NCBI GenBank assembly: GCA_030247885.1 | Contig: JAPDRO010000019.1 | Location: 620,001 to 684,000 of the forward strand | Direction: 5' to 3' | DNA: 64,000 nt | DNA from: Taxawa tesnikishii (nom. ined.) | Taxonomy: Eukaryota; Ascomycota; Dothideomycetes; Dothideales | Part shown: piece by piece, positions 1 through 64,000 of the stretch | Layout of the letters: every line of letters starts with the position of its first letter | Position numbering within the stretch: the first letter of the stretch is position 1 | The notes under the pieces: model-generated | Databases searched by the model: none | What the model saw: only the letters and a program-made list of their open reading frames with translations | What the model was told of the DNA's origin: nothing | Made by a program: the position numbers and the translations under genes

Positions 1-3000
1 GGGCTTACTGAACCCGGAAGTAAGCTTTGACAAGCAGTTAACAAGGTTCGGATGTCCGCGTTCCACTAATCCATTGCCTTCAGGATAATAAGCGGAGGTG
101 ACAATCTTCCGAATTCCATACTGTGCAGCCAACGCAGATACATAGCCGAAGTTCTCAGGTCCTCCGTCGCTGATTAGTTTGGCGAAGCACCCATGTCTAC
201 AGATGACGTCCTCGTAAAGGAATCTTGCAACGGCCTGGCTATCAGGCTTGCGTAATGCTCTGGCCTCTGGCCACCCTGACACTAATTCTCTGGCGACAAC
301 GAGGTATTCCTTGCCACCAGACGCGGGCATAGAGACAATATCCACTGACCATGCTTCTCCAAGGACTTGCTAGTAAACCGGATGCAATTCCTCTACATCC
401 CTGCGGTTAGCACGCATCTGGCACTCTGGGCAGCCCGCGCAGTATCTGGAAACATCTTTGAAGGCATTGTTCCACCAGTAACGGTCAGCGACCTTTCTGT
501 AAGTAGCCTCTCGTCCTCGGTGGCCACTTTCATCATGCAGGCTTTGAATAATCTTTCGCCTCTGATCCTCGCTGTCAATTACCCGCCGTAGTGGCATGTT
601 CCTGGCATTTCTCCGGAATAGATGCTGACCGCGGACCAGATAGTTGAGCGCCTCTTTCTTGAATGCGTGAAATTCCTTGAGATCCATGGCCGCAGGCTTT
701 TTCAAAGTCGTGAGGTATTCCGCTATTCTCTGAGATTTCTCCGAGTAACCTTCTACCAACGACATTCCAACAGCGGCCGCTGTGGTTGTGGGGTACATTT
801 CAACACCCCCGTCAACTGTAACAGTGCACACAGAAGTAGTGAACAGATCTGCGTCGATGACCACGTCAATGTCTTGCTCGTTTAGCATATCATCGTCATC
901 CGAAGGATGGCGAGGTCTCCGAGACAGCGCATCTGCAGTAGTGTGTTTGGTACCAGGCACATGTCGAACCTCGAATGTGAATAGTCGTATCCAGGCTACC
1001 CATCGGGCCATAACGGAACCAGGAAGATCTGAGGACGATTTGTTGAGCTGCGCCACTAGCGTTTTGGCATCAATTTCCAAGATGAAGAATACGCCATATA
1101 GATACGAGCGTACTTTCTTCAGGGCCTTAAGTACTCCTCTGCATTCGCGTTTTCCAGCATCGTAGCCGGATTCCGTAGTCGTCCAGAGGCCGCTTTCGTA
1201 TCGTACCGGATGCCGTCTCTTCTTATTGTCTCTAGCCAACTGCATCAGGATGGCTCCCCATCCGCGAAGGCTAGAATCTACGGCTAGAATGATGGATCCT
1301 GCTCCTTCAGTATAATTAATGGACTTCAGTGCTGGAGCATCAGTAAGCTTCGCCTTTAGCAGCTTAACTGCCTGTCTGGCTGGTTCTCCGAAGGAAAACA
1401 CTACGTCTTTCCGCATGAGTTCGTACAGTGGTGCTGCCACATGTGCAAAGTTTTCCACCTAGAGACGATAGTATGAGCTCAAGCCAAGGAATGCCCGAAC
1501 ATTTGTAACATTCTCAAACCTATCCTATTCCAAGATCTTGATGACCTTGGCAGTATCTGGATGTCTGCCTTCTGAGTCGCAGACATAGCTAACGATCTTG
1601 ATTCCGGACATGCAGAATTGGGATTTTCCTCCGGCAATGGTACAGCCAGCACGTTCCAGATCCGTAAGAACACCATCTAGCCAATAGATGTGCTTCAGAA
1701 CGTATTTCCGGATACTAGGTACTGCTTTTGCGTCTCCTTCTTTGTCAACCGGGCCTTTGACACTAATGTCATCTAGAAATGGCAATGCTACGTGCGGAAT
1801 GTGCGCTTCCAGGATTTTGGTGATGATTCTCACGAACTGCGCCACTGAGTTGGTGGCTCCTTGGGGTAGCGTCGTTTGTCTTAGCAGTCCTAGAGGAGTC
1901 ATGAATCCTGTCATGTCTCTGCATTCCGTAGCAAGTTCCATCTGATCGTATCCAGAGAAGAGGTCGATGAGGGACGTTATTGCGAGTCCTGCAAATTGCT
2001 CGCTGAATTCATCTGGATTTGGGGGCAGATTTCCATCACGGATAGTGACACGGTTGATGTTCATGGCTGCATTGACGATGCGGAACTTGTTCTGCTCCTT
2101 CTTGGCGACGAGAAACTATAGATTCCGGTATGGGCCGTGATAGTATTCTAGCAATCCTGCCTTCAGTCGTTCCTGCAGCATCTCCACGATCTTGGGGATC
2201 ATTGCCTTGGGTACAGGGAACCCTGGAGCTTGCTATGCCTTATGGGGTATTGTCCTGATCTCCTGAGGCGGTGCCACATCTGGTTTGACCTTTCCGATTT
2301 CTGAGAAGTCCCATGCTAGTGCTGCTTCCCTGTTGTACAGCATCTCTAGTAGCAAATCCTTCTCCTTTGGCCATAGCTGCTCTCTAGTCTGCAGTTTTGC
2401 AATGCGTTCCTTGTTGAGACGAGTACCACGCTAGATCTCAGAGAATTTCGGAATGAGCCATTGTCCGTACTGCCCTGCTAACTGTGGAAGTAGTTTCTCT
2501 CTTGCCAATGCTCTTTCCTTCCAGTCAATAAGTCCTCCTGGAGTTGAGCCATCAGATAAGGACGAATTGACCGGATTGACCTTGTCTGCCTTCCGCTTGT
2601 ACAGTGTCCTCGCATGTACCACATTGTCTCCTCCCTGGCTCTTTATATAGGAGCGTCCTCGCTCTTGAATCGGACTAATTGTGTAGGATGGATCGAATCT
2701 TCTGGCCATTCGGATCTCGGCTGTCTGCAGATCTCTGGATGTGTGTGGGAGGAAGGCTGTGAGCGCGCCTTTTTGGTGCTTTTGGTCTTGCGCATCATTG
2801 TGCAACCGCGTAGACTGGATCCGTGTATCTGAGTCATCGCTGTCCGATTGTTGCAGCCGTGTTGTTCTTCTGCTAGTCCTGCTAGACACTGCATCTAGTG
2901 TGAGATTTCTGGACCCTGGATTTGGCGCCAAGCCTCTGGACCCTGGATGACCCCGCGTTCTCGGCGGCGGCTGCCAGCCAATCATGTTTACATGGCTCCC

Positions 3001-6000
3001 GGAGCCATGTAAAGATCTACTGATAATCTCACTAGCGGCCTCGCTATCGCCAGCGCTCGACACTACGCGCACACTCATGCACGCAGCTTTATACTCAGAT
3101 CTCTCGTCTCTTACCGGTCTATTCGATAAGGTGGAAGCCCTGCCGGTCATGGGGCTACCTACTCTTTTCCCTGCCTCACTGTGACTGGTACTGCAGAGCG
3201 GTACAGTATTTCCTCCGCGGTACGATTCTGATCCGTGTGAGGACGAACACCAACGAAAGAGGTGGAGACATTGCCGGACCTGTCATATACAGTACCCTCC
3301 CAGGTACCATCGTCATGGTTGATCGCTTTTAGCCTAGACATGCGTTCCCATGGCCGTCCTAGGATGATGTTGTTGAGGGGTTGGTCCACAACAAGGAAAG
3401 AGGTAGGAATCCTAACACTACCGAGACGGACAACAACTCCTTGAGCTACACCCTTGAAGGTACTTTCCCCAGTTGCGCCGCGCAATACTAGACTCGGCCC
3501 ATTGCTGACGGGAATGCCGGCTTGCCTTACTATGGAGGCACTCATCAAGTTGCATTCAGACCCGGAATCGATCAGGGCCTAATATCTGCTTGGGTGGTCA
3601 TTTAGCGACACCCCTATGAATGGACTTCCGGCATAGATGAGATCCTCATTTATGGCAGCAAATCTATCGTCTTCAAGGGGTTCCTCCTCCTCGTCCACAA
3701 CCAGCGGTTCTACTTGCAACAGCCGGACATTGATTCCTTCCCGATCCCTCTTGTTGTATGGGGAGATGGCGAATTGGTACTGTTGTCCTTTGATGGAGAA
3801 CACTCCTATCTGCTGCTAGCCATCGTCCTCAACAGACACGTGATGTACTGTCGGTTCTGCGCCGGTGTCTCTAGCAGCTGGATCCTCCCCGGCGTATTCC
3901 GGATTCTAATATCTGGCGAAGAAGTGCTTGGCCACTGCTAGTGCAACACCAATGAGTTCATGTAATGATAGGGATACCCTTGCACTCTTGGTCATTTCGA
4001 AGACTTCTTTGGGATCGACTTCCCTTTGGGCCATCTTGTCCCATCTTAGCGTCTTCGGCTGTGTCCTGCCATGAACTTTCCGCATGGTAGGGGGATCTTT
4101 TATGCTTAGTTCTGGGCCTTCCACTGTCTGGCTCCGCCTTGTATTACCTGGCAAAGTTGCATTCGAAGGTTCTGGTTCTGCAGAATATCCAACGTACTGT
4201 CTAGTTCTTGCAGATTTTGAGACTGGAAGCCTGCCAGTGGCCCTCTCCTTCTCTTTTAGCTTACTAATCCGGTGGTCCGTAGAATTGGCATTACTCTGCC
4301 TACTTCCTGGCACCTTATCAGTGCGTGCTATAGCAACACTAACGGTTCTCCGAGAGGTTTCGACTGCATGATACCAAACAGCGACCTCGTCTTTAGAGTC
4401 TTCCTCCCCATCACTAGCCAGTCCTTCAGGCAACACTTCTGATTCCTCCAGAGGGTCTACCGTAAGGAACCTTGCTCGTACAAGGCGGCCCGGATGTACA
4501 TCCTCCTCTTCTTCTTCCACTCTCGCTGTCCGGATAACTACCTTCTTCGGTCCGAAGTATTCCAGTACCTGCTCGTACCGAGAAGGTTCTCCTCTCTCCT
4601 CTTGGCTGTGGAGACGTTTTAGGGGCTTGTCTCTGCTACCTAAGAAGATACCGTTGCCATCACGGTGCGCCTAGCCTTTACGCTCATACTCTTTAAGATA
4701 TGTGCAGCTGTTCGTACTATGACCTGGTTTGTAGCAGAACCAGCAATTTATGGGTCCTTAAGGGCGCATAAGGATAGCATTCGCCCCTGTGGCTAGGGAT
4801 CCGGAGGCCCTCTAATACTGTCCTCCAGCAGTCATAGGTGTTGCTCTCGCAACGTTCTCCGAACCTTTCTATACATGTACCGGTACAGAGTGATTGACTA
4901 GCTGGCCTACGCAAATGGATATCTTGCTCACTTGCTCGGCCAGTTTCTCCACAGCCTTATTAGTGTGCCCTCCACGCACCTAATCAGTCTTGAAGCTTAT
5001 AGCCATGCTCTTTTTCGGAGCACGGTATGATTTTGCTATCTCCTCGAAACGACCATCATCAGTTATAGGGCCTGCAATTCCTTGATAACCGATCTTCTCA
5101 TCTAAGAACTTCTTAGCCACCTTCATGATCTTTGCAAAGTCTCTGAAAGTGGCCGGATCCTCGCTATCCAACTATGCCTTCTGATACACCTTCTCCGACA
5201 CAGAGGGTACTAGTCCGCGTAACAGCAAAGACGCTCGTTCGACTGCATTCATGTACTCATCTGGTACTCTCTTCTGCAGAACCTGGAAGCGCTGACAGTA
5301 TCCTTTCTGGTCCTCCAGAGTTTTGCCTTTCTGATCCTTGGCCTTCTCATAGAGAGCAGCCAGTGTAGACTTAGCATTCCTCGGATGGTCGATATCATCC
5401 TTTCGGTACTCTCGGAGGATCTCTCTTTCAAACTAGTCCATTCCCTATCCGCATAGGAATCTAGAGACCGGATGAATTTAGTAGGTCCTTCATCTGCATA
5501 CCGAGGAAGAGATCTGATAGACTTCTCTAGAGTGGTGAAGTTGTCAACACACCACTCTTCCTAGTCTTCAACAAACCGAGTGACATTGCTACCAGTGAAC
5601 CTTGGAGATCCAGCAGCATCCAGCCCTGGCAAGTTGCTACCAGCGACAAGGCGACGGAGATCTCCAATGGACAAGCCTTGCCCTCCACCTACACCAATGG
5701 ATGCCTGAACAGGAGCAGCAGGTTGAACCGTGGTAGAAGTGGTCGTAGTTCTACCTTGGCTGTCACTAGGAGTGCGGATAGCCTGACCATTGGACGAGGA
5801 CGTCTCTATAACTAGTGGAGGCTCAGGATTACCGTCTGGAGTGAGTCCAGGAACATCGTTGTAGGTGTTGGATGGCATGGAATCCTCGTCGGACTGGTGT
5901 CCTCTATCAGCAGCACGGAAGGCACTGAACGCTTCTCCTTCTCCGAAAGCAATGCTCTGAGTAACGTTCTCGGACATGGTGAGTTCCGCAGATGTTGCAG

Positions 6001-6510
6001 CGTAGTAACAATGGTGTGGTTTCCGTTGCAGTAAGATTTCCAATACTATCTTTAGCAGATGAATGTAGATCTCTATCTAGAGTAGTACTATCGTCTCCAT
6101 CTTTTGTAGTAGCTCGGTACCCCACACTTTATTTTTAATCTCCGGTAAGGTTCGTCCCTGATATGGGTATGCCCTAGCATCCATGTAGTCCTCGTGTTTC
6201 TAGATCCAGCTAGGCCTTCGATACTGCTTGCCCTTGTAAGCACGCCTTCGACCCCTCTGGTCTAGATACGCTCCGATTCCAGAATAGGAAGCCTTAAGAC
6301 GCCGGCTATGCGATGCCTTGCAAGGGTTCCTTGCACACTGTGTCGCCGATATAGGAGCCATCTCCAGCCTCCGAGGTCCTCCGTATCGTCGTAGATACGC
6401 GAGTAGCTGAAGGGGTCAATCGTCCTCCCAGTATCGACTAGAACCTCTGCTGTTCTCCTACTACTCTACGCACTCCTTCTGTTGACTGTTTCCTTAAGGG
6501 CTTTGTTTCT

Positions 6511-6528
6511 CCCCTGGCACGGTCACCA
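6511..6528 (-). other. Primer-binding site of the Gypsy element
   Basis: Read on the minus strand, four bases after the LTR edge comes TGGTGACCGTGCCAGGGG. This begins with TGG, complementary to the CCA end of a tRNA, and sits exactly where a tRNA primer-binding site belongs. The priming tRNA would end in GGTCACCA; I did not assign its identity. Confidence 0.75.
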
Positions 6529-6532
6529 AAAA

Positions 6533-6759
6533 TGTGGTGGGGAGAACCCTATGTTGGGTTAGGTCAAGACTGCAGAAGGCAGCTACGCAAGTAGTAATGG
6601 AGACAGCAGTTAGTAAGACATAAGACAAGAACAAGACGTAGAAAGAACAGTTGTTGATTGAATGAGTGACTATCTTGTGTGCGGACTAAATAAGTAGGAA
6701 TCAAAGGTAGCTTCCACGTGACTAACAACCCATGACTATCCAGCGGCTACCCCACCACA
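6533..6759 (-). repeat. 5' LTR of the Gypsy element
   Basis: The 227-bp segment starts TGTGGTGGGG and ends CCCCACCACA, a perfect 10-bp terminal inverted repeat with the TG...CA ends usual for LTRs. Gag-pol lies immediately to its left, so this is the upstream LTR of a minus-strand element. The partner LTR is outside the window, so insertion age cannot be estimated from LTR divergence here. Confidence 0.88.
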
Positions 6760-9700
6760 ATAGTTACGTACTAAAATAAGCGAGAAGTTCGACTCGTTTT
6801 TTAGGACGTTCTTTAACTAGAACGTAAATAACTTCTATGCTATAGTAACTACTACTATAGATAAATATAGGAGTATTAGTATAGATATAAAAGCCCCTCG
6901 CCTTAGTAATAAGAAACTCTAGATTAAGTAACGCTTTAAAGCTAAGAGCTTAATAATAAATAACCTCGCTAATATATTTAAATATTACGGTAAAACGTAA
7001 CTATAATAGTTTACTAAGAGAGTACTTTATAGTTTAAACCGTACTATAAAAGTTCTAGTAGACGTAAAAGGAAGTATACTCTAGGCGTAAATTATAAAGG
7101 TATAGAGAGCCTAGAAGAAAGGAAATAAAGGTTTAATACCTACTTGCTTTACGCTATAGTCCTAGACTTAGTCGAGGAGCCCTATAGTAATATCGTCGTC
7201 TAGCTACTATAACTATAGTCCTCTTAAGTTACGTTTATCGAGTTTAAGCCTTAGAGTTAATAACTTCGTAAACCTTAACTTTAGTCCGTTACGCCCTAGT
7301 AATAAAGACGTAATAAATATTAACGACTTACTATTTATAGTATATACGCTATATAAAATACCTCTTATTATTATAGTTATTAAGTAAACTAGGCCGTATC
7401 TCTATATTAACTAAAATACTTATTATAGTTAGACTAGTACGTTCCTTATACTAGATAGAGCTACTTAGTAGGATACGTTTACTAAGTTTCTAAGTACGTC
7501 GAGCTATAAGGATTAGCTAGTATTTTAGTTTAATTTATAGGCTAAATATATATACTCTTAAGTCGATAATAAGTTTAAGCTTAGTATTATAGTAATATAA
7601 CTCTAGAAATTCTAGCGTAAAAGGAGTAGTACTATCTAGCTCTTTCTCGCTCTTAATAAGAATATTATTTAGCTTATACCTTATAAAGAGAAAGGTAAAG
7701 TTATTACGCTATCCTAAGTAGTATACTACTAACATATTAATAGTTAAGACGCGCTTAGTTAATAACGTTTATAATATAGTTATTTAGACTCTAAAAGAGT
7801 AACTTATAAAGGATAATTTAGTCTAATAGCGACTAGTAAATAAGGACGCTTAGTAGTTCGTAAATAAGGAAGCTTAGTAACTTACGAATAAGGAAGCCTA
7901 GTAACTCGCGAATAAGGAAGCTTAGTAACTCGCGAATAAGAAAGCTTAGTAACTCGTAGATAAGAAAGCTTAGTAACTCGCGAATAAGGAAGCTTAGCGC
8001 GGCGATAAAGAACGTAATATTAAAGAGACTAAATAGTCGTAGATAATTCCTATTATATTAGATAATAATATTAAAGTTACTAAAAGCCTTATTATACCCT
8101 CTATTAATCTTAGTAAATATAACTACTTAAAGAATAAGGTACTATTATTTACGAAGCTACGCCCTAAGATACGAGAGGGTTTAATTAAAGAAGCCTTAGC
8201 GAAGGTAATAAATCTAAAACAAATTAACGTTAATACTTAGAATACTATATATAGGTTTTTCGGCTATAACTCTACTAATATATATTTAAGATCTAGCGTA
8301 TTCTTTCCGGGATAAAAGCGTAGTACTAAGCTTTTATTATACTAATTTTATATAGTTAGATAGCTTCTAAAGAGGCTACTATAAGGATTTAAATACGTCT
8401 TTATTAGACACTTTATAAGTATAAGTAAGATAGCTATCGTCCTTATACTTTTAAAGTTTCTAGCGAAGGTAACTAAAGATAAAGCGATAGGTATCGCGTA
8501 TCTATTAGATTTTAGCTTCTATCTAAATCCTAACGCGCTTACTTAAGTTAATAAACTATTACGACGTACTTAATTAAGACTTATACTAGTAATTACTCCT
8601 ACTTACTTATTATCTAATTAAGTTAATAAATAGCGTAAGTTTTCTATAGTTATCTTAGAGAAATCTACTAGAGTTAAGATAATTCTAATGTTACTAGTTA
8701 GCCTATTAACTAATAAGGCTATAGAATCCGAATTTAAGGATTACTATAAGCTTAATAATATAGTTAAACCTAAAGATTTATTACCTCGAGAGTAGCTAGT
8801 AGCTACTTATAAATTAGAGGAAGATATACTTATAATAATTATAGCTAAAATTCTACTAGAACCTAATACGTTATATAAACCTAAGTCGTAGTAATCGAAA
8901 TAGTATATACTTACTACCTAGGTAATTATAGTATTAAAACTCGTAGTTAAAGTACTAGGAGACTTAAACGTCTATAGAGAAATCTACGCTCGTTAGAGTA
9001 TTATTATATTCGACGAGTACTATATAAACTATAACTTTAATTCGTCTATTTAGTCTAAGTTAACGTACCTTCCTAGCGATTCGAATTTCATTTTTATAAG
9101 TAAAACTCTATTTTTACTAACGCTTACTTTAGTCCCTTCTCTTTTCGCTACTTACGCTCGCTACTATAAACTAAAGTCCGAAATAAAGTTTATAACTATT
9201 ATAGCGAGTAAATAGACTCTAAGTAATATACGTACTATAAATTTACCGTTTCGACTAAACCTTACCTAAGTAAAGTAACGCGCTTTATCTCGAATTAGCT
9301 TTATACTAATCGCTTAAAGTATAGTAATTATTAATAAGGCTTAAAATAAGAAGAATAAACTCTCCGATATAATCGCTAAATTAGTATAAGATAAAGAGGA
9401 CGAAGAAGACGAAGAGAAATGTAATAGTAATAACGAGTAAAATACTCTTTTAGATAGTATTTACGTCGAGCTAATACTAGAGTTATAACGTACGATATAA
9501 GTCGTAGCGAAGGGCGCTAAAAAGTATATAATTTACTTCCTTATAAAGCTTTAGTAGTAAGTTAATCTAAATTCCGAGGGCTAACTAGTACTAGACTTCC
9601 TATTATATACTATATAGAATTAGTATTTTAATATTAATAAGAAGTTTCGTCGCGACGACCTAGGGGACAAATAGTTATAATTAGTAAAGGAAGTCTAGAC

Positions 9701-12700
9701 GAAGACTAATAAATACTTTAAAGCTTAAACGAAGTAACTATTCTTTTAAATTATTCGCAAATTTTATATTTAAATAGTATTCCCTTATCTATATACTTTA
9801 ATAGAGAACGACGATAAGATAAAGGCCGAGCTAAATAAAATAGACTATAATAACGTAGTAAGGATTTTAAAGGGCGTACGGAATTTTACGTTATAAAGCT
9901 ATATATACGAGATTAATTAACTCCCTCTAATAATAGTATTAAAGGATATAATCGCGTAAATACGTAGTTAACTTAACTTCTTTAAAAGGCTACGAAAGAT
10001 TATTATTATAGCTTTTATACTATTTAACGTTATAGTAGTTTATATAGTAAGTAATTACTACTTATATATACTAATAAACTACTAATACTATTATAGTACT
10101 TACTTTAGTTAGTAGGGTAGCTAAACTATATAGTAATTAATAATGAAAAGGACATCGTACTTATCGCTTTATAAAATAGTTAAACTAAGCGTAATAAGTA
10201 AATTACTAACTTTAAAACTATAACCCTTAGCTATAAAGAATAGCCTAGTATTATAGTCGCCTTAGCGATATAGATTATAGTAGGCCTATCCCTCGACCTA
10301 GTAGACATAGTAATTATCGTCGATCCCGAGTTTAATATAGTAAAGGTTAAGTAAGTTATAGCTAAAGTAAGACGTATAAGGCTTACGTAAAAGGCTCCCT
10401 ATACTAAAGGGTTTTATTTAATATATAGTACTCTATAATATAACCTTTAGAATTAGATATATAAGCGCTAGAATTTAGCTACTTATATTCGCGATTAAGT
10501 ATACTATATAGTCGGATAGACTAGCTATAATAGCAATTAAATAGGTACCTAGAGCGTAGATAGTACTTAGAAGAAAACATTATAAAATAATACGAAGGAT
10601 TCCTTATATTTAGCGATATAATTCGCTAGGTCTTATACTTAGTTTTACTTCTTTCTCTACGATTATAAAGGTAAATAAATATAATATTATTAGCTTTCTT
10701 ATACCCTTTACTTCGTCCGCGATATATTATAGTTCTTATTACGAACTATAAGTCGTTTATAATTCGAGAGTTATTAAACGAGTCGTAAGGCGACTTATAT
10801 ACTTATAGTATTCCTTTAGGAATATAGGGATAGGACGTAGGAAGAGATAATCTAGAGTAGATTTAAATACGCCGAATTACAATATAAATTATAATATAAA
10901 TTAGTAAAAGACAAATCGGCGAAAGGCAAATCGGAAGATTTAATTTAATTTAATTAAGCGCCTAAGCGTCCGAAGTTAACCTTCTTTAACTTATATATAT
11001 ACGACTTTAATATAATAGTAGATATATACTATTACTATAGTCCGACTATATACTTATAGTATATATAGACGCGTATATAAATAATCGTATAGCTTATAAA
11101 TATATATTACTACATATAAGGTACGCTATTCGTATAACCCTTAATACGTAACTATTAATATAAAAGATACTACTCGTCTACTAATAACCGATATATTAAC
11201 TAACATTATAGACGAAGAAATAGCTATACTATAAATTAAAGATATACTATAGCTATAGTTTAATTATATTAACGAAGGCTATAGTATATAAAACGTAATT
11301 AGCGTAACTATAAATAATAGTAAGTTTAAAGAACTACTAGACATTTTTTAAGACGTTACTTATAACTTACTAACTACGGAAGAAGAAGATAACTTATATA
11401 GAAATATACTATAAAGTTCTATACTAGAGGACAAATAAGATAGTATTAAAACTAGTAGCTTTATAACTTATAGTAGTAAGGGTAAATTATCGTCGTTTAC
11501 CTTATATATAAAAGGTAAAACGAAGACGTTTAAAGAAGTTATAGGGAGAGTAGTAAGTAAAGGAGTAAATAAGTAAGTAGTATTATATATCGATACTATT
11601 TCTCTAAGTTTTAATATAAATATATATATATACTTCCCGTATTTATAGACTCGGAATAACTCGCTAGCTTTACTAGTAATACGGATATTATATTCGCGAA
11701 CTAGCTATACTAGGAAAACATATTTAAAAATATAATTACTTACCTAATACGTAAACTAAGGCTACATGCGATTACGTAATACTTTAGCTAGCGTTCGGTA
11801 GCCGAACTCGAAGAGAAGATAACTATAATAAAAAGAGGAAGAAACGTTATATAATAGAATATCTAGCCTTTTACGCTACCTTCGACGAATATATTATAAG
11901 GGACTAAAAGATACTACTTTCGATATAAATAAGTCGAAGACGCAATTCGGTTCTTCCTAGAGTATTTTAGTTTTAGTAATAACTTTTAATTCTCTCCTTA
12001 CTAAATATAAATAAGCGATAAAAACGCGCGTAGAGTATATAATAAGATAGCTTTAACTAATTAGTAGTAAGATACTTAAGAGTAACTTAGCCGTAATAAT
12101 GCTATAATTATACTATTAATCGTATCTACTAATAAGATATAAGTAATAAACTATTAGGGAGACTAATTAGCTTATTTAGTATACCTTACTATAAGTAACC
12201 TTATAGTAAATATACGAAACTTTAACTAAAGGCCTAGATCTATACTTCTTACTTTAATTCTAATAGTAAAAGAGAAGGACGTTACTACTCGAGCTCGTAT
12301 ATTCTATAATTATCTTAAGGTCCTATTCGACCCTATTAAGGAGATCTTATATAATAGTAATAAAGAGTTACTATATAGTAATAAATAGACGCGTTAGTAC
12401 TTTCCTATTCTCGCTATAATAACTCTAGACTACGAAGAGTAAGCCTAAGTAATAGGAGTTAAGAGTAGTTAATAATATACTATATATAGTATATATCTAG
12501 GTAATTAAGAGGACCTCGAAGCGTAGGCTCCCTAGAGGATATATAAGGAGACTTAATAGTAAATTAGTTACTAATAGATAAACCCTACTAACTATAACTA
12601 AGAGGACTAAATATACGATATTAACTCGTTCGCTTTTAACTATTTATAAGTAAATATATACGTAATAATAATAGTTAATATCTTATACTAGTTACTTAAG

Positions 12701-15056
12701 AGCGTACTTAATTACGTATAGTAATAGTTAATTACCTTACTAGAGGACTTACTTTTTAAAAGGTATAGTAAAATATATAAGGTAGTAATTAAAGAAGCTA
12801 AATAGCGCGGAATACGATTTTAAAGTAAAATACTACTAAAGGACTTCGTCGTAAATCTTATTAATAGGCGTTTTATAGTAGTCTTACCGTACTATAGCTT
12901 ACGTATATTTAAGTAGTTATTAAGTAGAAGATAAATAATAGGGAAAGAGCTTAAGAATATCCTACGATAGTTACTACTAGTATTTACTCTATTCTTAGAG
13001 GAGGCTAAAGTTATAAAGGTAATCCTATTTATACGCGTAGTTATTAACTTTATCTTACTCTTACTCTATTATAGTTATAATAACGATACTCTCTACTATA
13101 TAACGTTAGCGCTATTTCGTATAAACTAACATAAGGAAATATTCCGAAGGTATTAACCTAATATAATAAAAGATATAAAAAGCTATTTTAACTTCCTTAA
13201 ATAGTATATAATAATATATTATACGAATATAATTAAACGACTCGAATTAGCGCTAGGACTTAATATAGACTATAGTAAGTATAACTACGTAACGTTCGTT
13301 AAGTAGGAGTATAAGCGTACTAATAGAAAGGAAGGCTAAGAGAATTAACTTACTATATAGAACAATTATAGTCTAAGTATAACTACTAAATTTAATATCG
13401 AACTATATTTACGTAACCTTACTATAGCGGAGAAGATAAAAGAAGCAAATAAACTAGTAAGGCTAACCGAGGTAGTTAATATAGAGCGTTATTTTAAGTA
13501 GTTACTAACGGCGCGACTAAAACTATATATAACGTAAGAGAAATAGTAGTAAGTTAACAAAGTATAAATACTCCTTAAGCTTATAGCTAGTATTATCTTT
13601 CGATAAGTATTAGCCGTATTTATACGCGAATTAAGATTACTAGAAGCTAGTACTACTTAAGCTAGTATATATAATTCTAATTAGTTAAAGGAAAACAACT
13701 CGTAAATATTACTATATTAAGTATAGTTTTACCCCTTATTATAGTATAAAAAAGCTACTAGTAAAGATCCTAATAATCCTAATAGTACTAAATATAATAT
13801 AGTTAAGTACGCGCTAAACTAGTAAAACATTAATAGTAACATAAGATATAATTAGATATAAGTATAAGAATATATAATAATTACCTTTAAGTTATATAAC
13901 GATTTAGTAAATACTATATCTTAAGTAGCGTTCGACGGACGTTTACTAGCGCGCTTATAACTTATTATTACTATAAAAGATAAGTAGCGTAATAAAAATA
14001 GTAATATAACTACGCGGAGATATATAAGTATATTAGTTAATTTATATATACTTAAGAACTTATATAGCTACGTAGATACTATATATAAAATAACTATTAT
14101 TAAGCTAATACTACTATTACCTTAGAGAAGCTTACGACGCTTAAGTAAACGAAGAATATATCCCTTAACTAGTATTTACTATAGTATCTACGTAGTATTT
14201 ATATTAGTACTATAAAACGATAAGAGTAATAAAATATATATTAATAATACTACTAATTAGGAGACGTATAATTTCCTATGGAACGTAAACTAAGAAGAGA
14301 AAGTAGCTTAAATAGCCGTTAACTTAAGGAACGCTTATATAAGAGTAGCGAAGGTTATAATATACTAAAGAGCTAAATACTACTTATAAGTAAGATAACC
14401 TTAGTATTTACTAAATTATTAACTTACTTACTAAACGAATCGTAAGGGTAGTAACTTACGCGGTCTTATATATAACTTATATATTAAACGACTTACGTAT
14501 AATAAGAAGATAATAAGTTATAGTTAAGTTAGTAACTAATTTAGTTAATAATTTAGTTAATAATTTATAAACTAAGTAATAAATAAGTCTATAGGAAGAG
14601 AGTTATTAATTTACTTTATATAAAGTTATTATAATAATATTTCTTATAGTATAATATAGTCTCGTATAACGTAATATATATTTATATAACGTAGTAAGCG
14701 TAGTAAGCGTAATATACTTAGTATATATAATATAATTATTTATACTATACTTACTACTAATATTATAATTCGAGATTTTATAATATAACTTAAGTATATA
14801 TACTACTATTACTTCTTCTTTTATCTTTTATAACTTCTTTAAGTTAAGCTTATAATTACGTTATATAAGCTTTTTATTACGTCGTTATTTTAGAGTTATT
14901 TAAGAGACGTTAAATACCTTAGACGCGTATCTTTAGCTATTATAAGGGGTTACTTAAGTAGCCTTAATAGTAAGGTATAATATACCTTTATTATAAGTTA
15001 ATTACGTATTATATTATAAAGGTATTATTATAATAGTTTATAATAGTCGCGATGTT
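6760..15056. repeat. AT-rich RIP-mutated repeat block, left
   Basis: About 8.3 kb dominated by TA, with CpA and TpG almost absent while CpG (cgcg, tcg, acg) persists. This is the expected result of RIP converting CpA to TpA on both strands. No reading frame of useful length exists on either strand. Phrases of codon-like texture suggest old coding repeats, but I cannot assign a family. It contains a 24-bp minisatellite and short tandem motifs near 14.53-14.58 kb. It starts at the Gypsy LTR and ends abruptly near 15.06 kb. Confidence 0.9.
7837..8000. repeat. 24-bp minisatellite inside the RIP block
   Basis: About seven head-to-tail copies of a 24-bp unit (core agtaactcgcgaataagg) with scattered substitutions. 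A period divisible by three suggests a repeat inside a former coding sequence, but the parent gene is not recognisable. Confidence 0.85.
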
Positions 15057-15584
15057 AGTAAGGGCGGACCGCTCGGTAATAGTGGACCGCTCGGTGATAA
15101 AACACGTTATATATATATATACAAACATACATGTATAGAGCAAGGCAGATGATCTCGGTGGAGAAAGCGGACTAGCGCAGACCCTGACCCCACGTTGACG
15201 CTGACGTAGCAGGCATTCGTGCAGGGGGAATTAATTTGACCGCACCAGCACCGGCACCTTCTACATACATCTACACCATCACGATACATCAACATTTCTC
15301 TCTCCACCACTATTCCACTGCAACTACCTGTATCCGTTACAAACTATTTACTGCCCACTACCCACTACCCGCTGCCCAACATACACCTGGCCCAACTCGT
15401 CGACAACATCTTGCTTGCTTCGTCCGCTGCCAAGCAAACCGCATCTTTGTTCTCCCCACCCCGCTCCTTCTCACTGGTGACCACCAACTCCAACCATACA
15501 CCACGAGCAAAGCGCATATCGACTTTGACCCGCTACATCAACATTCCCTCTCCAATACTATTGAACAACAACAACACCAGCATC
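15057..15584. other. Transition from AT-rich block to gene-rich DNA
   Basis: Base composition changes abruptly near 15.06 kb. The first normal sequence holds two copies of GGACCGCTCGGT (15066-15077 and 15084-15095). The remaining stretch is C/A-rich, as in fungal 5' leaders, and leads to the gene starting at 15585. No separate gene seen. Confidence 0.6.
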
Positions 15585-16528
15585 ATGTCCAACGTTCCAA
15601 CCCTGATCAACCTCCCTCCTCCTCCATCTGATCCTGTGACTCCTGACGTCCCGTAAGTCACTCCCCTATCTCGCAAGCAGCATCTCCATAGAACCGTACA
15701 ATCGCCTTGCCATTGCGCCAATGCCTCTGCCCAGACGCCGTTTTTTCGAAACGCATCGCTGATACCCAATTCTAGCGGCACGCCCAATTCAACCACGACC
15801 TCAATGTCCGAGCTCTCCACCGTCGCCATCAAAGACGGCCACCGCGGCCACCTCCCCCACCACCACCACTTCACCAGCCAACCTACAACCAACACTCTGG
15901 ACGCAGAGCGCGCCGACCGCATCTCCCGACTCGCAGGTCTCGAGCGCGTCACCACCGCCCGCCAACCCACCCCCATCACCAGCCTGACCCCCGGCGCCTC
16001 CGCTCCGCCCCAGGGCGCCTCGGGCTACTTTGACGCATCCGGTCAACCGCTGCTCGGCCGCGAGCGCAGCACCGTGGGCTCCGCTTCCGCGACCGGCAGC
16101 GTGGGCGGCCGTACGACCTGGGCGTCTGGTTCGGACGTCTACGATCCGGACAAGATGAGCGAGTCGGCGGACATGGACACGTCGAGCGTAGCGGGCACCT
16201 CCGACGACGCTTCCCTGGTCGGCTTCGGGGAGGGAGCGAGGACGCCCGCGCGCTCGTCGACGTTCGTGCAGCGAGAGGCCAGCATGACGCCCGTGTCGGC
16301 CGCCCAGGCGAGCGCTGAGCAGCGCGATGCAAAGATGATCGATGGCATGACGTACGACCGTGGCGTTTTGGACACGAGCAAAGAGCCGCGCAGCCCTACG
16401 GGCACCGAGACCGCAGAGCGCATCATTCAGGAGAGGTTGGGCGGGGGCGAGGAACAGCAGGGGAAAGGAGCATGGACGACTCGAGCACCGGACAGGGATT
16501 GGGGAGGTTCCACTTCGAGAACAAGTAG
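15585..16528 (+). CDS. Hypothetical low-complexity protein, two exons
   Basis: Exon 1 runs 15585-15652 and a 123-bp intron with GTAAGT donor and CTAG acceptor ends at 15775. Splicing joins the first 22 codons in frame to the long frame containing the internal ATG at 15804. The protein, about 273 residues, is rich in Pro, Ser, Thr and Gly, with a His run and a C-terminal helix-like stretch (TAERIIQERLGGGEEQ). No catalytic domain was recognised. The open frame continues to 16544, but one additional base in the G-run at 16460-16463 would give the tail GLGRFHFENK and a stop at 16526-16528, the ending I favour. Function unknown; the first intron and frame are solid, the C-terminus is inferred. Confidence 0.6.
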
Positions 16529-16947
16529 GGAGTGCGGGGGATGATTGATTGACCCCGTGTCGCACCTTGTGGGACTTTGAGCCTGGCGTTTCTTTCAGAA
16601 AAGGGTAACTAAGAGGGAAGGGTGCTTGAGAAAACGGCGAAGAGGTCAACGCGGCTTTTTGGCCCCAAACATGTACTTGTGGACAGGACGGAAAGAGAAA
16701 CCCTCTCAAAAGAGTAACCATAAAGCTGCCTGGCTGCAGCGAGAGTCATATGCAAACCCAAACAAGATTCGAAACACGAAGGGGCAAGAGGAAGGATGCC
16801 CCGAATCGTCCATCCCGTCCTATCGGTGCCCTCGTCTTGAAAGATGACTGTCGATGTTCGATACGCAACAACGAGGAAAAAGAGGCCCTCTTCCTCCTCT
16901 CTTCCTTTCGCCCGTCGGGCCCCTTTCACGCAGCAAACTCACGCCGC

Positions 16948-19746
16948 TCATCCAAATACAGCACTGACGATACTCCTCTTCCCGCCCTTGTCATCCTTCT
17001 CGATCCCCGTCCTGCTCCCCTTCGAAACCGGCACGCTGACCGCGCTCCCCTTACCGCTCTTGGCCGGCTTGACGGTCGAATCGCTGCCGGCCTCGCTCGC
17101 ACCGGACGGTCTGATCAGCTCCGGGATCGGGGACGGATCCCTGCGTCCACCGCCGCGGGGGCCGTGGCTCGATGTCTTCGAACTCGAGTGCCGGCGGGAC
17201 CGTGAAGAATGGTGCGAGCGACCCGAGTGCTGGCTCCCCCTGGCGCCTCGTCGTACCGGAACTCGCGCTCCGGTCCCGCTCCTTCCCCGTCTGCTACGCC
17301 GACTCCTGCTCGAATGATGGCTCCTCGCACCGCCATCATCATCCTTATCGTCATCGGCAGCTTTGTCCCCTCCGCCGCCGTCCTTGGCCGACTCGCGCCG
17401 ACCGTGCCTGCTGGCTTTGCTCCCGGCCCCCTCGAGCTCCCGACCTGCGAGATGCTGTCGCCCGGCGCCACCGTCTCCGTCTCCGCCTTCAGGAAATCGA
17501 ACTCGGTCGGCGCCAACGCGCTCGCTCCGGCCAGGGGCTGGCGCCCCAACACGCTGCCCACGATGCTGCTACTCGCCGCCCGGTGGCTCTCGGGCGGTGC
17601 CGCGTCCCGCGCGGAAACGTACGACGATGTCCCGCGCGAGGGTGGCGCCGGCGCCTCGGCGGCGGCTGAGACGTACGACGTCGCTTTCGAAGCGGGCATC
17701 GGTACCCTGGCGGCGCTCACGCGCGAACTCGCCCGCGATGCTGGGATCGGAACGTCGGCGCCTGACACCCGCGAGCCCGCCCTGCTGGCTGGGGCGGGAA
17801 CGTTCGCGGCCGAGATCTGCGACGAGGCCGCCCTGGACGCGGGCAGCGGCGCATTGTTTGCCGACATGCGCGACTAAGTCGAGTCGGCCGGTTTGGCGGT
17901 GCTGACGGACGCCTCGGAGCGCCGGGCGCTGGACGCTGCGCTGTGTGCGCGAGAGCTCCTGCGGCTGGGACTGCGCTCGTTGCGGTGGCTGTGGCGCGAT
18001 TTGCGCGAGTGGTGGGAGGCAACGCTCATGCCGCTGTCGCGGCGCGTCAGCGCCCTGTCGTCGTGTGGAAAGGAAGGCGACATTTCGCTGATGGTGCTGT
18101 GGGGGTGCGAGTATTCGACGATGGCCTTCTGCGTGACGACGACAGGGGAGGAAACGGAGCGGTAGGTTGGTGAGGCGGAACTGCGGGCGGCGACGGAGGC
18201 AGCGGGAACGTATTCGGCTGCGTGATGCGATGGTTTTGCGCTTGAAGCAGAGATATCGGTTGCTGCGTAGTTTGGGGAGGGTGCTTTGCTGGGAGCTTTG
18301 CTACGGTCAGCAGCGGAAGCAGCGGGCACGTACTCAATCGCTTGTTGAGGGTTGGCAGTCGAAGCAGAAACATCGGTCGGAGCGTAGTTCGCAGTTCGGG
18401 CCTGGCTAGGAGTCCTGCCGGGAGCCCTACTACGACCTTTGGCAGTGGATGCAGCAGGCACATACTCGATGGCCCGTTGAGGTGCGGTGTCTCGTCGAGA
18501 GCCGCGTGTCGGTGCTTCGCTAGGTTTGAACGCGCTACGAGGAGCTTCACCTCTAGGAGCTTCGCTGCGTGCTGCTGTACTACGGCCGCCAGTGACCGAT
18601 ACGGCGGGAACGTACTCGATCCTCTGCTGTTCCTGCTGCTGGCCCACTCGAGTGGGAGCCAGGGAGACATAGGTGGGGCTGTGGTAGCTCATAGTCTCAA
18701 AGCTCTGCGGTTCGGGTGCGGGTTCAATAGCTTTCCATTGTCTCCTGGTTGCGGTGCTGTACGTGGACTCTGTAACGCTGAAGTTGCGGTGGACTCGCGA
18801 TTCAGGAACAACGGAGTCTGTCACGCTAAAATTGCGATGCACTGGAGGTCGCGAGCTCCTAGCCTTCGCAGGTGCTGTTTGGGGCGCCGGCGGCGCTCCC
18901 TTTCTGCCTCTTTCTCCGCCATTCGTACAGTGAACTCGACCTCTTTCTGTGCACTGTCTTGCTCACTTTTACACATGGCATAGGCTACTGCTGCACCGGC
19001 AGCCGCGCCTAGCAAGGTTCCGATGACAGTCTTTGCAGCTACGTCACCGGGGCGCGACGGTTCTGCGGACTGGGTTGGCAGTGATGTAGGCAACGAGATA
19101 CTGCGGGCAACACTGGGAGCTTTCGAACGAGCAATACTGCCGGCTTTGGAGCGGGAAGACTGAGCGCAGCACTTGCTGTTGATTTGGGCATGGTCATCAC
19201 GCGCAATGGCGTGACACTAGCTTCTTCCATTTCTTCCTCGCTTTCCTCTTCTTCGCTTTCGTCGACGGTGCGACTCCGGTATGTGATTACGCGACTGTGC
19301 GTGTGCTCGATAATCTGAGTGTCGGGGCCATGCTCGCGAAACATGACTTCGATGCTGTTTCCGTCCAAGTCCAGAACGGCTGCGTTGAAGATCTGCCCCT
19401 CTGGATCACGATAGGACGGCGATCCGTTCGGACGGCCACCCGCCTGCAGTGCTGCGGCGTAGAAATTTCTTACAGCGGCCTTACTTGTCGCTGAGAATGC
19501 GACGTGTGCAGCACTCGACTCGATGCTTGCAGCGCTCAGCAGATGTCGAGGAAGTGGCACTTGAGAGCATTACACATACCCTGGTGCTTCTGGAGAGAGG
19601 AAGAAGTCGGCGTCGCCGACGCCGAAACCAACTTGGTTACCCTGATTACCGATGTAATGATACCCCAATGGTTGGAGAGCAGACAAGAAGAAAGAAGATG
19701 CGGAAGGAAGGTGAGAAACAGTAAGGCCGACGTGAGACACGGGCAT
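16948..19746 (-). CDS. VOC/glyoxalase-fold protein with glycine zipper and Ser/Arg-rich tail
   Basis: Exon 1 (19746-19580) encodes the start of a VOC domain (MPVSHVGLTVSHLPSASSFF). A 45-bp intron (19579-19535, GTATGT...TGAG) leads to the second half (HVAFSATSK, YRDPEGQIFNAAVLDLDGN, IEVMFRE). Then come an acidic run, SRSK repeats, a glycine-zipper hydrophobic segment (GTLLGAAAGAAVAYAM, near 19.0 kb), a charged helix, HRNFSV motifs, EYVPAAS repeats (18.1-18.6 kb), PASRASSRVSA repeats (17.6-17.9 kb) and a Ser/Arg/His-rich end finishing RSIVSAVFG at 16948. Predicted total is about 918 residues. Three -1 frame shifts (near 19.15 kb, 18898-18900 and 17427-17431) and one in-frame TAG (17874-17876) interrupt it. 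The shifts look like sequencing deletions; the TAG may be real. The substrate of the VOC domain is unknown and the tail is probably disordered. Confidence 0.65.
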
Positions 19747-20834
19747 TGTATGGTTGAAGGGGTGATTGAAAACGCTCAACAAGAAGAGAATCTAGGCGGT
19801 GCAGTGAGTGCGCCGGTTGTAGAATAGTCTCTGTTGAAAGAGAGATGTAAACGAGTGTATGTTGGCTCGGGGAGAGCAGAAGGGTTAAGAATGAGACAAA
19901 GAAGAAGCGGTACGTGACATGTGGTTCGTGAGGATAGACGTACGCTCGCTGACTACTGCAGCGCCGCTGCATCGCATCGCATCGCATCGCATCGCATCGC
20001 ATCACGTCGCATCACGTCGCATCGGGGACCCATAGCCTAGCCAGTCACGGTATGGACGTGATAGGCGGGCTAGCAGTCGAATGGCAGGAGAGGTGGTTGA
20101 ACGCCCGGACCTCGCCGCCCCAGGTTTCAAAAACTCCTACTGGATGGCAGCAGTCCCCTTGGGAAGGCGGTAGAGAAGGTGGTACATGTATCTGCAGCAG
20201 CGAAGACGCCTGGGCGTGCCACGTACAGAGGCACTTCTGCAAGCTAAACAAGAGGGCGGCGGTGATTAGTCGGGGCGGAACGGGGCGAGTGTTGCGGGTT
20301 CGGCGCCTCATCGCTTGGACTCTCTGGGAGGGGGAGCGATTTGGAGCAAAAGCCGGCGGCCACCTGGAACGTGTCGACTCCACAGCGCCAAGCCATTCGT
20401 CCATCGTCGTGCTCTCACCAAGAGGCTGACACATGCATCCGGGTACAGACACTCGATCGCGTGTTACCATGCGTACCGTGGCTCGCAGCAGTTGACCTCG
20501 ACCGACGCAGTGATTTGATTTTGATTTAATGTTACTTCTTTCTACTGACGTTTTGCGTGCCGTCTGGCCGACGAACAAACCTCCATCCTGATCTGTAGCC
20601 GCAACAATGGCGGACGTAAAGATGCCCAATTTTCCTCAAAAACCTTTGACAACCCATGGTCAAAAACCCTGCAGCTTGCCCCAAGACACATCTCGCACCT
20701 CGAAAGGCATGTAGATTTCAGTCAGTCATATCCATCAGTTCAAGCGCCGTCTCCGACGAGAGCCCTGCTGGTCTTGGTCCTCCTGTGCCCCGTCCCTTCA
20801 TGTCCGCGGCCAGTCGTCATATCGTGTGTCAGAT
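19747..20834. other. Intergenic; VOC gene promoter and EMG1 downstream region
   Basis: No supported gene. Open frames here (such as 20045-20629 minus and 20052-20429 plus) overlap each other, lack recognisable motifs and are probably chance. Contains the pentanucleotide repeat at 19969-20024. Confidence 0.55.
19969..20024. repeat. GCATC pentanucleotide microsatellite
   Basis: Uninterrupted ATCGC units followed by ATCACGTCGC variants, about eleven units in all, upstream of the VOC-domain gene. Confidence 0.9.
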
Positions 20835-21927
20835 TTAGATGATGTTCCACACATCCTCCGCAGCATGGCAGAATTTGCTGCATGCAACACTGGCGCTCAA
20901 GCTGTAGTTGCTGATACTGATCGCGTCGTCCTTGAACTCGTCGGCGAAGTTGTCGCTGCCCTTGGCCATCGCACCGACAAACACGCATATACTCTCCTTT
21001 GGACCAAGATCCTGGATGTAATCTCGGACCCTGACCACCTCGGCGTCGAAACTGAGGGTGACTTTACGGCAGTTGGGAGGTAAGTGGTCCGTAATAGGAT
21101 TCTTGATGACCTTGAGTAGCTTTTCTTGAGAATTGGTGGAACGAATGGAAAGTCTGTGCAGTAGCTGAACCATCAAACCGGCAAAACGCTTGAAGGTACG
21201 AGGAATGCGGACGGATGGGTTAACTTCGATAAGGACACCTTTCGCAGTGTGGATGTAGATTTGCAGTCTTCCGGCCTTGTTGATGGGGGAGTCGAGGAGA
21301 GTAAGAAGACACTATCCACACCATGTTAGCGCGACCGCGCATGGGCGGTTTTTGACACGGCGCATACCTGATGCGTGATATCCGGACGTGCGTCGCTGAT
21401 ATCCCTGTTCATCTTGCGCATCACACCGATGTGCTCATCGCTATTGAGCAACGAGTACTTGTCATCCTTCGCGCCACCGCGGCCGCTTGAGGCCTTGTAC
21501 GTTTCGAGACTGGCGTTCGACAGCACAACTATGAGTCGCTTGGTGTCCTTGTCGCTGGCTGGGATGGGCATATGCTGCTCCGCAACAAGCTGCGGCAGAG
21601 AGGGAGGAGGTAGAGATTGGGTGCCTTTGAGTTCGAAGACCTGCTTGTCAGCCACTATGCCTCGACTCTTGTTGGAAGAGTTTGCGGTACACGCGTGATG
21701 GTTGAACACGCACGAGCGTGGAAGAGTCGGTTTGGCGACTCTCGCAAACCAAAAGACCGGTAGATAGATGCGAACGAGAGGGTGTGGTCACTGACGGATT
21801 CTTTTGTTCTCGCGACCAGAGGGGACGATCTTCTACGTGCCGCTGCAGCTTCCTGCTGAACCTTGTCCTTGTCGGTGCTGCCATCTCGATTCTCGAGTTT
21901 AACCCCTCCTGACGGTTCAACAGACAT
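20835..21927 (-). CDS. EMG1: Ribosomal RNA pseudouridine N1-methyltransferase Emg1/Nep1
   Basis: Essential SPOUT-class methyltransferase that modifies a small-subunit rRNA pseudouridine and supports 40S assembly in the nucleolus. Three exons: 21927-21796, 21640-21368 and 21311-20835. The introns are 155 bp (GTCAGT...GCAG) and 56 bp (GTATGC...ATAG). The product is about 293 residues. Family hallmarks: [37 protein letters not shown] split by intron 2 from [62 protein letters not shown] and the terminal [16 protein letters not shown]. The frame is intact across all exons. The first intron's acceptor is the least certain point. The N-terminal extension before the fold is poorly conserved, as usual. 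Confidence 0.93.
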
Positions 21928-22431
21928 GATTACTGCACACGTGGAGTGTTATATCACTGGATCACCCTCTCTTTTCACCGACAGACGAAGATCGGTAGCG
22001 TGGTATTGTGGACGTAGTTGTTGCGTATAGGAGTGCTTGCAAGGACGGTTTCCTCCTGTACTTTGCTCGGCGTAAAGACCGTTCAGATTCTCACAGAAGA
22101 TTTTGCGCCCCTCGCAGCCGGCATCGCTAGTCACGTGGCCCAGACACATGGTACGGTTCTCTTCCAAGTGATGAGAAAAGATGGTCACATCATTAATCTA
22201 GAGCCGGCATCTTGAAGTTGCAACAGGACTTCTCTTGTTATCGCTTGAGACTTGATGTCTTCAAGGTTGACTGTACAATATGGGCTTGTGATTTACACTT
22301 TCAGAACATTTACTTTGGCGGCCGCTCATGCCTGTCAACAGAGGCAGCTCTGCTACGGAGTACAACATCCGGCGACGGTGTAGGCTGCCGTCCATTTGAT
22401 TATCGAAGTTCTGCAGTTGCCGGTTATCCTT
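21928..22431. other. Intergenic between EMG1 5' end and GAA1 3' end
   Basis: Both neighbours are on the minus strand, so this is the GAA1 downstream region plus EMG1 promoter. No gene or RNA recognised. Confidence 0.5.
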
Positions 22432-24516
22432 TCACCAGACACTGCCAAATACGACCGCACCACAAACCCATGCCGGCCACCACACCATCCACACCACCAA
22501 TGCAGTATACACTTTTTCGACCTTCCAGCCCCACGCCGCGGCGACCAACAGTGCTTGATAACTCTGACCGTAGAACAAGCAGCCGGCGTGTAGCAAGAAT
22601 GGAGGCGAGATGACAATCATGGTTATCGCAGATAACACCCTCAAAGCTGTCTGTGCAACCTTAGGCAGCGAGCGTGGAGGCGAGAAGGGGCGGACGAAAG
22701 ACAGCGGACTTGCGGCCAAGCCAACGGTCAAGGCCTGGGAGAAGTTCAGGGTGGCAAGGGTTGAGAGCGCGGCACCCAGCAGAAGAAACGAGAAGCATTG
22801 GATCAGCGTTATGTGCTGCTCGGTGCACTTCAGCACGCGTTTCAGGGCTACGCTGCAGATTGCTGGTACAAAGCCTGTGGAGAACGTCAGGAACAAAAGG
22901 GTTTGCGCATCAGCCTAGCGAATTGGTTAGAAAGCGCGTCTTTTGGTGAGAAGATGAACGTACGCTGCCAGAGATCCGGTTGAACAGGTAGAACGGCACA
23001 GCGCCAGCCGCGTGCATCGCAATGACGAAGGCGAACGGCGGGAACATGTTCCTCTCGGCCACCTTCAGGGCATCCGTGGGCACTACGGCAATGCTGTCAC
23101 CCTCTTTAACAACCGTCATCTCTGGTCTTTTGTTGCCGTCCGTACTCGGGGAGACAGGCCTTTGGATCGGTTCCGAGGGCCAGCCACTTTGGACCCAGAG
23201 CAGAATAGACATGATGGTGAAGTTGACGGCTATCAGCATGGCGCTTGGCAGGTACGTGCCGATACTGACAAAACGATGTACGTGCATCAGCAGGTAGAAG
23301 AAGAAGCTCTGGTGCAGGTGCTCAAGCAAATTGTTGAGACTGCGAAACAGGCCTTCAATAGAGCGACCCAGGCTCATCTCATCGTGCCAACCATCGCCGA
23401 CGGTCTGTAGTGTGATGGCGTCAATGTGGTACGGAATGAAGCTGCTGTGAGGTCCGCTAGCGTGACCCAAAGCCTGGCTCATCATGCCTCTCAACATTGT
23501 CGTCAAGCGCTCACGATAGCCGTCACCATGATTCCACATTCGTTGGATCGTACAGCCGATCCCCATCTGTCCGCTTGCCACACTGACGGCGGTGTTGATA
23601 AGGTCCAGGTTAGGCAGTTGTCCATTGACGCCGTCGTAGACAACGTGCAGTTTGTCGAAGCGGTGTCCCCACGGTCCCGCAGGGTAATCCACAGCGACTG
23701 CAGCCTGCAAAGCGCCAGCTTTGGTCTGAAGCGAGGATATGGTAGAGGGATCATGAGTATCGTGGTACGCATCCACCCACGCCTGGACACCGAAAGTGCT
23801 GTCTTCCGGGATTAAAATGATGATGTCTTTCGACCACAGGGACCATCCTACACACATGTTCAGTCAAGCACCTCTGAAAATTCATCAGAGAGCGTACGCT
23901 TGAAATATCGAGCAAGAGTCAGGACGAGCGCAACGCCACTGTAATTGAGCACGTTGTCCATGTTTCGCCAGGCGCCAATGAGTACCATGGCTTCTGTGGC
24001 ATCCGCTCTCGGGCCCTGAAGAACTGCGTAGATATTCTTGCCTGTCTTCACCTGGCCTGCATTCTCGTACGCATACGATTGCAGACCCGTCTTCAATCCG
24101 TGGGATCTCAAAACATTCAACAGGCCCTCATATCGTCTGATGTGTGTGTGTCAACAGTGAATATCTCTCCGGTGCCTTCTGATGACACACTCACACGTTG
24201 TCGTCTGGTTGCTCGGCAAGATTGTATACTTCTTGCCTGTATGCTCTGAAAACGTTGTGCTCACTGCCCCCAAAATAGGTATGCACCTGCCCGGGAAGCA
24301 ACGCGTTCTCCGAGACATAGGTTCGACGTGAATATTCATTCAGCGGCAAAACCAACAGCCATGTTACACCGATGAGGATGCATAATGCTGAGAGAATAGG
24401 AGGCAACTTTAATATACGGGCATCTCGATGCAGGCCAAGTACGCCAGCTTCTAAGCCGGTCAGCCTACGGTAATATGTTGGAACTTGTGGCGACGCGTCT
24501 TACACAGCAGGGCCAT
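22432..24516 (-). CDS. GAA1: GPI transamidase subunit Gaa1
   Basis: Membrane subunit of the ER complex that attaches GPI anchors to proteins. Five exons: 24516-24504, 24447-24195, 24136-23898, 23847-22964 and 22914-22432. All introns are 49-58 bp and GT-AG; the total is 624 codons including stop, with no frame break. Residues: the short first exon (MALL) splices to SGVLGLHRDARILKLPP, then a transmembrane segment and the lumenal start LPLNEYSRRTYVSENALLPG, typical of the family. The M28-peptidase-like lumenal domain follows (LIPEDSTFGVQAWVDAYH, DLINTAVSV), then several hydrophobic helices at the C-terminus. It is divergent with the rhomboid gene at 24741 over a 224-bp shared promoter. Confidence 0.94.
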
Positions 24517-24740
24517 GTTCGAACGAGCACGGCGATTTTGTCAGAAAGGCGTGTAGTTAGAGTCGGCGTAGAGTAGCGGAGACGGATTGCTGGTCTCCTT
24601 GACGAAGATCCAATTCGCGCCAATGCACGACCCCAGATTTCGACAGGGGTTCGAACGCGACTTGTGAGCTTCACTCCGACCATCTGTAATCTTCATTCAC
24701 GCGGTTGTCATCTCCTTTTCTGCTTCACCTTCTGCCCAAA
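24517..24740. promoter_or_regulatory. Divergent promoter GAA1 / rhomboid
   Basis: The 224 bp between the two start codons must serve both genes. No TATA box stands out. Confidence 0.5.
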
Positions 24741-25719
24741 ATGGCACAGTCACCTTTCCAGGTCGATCCGCGTCGCATACGCTCGTATTTGTTCCGGCTT
24801 CCTCTGTGTACACGTTTGCTACTCCTCGTCATCGTTGCTTTCTGGATAGCCAGCATCACCTTGCCATGGTTTTCACAATGGGCGTCTCTCATTCCAAACG
24901 AGATCAACCTCGGGACCAGTACGTGTTCTGTATACTTGACACACACCCCGAGAAACAGCCTGACGACCGTGTAGTGTATAGAATGAATACGTACCCGCTG
25001 CTGCACCTCGGATTCTTTCACCTCCTACTCAATGTGCTTGCTTTGACACCACTTCTTGAACGCTTCGAATCTGAGAATGGATCGCTAGTAACACTGCTCC
25101 TTTTCACTGGCCGTGAGTAAACAAGCGTAGCACGGCGGAACAGAGGGTTGATCAAGAACAGCCTTTGGCCTCCTTCCTGGAGTAATGTACACATTCATCG
25201 AACGTATACTGTTCCGGGGAAACACGAGTGTACAGGGCGCAAGGTATGGCTCGCCGGTCGATCCTTTGAGAACGTGCAACGTTCTAACCGTACAGCAGCG
25301 TCTGGGTCTTCTTGCTACTTTCCGTCGAGGCCGTAAAGACATACCGCGCCAATCCGTACTTTGCTTTGGGACCTTACAACATACCGACCTGGACCACACC
25401 TTTGATTGCGAACCTCTTCATTGCCGTTCTTATCCCGAACACCAGCTTCATTGGTCATCTATGCGGAGCAGCTATCGGCTATCTATGGGGCCTAGGATAC
25501 ATAAAGTTTTTGGCGCCTCCGGAAAAGATTTTGAGATGGATAGAGGGCAAGCTGAATCTGCTAGGAAGACTGCCTCATTATGTGTCGGTGGACCAAAAGA
25601 CATATGGGAGATACGGTGTTCTGCCATCGTCATCCTCGCCCAGGACAGCGCCCACATTGAGCTCAGACAGCGGAACACCCATGACTTATGTGGGAAGCAC
25701 TCAACGTCTTGGACCATGA
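24741..25719 (+). CDS. RBD2: Rhomboid intramembrane protease, Rbd2-like
   Basis: Four exons: 24741-24918, 24975-25112, 25162-25243 and 25299-25719. Introns are 49-56 bp; the frame is intact and the product 272 residues, the usual size for Golgi-type fungal rhomboids. Order: hydrophobic helix 1, MNTYPLLHLGFFHLLLNVLA (helix 2), GPFGLLPGVMYTFIERI, then GASVWVFLLL (catalytic Ser in GxS), YNIPTWTTPL, then SFIGHLCGAAIGYLWGLGYI (catalytic His) and a conserved cytosolic KFLAPPEKILRWIEGKLNLL tail. Its family cleaves transmembrane segments in the Golgi/ER, and in aspergilli and fission yeast it activates the sterol sensor SREBP. That role here is inferred from family membership only. Confidence 0.9.
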
Positions 25720-25751
25720 GCTCTTCCACAAATACTTTCTTTATGGCGGCA

Positions 25752-26617
25752 CTAATCTTCTAGTTGCGGTACAACGCGCTCCAGCCACGTGCAAAGATCC
25801 CTCAGCACTTCAGCAGAGAGCGCGTGTCCCAGGCCTTGGTATTCATGCACTTCCATCGCCGCTTCCGGCACGCCCAGTTCTCGCAGCTTGCTCAAACCCT
25901 CTTCCCATTTTGATCTGGGAACCAGACGATCCTGCTGGCCCCTTCCGAGGAATATCTCCGTATGTCCGACAATATGCGACAGTTCTGCTTCGGTGCGCAG
26001 TTGTTGTATGCGGTCCGGTAGTGGCAGGTATCCCATCAGTCCGACAATACCAGCCAAGCGTCCAGAGTATTGGGAAGTGAGCTCAGTCAGGAGTGACATA
26101 GCGCAGCCCTGGGAGAAGCCGCCCAGCACGATCCGGTTTGGTGGGATACCTTTGGAACACAAATCATCAATAAGTGACACGACATATTTGACGCTCTCTT
26201 GCATGCCGCTCTCGTCCTCATCGTCCTTCAGCTCTGGGCGCGAGGGTTGCACTGGCGAGAGCGATGTCGGGGTGTACCAGGCGCGCTGCATGGCATCGCG
26301 GTTCTCTTTGGCATTGGGAAATATCCATTGCATGTACGGCAGTTTTTCCCGCTCTGAAACTGCTCTGCGATGTCTGCGTAGACATTAGCTCCTGCGGAGG
26401 TCGCGTGATCTGCCTGCTCAGCCATACTCAGCCAGCCATTCGCGTCGTCATTCAGTCCATGCAAGAAGATGATGGCGGCCGAGTGTGCTGGATCCGAGGG
26501 AGGAATGGTCGCAAGCTTCACGATCGGGTCTTCTCTAGCTTGGGTGTGCGACATCGTGGTTGTTGTAGAGGTCAATGGGTTTCGAAAGGGTAGACCGTAT
26601 GAATAGCTAGGATCCAT
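25752..26617 (-). CDS. APT1: Acyl-protein thioesterase 1 (lysophospholipase-like)
   Basis: Alpha/beta hydrolase that removes palmitate from cysteine residues of cytosolic proteins. Seen: FLHGLNDDANGW (oxyanion region), nucleophile elbow GGFSQGCAMS, acid in QQDRLVP, and histidine in GLGHAL. Two ATGs are possible, at 26617 and 26554; the second gives about 267 residues, closer to family size. The N-terminal and C-terminal parts are in different frames. One additional base in the five-T run at 26343-26347 (five A on the coding strand) would give the family-typical SGKKLPYMQWIFPNAKENR. I treat this as a probable assembly deletion. It is divergent with VPS71. Confidence 0.85.
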
Positions 26618-26977
26618 GCACGAGGGCCAATTCAGAACTTGTAGAACTCGGACTACATAATCTCTTGAGACATGACGCCGACGGATGGATCTGTACCCAC
26701 CGGCCTTATATATTTATCGCTCCTGGTCGTGCCGGTCATGCCTTGCCTGAACCCCACCGCAACTGAAACTGTGAACACGCGCAGTTGATTCGATGTCGCG
26801 GTGCAGCGGAGCTGGACGGGCCTCGGCGCACTCTCGCGCTGCGTCATTCTTCACGCGGCAGCCTCATTTGATTGGATTTTGCGTGTCGACTTTATCGGCA
26901 TTGCGAACGCGCGAATCTCTCTACTTTGTCGCGTTCAGCTTGACCAAGCACGCACAAATACACATTTCTATACAGCA

Positions 26978-27850
26978 ATGCCCCACATCGAGGAACTGCC
27001 CACGGCCACCAAGGCCGCCGCGCCCGGCTGGAGTTATGTCGTCGACACAGGCTACGACCCCTCCAAAGCCGCCATCAACCCAACGAACCGTAAGCGCGTC
27101 AGGAACAGCGTCGCAGGCGGGAACACAGCATCCGACCTCTCATCTCGACAGCAGACGGCCGTCCTGCGGCATTTGATGGAGCTGGACAAGGACAGCCTTA
27201 AAGAGATCGAGATCCCCGTGCCCAGAAGCAGCAGCGAGGCGAGCAAGAAACAGACTCCCAACGTGCGCCGCATCCTGACGTCGGGGAAGAACTTTGCATA
27301 CTATGTCGAAGAGGAAGCATCTCTCGGGCGAGGCGGAGCCGGAGCTGTAGCCGGCGCCGGTCAGGTGGGAGATAGTGTCGATACCCTGAAGGCGCCAGGA
27401 CGACCGTCTAAGGCGGCGGCGACGGCGAGGCGAAGGAGCACGCAGACTCTGAGGCGCGAGAGCACCGATTCGAGTCCTGCACCGTCCGCTCGCGCCGACA
27501 GTTCTGCTCCCATGGGTCCCCCTCCCCTCCCCGTTGGCGTGGGTCAACAGCGTCCTGCTCCTGCGCTACCTGTCCCTTCGCTCCCAACCCTATCCGGCCC
27601 CGCTTCTGACCTGCTGCCGCAGCCCGCACCGGGCATCGTTGCGGGAGAAATCGAGGCTCTCCTCTCCGCACCGCCGCTTGCATACAACGCTGCGTGTTCC
27701 GCACCGCCATCTGCTTCGGCACCGCCTCCGCGCGTGTTCTGCGAAATGTGCGGGTATTGGGGTAGGGCTAAGTGCTTGAAATGCGGTGCCCGCATCTGCG
27801 GTGTAGACTGCAGGGAAGCGCACGACGAGAGCAGGTGTTTGAGGTTTTGA
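26978..27850 (+). CDS. VPS71: SWR1 complex subunit Vps71/Swc6 (HIT zinc finger)
   Basis: Single exon, 290 residues. The N-terminus carries the conserved block around NPTNRKRVRNSVAGG and RQQTAVLRHLMELDKDSLKE, then RRILTSGKNFAYYVEE. The middle is a Pro/Ala-rich linker unusual in length. The C-terminal HIT zinc finger (FCEMCGYWGRAKCLKCGA, RICGVDC, EAHDESRC) ends two residues before the stop, as in ZNHIT1. The family is part of the chromatin remodeller that deposits H2A.Z. An upstream in-frame extension exists, but the ATG at 26978 follows a pyrimidine/A-rich leader and starts the conserved region. Frame intact. Confidence 0.9.
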   Translation: MPHIEELPTATKAAAPGWSYVVDTGYDPSKAAINPTNRKRVRNSVAGGNTASDLSSRQQTAVLRHLMELDKDSLKEIEIPVPRSSSEASKKQTPNVRRILTSGKNFAYYVEEEASLGRGGAGAVAGAGQVGDSVDTLKAPGRPSKAAATARRRSTQTLRRESTDSSPAPSARADSSAPMGPPPLPVGVGQQRPAPALPVPSLPTLSGPASDLLPQPAPGIVAGEIEALLSAPPLAYNAACSAPPSASAPPPRVFCEMCGYWGRAKCLKCGARICGVDCREAHDESRCLRF

Positions 27851-28571
27851 TACCATCATCGAAGCGACAGAGACCACGGTTTGGCTGGCTGGCGTTTTTG
27901 GGCAGGTTGCTTTTCGATATAAGATACCCAGGCAAATAGCCGCTTCGCGTTGGTGCTTTATTGGAGTGTTAGAAGAAAGACAACGGAGCGCTTGCATTCA
28001 ATCTCTGCTCAGTTTCGATTTATCACTGCCCCAATCGTTTCATTCATCACTATACTCATGCTTCCATTCTAACGGATCCGCACGGCGGATTGCCCGGCCT
28101 CTGTTCTGTCCGCCAACGTTGGTAGTGTTCCAGTTCTGGAATCTCAATACTCCCTCTCGTTGCCAACCGCGGCTTCTTGCAGCCGCGCCTTACTCGTACG
28201 TTCGCTATTGGGTCCCACACTGTACCACTTACCCACCGGATGCAGCGACGTAACGAGGATAGCGTACGCAACGCAATGAGGATTGAAGCGGACGACCCAA
28301 GATCTCCAGTTGGCTAGAAATCCTGCGATGGTCAAGTCCTTGGTATAAGCAACGGAATCCATCAACGTCAGGCGTCCCGTCTTACGACCAAATCCGTCGC
28401 AATGTGTCACACACACACACACACTCCTTCAGCCAAGGATTGGACTTGGGATGCACCGCAGAATCACAAAGGGCTGATCCTTGGCCAACGTGATCGACGA
28501 CTCTCGAGGTACAAGTAAAGCGGGTTCTGCTTCATCTTACTCTGCACGCGTATCGTTCGTCTTCCTACGCA
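27851..28571. other. Intergenic, P450 promoter region
   Basis: No gene supported. A short CA run lies at 28409-28424. CT-rich stretches precede the P450 start at 28572. Confidence 0.5.
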
Positions 28572-30316
28572 ATGGCATCACTTCCGACTATCCTCGACAC
28601 TATCGGCACCGAGAGCTTGGTTGCGCTCATCGGTCTGCTTTCCGTCTTGTGTATCACATGTGGTGCTACATACCGTATCTTCCTCTCCCCGATTTCTCAT
28701 ATACCCGGACCCAAGCTGGCAGCACTGACGTACTTTTATCAATTCTACTTTGATGTTTACCCACACCAAGGCCGCTGGATCTTCCAGCAGCAGAAGCTCC
28801 ATGAGCAGTATGGACCAATTGTCCGCGTCGGCCCTAACGAGCTTCACATCAAAGATGCAGATTTCTACAATACCGCATTTGGCTCCCACACCAAGCGCCG
28901 CAACAAATCCAAGGGTTATCATTGGGAGGCCGGTACCGACGAGAGTATCGGTGGAAGCGTGTTCCAAGCCATGGATCACGATATGCATCACATGCGTCGT
29001 TCAGCGCTCAATCCTTTTTCAGCAAGCGTAAGGTACAAGAGTTGGAAGACAGGATCCTGGTGCACGTAGAGAAAGCAAAGGCGCGGCTGTTGAGCTGCGC
29101 AGGCAGTGAGGAAGTAACGGATCTCTTGCCTCTGATGTCCGCATTCTCAATGGGTACTCTTCTTCCATCGCTGGTCTGTGAAGATGGATAAAACTAACCG
29201 AACTCGTCACCTCAGATGTCATCTCCGAATATTCTTTCGGCAAGAGTTCTGCACTCCTTGACACCCCTGACCTGGGGAAGCCGATGAGGAACATGATAGA
29301 AGAGGGAGTCAAGCTGAATCCTTTCGCGCGCCAATTTCCTATTGTGGGGTTTGCGACGTTGAAGGCGGCGAAGTACCTGTCAGGTTTGCCCATGATGAGG
29401 GCATTGGATAGTTTCAACAAAATGATGGATAGCCTGACAGTCCCGGCTCATACGAGAGCTATCGATGCAAGCAGAGACGGCAAATCGGAAGCGGAGAACT
29501 CGATCATAGGCGCTCTCGCTCTGAGCGATACTCTCCCTTCCGAAGAAAAGCGCTTCGGTCGCATACGGTCGGAAGCATTCGTCCTCATTGGTGCCGGCAC
29601 TGAGACGACTGGACGAACGGTACGTACGCCCCCTTGATACCTATGCCCTTCGTCTGCTCACACTCTGCAGCTCGCCGTCGGTGTATATCATATCCTCGCA
29701 AACCCGGCAATCCATTCCCGACTGCTTTCCGAACTCCGCACCATCATGCCTAACCCGAAGTCAGATTTGCCATCTGTCACAGCATTGGGCCGGCTGCCGT
29801 ACCTCACCGCAGTCATCCACGAGGCAACACGGCTCGCGCACGGCGTCACGGGCCGCCTCGTCCGCATCGCACCCGACGAAGATCTGCAGTACGCAGGATA
29901 CACAATCCCCGCGGTGTCCCTTTTTCAGTGAGCAACTATATCCACCACACCGATCCCAGTGTGTTCCCCGATCCGTTCACGTTCAAGCCAGAACGCTATC
30001 TTGGGCCGAATGCGGCGGAAAACCTGCGCAATCTGGTGCCTTTTGGCAAGGGTCCGAGGATGTGCCTGGGTATCAACCTAGCGTGGGCGGAGATGTATTC
30101 GATGATTGCTGCTGTGATTAGCGGTGTGAAGATGGAGCTGTATCAGACGACGGACAGGGATCTGACGTAAGTGAAGCAGCTCCTTCGTCCGTGATAATCA
30201 GGTACGGGGAAGGTGGACTGACTACTGCTCACAGCATTGAGAGGGAATACTTCGTAGGGTTGTTTCCGAAGGATAGCAAGGGGATAAGGATCAAGGTCCT
30301 CGGACTGCAGGAATAG
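28572..30316 (+). CDS. Cytochrome P450 monooxygenase
   Basis: Four exons: 28572-29153, 29216-29619, 29671-30166 and 30235-30316, giving about 521 residues. An N-terminal membrane anchor precedes the proline-rich hinge ISHIPGPKLAALT. Other marks are GTDESIGGSVFQAMDHDMHH, the I-helix AGTETTGRT, ExxR in HEATR, the FKPERYLG block and the heme-cysteine loop FGKGPRMCLG. The style resembles fungal secondary-metabolism P450s such as the trichodiene-oxygenase group; the substrate cannot be told. Two -1 frame shifts are seen, at the T-run 29015-29019 (restores NPFFSKRKVQ) and the GG at 29913-29914 (restores TIPAGVPFSVSNY). Both probably are assembly deletions. No other biosynthetic core gene is adjacent. 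Confidence 0.88.
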
Positions 30317-30809
30317 GAATGAAGATGGCGAGGCAACGTGCGGAGAGATAGACGGGTCAAGCGCACATGTGTAGAACAGGTCCTGCAAGCAGATCTCGAA
30401 AATGTCAAGTGTTTCTTCGCTAGGAAAGACGTGAATCGCGCAAGCAGCAGTGCGAATACGACAGTATTGTAGAGTGTGCTGTGGTGAACGACATCAGTCA
30501 GAACAGCAACGTCCGGGGACGCAAAAGAGAAGCTACCAGAGGTCTTTTCTAAGTATGGCATGGAACGGTACCTACTGGAAGTGAAAGCAGGACGCTCAGA
30601 GAGCGACCCGTGGAAGAGGACTGACAGGAAAAGGCCCATTGCTGAGCTGGGAGCAGTGCAACCGCGTTGCTGCTGTCTCTAGGCTGGAAGCGTCTAACCG
30701 TGTTAGTGCTTGTCCGGAGATTGTTGGTCTGTATTGCTTGGGTTGAGTAAACGGGAGAAATCAGGGACCCCGCCCACACCGACACGAAGACGTGTGGTAA
30801 AAGTCTAAG

Positions 30810-30895
30810 ATTAGGTCAGTGAGAGGTTCGAACACACGACCTCTGGTAGCTTCATAAGGGTAGGTAGCGGCAGGTAGCCGTTAGGCCACTTAAGG
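30810..30895 (-). repeat. tRNA-like relic (SINE- or pseudo-tRNA-type)
   Basis: On the minus strand an A-box-like TGGCCTAACGG (30878-30888) and a B-box-like TGTTCGAACCT (30824-30834) have tRNA-like spacing. The acceptor and anticodon stems do not pair convincingly, so this is not a functional tRNA. Either a decayed tRNA gene or the head of a tRNA-derived SINE. Confidence 0.45.
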
Positions 30896-31295
30896 TGTAA
30901 CGACGGCGAGATCTATCAAAGCTTGGATAGGTAAACTACTCACAGCAACATCAAATATTGCAGTGGTCATCGCTCTCCCTTTCGTTTCTGCGACATCTGA
31001 CTGTTCGTTCGCTACCCACTGTCTTTCTTTGTGTGCGCGACCTGCATAGCTCTCGTTTGATCTCCTTGAGCGGCAGGGGCTCAGCCTCAAAGGGGTTCGA
31101 CCATTGAACTCCGGCCCCGGTCGGTGAACCTTCGAAATTGGTTGCTGTTGGTGGCAGTAGATCATAAACGACTCTTAAGGGAAAAGAAAAATCTTGTTCA
31201 CTTAGCCGTGGTTGCAAGAAGGAAAGCATTGCCTAAGTATTGGATGGGCATAGTGAAGTGAAAACAGGCACGTAGTACTACAGACAGGTGACTGT

Positions 31296-31402
31296 AGGGT
31301 GGGCAATGCACTGATATCCAGTAACTCAACTGAATACACTGAAAATGCCGAATATTCAGTGTATTCAGTTGAGTTACTGGATATCAGTGCACTGCCCACC
31401 CT
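31296..31402. repeat. Long near-perfect hairpin, 48-bp arms
   Basis: Left arm 31296-31343 and right arm 31355-31402 are inverted copies with a single mismatch, separated by an 11-base loop. No coding potential or recognised transposon ends. Confidence 0.92.
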
Positions 31403-31522
31403 GCCAGTGAAGTGAGGTGAGTGAACAAAGAGAGCAGAACATGATGTGCGAACCTTGGGTATTCATTGACTCGAAGGTATGCTCCGTCTCCGTACTTCTC
31501 AACGATATGTGAACTACCTACT

Positions 31523-32701
31523 CTAAGTTCTCACCTCAAACATGTCGACACTGGCCCTCGAATAGCCCACCACACTGTTCGGCCATCCGCTCCAGTCCGC
31601 TTGGAATAGAGTCGCGTCCTGACACGCGCTTCCGAGACCTGTGTTGTTCAACCACGCTGGCTCCCAATAGTTGACACCTTGTCCAAGCCCATTCGGCACC
31701 CCCTTGACAACACTCACAATATCTCTTACCCACTCCGTCTGGCCCTGCGCACTGATGGGTATCGAGGTATCACTCAGTTCAGGTGCTCCAGTGCCGTTGC
31801 AAATCGCCGGCCAGTCTGTCTCAACAACGTGCAGAGGCTTGTTGTACTTGGCCGCCAGCGTGTTCAGCGTATCGGCCAGGTTCTCGAGGGTGGCAGAAGT
31901 GCCGTAGAAGGGGTAAAACGAGAACCCGAACACGTCCCAGTCGCTAGTCTTTACTTTCCCAGTGCCGGTCAGCGCGCCGAACCAGTCCAGTTGCAGCGTC
32001 TTATTCCAGCCGTTATCGATGTGGATCATGACGGCGGGCTTGCAGACGCCCCGAGCAACGGCGTCCGAAAGACCTTGACGGGAAGCAGCCCAGAGTGTAG
32101 CAAGGTTGGTGAAATTCGATATGCGTGCGGAAGTGGGCATTGTGTCGACGTCGACGTAGCCGTAAGGCCAAAGGATTCCGTGCCGGATCTCATTGCCCAG
32201 ACTCACAATGCTAAGGTCGACACCGCCGGCTTTGAAGGCGAGAAGGGTGTCGCGGACGTAGCTGCGGAGAGTCTTTGACAATGCAGGGACATTGGTGGGC
32301 CAGGCAGCGGGCGTGTATTGCTTGCCGGGGTCCGCCCAGGTGTCACTGAAGTGGAAGTCGAGGTAGATCCTGTATCCCTTCCTATGGAAGCGCTGTGCGA
32401 GCGCGAGCGTGTAGTTGAGTGAGTACTGATTTGCGGTTTGGTCTTCGAAGTCTTGCGGGTTCACCCAGATGCGCAGACGCACGACGTTCATGCCGCCTGC
32501 GCCCAGGATGTCTTCGGCTGGCCGGGTCACATTTGCTAGGTCCTTATAGGTAGCTGGTGGAGAACCCTGTTCCAGTATCCCGAGAGAGGACAGGTCGAAA
32601 CCCTTGTAGAAGAACGGCGAAGGTGTGGGCTTCTTGGGCACGGCGAGTGTGGTGCCTGTGAGTGCCAGAAGAGACAATGCTGCTGAGATGAGGTTCTTCA
32701 T
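31523..32701 (-). CDS. Secreted arabinogalactan endo-beta-1,4-galactanase, GH53
   Basis: Single-exon gene of 392 residues, intact. An N-terminal signal peptide (MKNLISAALSLLALTGTTLA) is followed by the GH53 barrel: FYKGFDLSSLGILEQG, NVVRLRIWVNP, YLDFHFSDTWADP, the acid/base glutamate in SLGNEIRHGILWPYG, FGFSFYPFYG and the nucleophile glutamate in VVETDWPAIC, ending with a tryptophan-rich stretch (GVNYWEPAWLNNTGLG). The family cuts beta-1,4-galactan side chains of pectin (type I arabinogalactan), so the fungus probably feeds on plant cell walls. A weak upstream region carries no clear regulatory site. Confidence 0.95.
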   Translation of the reverse strand: MKNLISAALSLLALTGTTLAVPKKPTPSPFFYKGFDLSSLGILEQGSPPATYKDLANVTRPAEDILGAGGMNVVRLRIWVNPQDFEDQTANQYSLNYTLALAQRFHRKGYRIYLDFHFSDTWADPGKQYTPAAWPTNVPALSKTLRSYVRDTLLAFKAGGVDLSIVSLGNEIRHGILWPYGYVDVDTMPTSARISNFTNLATLWAASRQGLSDAVARGVCKPAVMIHIDNGWNKTLQLDWFGALTGTGKVKTSDWDVFGFSFYPFYGTSATLENLADTLNTLAAKYNKPLHVVETDWPAICNGTGAPELSDTSIPISAQGQTEWVRDIVSVVKGVPNGLGQGVNYWEPAWLNNTGLGSACQDATLFQADWSGWPNSVVGYSRASVDMFEVRT

Positions 32702-33683
32702 GATGGACGATGATGGTAGCCAAACGGTTGAAATTGTCTGCCTTCCTACCTCACCATGAAAGAGGGAAGACTGGAACTACTTATTGCTGAACCACTGGAC
32801 TACGTGCCTTGCCCGTAATGCGGTACCGCGTTCGGCACGGGCAGTGACAATGGCTTTTATCCACTGTATAGATCGGGATATTAGGCCGACTGCTAAGGCG
32901 GGGTTGAATGTATTTCTCCGCCATTCGGCATGTGATGTTTGATGCAGTATTGATCTGAGGCATGGGGAGAGCGGAGCGGACACGTCACTCCAAGACCTTC
33001 CGCTTTCGCTTCAGGCACGCTTGTCCCTCTCATTTAGCCAAGCGTTGCATACGGCGCCTGCCGAGAGCTCGGTTCAGGTTCAGCCCTTCGGCAGAGGGGC
33101 AACGGAACAAACAAGACAAACAACTTTCTCTTCTCCGTCTTGCCATTCCTCGGCCGAAGCAACAGTATCTTATCAGTATCAATGCCTTGCTGAAAACCGA
33201 AAAGTCTTCGTGACCGACTACATCAATTTTAGCACTCGGCGGAAGCATACTCCATCGGCACATGCGCTATGCAAGAGGACGGTTTTATTCAGCTGGCGGA
33301 TGTATCATACGGAGCTCCTGACAGCAAGACGACATTCTGTGGGTCGGGAGAAGTGAGAGTGGATAGATATCCATGGATTGACGTCGTCCATGAACCAATC
33401 CAGTCAGCGATATGATACGTGTGCCTGATCACCTCATATAACGCACACCGCGGGGTAGTCGATCGGTAACCTCAACACGGTTTAGCATGTTCCTCACTTC
33501 CCTATGTACATGTAGGTACATGAGTGACTACCCCGCAGCTCAGATACTCTATCAACACACCGCGAGGACAAGCAGACTCAACATCTAGATGTAATCGGTG
33601 ACTTCTTGCGGAGCGTACCATCTCCCAAGGATTGTTCACGGAAACGTACTCTTTGCTTCCGTCAAAGAAAACTGGAGGCGCAA
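32702..33683. other. Intergenic between divergent GH53 and oxygenase genes
   Basis: Shared promoter space of nearly 1 kb. Short open frames here have no recognisable motifs. Contains the inverted motif pair at 33450-33536. Confidence 0.5.
33450..33536. promoter_or_regulatory. Inverted GCGGGGTAGTC pair
   Basis: GCGGGGTAGTC (33450-33460) and its exact complement GACTACCCCGC (33526-33536) lie about 150-230 bp upstream of the oxygenase start. The GCGGGG core fits the CreA/Mig1 carbon-repression consensus SYGGRG; binding is inference. Confidence 0.4.
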
Positions 33684-34849
33684 ATGGCTTCCACAGTTGT
33701 AGCGACAGAAACACCACAGACGGTACCATTCACATACAGCCGAACGCCAGAGTCGAAGTACGATTGTAAGCACGTCAATGGCGGATTGTAAGAGGCATGA
33801 TGGAAAGCGTACTGACTCCCGGCCACAGTGGACTGGGCTGACCTTGTGACCCTGGACCTTTCCCTGTTCGACGCACCAGGTGGGAAGCAAAGTTTGGCAG
33901 ATCAGCTCCGAGATGCAATACACAACGTAGGCTTCTTCTATATCACCAACTTCGGCCTCAGCCAGGAAGAAGTAGACGCGCAGTTCGCCATCGGAAAGGA
34001 ACTTTTCGAGCTGCCAACCGAAGAGAAGCTCGAACATCGAGCCGACCTCGAGCACGGCAACTACAATGGCTACCGGCCGTTGGGGTCGATTGAGCTTTCC
34101 CCGGATTGAGGGACAATGTGGAGATGTACAACGTGTTCAAGTTCATCCCGCAGCTCGAGCGCTCACAGCCCGATATCATCCACAGAAACCGGCCCGCCAT
34201 CGAAAAGTTCCAGCGGCACCTTGCGCAGGATACAGTGCAGAAACTGCTCACCTTGATTGCCATCGTGCTGGAGCTACCAGAAGATCACCTGACCAAGGGA
34301 CACCAGTACGACGACATCAGCGACTGCCATCTGCGATACATGATCTACCACGCACGCACACCCGCCGAGAACGAGAAGTACAAGAACCTTTACTCCCGCG
34401 GTCACACAGACTTTGGCTCCTTGACGCTTTTGTTTCGCCAACCCATCGCGGCGTTGCAGGTCCTTCTGCCATCCGGTGAGTGGAAGTGGGTCAAACCTTA
34501 TCCGAACAGCATCACTGTGAACATCGCGGATGTGCTTCAGTTCTGGACCGCGGGGTACCTCAAGTCGAGCGTTCATCGTGTGGTAGCTCCGCCGCCGGAT
34601 CAAGCGCACTTGGATCGCTTAGGGCTGCTGTACTTTCTGCGCCCGGCGCATGATCTGAGCTTGAAGATGGTGGATAGTCCGGTTCTGGAGCGGCTTGGTT
34701 TGCTGGAGCAGCGGGACGATGCGGTCGCGGGTATCAAGGCGGGAGATTGGGTCAAGGCTAGGGTGAAGGGTAATCTCGACAGAGCCGTCGCGGGGAAGAG
34801 AACAGAGAAACGTGTACTTGGAGACGTTAAGGTCGCAGTTTACGACTGA
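33684..34849 (+). CDS. 2-oxoglutarate/Fe(II) oxygenase, isopenicillin N synthase-like
   Basis: Two exons, 33684-33765 and 33829 onward, with a 63-bp intron (GTAAGC...CCACAG); about 367 residues. The N-terminal DIOX_N domain reads VGFFYITNFGLSQEEVDAQF. The 2OG-Fe core has the HTDFGSLTLL iron ligands, distal His in SSVHRV and the co-substrate Arg region (VVAPPPDQAHLDRLGLLYF). Such enzymes hydroxylate or desaturate small metabolites; the substrate is unknown. The frame shifts once: one additional C in the run 34099-34102 gives IELSPGLRDNVEMYNVFKF, the expected family sequence. I chose the ATG at 33684 because the upstream in-frame ATG lacks similarity. Confidence 0.85.
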
Positions 34850-36085
34850 AGGTCCACGGCGAAAGGAGACGTTCCTATTTGGAGAGATTGAAAAAATGGA
34901 ATTGAGCCAAAGGAAGTGAGATGAAGACAAGGGGGGTAACGAGATCAAACAAAAACAAGTCTTGTTCGAAAAGAAGTATCGTTGTACTAGCTGACACCCA
35001 AATTTTCTTCTCTCTCCGTTCCCGCCTGATGCACTGCTTGTTGCCGCACAAGCGCCCCAAAACCCAACTTTCTCTGAGCCTGAGCATTGACGGACGCTGC
35101 CTGATGAGCAGCAGTCTTTGGCTCCGAGATATAATACCGATGATCAAGTTTTGATGACCGCAACAGTCCCCTTAGACAAAATCAGCGTTGTTGTTGTCCT
35201 CATGGAGGAGAGACCTGCTCCAGGTTCGGAAAGACACAATCGACGGCGACCAGATTCTTGGGGAGCAAGTCATCGCGGATTTTGTGAACATCTGCTGTCT
35301 GATCGAGATAACGGATTGATGTGTCACTGCGGCAGCAATTCCCACCACCCTGCAGATGTAAAATTGTCGGAAAAGGGAGTGTCGTGCTGCAGGAGCAGAT
35401 GAACGAAGAATCAAAGCAAGCTCCGGATTCCGGACGGGCCGGAGCGCACCGAGACAATCTTCGGCCGCTACGTGGAGCAACGTCCCTTCATCACAAAGCA
35501 GCGCCTTCGAAAGCGAAGATATTACAACCAGCCTCGACGATGTCAGTGGAGGTACAATCGCCTGGATTCACGTGCTCGATTCCTTCCTTTGGTTCAATAT
35601 ACAGTGAGATCTGACCTCGTCACATCGCTCGAGTGATCATGAATATTCTGCATAGTGGATGGGTGTGCGAAGAAAATACAAGTATACTGTTGACTAGCGT
35701 TGGGTACTAACACACCGACACTTGTAACCCCTTCCCAATCGTCAATCGTCTTGTTCTTAGTCATCAACTCGAGGAACGATTTTGTTGCTTCGCATTGATA
35801 TAAGATGCTCGTCTAGACAACATGCGGCACAACGCAGACTTGTGCCACCAAAACGCCAGGCCGGGCCGTTCGTGTCCTGAGGCCATGCCAATGCAACCGG
35901 TTTATACATGCTGAATCATGGGCATTCATGCCTTACAGAACGCCACAGTCGATGCCAAGAATCCTCTGATAACGCATGCATCATGAAACGAACTCATACC
36001 GCAGTAAATCCACAGCAGAATCCACAGGCTCATCCGCCCACCATACCAGATCGAAAACGCCCAGCAACCCATGACGGGAACGACT
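34850..36085. other. Intergenic between convergent genes
   Basis: 3' flank of the oxygenase and of SQS1. Short open frames only, none recognised; I see no gene here. Confidence 0.5.
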
Positions 36086-38563
36086 CTAACCCAACCCGGC
36101 CTTCCCGCTCTTGATGACCGCCGCAACAGGAACGAGCAGACCAGCACCATGCTTTCCTAGACTCATGCCCTTCTCCCAGCCCATCTTCTCCATGAGCCTG
36201 CGACCGAAATTGCTCTCGCCGATCTCCGGCGCGGACGCACCGACGACCTCCCCGTTGCGGTAGCTGACGGCATCGCCCATGCCGCCACCTTTCCTCTTGC
36301 GGCGGTTCTCGCTGGCGATTTGGGCGTTCCTGCCACCGCGCGGCGCCTTACCACGCATCTGCGAATTCTTGAAGAAGCCCTTGCGGATCATGTCGTGGAC
36401 GGGAGCGAAGTGCTCATCGCTCCACTCAATCGTGCGGCTCGTCTTAATGAGTACGGGTGCGCGGTTCTTGCCCGACCCCACGCTCTTGGATTTCAGGTTG
36501 AAGTGGGCGGCGATCTGGTGCAGGATCTTGCGGTCCGTGGCGAGCATGGGTGGAAAGTGTTTCGAGGAGAAGTCGTCCTCTTCCAGGAAATCGCGTAGCT
36601 CGATCTTGATCTGCTCCATCGTCATACCCTCCATGTAGCGGGTCGAGAGGTCCGGCTTGAACTTGTTACCCTTCTTCTTGCCGCCGCCCAGGAGTCCCAG
36701 AGCGCGGAGTTCTTCCCGCTCAGCCTTTTTGCCTTCTTCTTGTCGCGGTCGGCGGCCCAGGAGTTTGTGATCTCGGCGATCAACTCTTCGTCAGAAAGGC
36801 CTGCGAGCTCCTCGGGCAGTGCGCCCGCAGACTTGCGACCCTTCTTCTTGGGTCGAAGGGACGGGCGGTCCATATCCATGATATCGAAGCCGCCGTATGG
36901 ATCCTGCTCCAGTACGTCTGCCATGAGAGAGGCATCGGGGTAGTGATCACTCTTGCGTCCACCGCGGCGACCGCCCTTCGGCGTGCCTCTCTTGTTCTTG
37001 CCCTTGGCGGCACGGGTGATGAACGCAGGCAGACCGACACGCGCTGCATCGAGGTCGCCAAACTCATCGCCTTCGGCGAATCCACCGTCAAAGAGAAGCA
37101 GCTCGTCAGAACCCATACCGTAGGATTCCTGCTTAGCCAATATGCGTGCAATCTCTTCGTCTGTCATCGCGTCTTGACGGCGCTGGCGAAGATCTTCTTC
37201 ATCTTCCCACATCTCACGCTCTGCAGCTTCGATGTCGGATTCGAGATCGGAGTCATCGCCTGTTTCGTCCTCCTCGTCCATGTCCTCGTCCTCGTCCTCG
37301 TCGTACGACGAGTCAAGGTCCGAGGCGTTGATGATAAAGTCGACCTCTTCATCATCCTCTTCGTCTTCCTTATCATCGATTTCTTCATCTGTGGAATCCC
37401 AGCTGTCGCCACCGTTCTCTGCCATTACCCGCATAGCTTCCATCTCTTCTTGATCCATGTTTTCGATGTAATCTTGTAAAAGCTCCTCTTCGAGATCTTC
37501 TTGAAGACGCATCTGCCGATTGTTCCGCTTCCTCGCGCTCTTGCTCTTTCGGCTTCCGGTCTCTTGCACTGGCGGGTATGATCTTTGTGTCTTGCTCTTC
37601 TCGCCATTGGCGTGAATCCATTGCTTAGGTTCCTCCTCGCGCCATTTGGGAGCTTGCGAAGCCCAAGTGCCCTCAGCACTCGCTGCAACTTGTGACGAGG
37701 CGTTCTCCCTTGGCGCCGCTGACGCGTCGTCTAGTGCGTCAAGCAGAGCATCGGCGACATGAGACTTGTTTGTAGGGGTGAAAGACGGCTGGTGTGTGGG
37801 AGCCTCTGTTTCGTCACGAACAGTGACAACGTCATGGCGGCCCCTGAAGAGAATGACCTCCTCGCTCGAATCTGAGGGCGTCGGACTATGACTGCGGATA
37901 AGCGGAGCGATAGCGGTGGCGGGAGGGGCAAGAGATCTGTCCCCGACTGTATCAACGATGAAAGGAAGTGCATCTGTCGGCCCCGGCACTGTAATCGCCT
38001 CTGTGCGCTGAACAATCCGCTCCTGCTCCTCCAGGATCTCCATCTGCTCATCCAGTCCCGAAGTGACCTTTGTCTCGGTCTCCATGACCGTATCTTCAAC
38101 GATTCCAGATTCAACGTCAACTTCGGGCGACGTCGCTGGCGGAGGGCTCTCGATAGTCATCTGAGCCATTGCACCTTCCGAGTCGTCCAGCTCGGCGTCC
38201 AACTGCTCGTCCTCTGCAGACGGCACGTCCACCTCCTCATCGTCGAGAGGCTGGGTGGACCCAGCACTGACAAAACGTATAGCTTGATGCCGCAATTTGA
38301 CGCTCGGTGACCAGTGGTGGTTGTGGTGCCGGTCGGTGTTCATGAGCTCATCGCGAAGAGAGAAATGAAGACGCGGAGATGCTTCTGGTGGCGTTTAGCG
38401 GTGCGCGTAGAGGTGTGGCCAAAGGCTACTGACCATCATCAAAGCGACCATTTCTGGGTGTGGAAGTCGAGGAAGACACAAAGGAGTCGTTGAGCGAGCT
38501 CCTGTTCCGGGGAAACTTGTGCTTTTGCTGGTGACCGCCCTTGGCCTTGTGCTTCTTAGGCAT
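36086..38563 (-). CDS. SQS1: G-patch/R3H protein Sqs1
   Basis: Activator of DEAH helicase Prp43 in splicing and ribosome biogenesis. Exon 1 (38563-38434) encodes MPKKHKAKGGHQQKHKFPRN; a 49-bp intron (GTCAGT...CCAG) leads to exon 2 at 38384 (ASPRLHFSLRDELMNTD). Then come FVSAGSTQPL, a long acidic region near 37.2-37.4 kb, an R3H domain (KIELRDFLEEDD, LHQIAAHFNLKSKS, then TRTIEW-like variants) and a C-terminal G-patch (FGRRLMEKMGWEKGMSLGKH). About 809 residues. One -1 shift lies at the T-run 36726-36730 (A-run on the coding strand); with one more base the text becomes KKAEREELRALGLLGGG, the family sequence. Divergent with ATG4. Confidence 0.88.
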
Positions 38564-39288
38564 GTTGCAGACTCTTTCAGAAGGGACCTTGAACAGGGAG
38601 CAACGTGATACGGAGGAAGCGCCACAGCGACGACCAGAAGAAGATGAAGTAGAAGAAGAAAGCGGTGCAGAAAGGTGGAGCGGTATAAGGAGATGCGCGA
38701 TGGAAAACGAGTGAAGGAGTGGCGGCGTTCGCGTACCTGACTGGTGCTCGATGACTCTGCCAAGGCGCCAGGACCGCTCTATCTTATCGCCGGTGGATCC
38801 CGCTTCCGCTTCCCGCTTCCCGCTTCCCCGCGCTCATGCAGGGAAGTGGAAGGCGCAGCCACATGCTCGCTCCTGCCTGGTCAAGAGTCACCACGACTCA
38901 CTTCGTAAACTCGTACAGCCGTACTCGAGACACTCACTCGCACTCGCTCACCCTCGCTCACCCTCGCTCACCCTCACCCTCACCCTCACACCTACACCCA
39001 CTGGCGACCGAGTGGACGGACGACATACGTTCTTGTAGATTTCGATTGCAACCTGTCCTCGAACCATTCAACTCTGATATGATAAGCCGCTGCCACAGCA
39101 GCATGCATCAATAGCCGCCTCTTAGCACACGCCCACGCCCACGCCCACGTCCACACCCATGCCTGTCTCGTCCGTCTGAGGCCACCGTACTCCGAGAATC
39201 TCCATCCATACGTCAAAGACACTGCATAGCCTGCAGGCAGCTTTGGAACATACAGCATTGTCATCATCATCAGCTTCCAAGTCAGCCC
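38564..39288. promoter_or_regulatory. Divergent promoter SQS1 / ATG4 with simple repeats
   Basis: 725 bp between start codons. Contains ACCCTCGCTC/ACCCTC repeats at about 38934-38998 and a CCCACG repeat at 39127-39160. No other gene seen. Confidence 0.5.
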
Positions 39289-40714
39289 ATGATGAATAAC
39301 GAGAACATCGCCCGCTACGCAAAGCGCTTCGTGCAAACCTTCTGGGACCCCATGCCCCAGAACGACGATCCGGCTCCCATCTGGTGTCTAGGCCGCTGCT
39401 ACGACTCGCATCCAGCACTCCAGAACCCTCCGACTAAGCAAACCGGCAGCAACTCCTCCACCGCCGCTTCCGACTCGTCGCATTCCCAGGTCGACTCGGC
39501 CGTAGCCAGCGATAAGGAGCAGGAGGGCTTGGAAGGGTCACGAGCCGGAGACGAAGGTTTCGAGAAGATCGACCCGCAGGATGAAGGGTTGGATAATGGG
39601 TGGCCGGCGCCGTTTCTCGACGATGTGGAATCGAAGCTCTGGCTCACTTATCGATCCAACTTCGCTCCTATACCCAAGTCTGCCGACCCGAAGGCCACGA
39701 GCGCCATGTCTTTCTCCACGAGATTGAAACAGATAGGGACTCAGGGAGGCTTCACGAGTGACACGGGCTGGGGATGCATGATCCGGAGCGGACAGAGTCT
39801 ACTCGCGAATGCGCTGGTCATGCTGCGGTTGGGTAGAGGTATGTTACCTGCTGCGTGCAAAACAACAATCGCATATTGACGCGCGAGACCAGGTTGGCGC
39901 AAAGGGCAACAGGTAAATGTTGAGCGTGAGATCCTATCCTTATTCGCCGACGACGCCTCCGCTCCCTTTTCTATCCACCGCTTCGTCTCGCACGGCGCCT
40001 CAGCATGCGGCAAGCACCCGGGCGAATGGTTCGGTCCCTCCGCCACCGCGCGGTGCATCGCCGCCCTCACCGCCGCGCACAACCCCTCGTCCCTCCGCGT
40101 CTACGTCCGCCCCGACGATTCCGACGTTTACGAAGACAGCTTCCTCGCCACCGCTCGCGACACCCACGGCGTCTTCCGCCCCACTCTGATCCTCCTAGGG
40201 ACAAGACTGGGCATTGATCGCGTGACGCCTGTGTACTGGGACGCGCTCAAGGCCGCGCTGATGATGCCGCAGAGCATCGGCATCGCGGGCGGGCGTCCCT
40301 CGTCCAGCCATTACTTCATCGGAGTGCAGGGAGTTACTTCTTCTACCTCGACCCGCATTCCACCCGCGCCCATGTGCCGCCGAATCCGAGCAGTGAGGAT
40401 GTCGCCAGTTGTCACACCAGACGCCTAAGGCGGCTGCATGTCACGGAAATGGACCCCAGTATGCTGCTTGGGTTCCTGATTCGCAGTGAGGAGGAGTGGA
40501 AGGAGTGGAGAAGGAAGGTCGGGGAGGTGGACGTGTTGGGCTCGGGGAGGCGCAGGAGGGAGCGGCGGGGAAGAAGGGCAAACCGATCGTGCATGTGCAT
40601 GATGCTGAACCAACGTACATGGGCGAGGGTGGTGAGGGAAACGGAGAGAGGGAGGAAGCGATCGACGAGGTGCAGAGTTGCGACGAGAGCGATGACGATA
40701 CGGTCGTCTGCTGA
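39289..40714 (+). CDS. ATG4: Autophagy cysteine protease Atg4
   Basis: Processes and deconjugates Atg8 during autophagosome formation. Exon 1 is 39289-39838; a 54-bp intron (GTATGT...CCAG) is followed by an exon from 39893; about 457 residues. Seen: YAKRFVQTFWDPMP, catalytic Cys in TSDTGWGCMIRSGQSLLANA, FSIHRFVSHGASACGKHPGE, FRPTLILLGTRLGIDRVTPV, then GIAGGRPSSSHYFIGVQG, the Asp/His motif FFYLDPH, CHTRRLRRLHVTEMDPS and an acidic tail. Two -1 shifts, at GGG 40329-40331 and GGGG 40544-40547, are each resolved by one extra G (GSYFFYLDPH; GEAQEGAAGKKGK). For a core autophagy enzyme these are most likely assembly deletions. The first or second Met may be the start. Confidence 0.9.
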
Positions 40715-41936
40715 TGGGGGCAAGGGTACCTGACTGAGTCTTGGAAGGAACGACTGAGTGAAGTGAAGACTACAAGGCGTTTTCTTTGGGACTTTTGAGA
40801 GGATTGGCGTCTTCGAGCACAGGTGTAGGGCATGCGGGACGGCGTTCTGCAGTACGGTTTAGCCGGACTTGAGAATGGGAATATCCAGAAATATAGTCGT
40901 AGTAGCGTTGTCCAGGTCGCGTCCTTGTCTGTGTCGTGAGTACTCCAAAATCCTGAAGTACGACAAGCCGCTGATTCAATGTCTTCAGACCGACTTCGAC
41001 ACCACATTCAAGCCTCGTTTCCCGTTGACTGGGCCCGAGGGTCGCGGTTTGGCCATTGACTATAGGACGAGCCTCAGCGTTATCCTGGTGTTGCAGCTCC
41101 AGGCTATCCAAATCACTTCATGTTTTTGGACCCCAACAGTCCGATTGGCAGTGGTCCGGTCCCGGTCGGTATAGACGGTGAGATTCAGCACTTATAGGGA
41201 AGACTGCCCTGGACGGGTGACTGATCATCTCACAGCTCAAGTCGATTACACTTGGAAGATTATCACACGTATCCAGCAACAATCGGTCAAGCCTATACAA
41301 GTCGCCAGGAAAGCTGTCGACGACTTCACCGCCCGAAAGGATAGATCGATGCAATATTGGGTCTGAAGCAGGATTGTCGCTCATGGTTCGAGGGCATCAC
41401 AGCGGACGGCAAGACTGTTGCTCTATGGGCTAGCAGTACACTCCATTACATGGAAGCGCTGCGTGATGTACGTTACGGAGAATTCTTAGCCAAATAGGGG
41501 CCCCTGAAAGCTTGGTTGCTGACCGACAAGCATATCTGAGCCGGCCTAACAATATTGGCACTTTTGAAACAGACTACTCAAGCTCTTCCAGTTGTTCCAA
41601 CGTCGTGTCTTGTAGATAGCTGCAGGTACCACATACCTGTTCACCCTGTTCTGGCCAGTCTGAGGCCGATCCTCCAGCCAGTGCATCTGAGGGTAAGAAT
41701 TGAGATTCGGCGAACCCCAAGACCCTTGACGATTCTTAATACTCTTCCGTGACCGTAGCGCGAGCGGTCCATTCCCTCTATCGATAACGATAGCCCTGCG
41801 GAAACCGGCTACAGACGGCATAGGGCGTTCCTCAGTGCAGACACTTCAATCAGTATAAATTGCGCGGGCAGCACGATCATAAGTGTCTATCAACGAGATC
41901 AACTACGCTGCACTCACGACTGACACCGCCGACAGG
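40715..41936. other. Intergenic between ATG4 and the cyclodeaminase gene
   Basis: Scattered short frames on both strands, none with a motif I recognise. A TATA-like TATAAAT near 41853 lies about 85 bp upstream of the next start. Confidence 0.5.
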
Positions 41937-42982
41937 ATGCTCGTTCTCCCCGAAACCGATATCTCCGCTATTCTGCGGAACCTAACGCCCGACCATGCCT
42001 CGCGCCTCCTCCATACCCTCTCCTCCGGTCTTGCGGCGTACACGGAGCAAGTGACCCACAGCACCGGCAAGCCGCGTATACACCAACCGCATCGTACCAG
42101 CATAGTGACCGACAAGCAAGACACCACGCTAGTTATGCCCGTTTCCGACAGTACAATCACATCAGTAAAAGTAGTTACCATACCGCAGCGCGGCGACATC
42201 AAAGGCGCCATCACCATCTATAACACGGCCGGACATCTCGAGGGCGTGCTGAATGCGGCCGAGATCACGGCATTCCGGACTGCGCTTACCACGCTGACCA
42301 TGCTGACGCGCTGCAAGACGCTACCCACACGAGAACTCGTGATGTTTGGGGCAGGGAAGCAGATTGAGTGGCATGCACGACTTGCCCTGCATTTCCTCGA
42401 CGGTGTTAAGCGCATCACAGTTGTGAACCGGGGCCGAGCGAGGCTGGTTGAATTCGAGCGTGGGCTGCTACAAGAGTTGCGAGGATCATATCCAGATGTG
42501 GTTTTCGAGACGATTGCGAAAGAGGACAACAATCGTTACGAGGAAACGCTCAGGAGCAAACTGAAGGATGCGGACGTTATATGTTGTTGTACGCCATCGA
42601 GGGAGCCTCTGTTCGGGCCCGCGGATTTGCAGAATGACACGAAGAAGGCCCGATTCATCTCGCTTGTCGGATCATACAAACCTGAGATGCAGGAGATTCC
42701 TACCGAGATCCTACGTTCTGCGGACGCGGTCTGGGTGGATTCCAAAAGGCATGTTTAGAGGAATCAGGGGAGCTGATTCGTGCCAAGATGCAACCTGAGG
42801 AGCTTTCTGAAATTGGCGAGTTGCTGTTGCAGGGTCCAGACGCCCAGGCTACAGCAGACAGCGAACCGAGACTGATCATTTTCAAGTGTGTCGGGCTAGG
42901 GGTCATGGATCTTGTTATTGGAAAGGCGTTGTTGGAGCTCGCGGAAGAACTTGGAAAGGGAACCATGATACCGGAATTCTGA
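41937..42982 (+). CDS. Ornithine cyclodeaminase/mu-crystallin family enzyme
   Basis: NAD(P)-dependent family whose members include ornithine cyclodeaminase and delta1-pyrroline-2-carboxylate (and piperideine) reductases. Single exon, about 348 residues, ATG at 41937. Seen: N-terminal substrate region, KVVTIPQRGDIKGAITIYN, the AEITAFRTALTTL helix, the Rossmann loop VMFGAGKQIEWHARLAL, DADVICCCTPSREPLF and SLVGSYKPEMQEI. One additional A in the run 42744-42747 would continue the frame as VWVDSKKACLEESGELIRAK to the stop at 42982; without it the protein ends at 42758. Its neighbour is a proline racemase-family enzyme, a pairing known in bacterial hydroxyproline degradation, so a pyrroline-2-carboxylate reductase role is plausible. 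Confidence 0.86.
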
Positions 42983-43947
42983 AACCTATCAATGTTCACC
43001 GATGAGGAAAGTAAAGGAAGAGAAAGACATAAAGGAGCTTCTCCTTATTTACCAAAGGAGGCTCCCCTTGCCGCCGAAGTGGACACTTGAACTCACATGT
43101 GAATAAACGATGAACATGCGTGGACTGGTGCCGGGAGAGCGCTCCCTCCCGGAAATGTAGCACACGAGTTCCGAGCGCCGTTCATCTGCTAGAGAGCTGC
43201 AGTTCGCCTGTCTGGAGCTCCGTACCGCCAGAGGGGACACGGCAATTGCTCGACAGCTGCCACCAGACAGATAGCGGCATCTGTCACCCCGCCTGCAGGC
43301 TGTCATTCAACGATGGTGGAAGTTAGAGCTAAGAATCTCGAACTTGGCGCCCGGCCTGCATCGGCTTTGTTCTGATGTGAAGACGGTCAATGATGTCACC
43401 TACGCTTCTTATTACTCAATCAGGCATAGGGCCGGCGCATGCCAACACAGGTCGTTTCTAGGCGTAGATCTTTCTGGGCCTTGGTGACCACTGCAATCCA
43501 AGATTGGGATGCCCGCAAGATTGTCTCCTAGAGGAATATTTAGAATTTCTACAACGGGCACGCAAACGTTAGATGTGCTGTGCCAAGAGTCTTAGTCATA
43601 GTAGATGAGATCGCCTCCCAAAGAGAACAAGATCACATGCCAACCGCGAAATAGCTACTTATTCTTCGACGAGCATCACCCGGCTTAAGTGCTTTGCAGT
43701 ATCAAGACGCGAAGTTTCTTTTGGCACACGAAGTTTCTGGTGGAAAGCACTTTGAAAATACCAGCCGAGAGCACACTTTGACTCGGCAGTTGATTAAATA
43801 GTCAACAAGACAGCTTGCGTACAGGCGGGCCTCATCAAAAGGCGTTTGCTCCAGACTGATGGAAGCCTGTGAGAGAGCGGATCCACAGAACGACCGAACG
43901 ATCACAAAAAAGCCAACTTTTGTCTCATGAAACTCGTGCCATCGCCC
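42983..43947. other. Intergenic between convergent cyclodeaminase and racemase genes
   Basis: 3' flanks of two convergent genes; short frames only. No gene or RNA recognised. Confidence 0.5.
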
Positions 43948-44982
43948 CTAGCGGAACAGGAACCCGGGGTAAGTGGGATCGGATGGATCGATGTAGAAAT
44001 TGTGACGACCGGTAAGGTTCGCATTGCCCCTGACACGAGGGATGCAAGCGGGGAACTCGGTCGGGGATGATTCCTCGGAAACGACGAGAGCCTCGAACGT
44101 CGTGTCTATGATCGAGTTGTGAATCAGTCTCTTCGAAACATCGACTTTGCCCTGAGCTAACAGAACAGCTAGGCGGGCGCATGTCCCTGAGCCGCAGGGC
44201 GATCGGTCTATCTGGCCATCGGCGAAAACGACGACGTTCTTTTGTGTGATGGCCTCGCTGCTGTCGCCCTGGTTTTCGAAGAAGCAGACAGCGTAGAGGT
44301 CGTAAGTACCGTGGTGAGCGGTCTTGCCTAGAAGCGCTTTGATCTCGCGCTGTAGGCTAATGAAACGTTGGTAGTTCTCCCACTGGACGTGCATCCCAAG
44401 CTCACTGACGTCCACGGAGGCGTAGACAGCACCTCCAAATGATAGATCGATGTGAGTTTGTACGCGATCACCCGAGCCTGTGTCGATGTCTAGCGGAATT
44501 TGCTTTGCAAACTGGTAGCTTGAGACATTTATAAAGTCTACGTGCAAGACTTTGCCGTTCTCAAAAACGACTTGAGCAACAACCCGGCCCGAGGGTACAT
44601 CGACAACGACGTCTACCGCGCCATCAGAAGATGGTTGTACAAGGCCTTTGGCGATGGCCCAGCGACCGAGAGCGATAGTACCGTGTCCGCAAGCAGTCGA
44701 GAATCCATCCTTGTGCCAGAACAAGACGCCGAAGTGGGCGCCTGAGTCGTTGGGAGGTGTGATAAATCCGCCGTACATGTCGGCATGGCCCCGAGGTTCG
44801 TGGCATAGCGATTGGCGCAGGAGATCCAACGGATGGTTAGGTGTTTGAAGTATGTGAAAGCGTTGTTCAGCGACTGTAAGTCCTTGGACCAAGGAGTCTG
44901 CCGGCAAGTCTTGCACGATTCGGAATGGTTCGCCAGCAGTATGCCAGTCCTCCGTCTCTTGCCAGAATGAGCTTGTTGCCAT
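43948..44982 (-). CDS. Proline racemase / hydroxyproline epimerase family protein
   Basis: Single exon, 344 residues, frame intact. The two active-site motifs are present: ACGHGTIALG near residue 98 and DRSPCGSGTCARLA near residue 254. Cysteines occupy both catalytic positions. In this family a Cys/Cys pair is associated with proline racemases and 4-hydroxyproline epimerases, whereas trans-3-hydroxyproline dehydratases carry Thr at the second position. Also seen are RGHADMYGGFITPP and SFGGAVYASVDV. No signal peptide, so cytosolic. It is divergent from the permease at 45704 and convergent with the cyclodeaminase gene. Racemase versus epimerase cannot be separated by eye. Confidence 0.9.
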   Translation of the reverse strand: MATSSFWQETEDWHTAGEPFRIVQDLPADSLVQGLTVAEQRFHILQTPNHPLDLLRQSLCHEPRGHADMYGGFITPPNDSGAHFGVLFWHKDGFSTACGHGTIALGRWAIAKGLVQPSSDGAVDVVVDVPSGRVVAQVVFENGKVLHVDFINVSSYQFAKQIPLDIDTGSGDRVQTHIDLSFGGAVYASVDVSELGMHVQWENYQRFISLQREIKALLGKTAHHGTYDLYAVCFFENQGDSSEAITQKNVVVFADGQIDRSPCGSGTCARLAVLLAQGKVDVSKRLIHNSIIDTTFEALVVSEESSPTEFPACIPRVRGNANLTGRHNFYIDPSDPTYPGFLFR

Positions 44983-45703
44983 GTCTGCGCCGGTTCCTGA
45001 GCGGTGTGCAATAGTCGAGATATGGCTGTAACAACACGGATAGGTGAAGAACGATGTGCGAGCAGGATGAACGTTCTCCTACCAGAAGGGGGACACCAAT
45101 TGTTCTTGTGTGTTTTGTTGCCCGGTCAAAGGCCGGCGGAGGCCGAAGTCGCGACGTTACAGCTGTCAATTGCACATCAAACCCATTCATCAATGACACG
45201 CAACATGACAATGATTGCCTAGCAAAGGCAATCTAAGCAATCCCTCCATCGAGCAACAGTCCGCTCGGGGCTAAGTGTACGAAACATGTCCTCGCTATTG
45301 GTCCGGCGAGCTTCGGTGCTTGTGCGCGCTTAGAATCGGCCCTTTTCGCGGATACTAATAACCCCACTAACTTGAAGTCTGTCTTGCTGTAAGGTGTGCA
45401 TGCGCTTGAAGCCGGCTTACCCACATGTATTTGAGCCGGTCCCAGCCCTCTGATACGATACCGGAGTGTCGGGGCCCCAGGCCAAGCCTAAGTTTCCTCC
45501 GGGGTACTTAAACCGATGTAGCGGCACGAACCATCCCCAAACGTATGTGTAGTCGCACATTGTCTTTTCCCACTCTCGTATCCTATACCTTTGCTGTCGA
45601 CACATCTTTCTCATTTCTCCATCTGGGTTCTCACTCCGGGTCAAGGCACAAAGCCCTCTCGGCCTCCCTGTCACAGCTGAGACAATAACAGAGAGAAAAA
45701 CAA
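44983..45703. promoter_or_regulatory. Divergent promoter of racemase-family and permease genes
   Basis: 721 bp with at least six CCGG tetramers, more than the roughly three expected by chance. Two of them form CCGG-N7-CCGG at 45122-45136. From memory, the Aspergillus proline regulator PrnA recognises paired CCGG half-sites with about this spacing, so this may be a proline-type control region. A CCGGGG near 45498 fits the CreA consensus. Function is inference. Confidence 0.45.
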
Positions 45704-47401
45704 ATGACCAGTCAGCACATCACTTCACAACCTGTTTCGCTGTCCCACTTCGACACGCGCAACTCGGGCAAAAACATGAAGAGCCCGTCTCACGGTCTTT
45801 CCTCGGTCGATATCGAGATCGGGGAGGATGGAGAAACGCCTGGAAACAATGAGGGTCTCCATCGCCAGATGAATTCACGCCATCTTACCTTCATCAGTCT
45901 TGGATCAGTCATCGGTACCGGTATCTTTCTGGGAATTGGAACTACCCTCTCCAACTCTGGTCCCGTCGGCCTCGTTCTCGCGTACACTGTCATGTGCTCG
46001 GTAGTCTTTTGTGTCATGCTATGCGTTGGAGAGATGGTCACATACCTGCCCGTTGTTGGAGCCCACCTCCGGCTTTCTGGACGTTTCGTGGATCCTGCAC
46101 TCTCGGCAGCCATGTCATGGAATTACTGGTACTGCTGGGCTATCATTGTGGCTGCTGAAGTGTCAGCCGTCTCAGTACTTGTCACTTACTGGACTGATAA
46201 AATACCATCTGAAGTCTGGATCTCACTATCGCTACTCATCATCCTGGGAGCCAACCTTTGTGGACCAAGAGTCTACGCCGAGATCGAATTCTACATGTCA
46301 ACCATAAAAGTCATGACAATCGTCGGGCTCATCATCCTCAGCATTATCCTCGACGCTGGTGGTGGACCCAATCGCGATCCAATCGGGTTCCGGTATTGGC
46401 GCAATCCGGGCCCTTTCGTACAGTACCTAGGTATCCCAGGCACCACTGGCAGATTTCTGGGATTCTTTTCTGGGCTTACGGGCGCTGCGTTCTCTTCAAT
46501 CGGAGCAGAGATGTTGGCGCTAGCTGCCGCCGAGACCAAAAACCCACGCAGGATCGTACCAAAGGCTCTCAAAGCGACTTGGATCCGCATTGTCCTCTTC
46601 TATTTCTGTGGTGCCTTCGTTGTGTCTCTCATCGTCCCATCAAACAACGAGAATCTGGGTACAGCCTCTACAGCAGCCGCAAGTCCATACGTCATTGCGA
46701 TTCAAACTGCCGGAATCAAGGTGTTGCCCAGCATCATCAATGCCTGTATTATGACCTCAGCGCTTTCTGCCGGCATCGGTGATTGCTTTACGGCAACCAG
46801 GACGCTTCATTCCATGGCGGGCAAGGGAATAGCTCCTCGTTTCTTCGGAGCCACGACCTCGTGGGGCTCCCCTTACATTGCCGCTTGTACAACTTGGTTA
46901 TTCGGACTCCTTGCCTTTCTGGGGGTCAAAACAAGCTCTGCAAACGTATTCAACTTCCTCGTCAACCTGACGGCGCTTAGCGGCATCATAACATGGCTCT
47001 GCATCGCTATCTCATACATCCGGTTCCGCGCTGGCATGAAAGCTCAGGGTATCGCCCATGCTAGTCTTCCTTGGATGAACAGGTTCTCGTTGATCGGGGC
47101 CTACTGGATCGCCTTTGTTGTCTCTGTTGTAACCCTCTTCTCTGGTTGGTCCGTGTTCAAACATTGGGACGCTGTATCATTCGTCGGAAACTACCTTCCC
47201 ATCGCCCTCTTCGTGGTGATTTTCATATTCTTCAAGGTGTTCATGAAGACGAAGTTTGTGCGAGCTTCTGAGATGGACTTGACCTCCGGGGTTGTTGAGT
47301 TCGAGCTGCAACATGCTAAGGCGGAGCGCGACCATGAGGAGCACATGAAGCATAAGAAGCTCGGCAAGAACAAGTGGCTAAACATAATCACTGCCGCATA
47401 A
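45704..47401 (+). CDS. Amino-acid permease, AAT/YAT family (proline-permease-like)
   Basis: Plasma-membrane amino-acid/proton symporter of the APC superfamily. Single exon, 565 residues, frame intact. A hydrophilic N-terminus leads to the consensus LHRQMNSRHLTFISLGSVIG and GTGIFLGIGTTLSNSGPVGL in helix 1, then about twelve hydrophobic segments, with AAAETKNPRRIVPKA after helix 6 and the TSALSAGIGDCFTATRTLHS block. The C-terminus is charged. The family includes proline, GABA and general amino-acid permeases. Divergent transcription from the racemase-family gene suggests it imports that enzyme's substrate. Confidence 0.93.
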   Translation: MTSQHITSQPVSLSHFDTRNSGKNMKSPSHGLSSVDIEIGEDGETPGNNEGLHRQMNSRHLTFISLGSVIGTGIFLGIGTTLSNSGPVGLVLAYTVMCSVVFCVMLCVGEMVTYLPVVGAHLRLSGRFVDPALSAAMSWNYWYCWAIIVAAEVSAVSVLVTYWTDKIPSEVWISLSLLIILGANLCGPRVYAEIEFYMSTIKVMTIVGLIILSIILDAGGGPNRDPIGFRYWRNPGPFVQYLGIPGTTGRFLGFFSGLTGAAFSSIGAEMLALAAAETKNPRRIVPKALKATWIRIVLFYFCGAFVVSLIVPSNNENLGTASTAAASPYVIAIQTAGIKVLPSIINACIMTSALSAGIGDCFTATRTLHSMAGKGIAPRFFGATTSWGSPYIAACTTWLFGLLAFLGVKTSSANVFNFLVNLTALSGIITWLCIAISYIRFRAGMKAQGIAHASLPWMNRFSLIGAYWIAFVVSVVTLFSGWSVFKHWDAVSFVGNYLPIALFVVIFIFFKVFMKTKFVRASEMDLTSGVVEFELQHAKAERDHEEHMKHKKLGKNKWLNIITAA

Positions 47402-49061
47402 GCCTCTCTGTTTTTGTTTGTTGGCAAAGTATCACGGGCTATATAGAAACAGTACTAGACGACAAGTCTCCGGACAGCTGCAAATTCACAATACGTGACA
47501 GCCTAATTAGCTACTTCTAAAATGCGATAACTGTAAGAGACTGTCACCTTACGAGCAGGGATATTGTAGGCGCGTCGTAGGCTCCGCGCATGCCTGTTAC
47601 GTAACTATACTAAGCCTAACGTAGCATAAAGCTCTGATGTCCTGGAGTCGTGCTTCGACATTCCTAATCCAATGCCCGTACAAACGTATCTAATGCACTA
47701 GGTTTCCTTTGTCAATTACCTTGATCCGAACAGAGTCGGCACTGTGGCGCCGTTGATCGACTAGCCGCTATACAACACTTCCAACCCGCGGTTTCTGTAT
47801 CTGCACGCTACTGCGAACACACTGCTTGTTGGCACACTCCGAAGTTCGTCGGCGGTAAACCTTAGCTCAAACCTAGATATATTTAGGGTTCAAGTGGCCT
47901 TGCGCGGGTTCGATTGTGTTTTTATGAGATAAGTATCCTTGGCTAACATTCAGAACGGTCGGCTTTCTACCATTGATCCAGTACTTGTGCTTCCACATCG
48001 TTTTGAAGTCACAGTTCGATCAACTCCAAGAGGATTTCTTACGGACTGTCTTGTAGGACATGTATCACACTGGTCTGAAGGCTGACGAGCTCACTGACAG
48101 CGAACTATCGTGTTTCCACAGCTGGTTATACGAAATGTCTGGAACCATCTACAAGAAAGTCGAACTTCAAGAAGATGCGCTGTTGCTGTTCGGGAGATAT
48201 CTCAGTCTCAAGAAATGCAACTTGTATGGCACACTTTGCACCTTGTGAGAATTGGACGTTTCTTTATCGTTGCTGACGAAGGTGCGCCATACGTGGCCCA
48301 AAGAACTCTTACTATACCCAGAACAATGGCGCTTTGTACAAAACCGAGGATGGTACTTTCGCTCACAGACCTATGGGGATACGAGGAGAGGAGGAGGTTG
48401 GCTGCTTCGCGGCAGCAAGACTGCCTTCATCCTACTGCGAAGGAATGAACGACAGCCGCATGGAACGCCATCGGATACCTCTATCAGCGGACGGTACATG
48501 CCTGGCATGATGGAAGGTGAAGCGATCAACAATCCGAGACACAAAATCTACACTACCATCATGCGGTGACATGGCCACCTATCAGGCAAACAGCTACCAT
48601 TGCATCGCTCGTAAGAACGCAGTCTCGGCACATGACAAAGATGGAAAAATCAAAGGTTCCACATCAAAAGATTCCTAGAGCATCGACTTGGTGTCATACT
48701 TCAAGGTGTTAGTTCGACGCATGAAGGTTGCGCACTTGCGATGTTGATGCAGGAACTTGGCGGCGCGGGTAGCTAGAGGACTTTACGAACAGCACCGGAC
48801 CTATGGAGACGTCTCTTACAGATCATGATGGTTTCAAGCTCGGTAAGACATACAGTCTCCATTGTACATGCTGTCGGGTGTGTGGCTGCATAACATGGCG
48901 CCCGTATCGTAACTATGGGAGGACGACAAAATAAGGTTTCTGCGTCGAACCTTACCTTCCCGAGGAGCTCTGCCGCACATGCATGAAGGCGACCCCACAT
49001 CCGGGCAGTCATCTAACTCCGAACGCGCGCCATCTTCAGCTGCACAGCGGGCGAATACAAG
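47402..49061. other. Intergenic, mostly without recognisable features
   Basis: About 1.6 kb between two plus-strand genes. Apart from the interrupted frame at 48060-48569, nothing is recognised. Confidence 0.45.
48060..48569 (+). pseudogene. Possible broken gene, unrecognised
   Basis: A 170-codon frame on the plus strand holds a single internal TGA at 48246-48248. The text after it (WRFVQNRGWYFRSQTYGD) is aromatic- and Arg-rich and protein-like, but I recognise no family. It may be a decayed gene or a chance frame. Confidence 0.25.
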
Positions 49062-50926
49062 ATGGAGCTTCACAACTATAAGTATCACCCTCTCACTGAC
49101 AAAGGCAGCATACGCCTGATTCGGATTGCCGCGGCGCAAAACGCACCGGCGTTAGAGTGCAAAGTCATACACGTTGATAGGCAGGCTCACTCCAAGGCGG
49201 AAGGCTGGGTAGCGATATCATACCGTTGGGGCAATCCAAAGGATCTTGTACCTCTCAAAGTGATATTGGACCCTCCCTCTGGAATGGATGCTATTCCAAG
49301 TAAACTGACGCAAGCAAATTCTGTTTCGATAATGAAATCACGAGCCATCCTTCAAATCCCCCGGTCTGCCGCTGATGTGCTCCACGCACTATTCAAGCAG
49401 GGCTGCATTAGGGACGAATGGATCTGGATAGATGCTATCTGCATCAACCAAGCGGACGTAGACGAGAAGAACATGCAGGTTGCATCCATGAATGAGGTCT
49501 ATAGCCTCGCAAAGCTTACAGCTGCTTATGTCGGGCCTTTCACACAATCCACCGATCTTGCTTTCAGATTCTGGGCGAAACTTGATGCTTGTTTGGAGAC
49601 AGCGATAGCTGCAGGGCGAGGAGTTCTATCTGGCGACGAGCTTTTCATGATGACAAACACCTCGCCGGACTCCCTGGAATGGCGTGCACTACGTGCTCAC
49701 TTTGCTCAGGAATGGTTCACCAGAACCTGGGTCGTTCAGGAAGTTGTTCTTTCGCAAAACCTCATCTTCGTTTGGGGACACCACTCCATACTTTGGAAGC
49801 AGCTCAAGAGCATGGTTACTAGGGAGCGACACTTTCATTACTGGGGAGCAATTCACGAATCCGACTTTCGTGCGAGGCAGGCATTGGCGATGATTTCGAA
49901 ATTCAGGAAACTTAAGTCCAATCGCAAACGGCACAAGGGCAAGGGCTGGAAGTGTGGTCTTTCTTTCGCTCTCTATGAGACAGACGACTGTAAAGCTACG
50001 GATCCGCGGGATCGTATCTTCGGGTTGCTCGGAATCCTACATGAACCTTCCATGGACTTTCACATCGTACCGGATTACACCGAATCTGTCTGTGATGTTT
50101 ACACCGAGGTCACGGCCAAGTGGACTGCAGCAGCTGATAGTTTTGACCTCACCTACGCAGCAGGTGCAGGTTACTCGAGGTCCAATCCCACGCTTCCTTC
50201 TTGGGTACCGGACTTCGTTAGATCAATGCCTTACTATCCAGGTTCATTCCATCGTGCCGGCAAGGCTGTCAACAACGTGGACTTGTTGCCTCTGACATTC
50301 AAGGGCAACGAAATGTTTGTTCAAGTCTTTCGGATTGATGAGATTCAATCGCTGGTTCCGTTCTCGTACCTCCAAATCAACACACATCCTTTTCTAGATG
50401 CAGAGCAAAATCAGGAAATCTTCCAGACTCTGGCTCGCTCCATTGAGTTGAGGAAGACGATACATGATAGGCCTTGGCCCGACGATCTATATGAACATTT
50501 CTGTCGTACGATAGTCAGCAATGAGCAGATACACGCGATCGACGCTCCCGCACCCGACCGATTTGGGGTTTTCTGCCAGAACCTGTCTATCTTCAAACAG
50601 AGCAACGTCCGCTTGACAAATTGCTCGATCTCAATAACCACCGCAGCAGATGGGCAGAGTTTCTTCGAAACCCCTGCCGCTGTGTCACACGACAACGCCT
50701 TTTGCATGACAGCAAGCGAGAAACCAGGTCTCATCCCAGGACGATCAAGAGTTGGAGATCATGTTTGCGTAGCCCCTGGGTCCAGATTGCCTTTCGTCAT
50801 CCGTCCGGAGGAGAGAAGAGAGATGGAAAGACTGTCTTCCGGTTTGTAGGGGCGCCGTACTTTCACCACCTGCAGGACGGGACCGAATTGGGTAAGCACG
50901 CGCTGGAGGAGGTAGTCTTTCATTGA
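49062..50926 (+). CDS. HET-domain protein
   Basis: Fungal heterokaryon-incompatibility (HET, TIR-like) domain protein, a class tied to non-self recognition and programmed cell death between strains. Single exon. The HET core is at about residues 45-200: AISYRWGNPKD, WIWIDAICINQADVDEKNMQ and MNEVYSLA, then WFTRTWVVQEVVLS and DPRDRIFGLLGIL. The remaining 350 residues are variable, as usual. The open frame stops at 50849, but one additional C at 50805-50806 would continue it through VIRPGGEKRDGKTVFRFVG to 50926, giving about 621 residues and a C-terminus typical of the family. No NLR or patatin partner domain is present. It lies 3 kb from the right RIP block. Confidence 0.86.
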
Positions 50927-51399
50927 GTATTCCTATTACCTAAGAGTAGGGGTAGCTTGAACCGCAGGGTGACAGAACAAGTAGGGTAAAAGGGCACTCG
51001 AACGCGACCTTTCTACCTTATAACGTGAACACTACGTACTACGAGCTAACCCTAACTCTACGAGGTAGTCAAGGTGTTTCGAAACAGTGGGACTCTAGTC
51101 CTAACGATAAATTGGCAAATTCATAGCAACTAATAAGCCTGGCAAGAAAAAGTGATACTTTCACAATGATTCGCATACATCCTAAAATCCTAAGCAAAAA
51201 CAATTCAGTCAGAGCTTGAGTCGCCATAGTGTTAGTGACATCGAATTCGCATCTTCAGAGAAAGTTAGAGCATTGTTTTGCCTAAGAGCAAGCAGATGTA
51301 TTAATGGGACTCTACTCTGCATGTACGAAGCTTCCTTGCATTGTTGAACGATGTCCCTTGCGCTCCGTGACAAGTATCGGAGACATTCCATAGATGCAA
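50927..51399. other. Intergenic with tRNA-like sequence
   Basis: No protein gene seen between the HET gene and the unknown membrane-protein gene; holds the tRNA-like stretch at 50985-51065. Confidence 0.5.
50985..51065 (-). repeat. tRNA-like relic, Val(CAC)-like
   Basis: Minus strand reads GGGTTAGCTCGTAGTA (A-box-like), a TTCACGT loop with CAC in the anticodon position, and GGTCGCGTTCGAGTGCCC (B-box-like). Stems pair poorly, so a pseudo-tRNA or tRNA-derived SINE is more likely than a working tRNA. Confidence 0.35.
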
Positions 51400-53125
51400 C
51401 TAGGTTATGGTGTCGCCACTGGAGGCAGGAGTGCCGTTCGTAACGAGTATCCCCTTGTTGCTTCTACTGCTACTCGTTTTGTTCGTCCCTGTGACTTGGA
51501 CGACGCTGCCATCAGGCAATGTAACATTGTCGCCAGTGCTCAACAAGGGTGCGGGCTCGAACGCATCAAGTAGCGATTTCGTCGGTCTTGTGTCCCCCAA
51601 GTTGGGAGGGTTGTCACCGGTGTTCTGGAGGCCTATGTGGACATCGAGCTGGTACAGCTGGTCATCTCTTCCGCCAAGAGAGGTCGTCGTGCAGGAGATC
51701 GGGATCTTCAGGTTACGATTGATAGTGTTCAGCTGGATAGCGGTACCCATGTCGCCAACCTTAGCCCAATACATCTGGTCGTTCCAGAAAGATCGTAGAT
51801 CTTCAGTGAAACCAGAGCCGAGACCAAGACGGTTGTCGGCAAAGCGTCTGACGTCGTACTTGAGAGCAAAGCCTAACCTCTCGGTCAGCTAGCCTGGCCT
51901 CAAGCTTATCACTGCTCGGATAACGTAACGGAGGCTACGAGCGAAATTCGGTGCAGTACCTGCGCTCCCATCAGCTGACTTGACTCGGATGGCTACTCCC
52001 AACCCTTCAAAATCTTATTGTCTGTTCGTACGAAAGTCAGCACTGAGCCTAAGGTGCAGCGATTCTGGTTACGTACTATTCGTGAAAATCATGGTGGCAT
52101 ACGAAACCAGTGAAGCGCCTGTAGAGGGCGCAAAACCAGTAGGAAGGGGTACATTGGCTAATTTGAGTTTAGTCTAACCTCAGGTTGTTCCAAGACTGAT
52201 ACTCAACTCGTCGGTGCTGGTAATATAAACGGCACAAACTGCTGATCGCCGTCAACGTTCGCGTTGTTACCATACCACTCCACTACCGCAAAGTTATGGG
52301 TGTCCCAATTGTATATGTTGACGGCAATCTTGTAAATGCGGTCCACAAAATTGGCGATGTACATGATCAGTAGGAAGGCGATCGCGCCAACTACTGCGCC
52401 TGCGAGCATCGATCCCACTGTAGCTGCTAGACCTGCCCATGAACCAGCCGTGACTAGTCCTGCGGCCGCAGCTTCAGCGCCGCCCTCCGCAACTGCGGCT
52501 TCGGCGGCGGCTTCGACCGCAGCTCCCCGATGCGGCTCTTGATAAAGGAAGAAAATGTCATCATGAAAATAGCGGAGACCGCACCGGCTGCCAGCTGCAG
52601 GGTGGTGTTGCTCCACAGTTGGTCAGAGATTCCAAGGGTTTTTGAATTCGCAGAGAAGCTGCCCAACTGAACGACGTGATCAAAAGACGGCTGATCCCCA
52701 AGAGTATCGGATTCAATCGGTCCCGATGGCCCATTTGGCTTTGTGTATACCCAGACCCATCCGTTGCGACCGGCTGGTGAAAGCTGGTACCTCACGCCAT
52801 CAGACTTGTTAATGACTTCAATGAACGCTTGTTTCCCGTGAACTCGGATATTGTCCCAGATGGGAGCGAGGTCGTTGGTTGCCTTATCTGTGTATTGTTG
52901 GATAGTGTTGTAATCACCTTTCTTGAAGGCATCAACGAGTTCCGGGGATACCAAGTTGATTGAGCCTTCGTTCCGGCAGTAGCCGTGGCGTCGATTGGCA
53001 CTGTGAGAACAAGGATGTCAACGCGCATGTTCATATCCTGTGTAGGCAAACAACAGGAAGTACGTACCACCAGCTTGGACAGCTGCTTCCTTTATGATGT
53101 CTGGGACCTTGTCAAGGATACTCAT
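51400..53125 (-). CDS. Unrecognised multi-exon protein with membrane-insertion segment
   Basis: Begins MSILDKVPDIIKEAAVQAG at 53125; an intron follows near 53.0 kb. The second part (about 52.45-53.0 kb) holds SPELVDAFKKGDYNTIQQY and a region rich in Trp/Gly (SPAGRNGWVWVYTKPNG). Next is an Ala/Gly-rich helix and a strongly hydrophobic segment (GSMLAGAVVGAIAFLLIMYI, near 52.35 kb), then IYNWDTHNFAVVEWYGNN. Further exons appear near 52.05-52.2 and 51.9-52.0 kb (VPLPTGFAPSTGASLVSYAT), and the last ends at 51400 after a Thr/Asp-rich stretch. The reading frame is not continuous and I do not resolve the full model. No signal peptide is seen. I recognise no family. Confidence 0.5.
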
Positions 53126-53960
53126 GCTGGATGATTGGACAAACACTTGAATCTGTCGTGGACGGATGAAAGTAGAAGCCACGGTATTGTTTTATGATCT
53201 CGCAGTGGCTAGACATCATGTGTCATTGGAGGGAGCTGCGCAATTTATAGCACAAAGAGGTTGGCAATGTGCGCCAGTAGTGTCTGTAAAGCCAAAATGC
53301 TCAGCCAGCCTTTGCATCAAGGATACTAGTCCCAGACACTGCTCAGCTGGAGAAGAGAATTGTCGAGTCATGTGTTTGTCTTCTTCGATTACCCTGATCG
53401 GTCTGAGGCATCACAGAATGCGACTGACTGCAGGACGCCTAGATGGTGTTGTTAGTCGAACCGAAGAAAACTTTAGCTTAGGAAAGTCCAGCTGATTGTA
53501 CATGGTAGTGGAAGGCAGTGGTTAGCGAGGTTTGCAACCAAGACGCAAATATTATGGTCGCTTAAGCTTAGGTATTGGTCAGCTACGAAGCCCGGTTGCG
53601 TTTCAGCTTAGCCACGTACTACTGAACTTGTTATTGTACTACCTCCAACGCACGCGGCCGAGTGATCTCAAGCTGATGACGCATACAGCTTTGTGGCCGC
53701 ATGCTGGCATAGGTCTAGGAGGGTGGTACGACGCTTATGGCGACGTCTCCTGACCCGCAAGATGCAATGCGCCGCAACTACGGTAGAGGTCATTGACCCC
53801 GCTCCGCCTTTCCGCACTCCTATTACTAGTCCCCCGCGATGTTATGGCATGACATGGGTACGCTAGTCCCCGCACGGCAAGCCCTAAGCCGCGTCGGGCT
53901 TGGCCCGGGGCGCGCCTTGGCATGTCATGCCATAACATGTCTTAGGGTTAAGTCGATAGC
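53126..53960. other. Intergenic up to the right RIP block
   Basis: Short frames only. The last 120 bp before the AT-rich block hold a GC-rich inverted repeat (53839-53938). Confidence 0.5.
53839..53938. repeat. 100-bp inverted-repeat element at the block boundary
   Basis: ATGTTATGGCATGACATG (53839-53856) and its exact complement (53921-53938) bracket a GC-rich core that itself contains CAAGCCC/GGGCTTG. Terminal inverted repeats and size resemble a MITE or a cruciform-forming site. Confidence 0.8.
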
Positions 53961-53983
53961 GACGCGATCGGCGCCGACGAGGT

Positions 53984-54057
53984 CCTAGACCCGTATACTT
54001 TTGCGTGCACGTAGCGTAAGCCATGCCGGTACCTTTATACTTCGAATCGGGTCTAGG
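53984..54057. repeat. Short inverted repeat just inside the right block
   Basis: CCTAGACCCG (53984-53993) is mirrored by CGGGTCTAGG (54048-54057). This is the last GC-rich sequence before AT-rich DNA takes over. Confidence 0.65.
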
Positions 54058-54269
54058 AGTAGTTATTTATTACTATTACTAATCCGGTATAGTAGCTAAT
54101 ACGAATAATTCGATAAATAACTATTTTCGTCCGGCGCCTTACTACTTAAAAGGTATTACTCTTAAGAATATCTACGTATAATTTATAAAATAACTTATAT
54201 ATTTAATATATAAAGTTTAGTATTTATTAATAAAAGACTAACTTATTTATATTATTATATACTTATAAG

Positions 54270-54578
54270 TCTATTATAATATAAATCATAAAGAAGTTAA
54301 CTAAGTAAAAGAGTTAACTATTAAGTTATTACTTCTTTTATATTAATTATTATTTATATATTATAATAAAAATATAATTTAAATTTAAGTTATTATATAT
54401 ATTTTTAAGTATTTTATTTTCTTTTTCTTTAATTACTTTTTAATTAAATACTTATATAGTTACTTACGTGACTTTTTCTTTATTATATTTACTTTTACTT
54501 TCCTTATTATTTTAAATACTTTTTATATATTAAATATAAACTTTCCTTTTAATATAACTTACTTATTTTTTCTTATTA
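54270..54578 (+). repeat. 310-bp repeat, copy 1 (empty site)
   Basis: Aligns along its whole length with copy 2 (55149-55835) apart from RIP-type differences and the insertion in copy 2. Family unknown. Confidence 0.85.
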
Positions 54579-55148
54579 TTATAAGTTAAAAAATAAAGTT
54601 TATTTCTTTACTTTTATATAATAAAGTTAATTAACTTTAAGGAATATATAAGTTTATTTCTTTATATATTTAAGGTTTATTTCTTTATTCTTTTTATACT
54701 TAATATATATAAAACTTAGGATATAATATTAAAAGTATATATTACTCTCTATATAAGATTATAGTATTATATTTATAATATTAATATAATAAAAAGGTAA
54801 AAATAGCGCGTTAAAATATAGAAAGTAAAGTATATATAAACTTAATTTTATAAGGAAATAAGTAACTTTAATAACTTAAACTACTATATATACTTATATT
54901 ATATAATAACGTATATATTATATTCTTATAATTATTATAAAAGTTTTAAAGTATATAATAAAGTAATATAAGTATAATTATAATAATAAGTTCTTATATA
55001 TATTAATTAATAACTTAAGTATTATAAGATAATAACTACTTAATTTAAATAAATAGTTATATAACTTATTAAGTTAAATAAGAAATCTCTTTATCTTTTA
55101 ATTACTATTATAAATAGCTTAATTAATTAATAAGTTATAATTAGTTTT

Positions 55149-55835
55149 ATTATAACGTAAACTATAGGAAAGTTAACTAAGTAGAAAAGTTAACTATTAA
55201 ACTATTACTTCTTTTACGTTAATTACTATCTATATATTATAATAAGGATATAATTTAAATTCGAGTTATTATATATATTTTTAAGTATTTCGTCTTATTT
55301 TTCTTTAATTACTTCTTCGATTAAATATTTATATAATTACTTACGTAGTTTTTTCTTTATTATATTTTAACTTATAACAAAAGTAACGTTACGTAAGTAT
55401 TGACTCTTATATACCTTAGGTAAGGTTATATATATTAATACTCTCCCTAACTCTAGTAAGGAGTATAAGCGTATAACGTTACTAATAAATTCGAGGCTTA
55501 TAACCTTCCGGACTTATTAGTTAACTTCGTAGCTTACTAAGGCTCTACTTCCGTTTAGGATTTTACGCGCTTTTACTATAACTTAAGTAGGAATCGAACT
55601 CGTAACCTTTTATTATATATCGAGATTACGATTTAACTAACGCGCTAACTCGGGCTTATAACCTTTTAACTTATAACAAAAGTAACGTTACGTAAGTATC
55701 GACTCTTATATACCTTAAGTAGGGTTATATATGTTAACATTATATTTACTTTTACTTTCCTTACTATTTCGAGTACTTTTTACGTATTAAATATAAACTT
55801 TCCTTTTAATATAATTTACTTACTTTTCTTTTAAA
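55149..55835 (+). repeat. 310-bp repeat, copy 2 (interrupted by 374-bp element)
   Basis: Same order of motifs as copy 1, for example gttaactaagta, ttattatatatatttttaag and aatataaactttccttttaa. The 374-bp element sits between its two halves. Confidence 0.85.
55366..55739 (-). mobile_element. 374-bp element with terminal direct repeats, copy 1
   Basis: Terminal direct repeats of about 75 bp (55366-55440 and 55664-55739) flank a 225-bp body. The body carries a tRNA-like stretch on the minus strand (55585-55655: GTTAGCGCGTTAGTT A-box-like and GAGTTCGATTCC B-box-like). An attatattt-like duplication lies on both flanks. Too short for any gene. Could be a miniature terminal-repeat retroelement (TRIM) or a compound SINE; old and RIP-altered. 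Confidence 0.75.
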
Positions 55836-56787
55836 CTTTCGAGAATTAAGAAGTTTTTACTATTTTTTAACTTACTTTTATAAAGTTATATTTTTACTAT
55901 ATATTACTTTAAAAGCGTAAGTTATTTGTTTTATATAGTACTTAATTAAAGAAGGAAGATTTTATATAACTTAAATTACTAAGTTAAGTACTATATTTAC
56001 TTTATAAAGTTTAATATTATTTAAAAGAAAGCTATATAATAGCAAAAGGTTTAAATTAACTTATTATAAAGGTATATAAGGTTATAAGTCTATTATAATT
56101 AACTTTATAAGTAACTTATTAAGTACTATTATAGTAAGATAGTTACTAGATAGTTATAAGTTATTAGTTACGTAGAAGTTACCTTTAATTCCTACTTATT
56201 TAGTTTGTATATAAGATAGTTACTTATTTAATTAATAACTATTCTTTTTATATCTTATTTTTATCTTATATCTTACTAACTACTATTTCTATTATTACTT
56301 ACGTAGTTACCTTTTATAGTCTTAACTTAACTTAATATAAGGTTTTCTCTACTATATATAATAAGGAGAGAAATAAAGCCCTTAAGAAAATAGTTAATAA
56401 AAGGAGTACGTAAAATAGTAAGAAAATAGTAAAGGTTTTAGTCGATACTAAGAGGACGATTAACCCCTTTAACTACTTGCGTATTTACGATAATATAAAG
56501 GACTTCGAAGGCTAGAAATAGCTCCTATATTAGTAATATAATATATAAGGAACTCTTATAAAGTATTATATAACTAGTATCTTAAGGCTTTCTATTCTAA
56601 AATTAGAGCGTATTTAAACTAAAGGAGTCGAAGGTATACTTATAAAAGTAAGTAGTATCGAAGGCCTAGTTAAATCTAAAAATATAAGGACTATATAAAT
56701 ACTAGGGTATACTTATATTAGAAACGAACCTTACCGAAAATTAAAAATAAAGTATAAAGTACTAAACTACTATAAAAGATAGAAACT

Positions 56788-57161
56788 ATTAATATATATA
56801 ACTTTACCTAAGGTATATAAGAGTCGATACTTACGTAATATTACTTTTGTTATAAGTTAAAAGGTTATAAGCTCGAGTTAGCGCGTTAATTAAATCGTAA
56901 TTTCGATATACGATAAAAGGTTACGAGTTCGATTCCTACCTAAGTTATAGTAAAAGCGCGTAAAATCCCAAACGGGAGTAGAGCCTTAGTAAGCCGCGAA
57001 GTCGGCTAATAAGCCTAAAAGGTTACGAGCCTCGAATCTATTAGCGACGTTATATACTTATATTCCTTACTAGAGTTAGAGGGAGTATTAATATATATAA
57101 CTTTACCTAAAGTATATAAGAGTCGATACTTACGTAACGTTACTTTTATTATAAGTTAAAA
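56788..57161 (+). mobile_element. 374-bp element with terminal direct repeats, copy 2
   Basis: Same length and structure as copy 1 but inverted: repeats at 56788-56862 and 57087-57161, tRNA-like core at 56871-56941. Also old and RIP-altered. Two copies of equal length in opposite orientation show that the ends are real. Confidence 0.75.
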
Positions 57162-58504
57162 GAAACGATAATACTACTCTAAATAGAAATTTATATTTAT
57201 TTACTAAAGATAATATTAGAAATCTTACTATAATAGAAACTATACTATTATTACTACGTTATAATATTTATAGAACTTACTATATTTAAGAACGTTACTT
57301 AAAATATTACTTTCGAAAAAGGAAAAGCGTTTAATACCTTTTATACTACTAATAAAGGATACTAATTTAACGAGGATTTTATACTATTTAATACTTATAA
57401 TAATATTCCTAGACTTACTTTAAATAGTAATTTTAAGCTTCTACTAGTTATAGAGACGTCTTCGTTTAATAGTTAAACTATTTATACTCCTAGTAATAGT
57501 TAAGGTAAAACTATAACTACTTTTATTATAGTTTAACTTACTATTTCTATTTAAGTATTTATTAATATAAGTAGAAGGTAAAGGTTATTTATTAAAGATC
57601 TCTATCGCCTTATTACTAGTAGTAACTTACTAAGGCTAAATACTACTAGATCTTTAAGGTTTACTAGTAGTAATATTACTCGGTTTATTAAAGACTAAAA
57701 GAGTAATATATTAATAACTTTACTACTTTAGAGAAGTCTATTAGATCTCTTCCTTAGTATATAAATAAAGGACTTACTAAATTTATTTAATCTCTAAATT
57801 CCTATATAAATAGAAACTAAACTAGTTTAAAGAAAAAGATCCTTTAAGAGTACTAAAAGAATAATATCGACTATTTAAGGAATACTAAGTTTATACTAGC
57901 TACTTTTTATAAGAAGGCTAAGGATTAAAAAGTAAAACTCTAGAAAACTAAAAGGATACTATTAGCGCTTTTAAGTTCTATAAAAGAAAGTACTAAATAA
58001 GTATATAAATATAGTTAAATAAGCGTCTTTACTATTACGTAAACTAATACCTTTTATATTAAAGAAAGTATATTAAAAGGTATAGTTAAATAGCGAGGAT
58101 CTAGCTACTTTTAGAAACTTTATAAAGATTATAAAGGTAATTAAGAAGTTCTTAAATAAGAAGATTAATTATTAAGGAATTATAGGCCTTATAACTAATA
58201 ATAGTCGTTTCGAGGAAATAGTAAAATTATACTATATTTCGAAAAAGAGTATAACTATAAGCTTTAAAACTAATTAGGTACGTAGAAAGTATACTAATAA
58301 GACTATAAAGAAACTAGTCGAGTAAGTAAGTAAGATATTTATTTACGTAAACTACGTTATAAAATCCTATTTTTAGATTTATAGATTTATAAGTTAAGGT
58401 AATATAAAGTAAATTAAACTTCGACTTAGCCTTAATAGAAAGTAGTTACTCTTTTCTATTACGCTTAACTATATATTTACTATAAGATTTATATTAAGTC
58501 TTTA

Positions 58505-58700
58505 TATTCTAGGATATTTAGTAGGATATCTAGTAAGATATTTTATAGGATATTACGTAAGATATCTAGTAAGATATCTAGTAGGATATTTAGTAGGATA
58601 TCTAGTAGGATGTTTCGTAGGATATTACGTAAGATATTTAGTAGAGTATCTAGTAAAATATCTAGTAGAATATCTAGTAGAATATCTAGTAAAATATCTT
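58505..58700. repeat. 12-bp minisatellite
   Basis: About sixteen tandem copies of an aggatatctagt-type unit with drift, inside the right RIP block. Confidence 0.85.
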
Positions 58701-61700
58701 ATATTTATCTTAATTACTTACGGCGCTTTTATTGTTACGTATATCTTCCTTTATTTTTAGTACTTCTTTTTCTACTCGCTATATTATAATATTTTAGCTC
58801 TTTTAATTTCTTAAACCTTATTTTAGATATACTTAGCCTTTACGCTTTTATTTCCCCTTTCCTTTTCTTTCTTACTACTTATATTACTACTATTTCCCTA
58901 CTACGTAAACTTCTTATTCTTTTAATCTTCGACTTAGTTATAATATAAATTACCCTTTCTTTTTAATCTTTATTATAAATAAAGTTATACGTTACTTAGT
59001 TAGTAGTATTATTAATATATATATTCCTATTAGCTTACTTAATACGCTCGTCTACTAGTATTACGTAAATAGTATAGTAAACTTAAGTTAAAAAATATAC
59101 TCTTCTTTCTTATAATATACTTCGACTTAAGTATACTATTAAAGGCTTAATTATAGTTATCTTATAATCGTCGTTTACCTTACTATTTACCTTCTTCGCT
59201 ATATAAATATCTACGTATATATTACTATAGTATAAAGTCTTATTATTTTCTATATTATTATCGTTAATATAAGCCTCCTCGTAGCCTCGACGCGTAAATC
59301 CGATATTCTTTATAGTAATAATTAGTCGGAGGTAAACTAGAAGGCGTCCCTAAAACGTAAGTATAACTATATTATAGTTATTTAATACTAAGTCTATATA
59401 TTCTTATACTTATACCTAGTCGTATTTAAGTTAGTTAGACTTTTACTAGTTATAAATATATTACGCGTAATTTCGCTTTATTATATCCTTATCGCTAGCA
59501 TTATTACTAGTTTCCTTTCGATATTTAATAAAGTAATAGAACTAGATAGGATAGTTATTTACTTATATATTATCGAGCTTTATCTTATTTAAGTTATTAA
59601 TTACCTCTTAGGACGCTAGGCTTATAGGCGCAATTATTATCTCTTTTAGTTTACTCTTACGTACGAAAATAACTATTACCTAACGAAAATATTACTCCTT
59701 CTTAGTACCTAGGTACTTTACTACTTTACTTACTAGTTACTATAAATACTTCTTAGCTTAACGATATAGTCTAGAAAGGCTAAATATAGTTATAATAGGC
59801 TAGGCCTTAGAAGGTAATATAGGCTCTTTTACTTACTTTCTAGTCTCTATTATAAACTTCTATTTATAGCTATTAAGAAGGTCTTATAGTACGAGTATAT
59901 TTAGGCTATAATAATAATAGTCTATTAGCTAATCTTCTTACTTATCTTTTCTATTTATCTATCGAAAGTCCTCCTTTATATAAGTATAGTACTTATATTT
60001 AAGATAGTTTATATCTTAATTAAGCGCGTAGTTATATAAGCGAATTATTTAAACGTAATACGTTAAGGTATACTACTTAGAGAAGTTAAAGTAGCGTTTA
60101 TTTTCTTTTACTTTTAAGTTATAATATACTCGAAATACTTCCTTATATTAATTTATTTTATATAGCGTAAGTTCGAAGTAATATAGCGTTTATTTATTAT
60201 AACTATTATATATTACGAGAGTAATAAAATCTACTATTACGTATATAAAACGGATTACCTCTTTCGCTTCTATAGTACCGATTTCCTTAAGTAATAGTAT
60301 AAATACTAATATAATTTACTATAGGATACTTTTTGCTTAGCGCTAGTCTATTAAGAAATAGTAGATAGCTTCTTAAAAATACGAAGCGTTAGAAAGGGTA
60401 AAATTACTATAAATTACCTATTAATAATATTCTCGATAATAGCTTTAGTTACTTTAGAATTAGTAGCTTTTTAGTACTTTTTCTTACGTTTACCTTTTCT
60501 ATTACTTTATATATTTAGGTACCCTTCTTATTCTTTATATACTTTAATATAAACGCTTAAGTTTAAGTAAGTACATATATTATAACGCCCTTTAAAAGCT
60601 AGTAAAAAATATCGACTATAAGTAATTAGTAAATCTTTATACTTAGTATATTAAATGTAAAGTAGTTAATATTATATAGTCTCTTATCTAAGTCTAGTTC
60701 TAAGTCTAAGTCTTCTAATATACTATTAGACTCTTACTTATCTTCTTCTCTAGCGTCTAGTAGTAGTATATCCGAGGGGCTATTACGACTTATATAAATA
60801 CAAATAGCTTATTACTAACATTTAATACGATTCTAAGAATTTACTTTAGTTTACTAGGGCGCTAAGAGTTCGAGATCCTCTTATAAATTAAGATAAATCT
60901 TATATATTATATAGTATTAACTACTAAGTACGCCTATTAGCTTAACTTACTCCTTGTAATTAGTTATAATTACGGCGATTATTAGGAAGTATTACCTTAT
61001 CTAGCTATTAGCGTAAGAGATTTTAGTTCCTCTTTATTTATACGTATTTACGACTAGTTTAAAGACTTCTTTTAAATACTAATAGAATATCTTACTTCTT
61101 AAGTCTATATTACTTTTATTAACTATTAGTAGTAATACTAATAATATCGACTTAGGCTATTCGTTTAAATATTACGTCGTTATATTAAGGTTACTAACTA
61201 TTATATATATAGTATAAGCTTATAAGTCTCTTAATTAAAGCGTTAACTTAGTCTTATCGCTTACAATAATAATAGGTATAATAGTAACTTTAAATATAAT
61301 TAAGCTAACTTATTTTTATATGTTTTATTACTAATTACTAGATAGTATATTAGTATACCTTTTATAGTTATAGTTCTCGTCTATTTATACGCGGTATAGC
61401 TTATAGTAAAAGTTATATTAAAAGCTAATATAGTCTAGGAAGAATTTAACTACTTATATTAAATCCTTATATTATAAACTATACGCTATATATTTAGTTA
61501 AGCTACTCTTACTTAGTACTCGTATTTCCTTTATATACTACTACTTAATATTCGCTACTATAAGTATATTTTTTATCTTTATTCGTAGCTAGTTAGCCGA
61601 CTTTTAGCTAAGGCGCTATAGTAAGAGTTTTAGTCCCGGGGTCTTAAGTAAGTAGTTAATACTATTTTTAGAGATATTTTCTCGGTATATTTATTACGTA

Positions 61701-64000
61701 AAGCTAAAGTCGAACTAGTCTTAGAAATTTCTAAGTAGCGTTAAATTAATTATATCTTATATATTATAACTAGATACTATTAACTATACGTTAATATTTA
61801 ATTTCTATACTATACGTACTATATCTTATAAGAGCCTACTTTTAGAGTTGTCTTTTCTTTAAAACTATTACGTACCTTACTTAACGCCGATAATAATAGT
61901 CTTTTATTACCTAGGTAGATTAAGTTAAAACTTATACTATACGTAGTATTATATATATCTTTCGCTTCCTTACTAGTTATCTTCTCTTACTTATTAATAG
62001 GAGTTATATTATCGTTATTATTACTACTATTACTAGGCTATAAGTCGAGGGCCTCTAATATCTACGTCTAGTTTATAAAGTCCTTAGTTAAGTTATATTC
62101 TTTATTATTATTAGACTCTTTTTTAACCTTCTTATTTTCCTTTATTTATTTACTATTACTTTCTCCTATATCTTTATAAGGTAATTCGTCGCTTATCGAG
62201 TTATATATAGTATCCTCGTATACTATAGCGTTAATATCGCTTCTACTTAGTTTATTAGGGTCTTAAGACGCTATATTAATATATAAGGCGTCTAGTATAA
62301 AAGGAAATATACGGCCTATTATATATTAGTTTTAGTATATTTACTATCTTTATAAGTTATATATATACTCTCTCTAGCTTATAAGGCGTTCTTTAGTTTT
62401 TAAGTAATAATATAAATAGTAATATACCTTAATAACTTAAAAGCGCTCTTAAATCTTAGTCTTTAATATAGGGAATATACTTATATTAGTATTATAGTAC
62501 TATTATTTAAATAATAGTATAATAGTAAAGAATTAAGGTAGTTACGCTTTATAAGACGCGAATATAATATAGCCCTACTAAGTATTCGCGTTCTCGTATT
62601 TTCGCCTCGTACGTTACGTATATTAAGCTATTTACTCGACTCTATTAAGTATCCTAATAGAATTTAGTATTTTAAGTACTTTGCTAATTTCTATTTTATT
62701 TACGTAGATAGTCTACTTCTAAGAATAATAATTTACGTATATTCTTTTTCTTTTAGATTTATATAAGTATAATTCTCTAGTCTTTTACTACTATTACCTT
62801 TTATTTATATACTATTATTGCCTTCCTTATCGCTACTAATATTAATTACTCGATTTATATACTTCCTAAGTTTTTCTTCCTTAATATTATATATAGCTAG
62901 TTTAGCGCGAAGCTTATTAGCGCTTATAATATAATTGTTTATTTATCCTTAAATTCGGATTTACTTAGAGTTATAAATAATATAATAGTACTTCGTAATC
63001 TTTACCTTTTACGTTATCTTAGTACGTCTTACTTAATAAATAAGCTACGATATATTCTATATAGTCTAGTTAGAGTCTAATAAGATAATATAGTTATTAA
63101 GGACTAAATTTATTTCGCTATTAATCTAGCTTATAATAGTTAATAAGGCTCCCGACTCGTCCTTATACTCTTTATTACTAGTACCCTTAAAGTCGTTAAT
63201 TACTTAGAGCTTATTACTAGTCTAGGAATTAACGAACTTAATATCCTTTAAGAAATTAATAAAGTTAAGGAAGTCCTAGGTAGGAGCGTTACTATTAGCC
63301 TTTTATTTAAGTAACTATATTATTTATATCTTAACTATAATAATAGTAAAGGGTAAGAACGAACTAATTATAACCTTACGTAAGAACTAGCTAGTAAAGT
63401 TATTTTAGGCTTATACTTTCTTAAGAATCTTACGAAGCTTTTATATTATAAGTATAGCGTTAATTTCTACTATATATTACTAGAAAGTAGTACTTTAAGG
63501 ATCCTTTAAAAGCGTTAGTATTATCTTAGCTATTATACTCTTCGCTAATTTCGTACGTATAGCTTTATTAGTTTCCTCGAGTCTCTTAAAGTAAGGTAAG
63601 ATTATAAGGACGCGAAAATAGTAATAAGTAGTTATAAAGTTATATATACTAAAACTAGACTTTCTTATACCTTTCTTAAGTATATTAGTAAGGACCTTTT
63701 ACTAAGTAAGTATTAGATAATTTATCTCTCTCTTTAGAATCCTAACTATATAGTCGAACGTTAAATATAGTAGTATTAATATAGCTCTTATACTTTCTCT
63801 ACGTAAGTAAGTCTTAATATTTAGAAGCTATCGATAGTTAACGTTATACTTAATAGTCCTAGCCTATAGTAATTTACTAAGGATTTAGACTTATTTAAGA
63901 CTCTCTTTACTAAGTTTACTAATATTTATTTAGTCTTCCTTATCGTCGCCTTTACCTTTAACGTCTCTTATCTTTTTAAGTAAGGTAGCGCTAACTTTAC

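What the first reader, a model, noticed from the sequence alone, without database searches (positions are those of the whole stretch)
16460..50806. Thirteen frame breaks in nine genes, all of the same sign
Frame shifts occur near 16460, 17427, 18898, 19150, 26343, 29015, 29913, 34099, 36726, 40329, 40544, 42744 and 50805. Every one is resolved by adding one base, nearly always in a homopolymer, and the codon totals then come out whole. None needs a removed base. Seven other genes (EMG1, GAA1, RBD2, VPS71, GH53, racemase, permease) are intact. Random pseudogenisation would give both signs. The simplest reading is uncorrected single-base deletions in a long-read assembly; downstream annotation would wrongly call Atg4, Sqs1 and others truncated.
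Basis: partly seen in the sequence, partly recalled or inferred. Interest (0 to 1): 0.7.

Follow-up and report, generated by a model that had tools for sequence, protein, structure and literature searches.

The report
Missing-base assembly errors break fungal genes
Fourteen apparent gene breaks in this stretch of a fungal genome are almost certainly sequencing errors, in which short runs of the same letter were written one letter too short, so the genes only look broken.

Summary
A coding model I built that charges both signs of frame change equally finds 11 of the 13 listed breaks, all in the direction of a lost base. One is ambiguous (17427) and one rests on reading by eye against the model (50805). 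The model adds a 14th at about 52521. In a planted-error control it called 143 of 150 deletions and 140 of 150 insertions with no sign error. The sign holds elsewhere in the genome: among 40 joins between domain matches, the 5 too short to be introns are all -1, while the 35 longer ones fall in all three frames (11/10/14). One lies in a CCT-epsilon gene. Two assembled copies of one organelle sequence differ over 5,860 columns by 0 substitutions and 14 one-base gaps, all in homopolymers. Long homopolymers are too rare in the window's AT-rich DNA. No candidate intron spans any of 14 sites, and 0 of 12 model breaks has a canonical -1 slippery site. Best explanation: uncorrected homopolymer deletions in a nanopore-type assembly, a known artefact. 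Unexplained: the window is about seven times more broken than conserved domains elsewhere.

The parts
16445..16475 (+). -1 frame break near the 3' end of an unnamed gene (about 15776-16529)
   Evidence: model event 16469; frames read by eye
17160..17440 (-). net -1 frame change in a GC-rich, low-complexity stretch; strand and exact place uncertain (reader: 17427)
   Evidence: two +1 events (net -1) on either strand; frames read by eye
18881..18911 (-). -1 frame break, minus-strand gene about 16951-19747
   Evidence: model event 18903; lost at equal costs of -8 and below
19140..19160 (-). -1 frame break, same gene
   Evidence: model event 19152
26338..26360 (-). -1 frame break in a phospholipase/carboxylesterase-family gene (25755-26555)
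   Evidence: model event 26349; PF02230 profile 6-39 in one frame and 38-214 in the other, about 20 unmatched residues between; frames
28990..29022 (+). -1 frame break in a cytochrome P450 gene (28572-30317)
   Evidence: model event 28994; frames; no profile match in the piece 28838-29188 scanned there
29905..29946 (+). second -1 frame break in the P450 gene
   Evidence: model event 29912; PF00067 profile 283-359, then 371-441 in the next frame, residual -1 from those coordinates
34094..34112 (+). -1 frame break in a 2OG-Fe(II) oxygenase gene (33684-34850)
   Evidence: model event 34106; PF03171 downstream only; frames
36715..36735 (-). -1 frame break in the R3H/G-patch (SQS1-like) gene (36089-38344)
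   Evidence: model event 36732; R3H and G-patch in the downstream frame, no profile match upstream; frames
40325..40336 (+). -1 frame break in ATG4 (39289-40715)
   Evidence: PF03416 59-212 then 211-275; position 274 of an ATG4B chain ends one piece and starts the next, codons one base apart; model event 40334
40538..40550 (+). second -1 frame break in ATG4, after the catalytic domain
   Evidence: model event 40547; frames
42742..42770 (+). -1 frame break in an ornithine cyclodeaminase/mu-crystallin-family gene (41937-42983)
   Evidence: model event 42758; PF02423 upstream, no profile match downstream; frames
50735..50810 (+). frame break near the 3' end of a HET-domain gene (about 48868-50900); read as -1 near 50805, but the model put a +1 at 50735
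   Evidence: HET domain upstream; frames by eye; contrary model call
   Evidence: model event 52521, present at all six equal costs tried; frames; Pfam

Best explanation
The breaks are consensus errors, not features of the genome. The assembly was very probably built from noisy long reads of nanopore type, whose signal resolves the length of a homopolymer poorly. The consensus drops one base from some runs of about four to six identical bases, and no later polishing restored it. Because nearly all errors are losses of a single base, each gene hit is thrown into the -1 frame at a homopolymer. Errors fall at random over genes, essential or not, so a gene finder would call intact genes truncated or split. 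Shown here: the breaks, their shared sign, their link to homopolymers, their random spread over the window's genes, the same sign elsewhere in the genome, and homopolymer-length disagreement between duplicate organelle copies. Inferred: the sequencing platform, the lack of short-read polishing, and that living cells carry the longer runs.
For: Sign and places. Detector control: 150 planted deletions gave 143 deletion calls, 150 planted insertions gave 140 insertion calls, 150 untouched trials gave 0 (on the model's own training genes). Elsewhere: 5 of 40 joins are too short for an intron, all -1; the other 35 spread over the frames 11/10/14. A CCT-epsilon gene is broken mid-domain at a GGGG run and an HSP70-family gene at an AAAA run. 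Organelle duplicates in C25: 0 substitutions and 14 one-base gaps over 5,860 columns; 2 and 12 over 4,068 (one gap of two bases); 31 and 9 over 8,859; all these gaps in runs of 3-10. Homopolymer deficit against an order-3 Markov model: window AT-rich DNA, A/T runs of 7 or more 0 against 5.5 +/- 2.2; window gene island, G/C runs of 6 or more 1 against 5.8 +/- 2.7; flanking AT-rich DNA, A/T runs of 6 or more 4 against 10.2 +/- 3.2. Spread over genes: 7 of 17 intact, 7.7 expected if random, P(7 or more) = 0.83. Coding signal per base 0.101 before and 0.098 after the breaks in seven genes. Precedent: passages of PMC8011154, PMC7500977 and PMC9453082.
Against: No reads were seen. The window is about 7.4 times as broken per base as conserved domains elsewhere (14 in 22.8 kb against 5 in 60.1 kb, P = 4e-5), which a uniform error rate does not explain. 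44 of 47 5S rRNA matches keep a 120-base span; one spans 119, one 122 and one 99, so deletions are not dense everywhere. The raw model tally has 4 insertions beside 12 deletions. Other organelle pairs differ by many substitutions and by gaps outside homopolymers (C25, 17,717 columns: 95 substitutions, 47 gaps; C26/C28, 15,391 columns: 49 and 29). The homopolymer deficit is not clear in the smaller nuclear samples (C11 600-610 kb; L008, L009, L010, L019), and C26 also has few A/T runs of 8 or more (9 against 16.3 +/- 4.1) though not of 7 or more (41 against 40.6). PMC7500977 reports that polishing its fungal nanopore assemblies gave more insertions than deletions.
Confidence: 0.95

Rival explanations
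1. The genes are real pseudogenes, decaying under relaxed selection in a subtelomeric region.
For: The contig ends in TTAGGG repeats about 17 kb beyond the window and the window is more broken than conserved domains elsewhere.
Against: One sign after inspection; coding signal as strong after the breaks as before in seven genes (0.098 and 0.101); breaks random over genes; the same sign occurs in a CCT-epsilon gene on a 2.8 Mb contig.
Confidence: 0.02
2. The homopolymers are truly short and cells read through them by -1 ribosomal frameshifting or by polymerase slippage.
For: One prevailing sign, at homopolymers, with coding signal kept on both sides.
Against: None of the 12 model breaks has an in-frame canonical slippery heptamer; 8 exist in all sequence labelled coding. 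The runs are of all four bases and mostly 3-5 long. Homopolymer-length disagreement also occurs between duplicate organelle copies. Downstream RNA structures were not tested.
Confidence: 0.01
3. The frame changes are short introns that were overlooked.
For: The genes do contain introns; the model places several of about 50-110 bases in them.
Against: No candidate intron with consensus donor, branch and acceptor spans any of 14 sites in any phase; of 9 model introns used as positive control 6 have the branch site that the rule asks for. Elsewhere, joins that look like introns leave at least 38 bases over and fall in all three frames, while the five breaks leave 14 or fewer.
Confidence: 0.01
4. 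A natural mutator lineage, for example one without mismatch repair, has really lost single bases in homopolymers all over its genome.
For: Mismatch-repair loss gives mainly -1 changes in homopolymers (recalled), and the shortage of long runs would fit.
Against: Runs of 3-5 are hardly affected by such mutators (recalled); a CCT-epsilon gene is broken; duplicate organelle copies in one assembly disagree in the same way. Mismatch-repair genes were not examined.
Confidence: 0.01

Closest known systems
Homopolymer indel errors in nanopore-only fungal assemblies (Drechmeria coniospora, PMC7500977; passages seen)
   Same: Homopolymer-length errors shift frames in conserved genes; roughly one fifth of the mono-exonic genes checked were wrong after long-read polishing; error rates differed widely without clear pattern; short reads corrected them.
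   Different: That study found overlong homopolymers more often after polishing; here every supported error is a loss.
Systematic nanopore errors left by polishers (Homopolish, PMC8011154; passages seen)
   Same: Remaining errors are mainly indels in homopolymers that shift frames; four polishers lowered insertions while deletions rose (5,039 to 7,891-11,753 in one bacterial isolate).
   Different: Those counts come from genomes with known truth; here no truth set or reads were available.
Coverage-dependent indels in filamentous ascomycete nanopore assemblies (PMC9453082; passages seen)
   Same: Indels in and outside homopolymers rise at low coverage, which could explain a locally worse stretch.
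   Different: Coverage of this window is unknown.

Membership tests
Uncorrected homopolymer deletion errors of a noisy long-read assembly | Errors are single-base and of one prevailing sign | tested here: met
   12 deletions to 4 insertions in the raw model, 14:0 after inspection; 5 of 5 short joins elsewhere. The tests see frame modulo 3, so single-base size is inferred
Uncorrected homopolymer deletion errors of a noisy long-read assembly | Errors sit at homopolymers | tested here: met
   11 of 16 model events within 24 bases of a run of 4 or more, 31.6% expected
Uncorrected homopolymer deletion errors of a noisy long-read assembly | They hit genes regardless of function | tested here: met
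   random over 17 window genes; HSP70, CCT and SNF2-type genes also hit
Uncorrected homopolymer deletion errors of a noisy long-read assembly | Non-coding DNA is affected too | tested here: inconclusive
   homopolymer deficit in AT-rich nuclear DNA and homopolymer gaps between organelle copies fit; 44 of 47 5S rRNA matches keep full span
Uncorrected homopolymer deletion errors of a noisy long-read assembly | Accurate reads show longer runs | not testable with these tools
   no reads available
Programmed -1 ribosomal frameshifting | In-frame slippery heptamer X XXY YYZ at the break | tested here: not met
   0 of 12 model breaks
Programmed -1 ribosomal frameshifting | Downstream pseudoknot or stem | not tested
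   no call made
Pseudogenes | Loss of coding constraint and frame changes of both signs | tested here: not met
   coding signal 0.101 before, 0.098 after in seven of the ten broken genes; one prevailing sign
Spliceosomal introns | Consensus donor, branch and acceptor across the frame change | tested here: not met
   0 of 14 sites

The most novel reading that the evidence does not exclude
The runs are truly short and this fungus is a natural homopolymer-losing mutator, or tolerates widespread -1 frame changes by recoding, in a subtelomeric region where the changes have piled up.
Probability: 0.015. Interest if true: 0.8.

Novelty: not a real feature. Interest (0 to 1): 0.1.

Why it matters
It matters for data quality only. 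An annotation of this assembly would report ATG4, an SQS1-like gene, a P450, a CCT subunit and probably many others as truncated or split, and gene-loss or pseudogene studies that use it would be wrong. The one-sign, homopolymer-linked pattern, together with duplicate organelle contigs, gives a cheap way to suspect such assemblies without reads.

Tried and rejected
Introns as the cause: rejected (an earlier version of that check, used the wrong intron-length remainder and was redone). Slippery heptamers: none at the 12 model breaks. Unequal break load among genes: not seen (RBD2 was left out of the 17 genes). Unequal costs: with insertions made cheaper than deletions by 5 units the model kept 9 deletions and 4 insertions at -12/-7, but at -10/-5 it replaced all but one deletion by insertions, mostly in close pairs with the same net frame. 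5S rRNA as a frame-free nuclear test: weak. The 18S rRNA search failed twice for machine reasons. Aldehyde dehydrogenase, sugar transporter, class I tRNA synthetase and DEAD families gave no short join; in all but the tRNA synthetases only some candidates were scored (11 of 48, 9 of 323, 37 of 132), so these under-count breaks. Outside the window the model proved unreliable in detail: of its calls in L008, L010 and the C11 end my reading kept one -1 in L008 and one -1 near window coordinate 79.3 kb, and did not support the others; one gene in L010 was left undecided. A 25-residue CCT piece gave no PDB match at E 0.001.
Full report
What was looked at. The window is bases 620001-684000 of contig C11 (701,255 bases) in a 29.4 Mb, 34-contig assembly, by its genes a fungus. 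The contig ends in TTAGGG repeats, so the window is subtelomeric. Its genes lie at about 15-54 kb between AT-rich blocks with a very strong RIP-like signature.

Checking the observation. I built a hidden Markov model of coding sequence with introns and with single-base frame changes of both signs at equal cost, trained on the window itself. It gave 12 deletion-sign and 4 insertion-sign events. Over six equal costs from -5 to -12 the model gave 10 to 14 deletion and 2 to 5 insertion events. With unequal costs that strongly favour insertions it swaps deletions for insertions, mostly in pairs, as it must, since the frame is known only modulo 3. In a planted control it called 143 of 150 deletions and 140 of 150 insertions with no sign error, and nothing in 150 untouched trials; these were the model's own training genes, so the false-alarm rate is optimistic.

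Independent anchors in the window. For ATG4, position 274 of an ATG4B chain is both the last matched residue of one open frame and the first of the next, and by the piece coordinates the two codons start one base apart in the -1 direction. The P450 profile runs 283-359 in one frame and resumes at 371 in the next with a residual of -1. The carboxylesterase profile runs 6-39 and 38-214 in two frames, with about 20 unmatched residues between and no intron signal. The other breaks have a profile match on one side or neither and rest on the model and on reading the frames.

Elsewhere in the genome. Seven protein families were searched in the whole assembly, 101,133 matched bases in all. Among 40 joins between matches (a few skip a piece between), five leave 14 bases or fewer over (-1, -1, -1, 11 and 14): one HSP70, one CCT and three SNF2-type. 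All five are -1. The other 35 leave 38 bases or more, as introns do, and are spread over the three frames 11/10/14; the one at 38 is borderline and has the -1 frame. The downstream CCT piece matches CCT-epsilon best. Short stretches fetched around the five joins read as a direct frame change and show runs of three to five identical bases there. Two more -1 breaks were read by eye, in a gene beside a tRNA on C3 (L008) and in a helicase-like gene near the C11 telomere; the model agrees on the first but not in detail on the second.

Evidence that does not depend on reading frame. Contig C25 holds palindromic duplicate copies of what looks like a fungal mitochondrial genome (tRNA-rich, 26-28% GC; no protein was checked). 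Over 5,860 aligned columns two copies differ by no substitution and 14 one-base gaps, all in runs of 3-9; over 4,068 columns by 2 substitutions and 12 gaps in runs of 3-10; over 8,859 by 31 substitutions and 9 gaps in runs of 4-10. A fourth pair of 17,717 columns has 95 substitutions and 47 gaps, many outside homopolymers, and C26 against C28 has 49 substitutions and 29 gaps, so these copies also hold other errors or real differences. In the window, and in the AT-rich flanks, long homopolymers are fewer than an order-3 Markov model of the same DNA predicts; in two smaller nuclear samples the counts are too low to tell; the organelle contigs are not depleted at 7 or more, though C26 is at 8 or more. 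The 5S rRNA genes say little: 44 of 47 have the 120-base span and one is a base short.

Rivals. No intron with consensus signals spans any of 14 sites; of 9 model introns used as a positive control 6 have the branch site that the rule asks for. No in-frame canonical -1 slippery heptamer lies at any of 12 model breaks. Coding signal is 0.101 per base before and 0.098 after the breaks in seven of the ten broken genes, and 0.088 in six intact genes. Breaks are spread over 17 genes as chance would have it.

What remains open. The window has 14 breaks in 22.8 kb against 5 in 60.1 kb of the four families whose candidates were all scored: 7.4 times more, P = 4e-5. Conserved domains may be poorer in error-prone runs, breaks near match ends are missed, and local read depth may be low; passages of PMC9453082 tie such indels to low depth and PMC7500977 reports widely differing error rates. 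I could not test depth.

Verdict. A known kind of artefact: uncorrected homopolymer deletions in a noisy long-read, most likely nanopore, assembly. The platform is inferred.

Noticed in passing
G000 contigs C25, C26, C28 (L032-L043): The assembly holds two different mitochondrion-like sequences, C25 (80 kb, palindromic) and C26 (25.4 kb, with C28 as a partial second copy), whose listed matches are 78-96% identical, although the eight CCT-type genes found suggest one nuclear genome. Mixed culture, contaminant or hybrid are possible.
   Followed up: partly
6501-15000 and 54001-64000: AT-rich blocks with extreme RIP-type indices: TpA/ApT 1.82 and 1.73, (CpA+TpG)/(ApC+GpT) 0.08 and 0.03, against 0.68 and 1.17 in the gene island.
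   Followed up: partly
370-1458 (-): Retroelement pol segment (RNase H and integrase zinc-binding domains) in a stretch (1-6000) without a RIP-type index (0.8 and 1.26).
   Followed up: no
C11 684001-701255 (L046, L047; gene at window coordinates about 75600-79700): A helicase-like gene close to the telomere (resembles telomere-linked RecQ helicases, recalled; no family search made), with a TTAGGG array at the contig end.
   Followed up: partly
16001-18000: Local GC peak of 66% in a low-complexity protein region open on both strands; the coding strand of 16.8-17.9 kb is uncertain.
   Followed up: partly
G000, 47 5S rRNA matches: 5S rRNA genes are dispersed over many contigs, and some copies on one contig share the same score (four on C3, three on C34), as if neighbours were more alike.
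   Followed up: no
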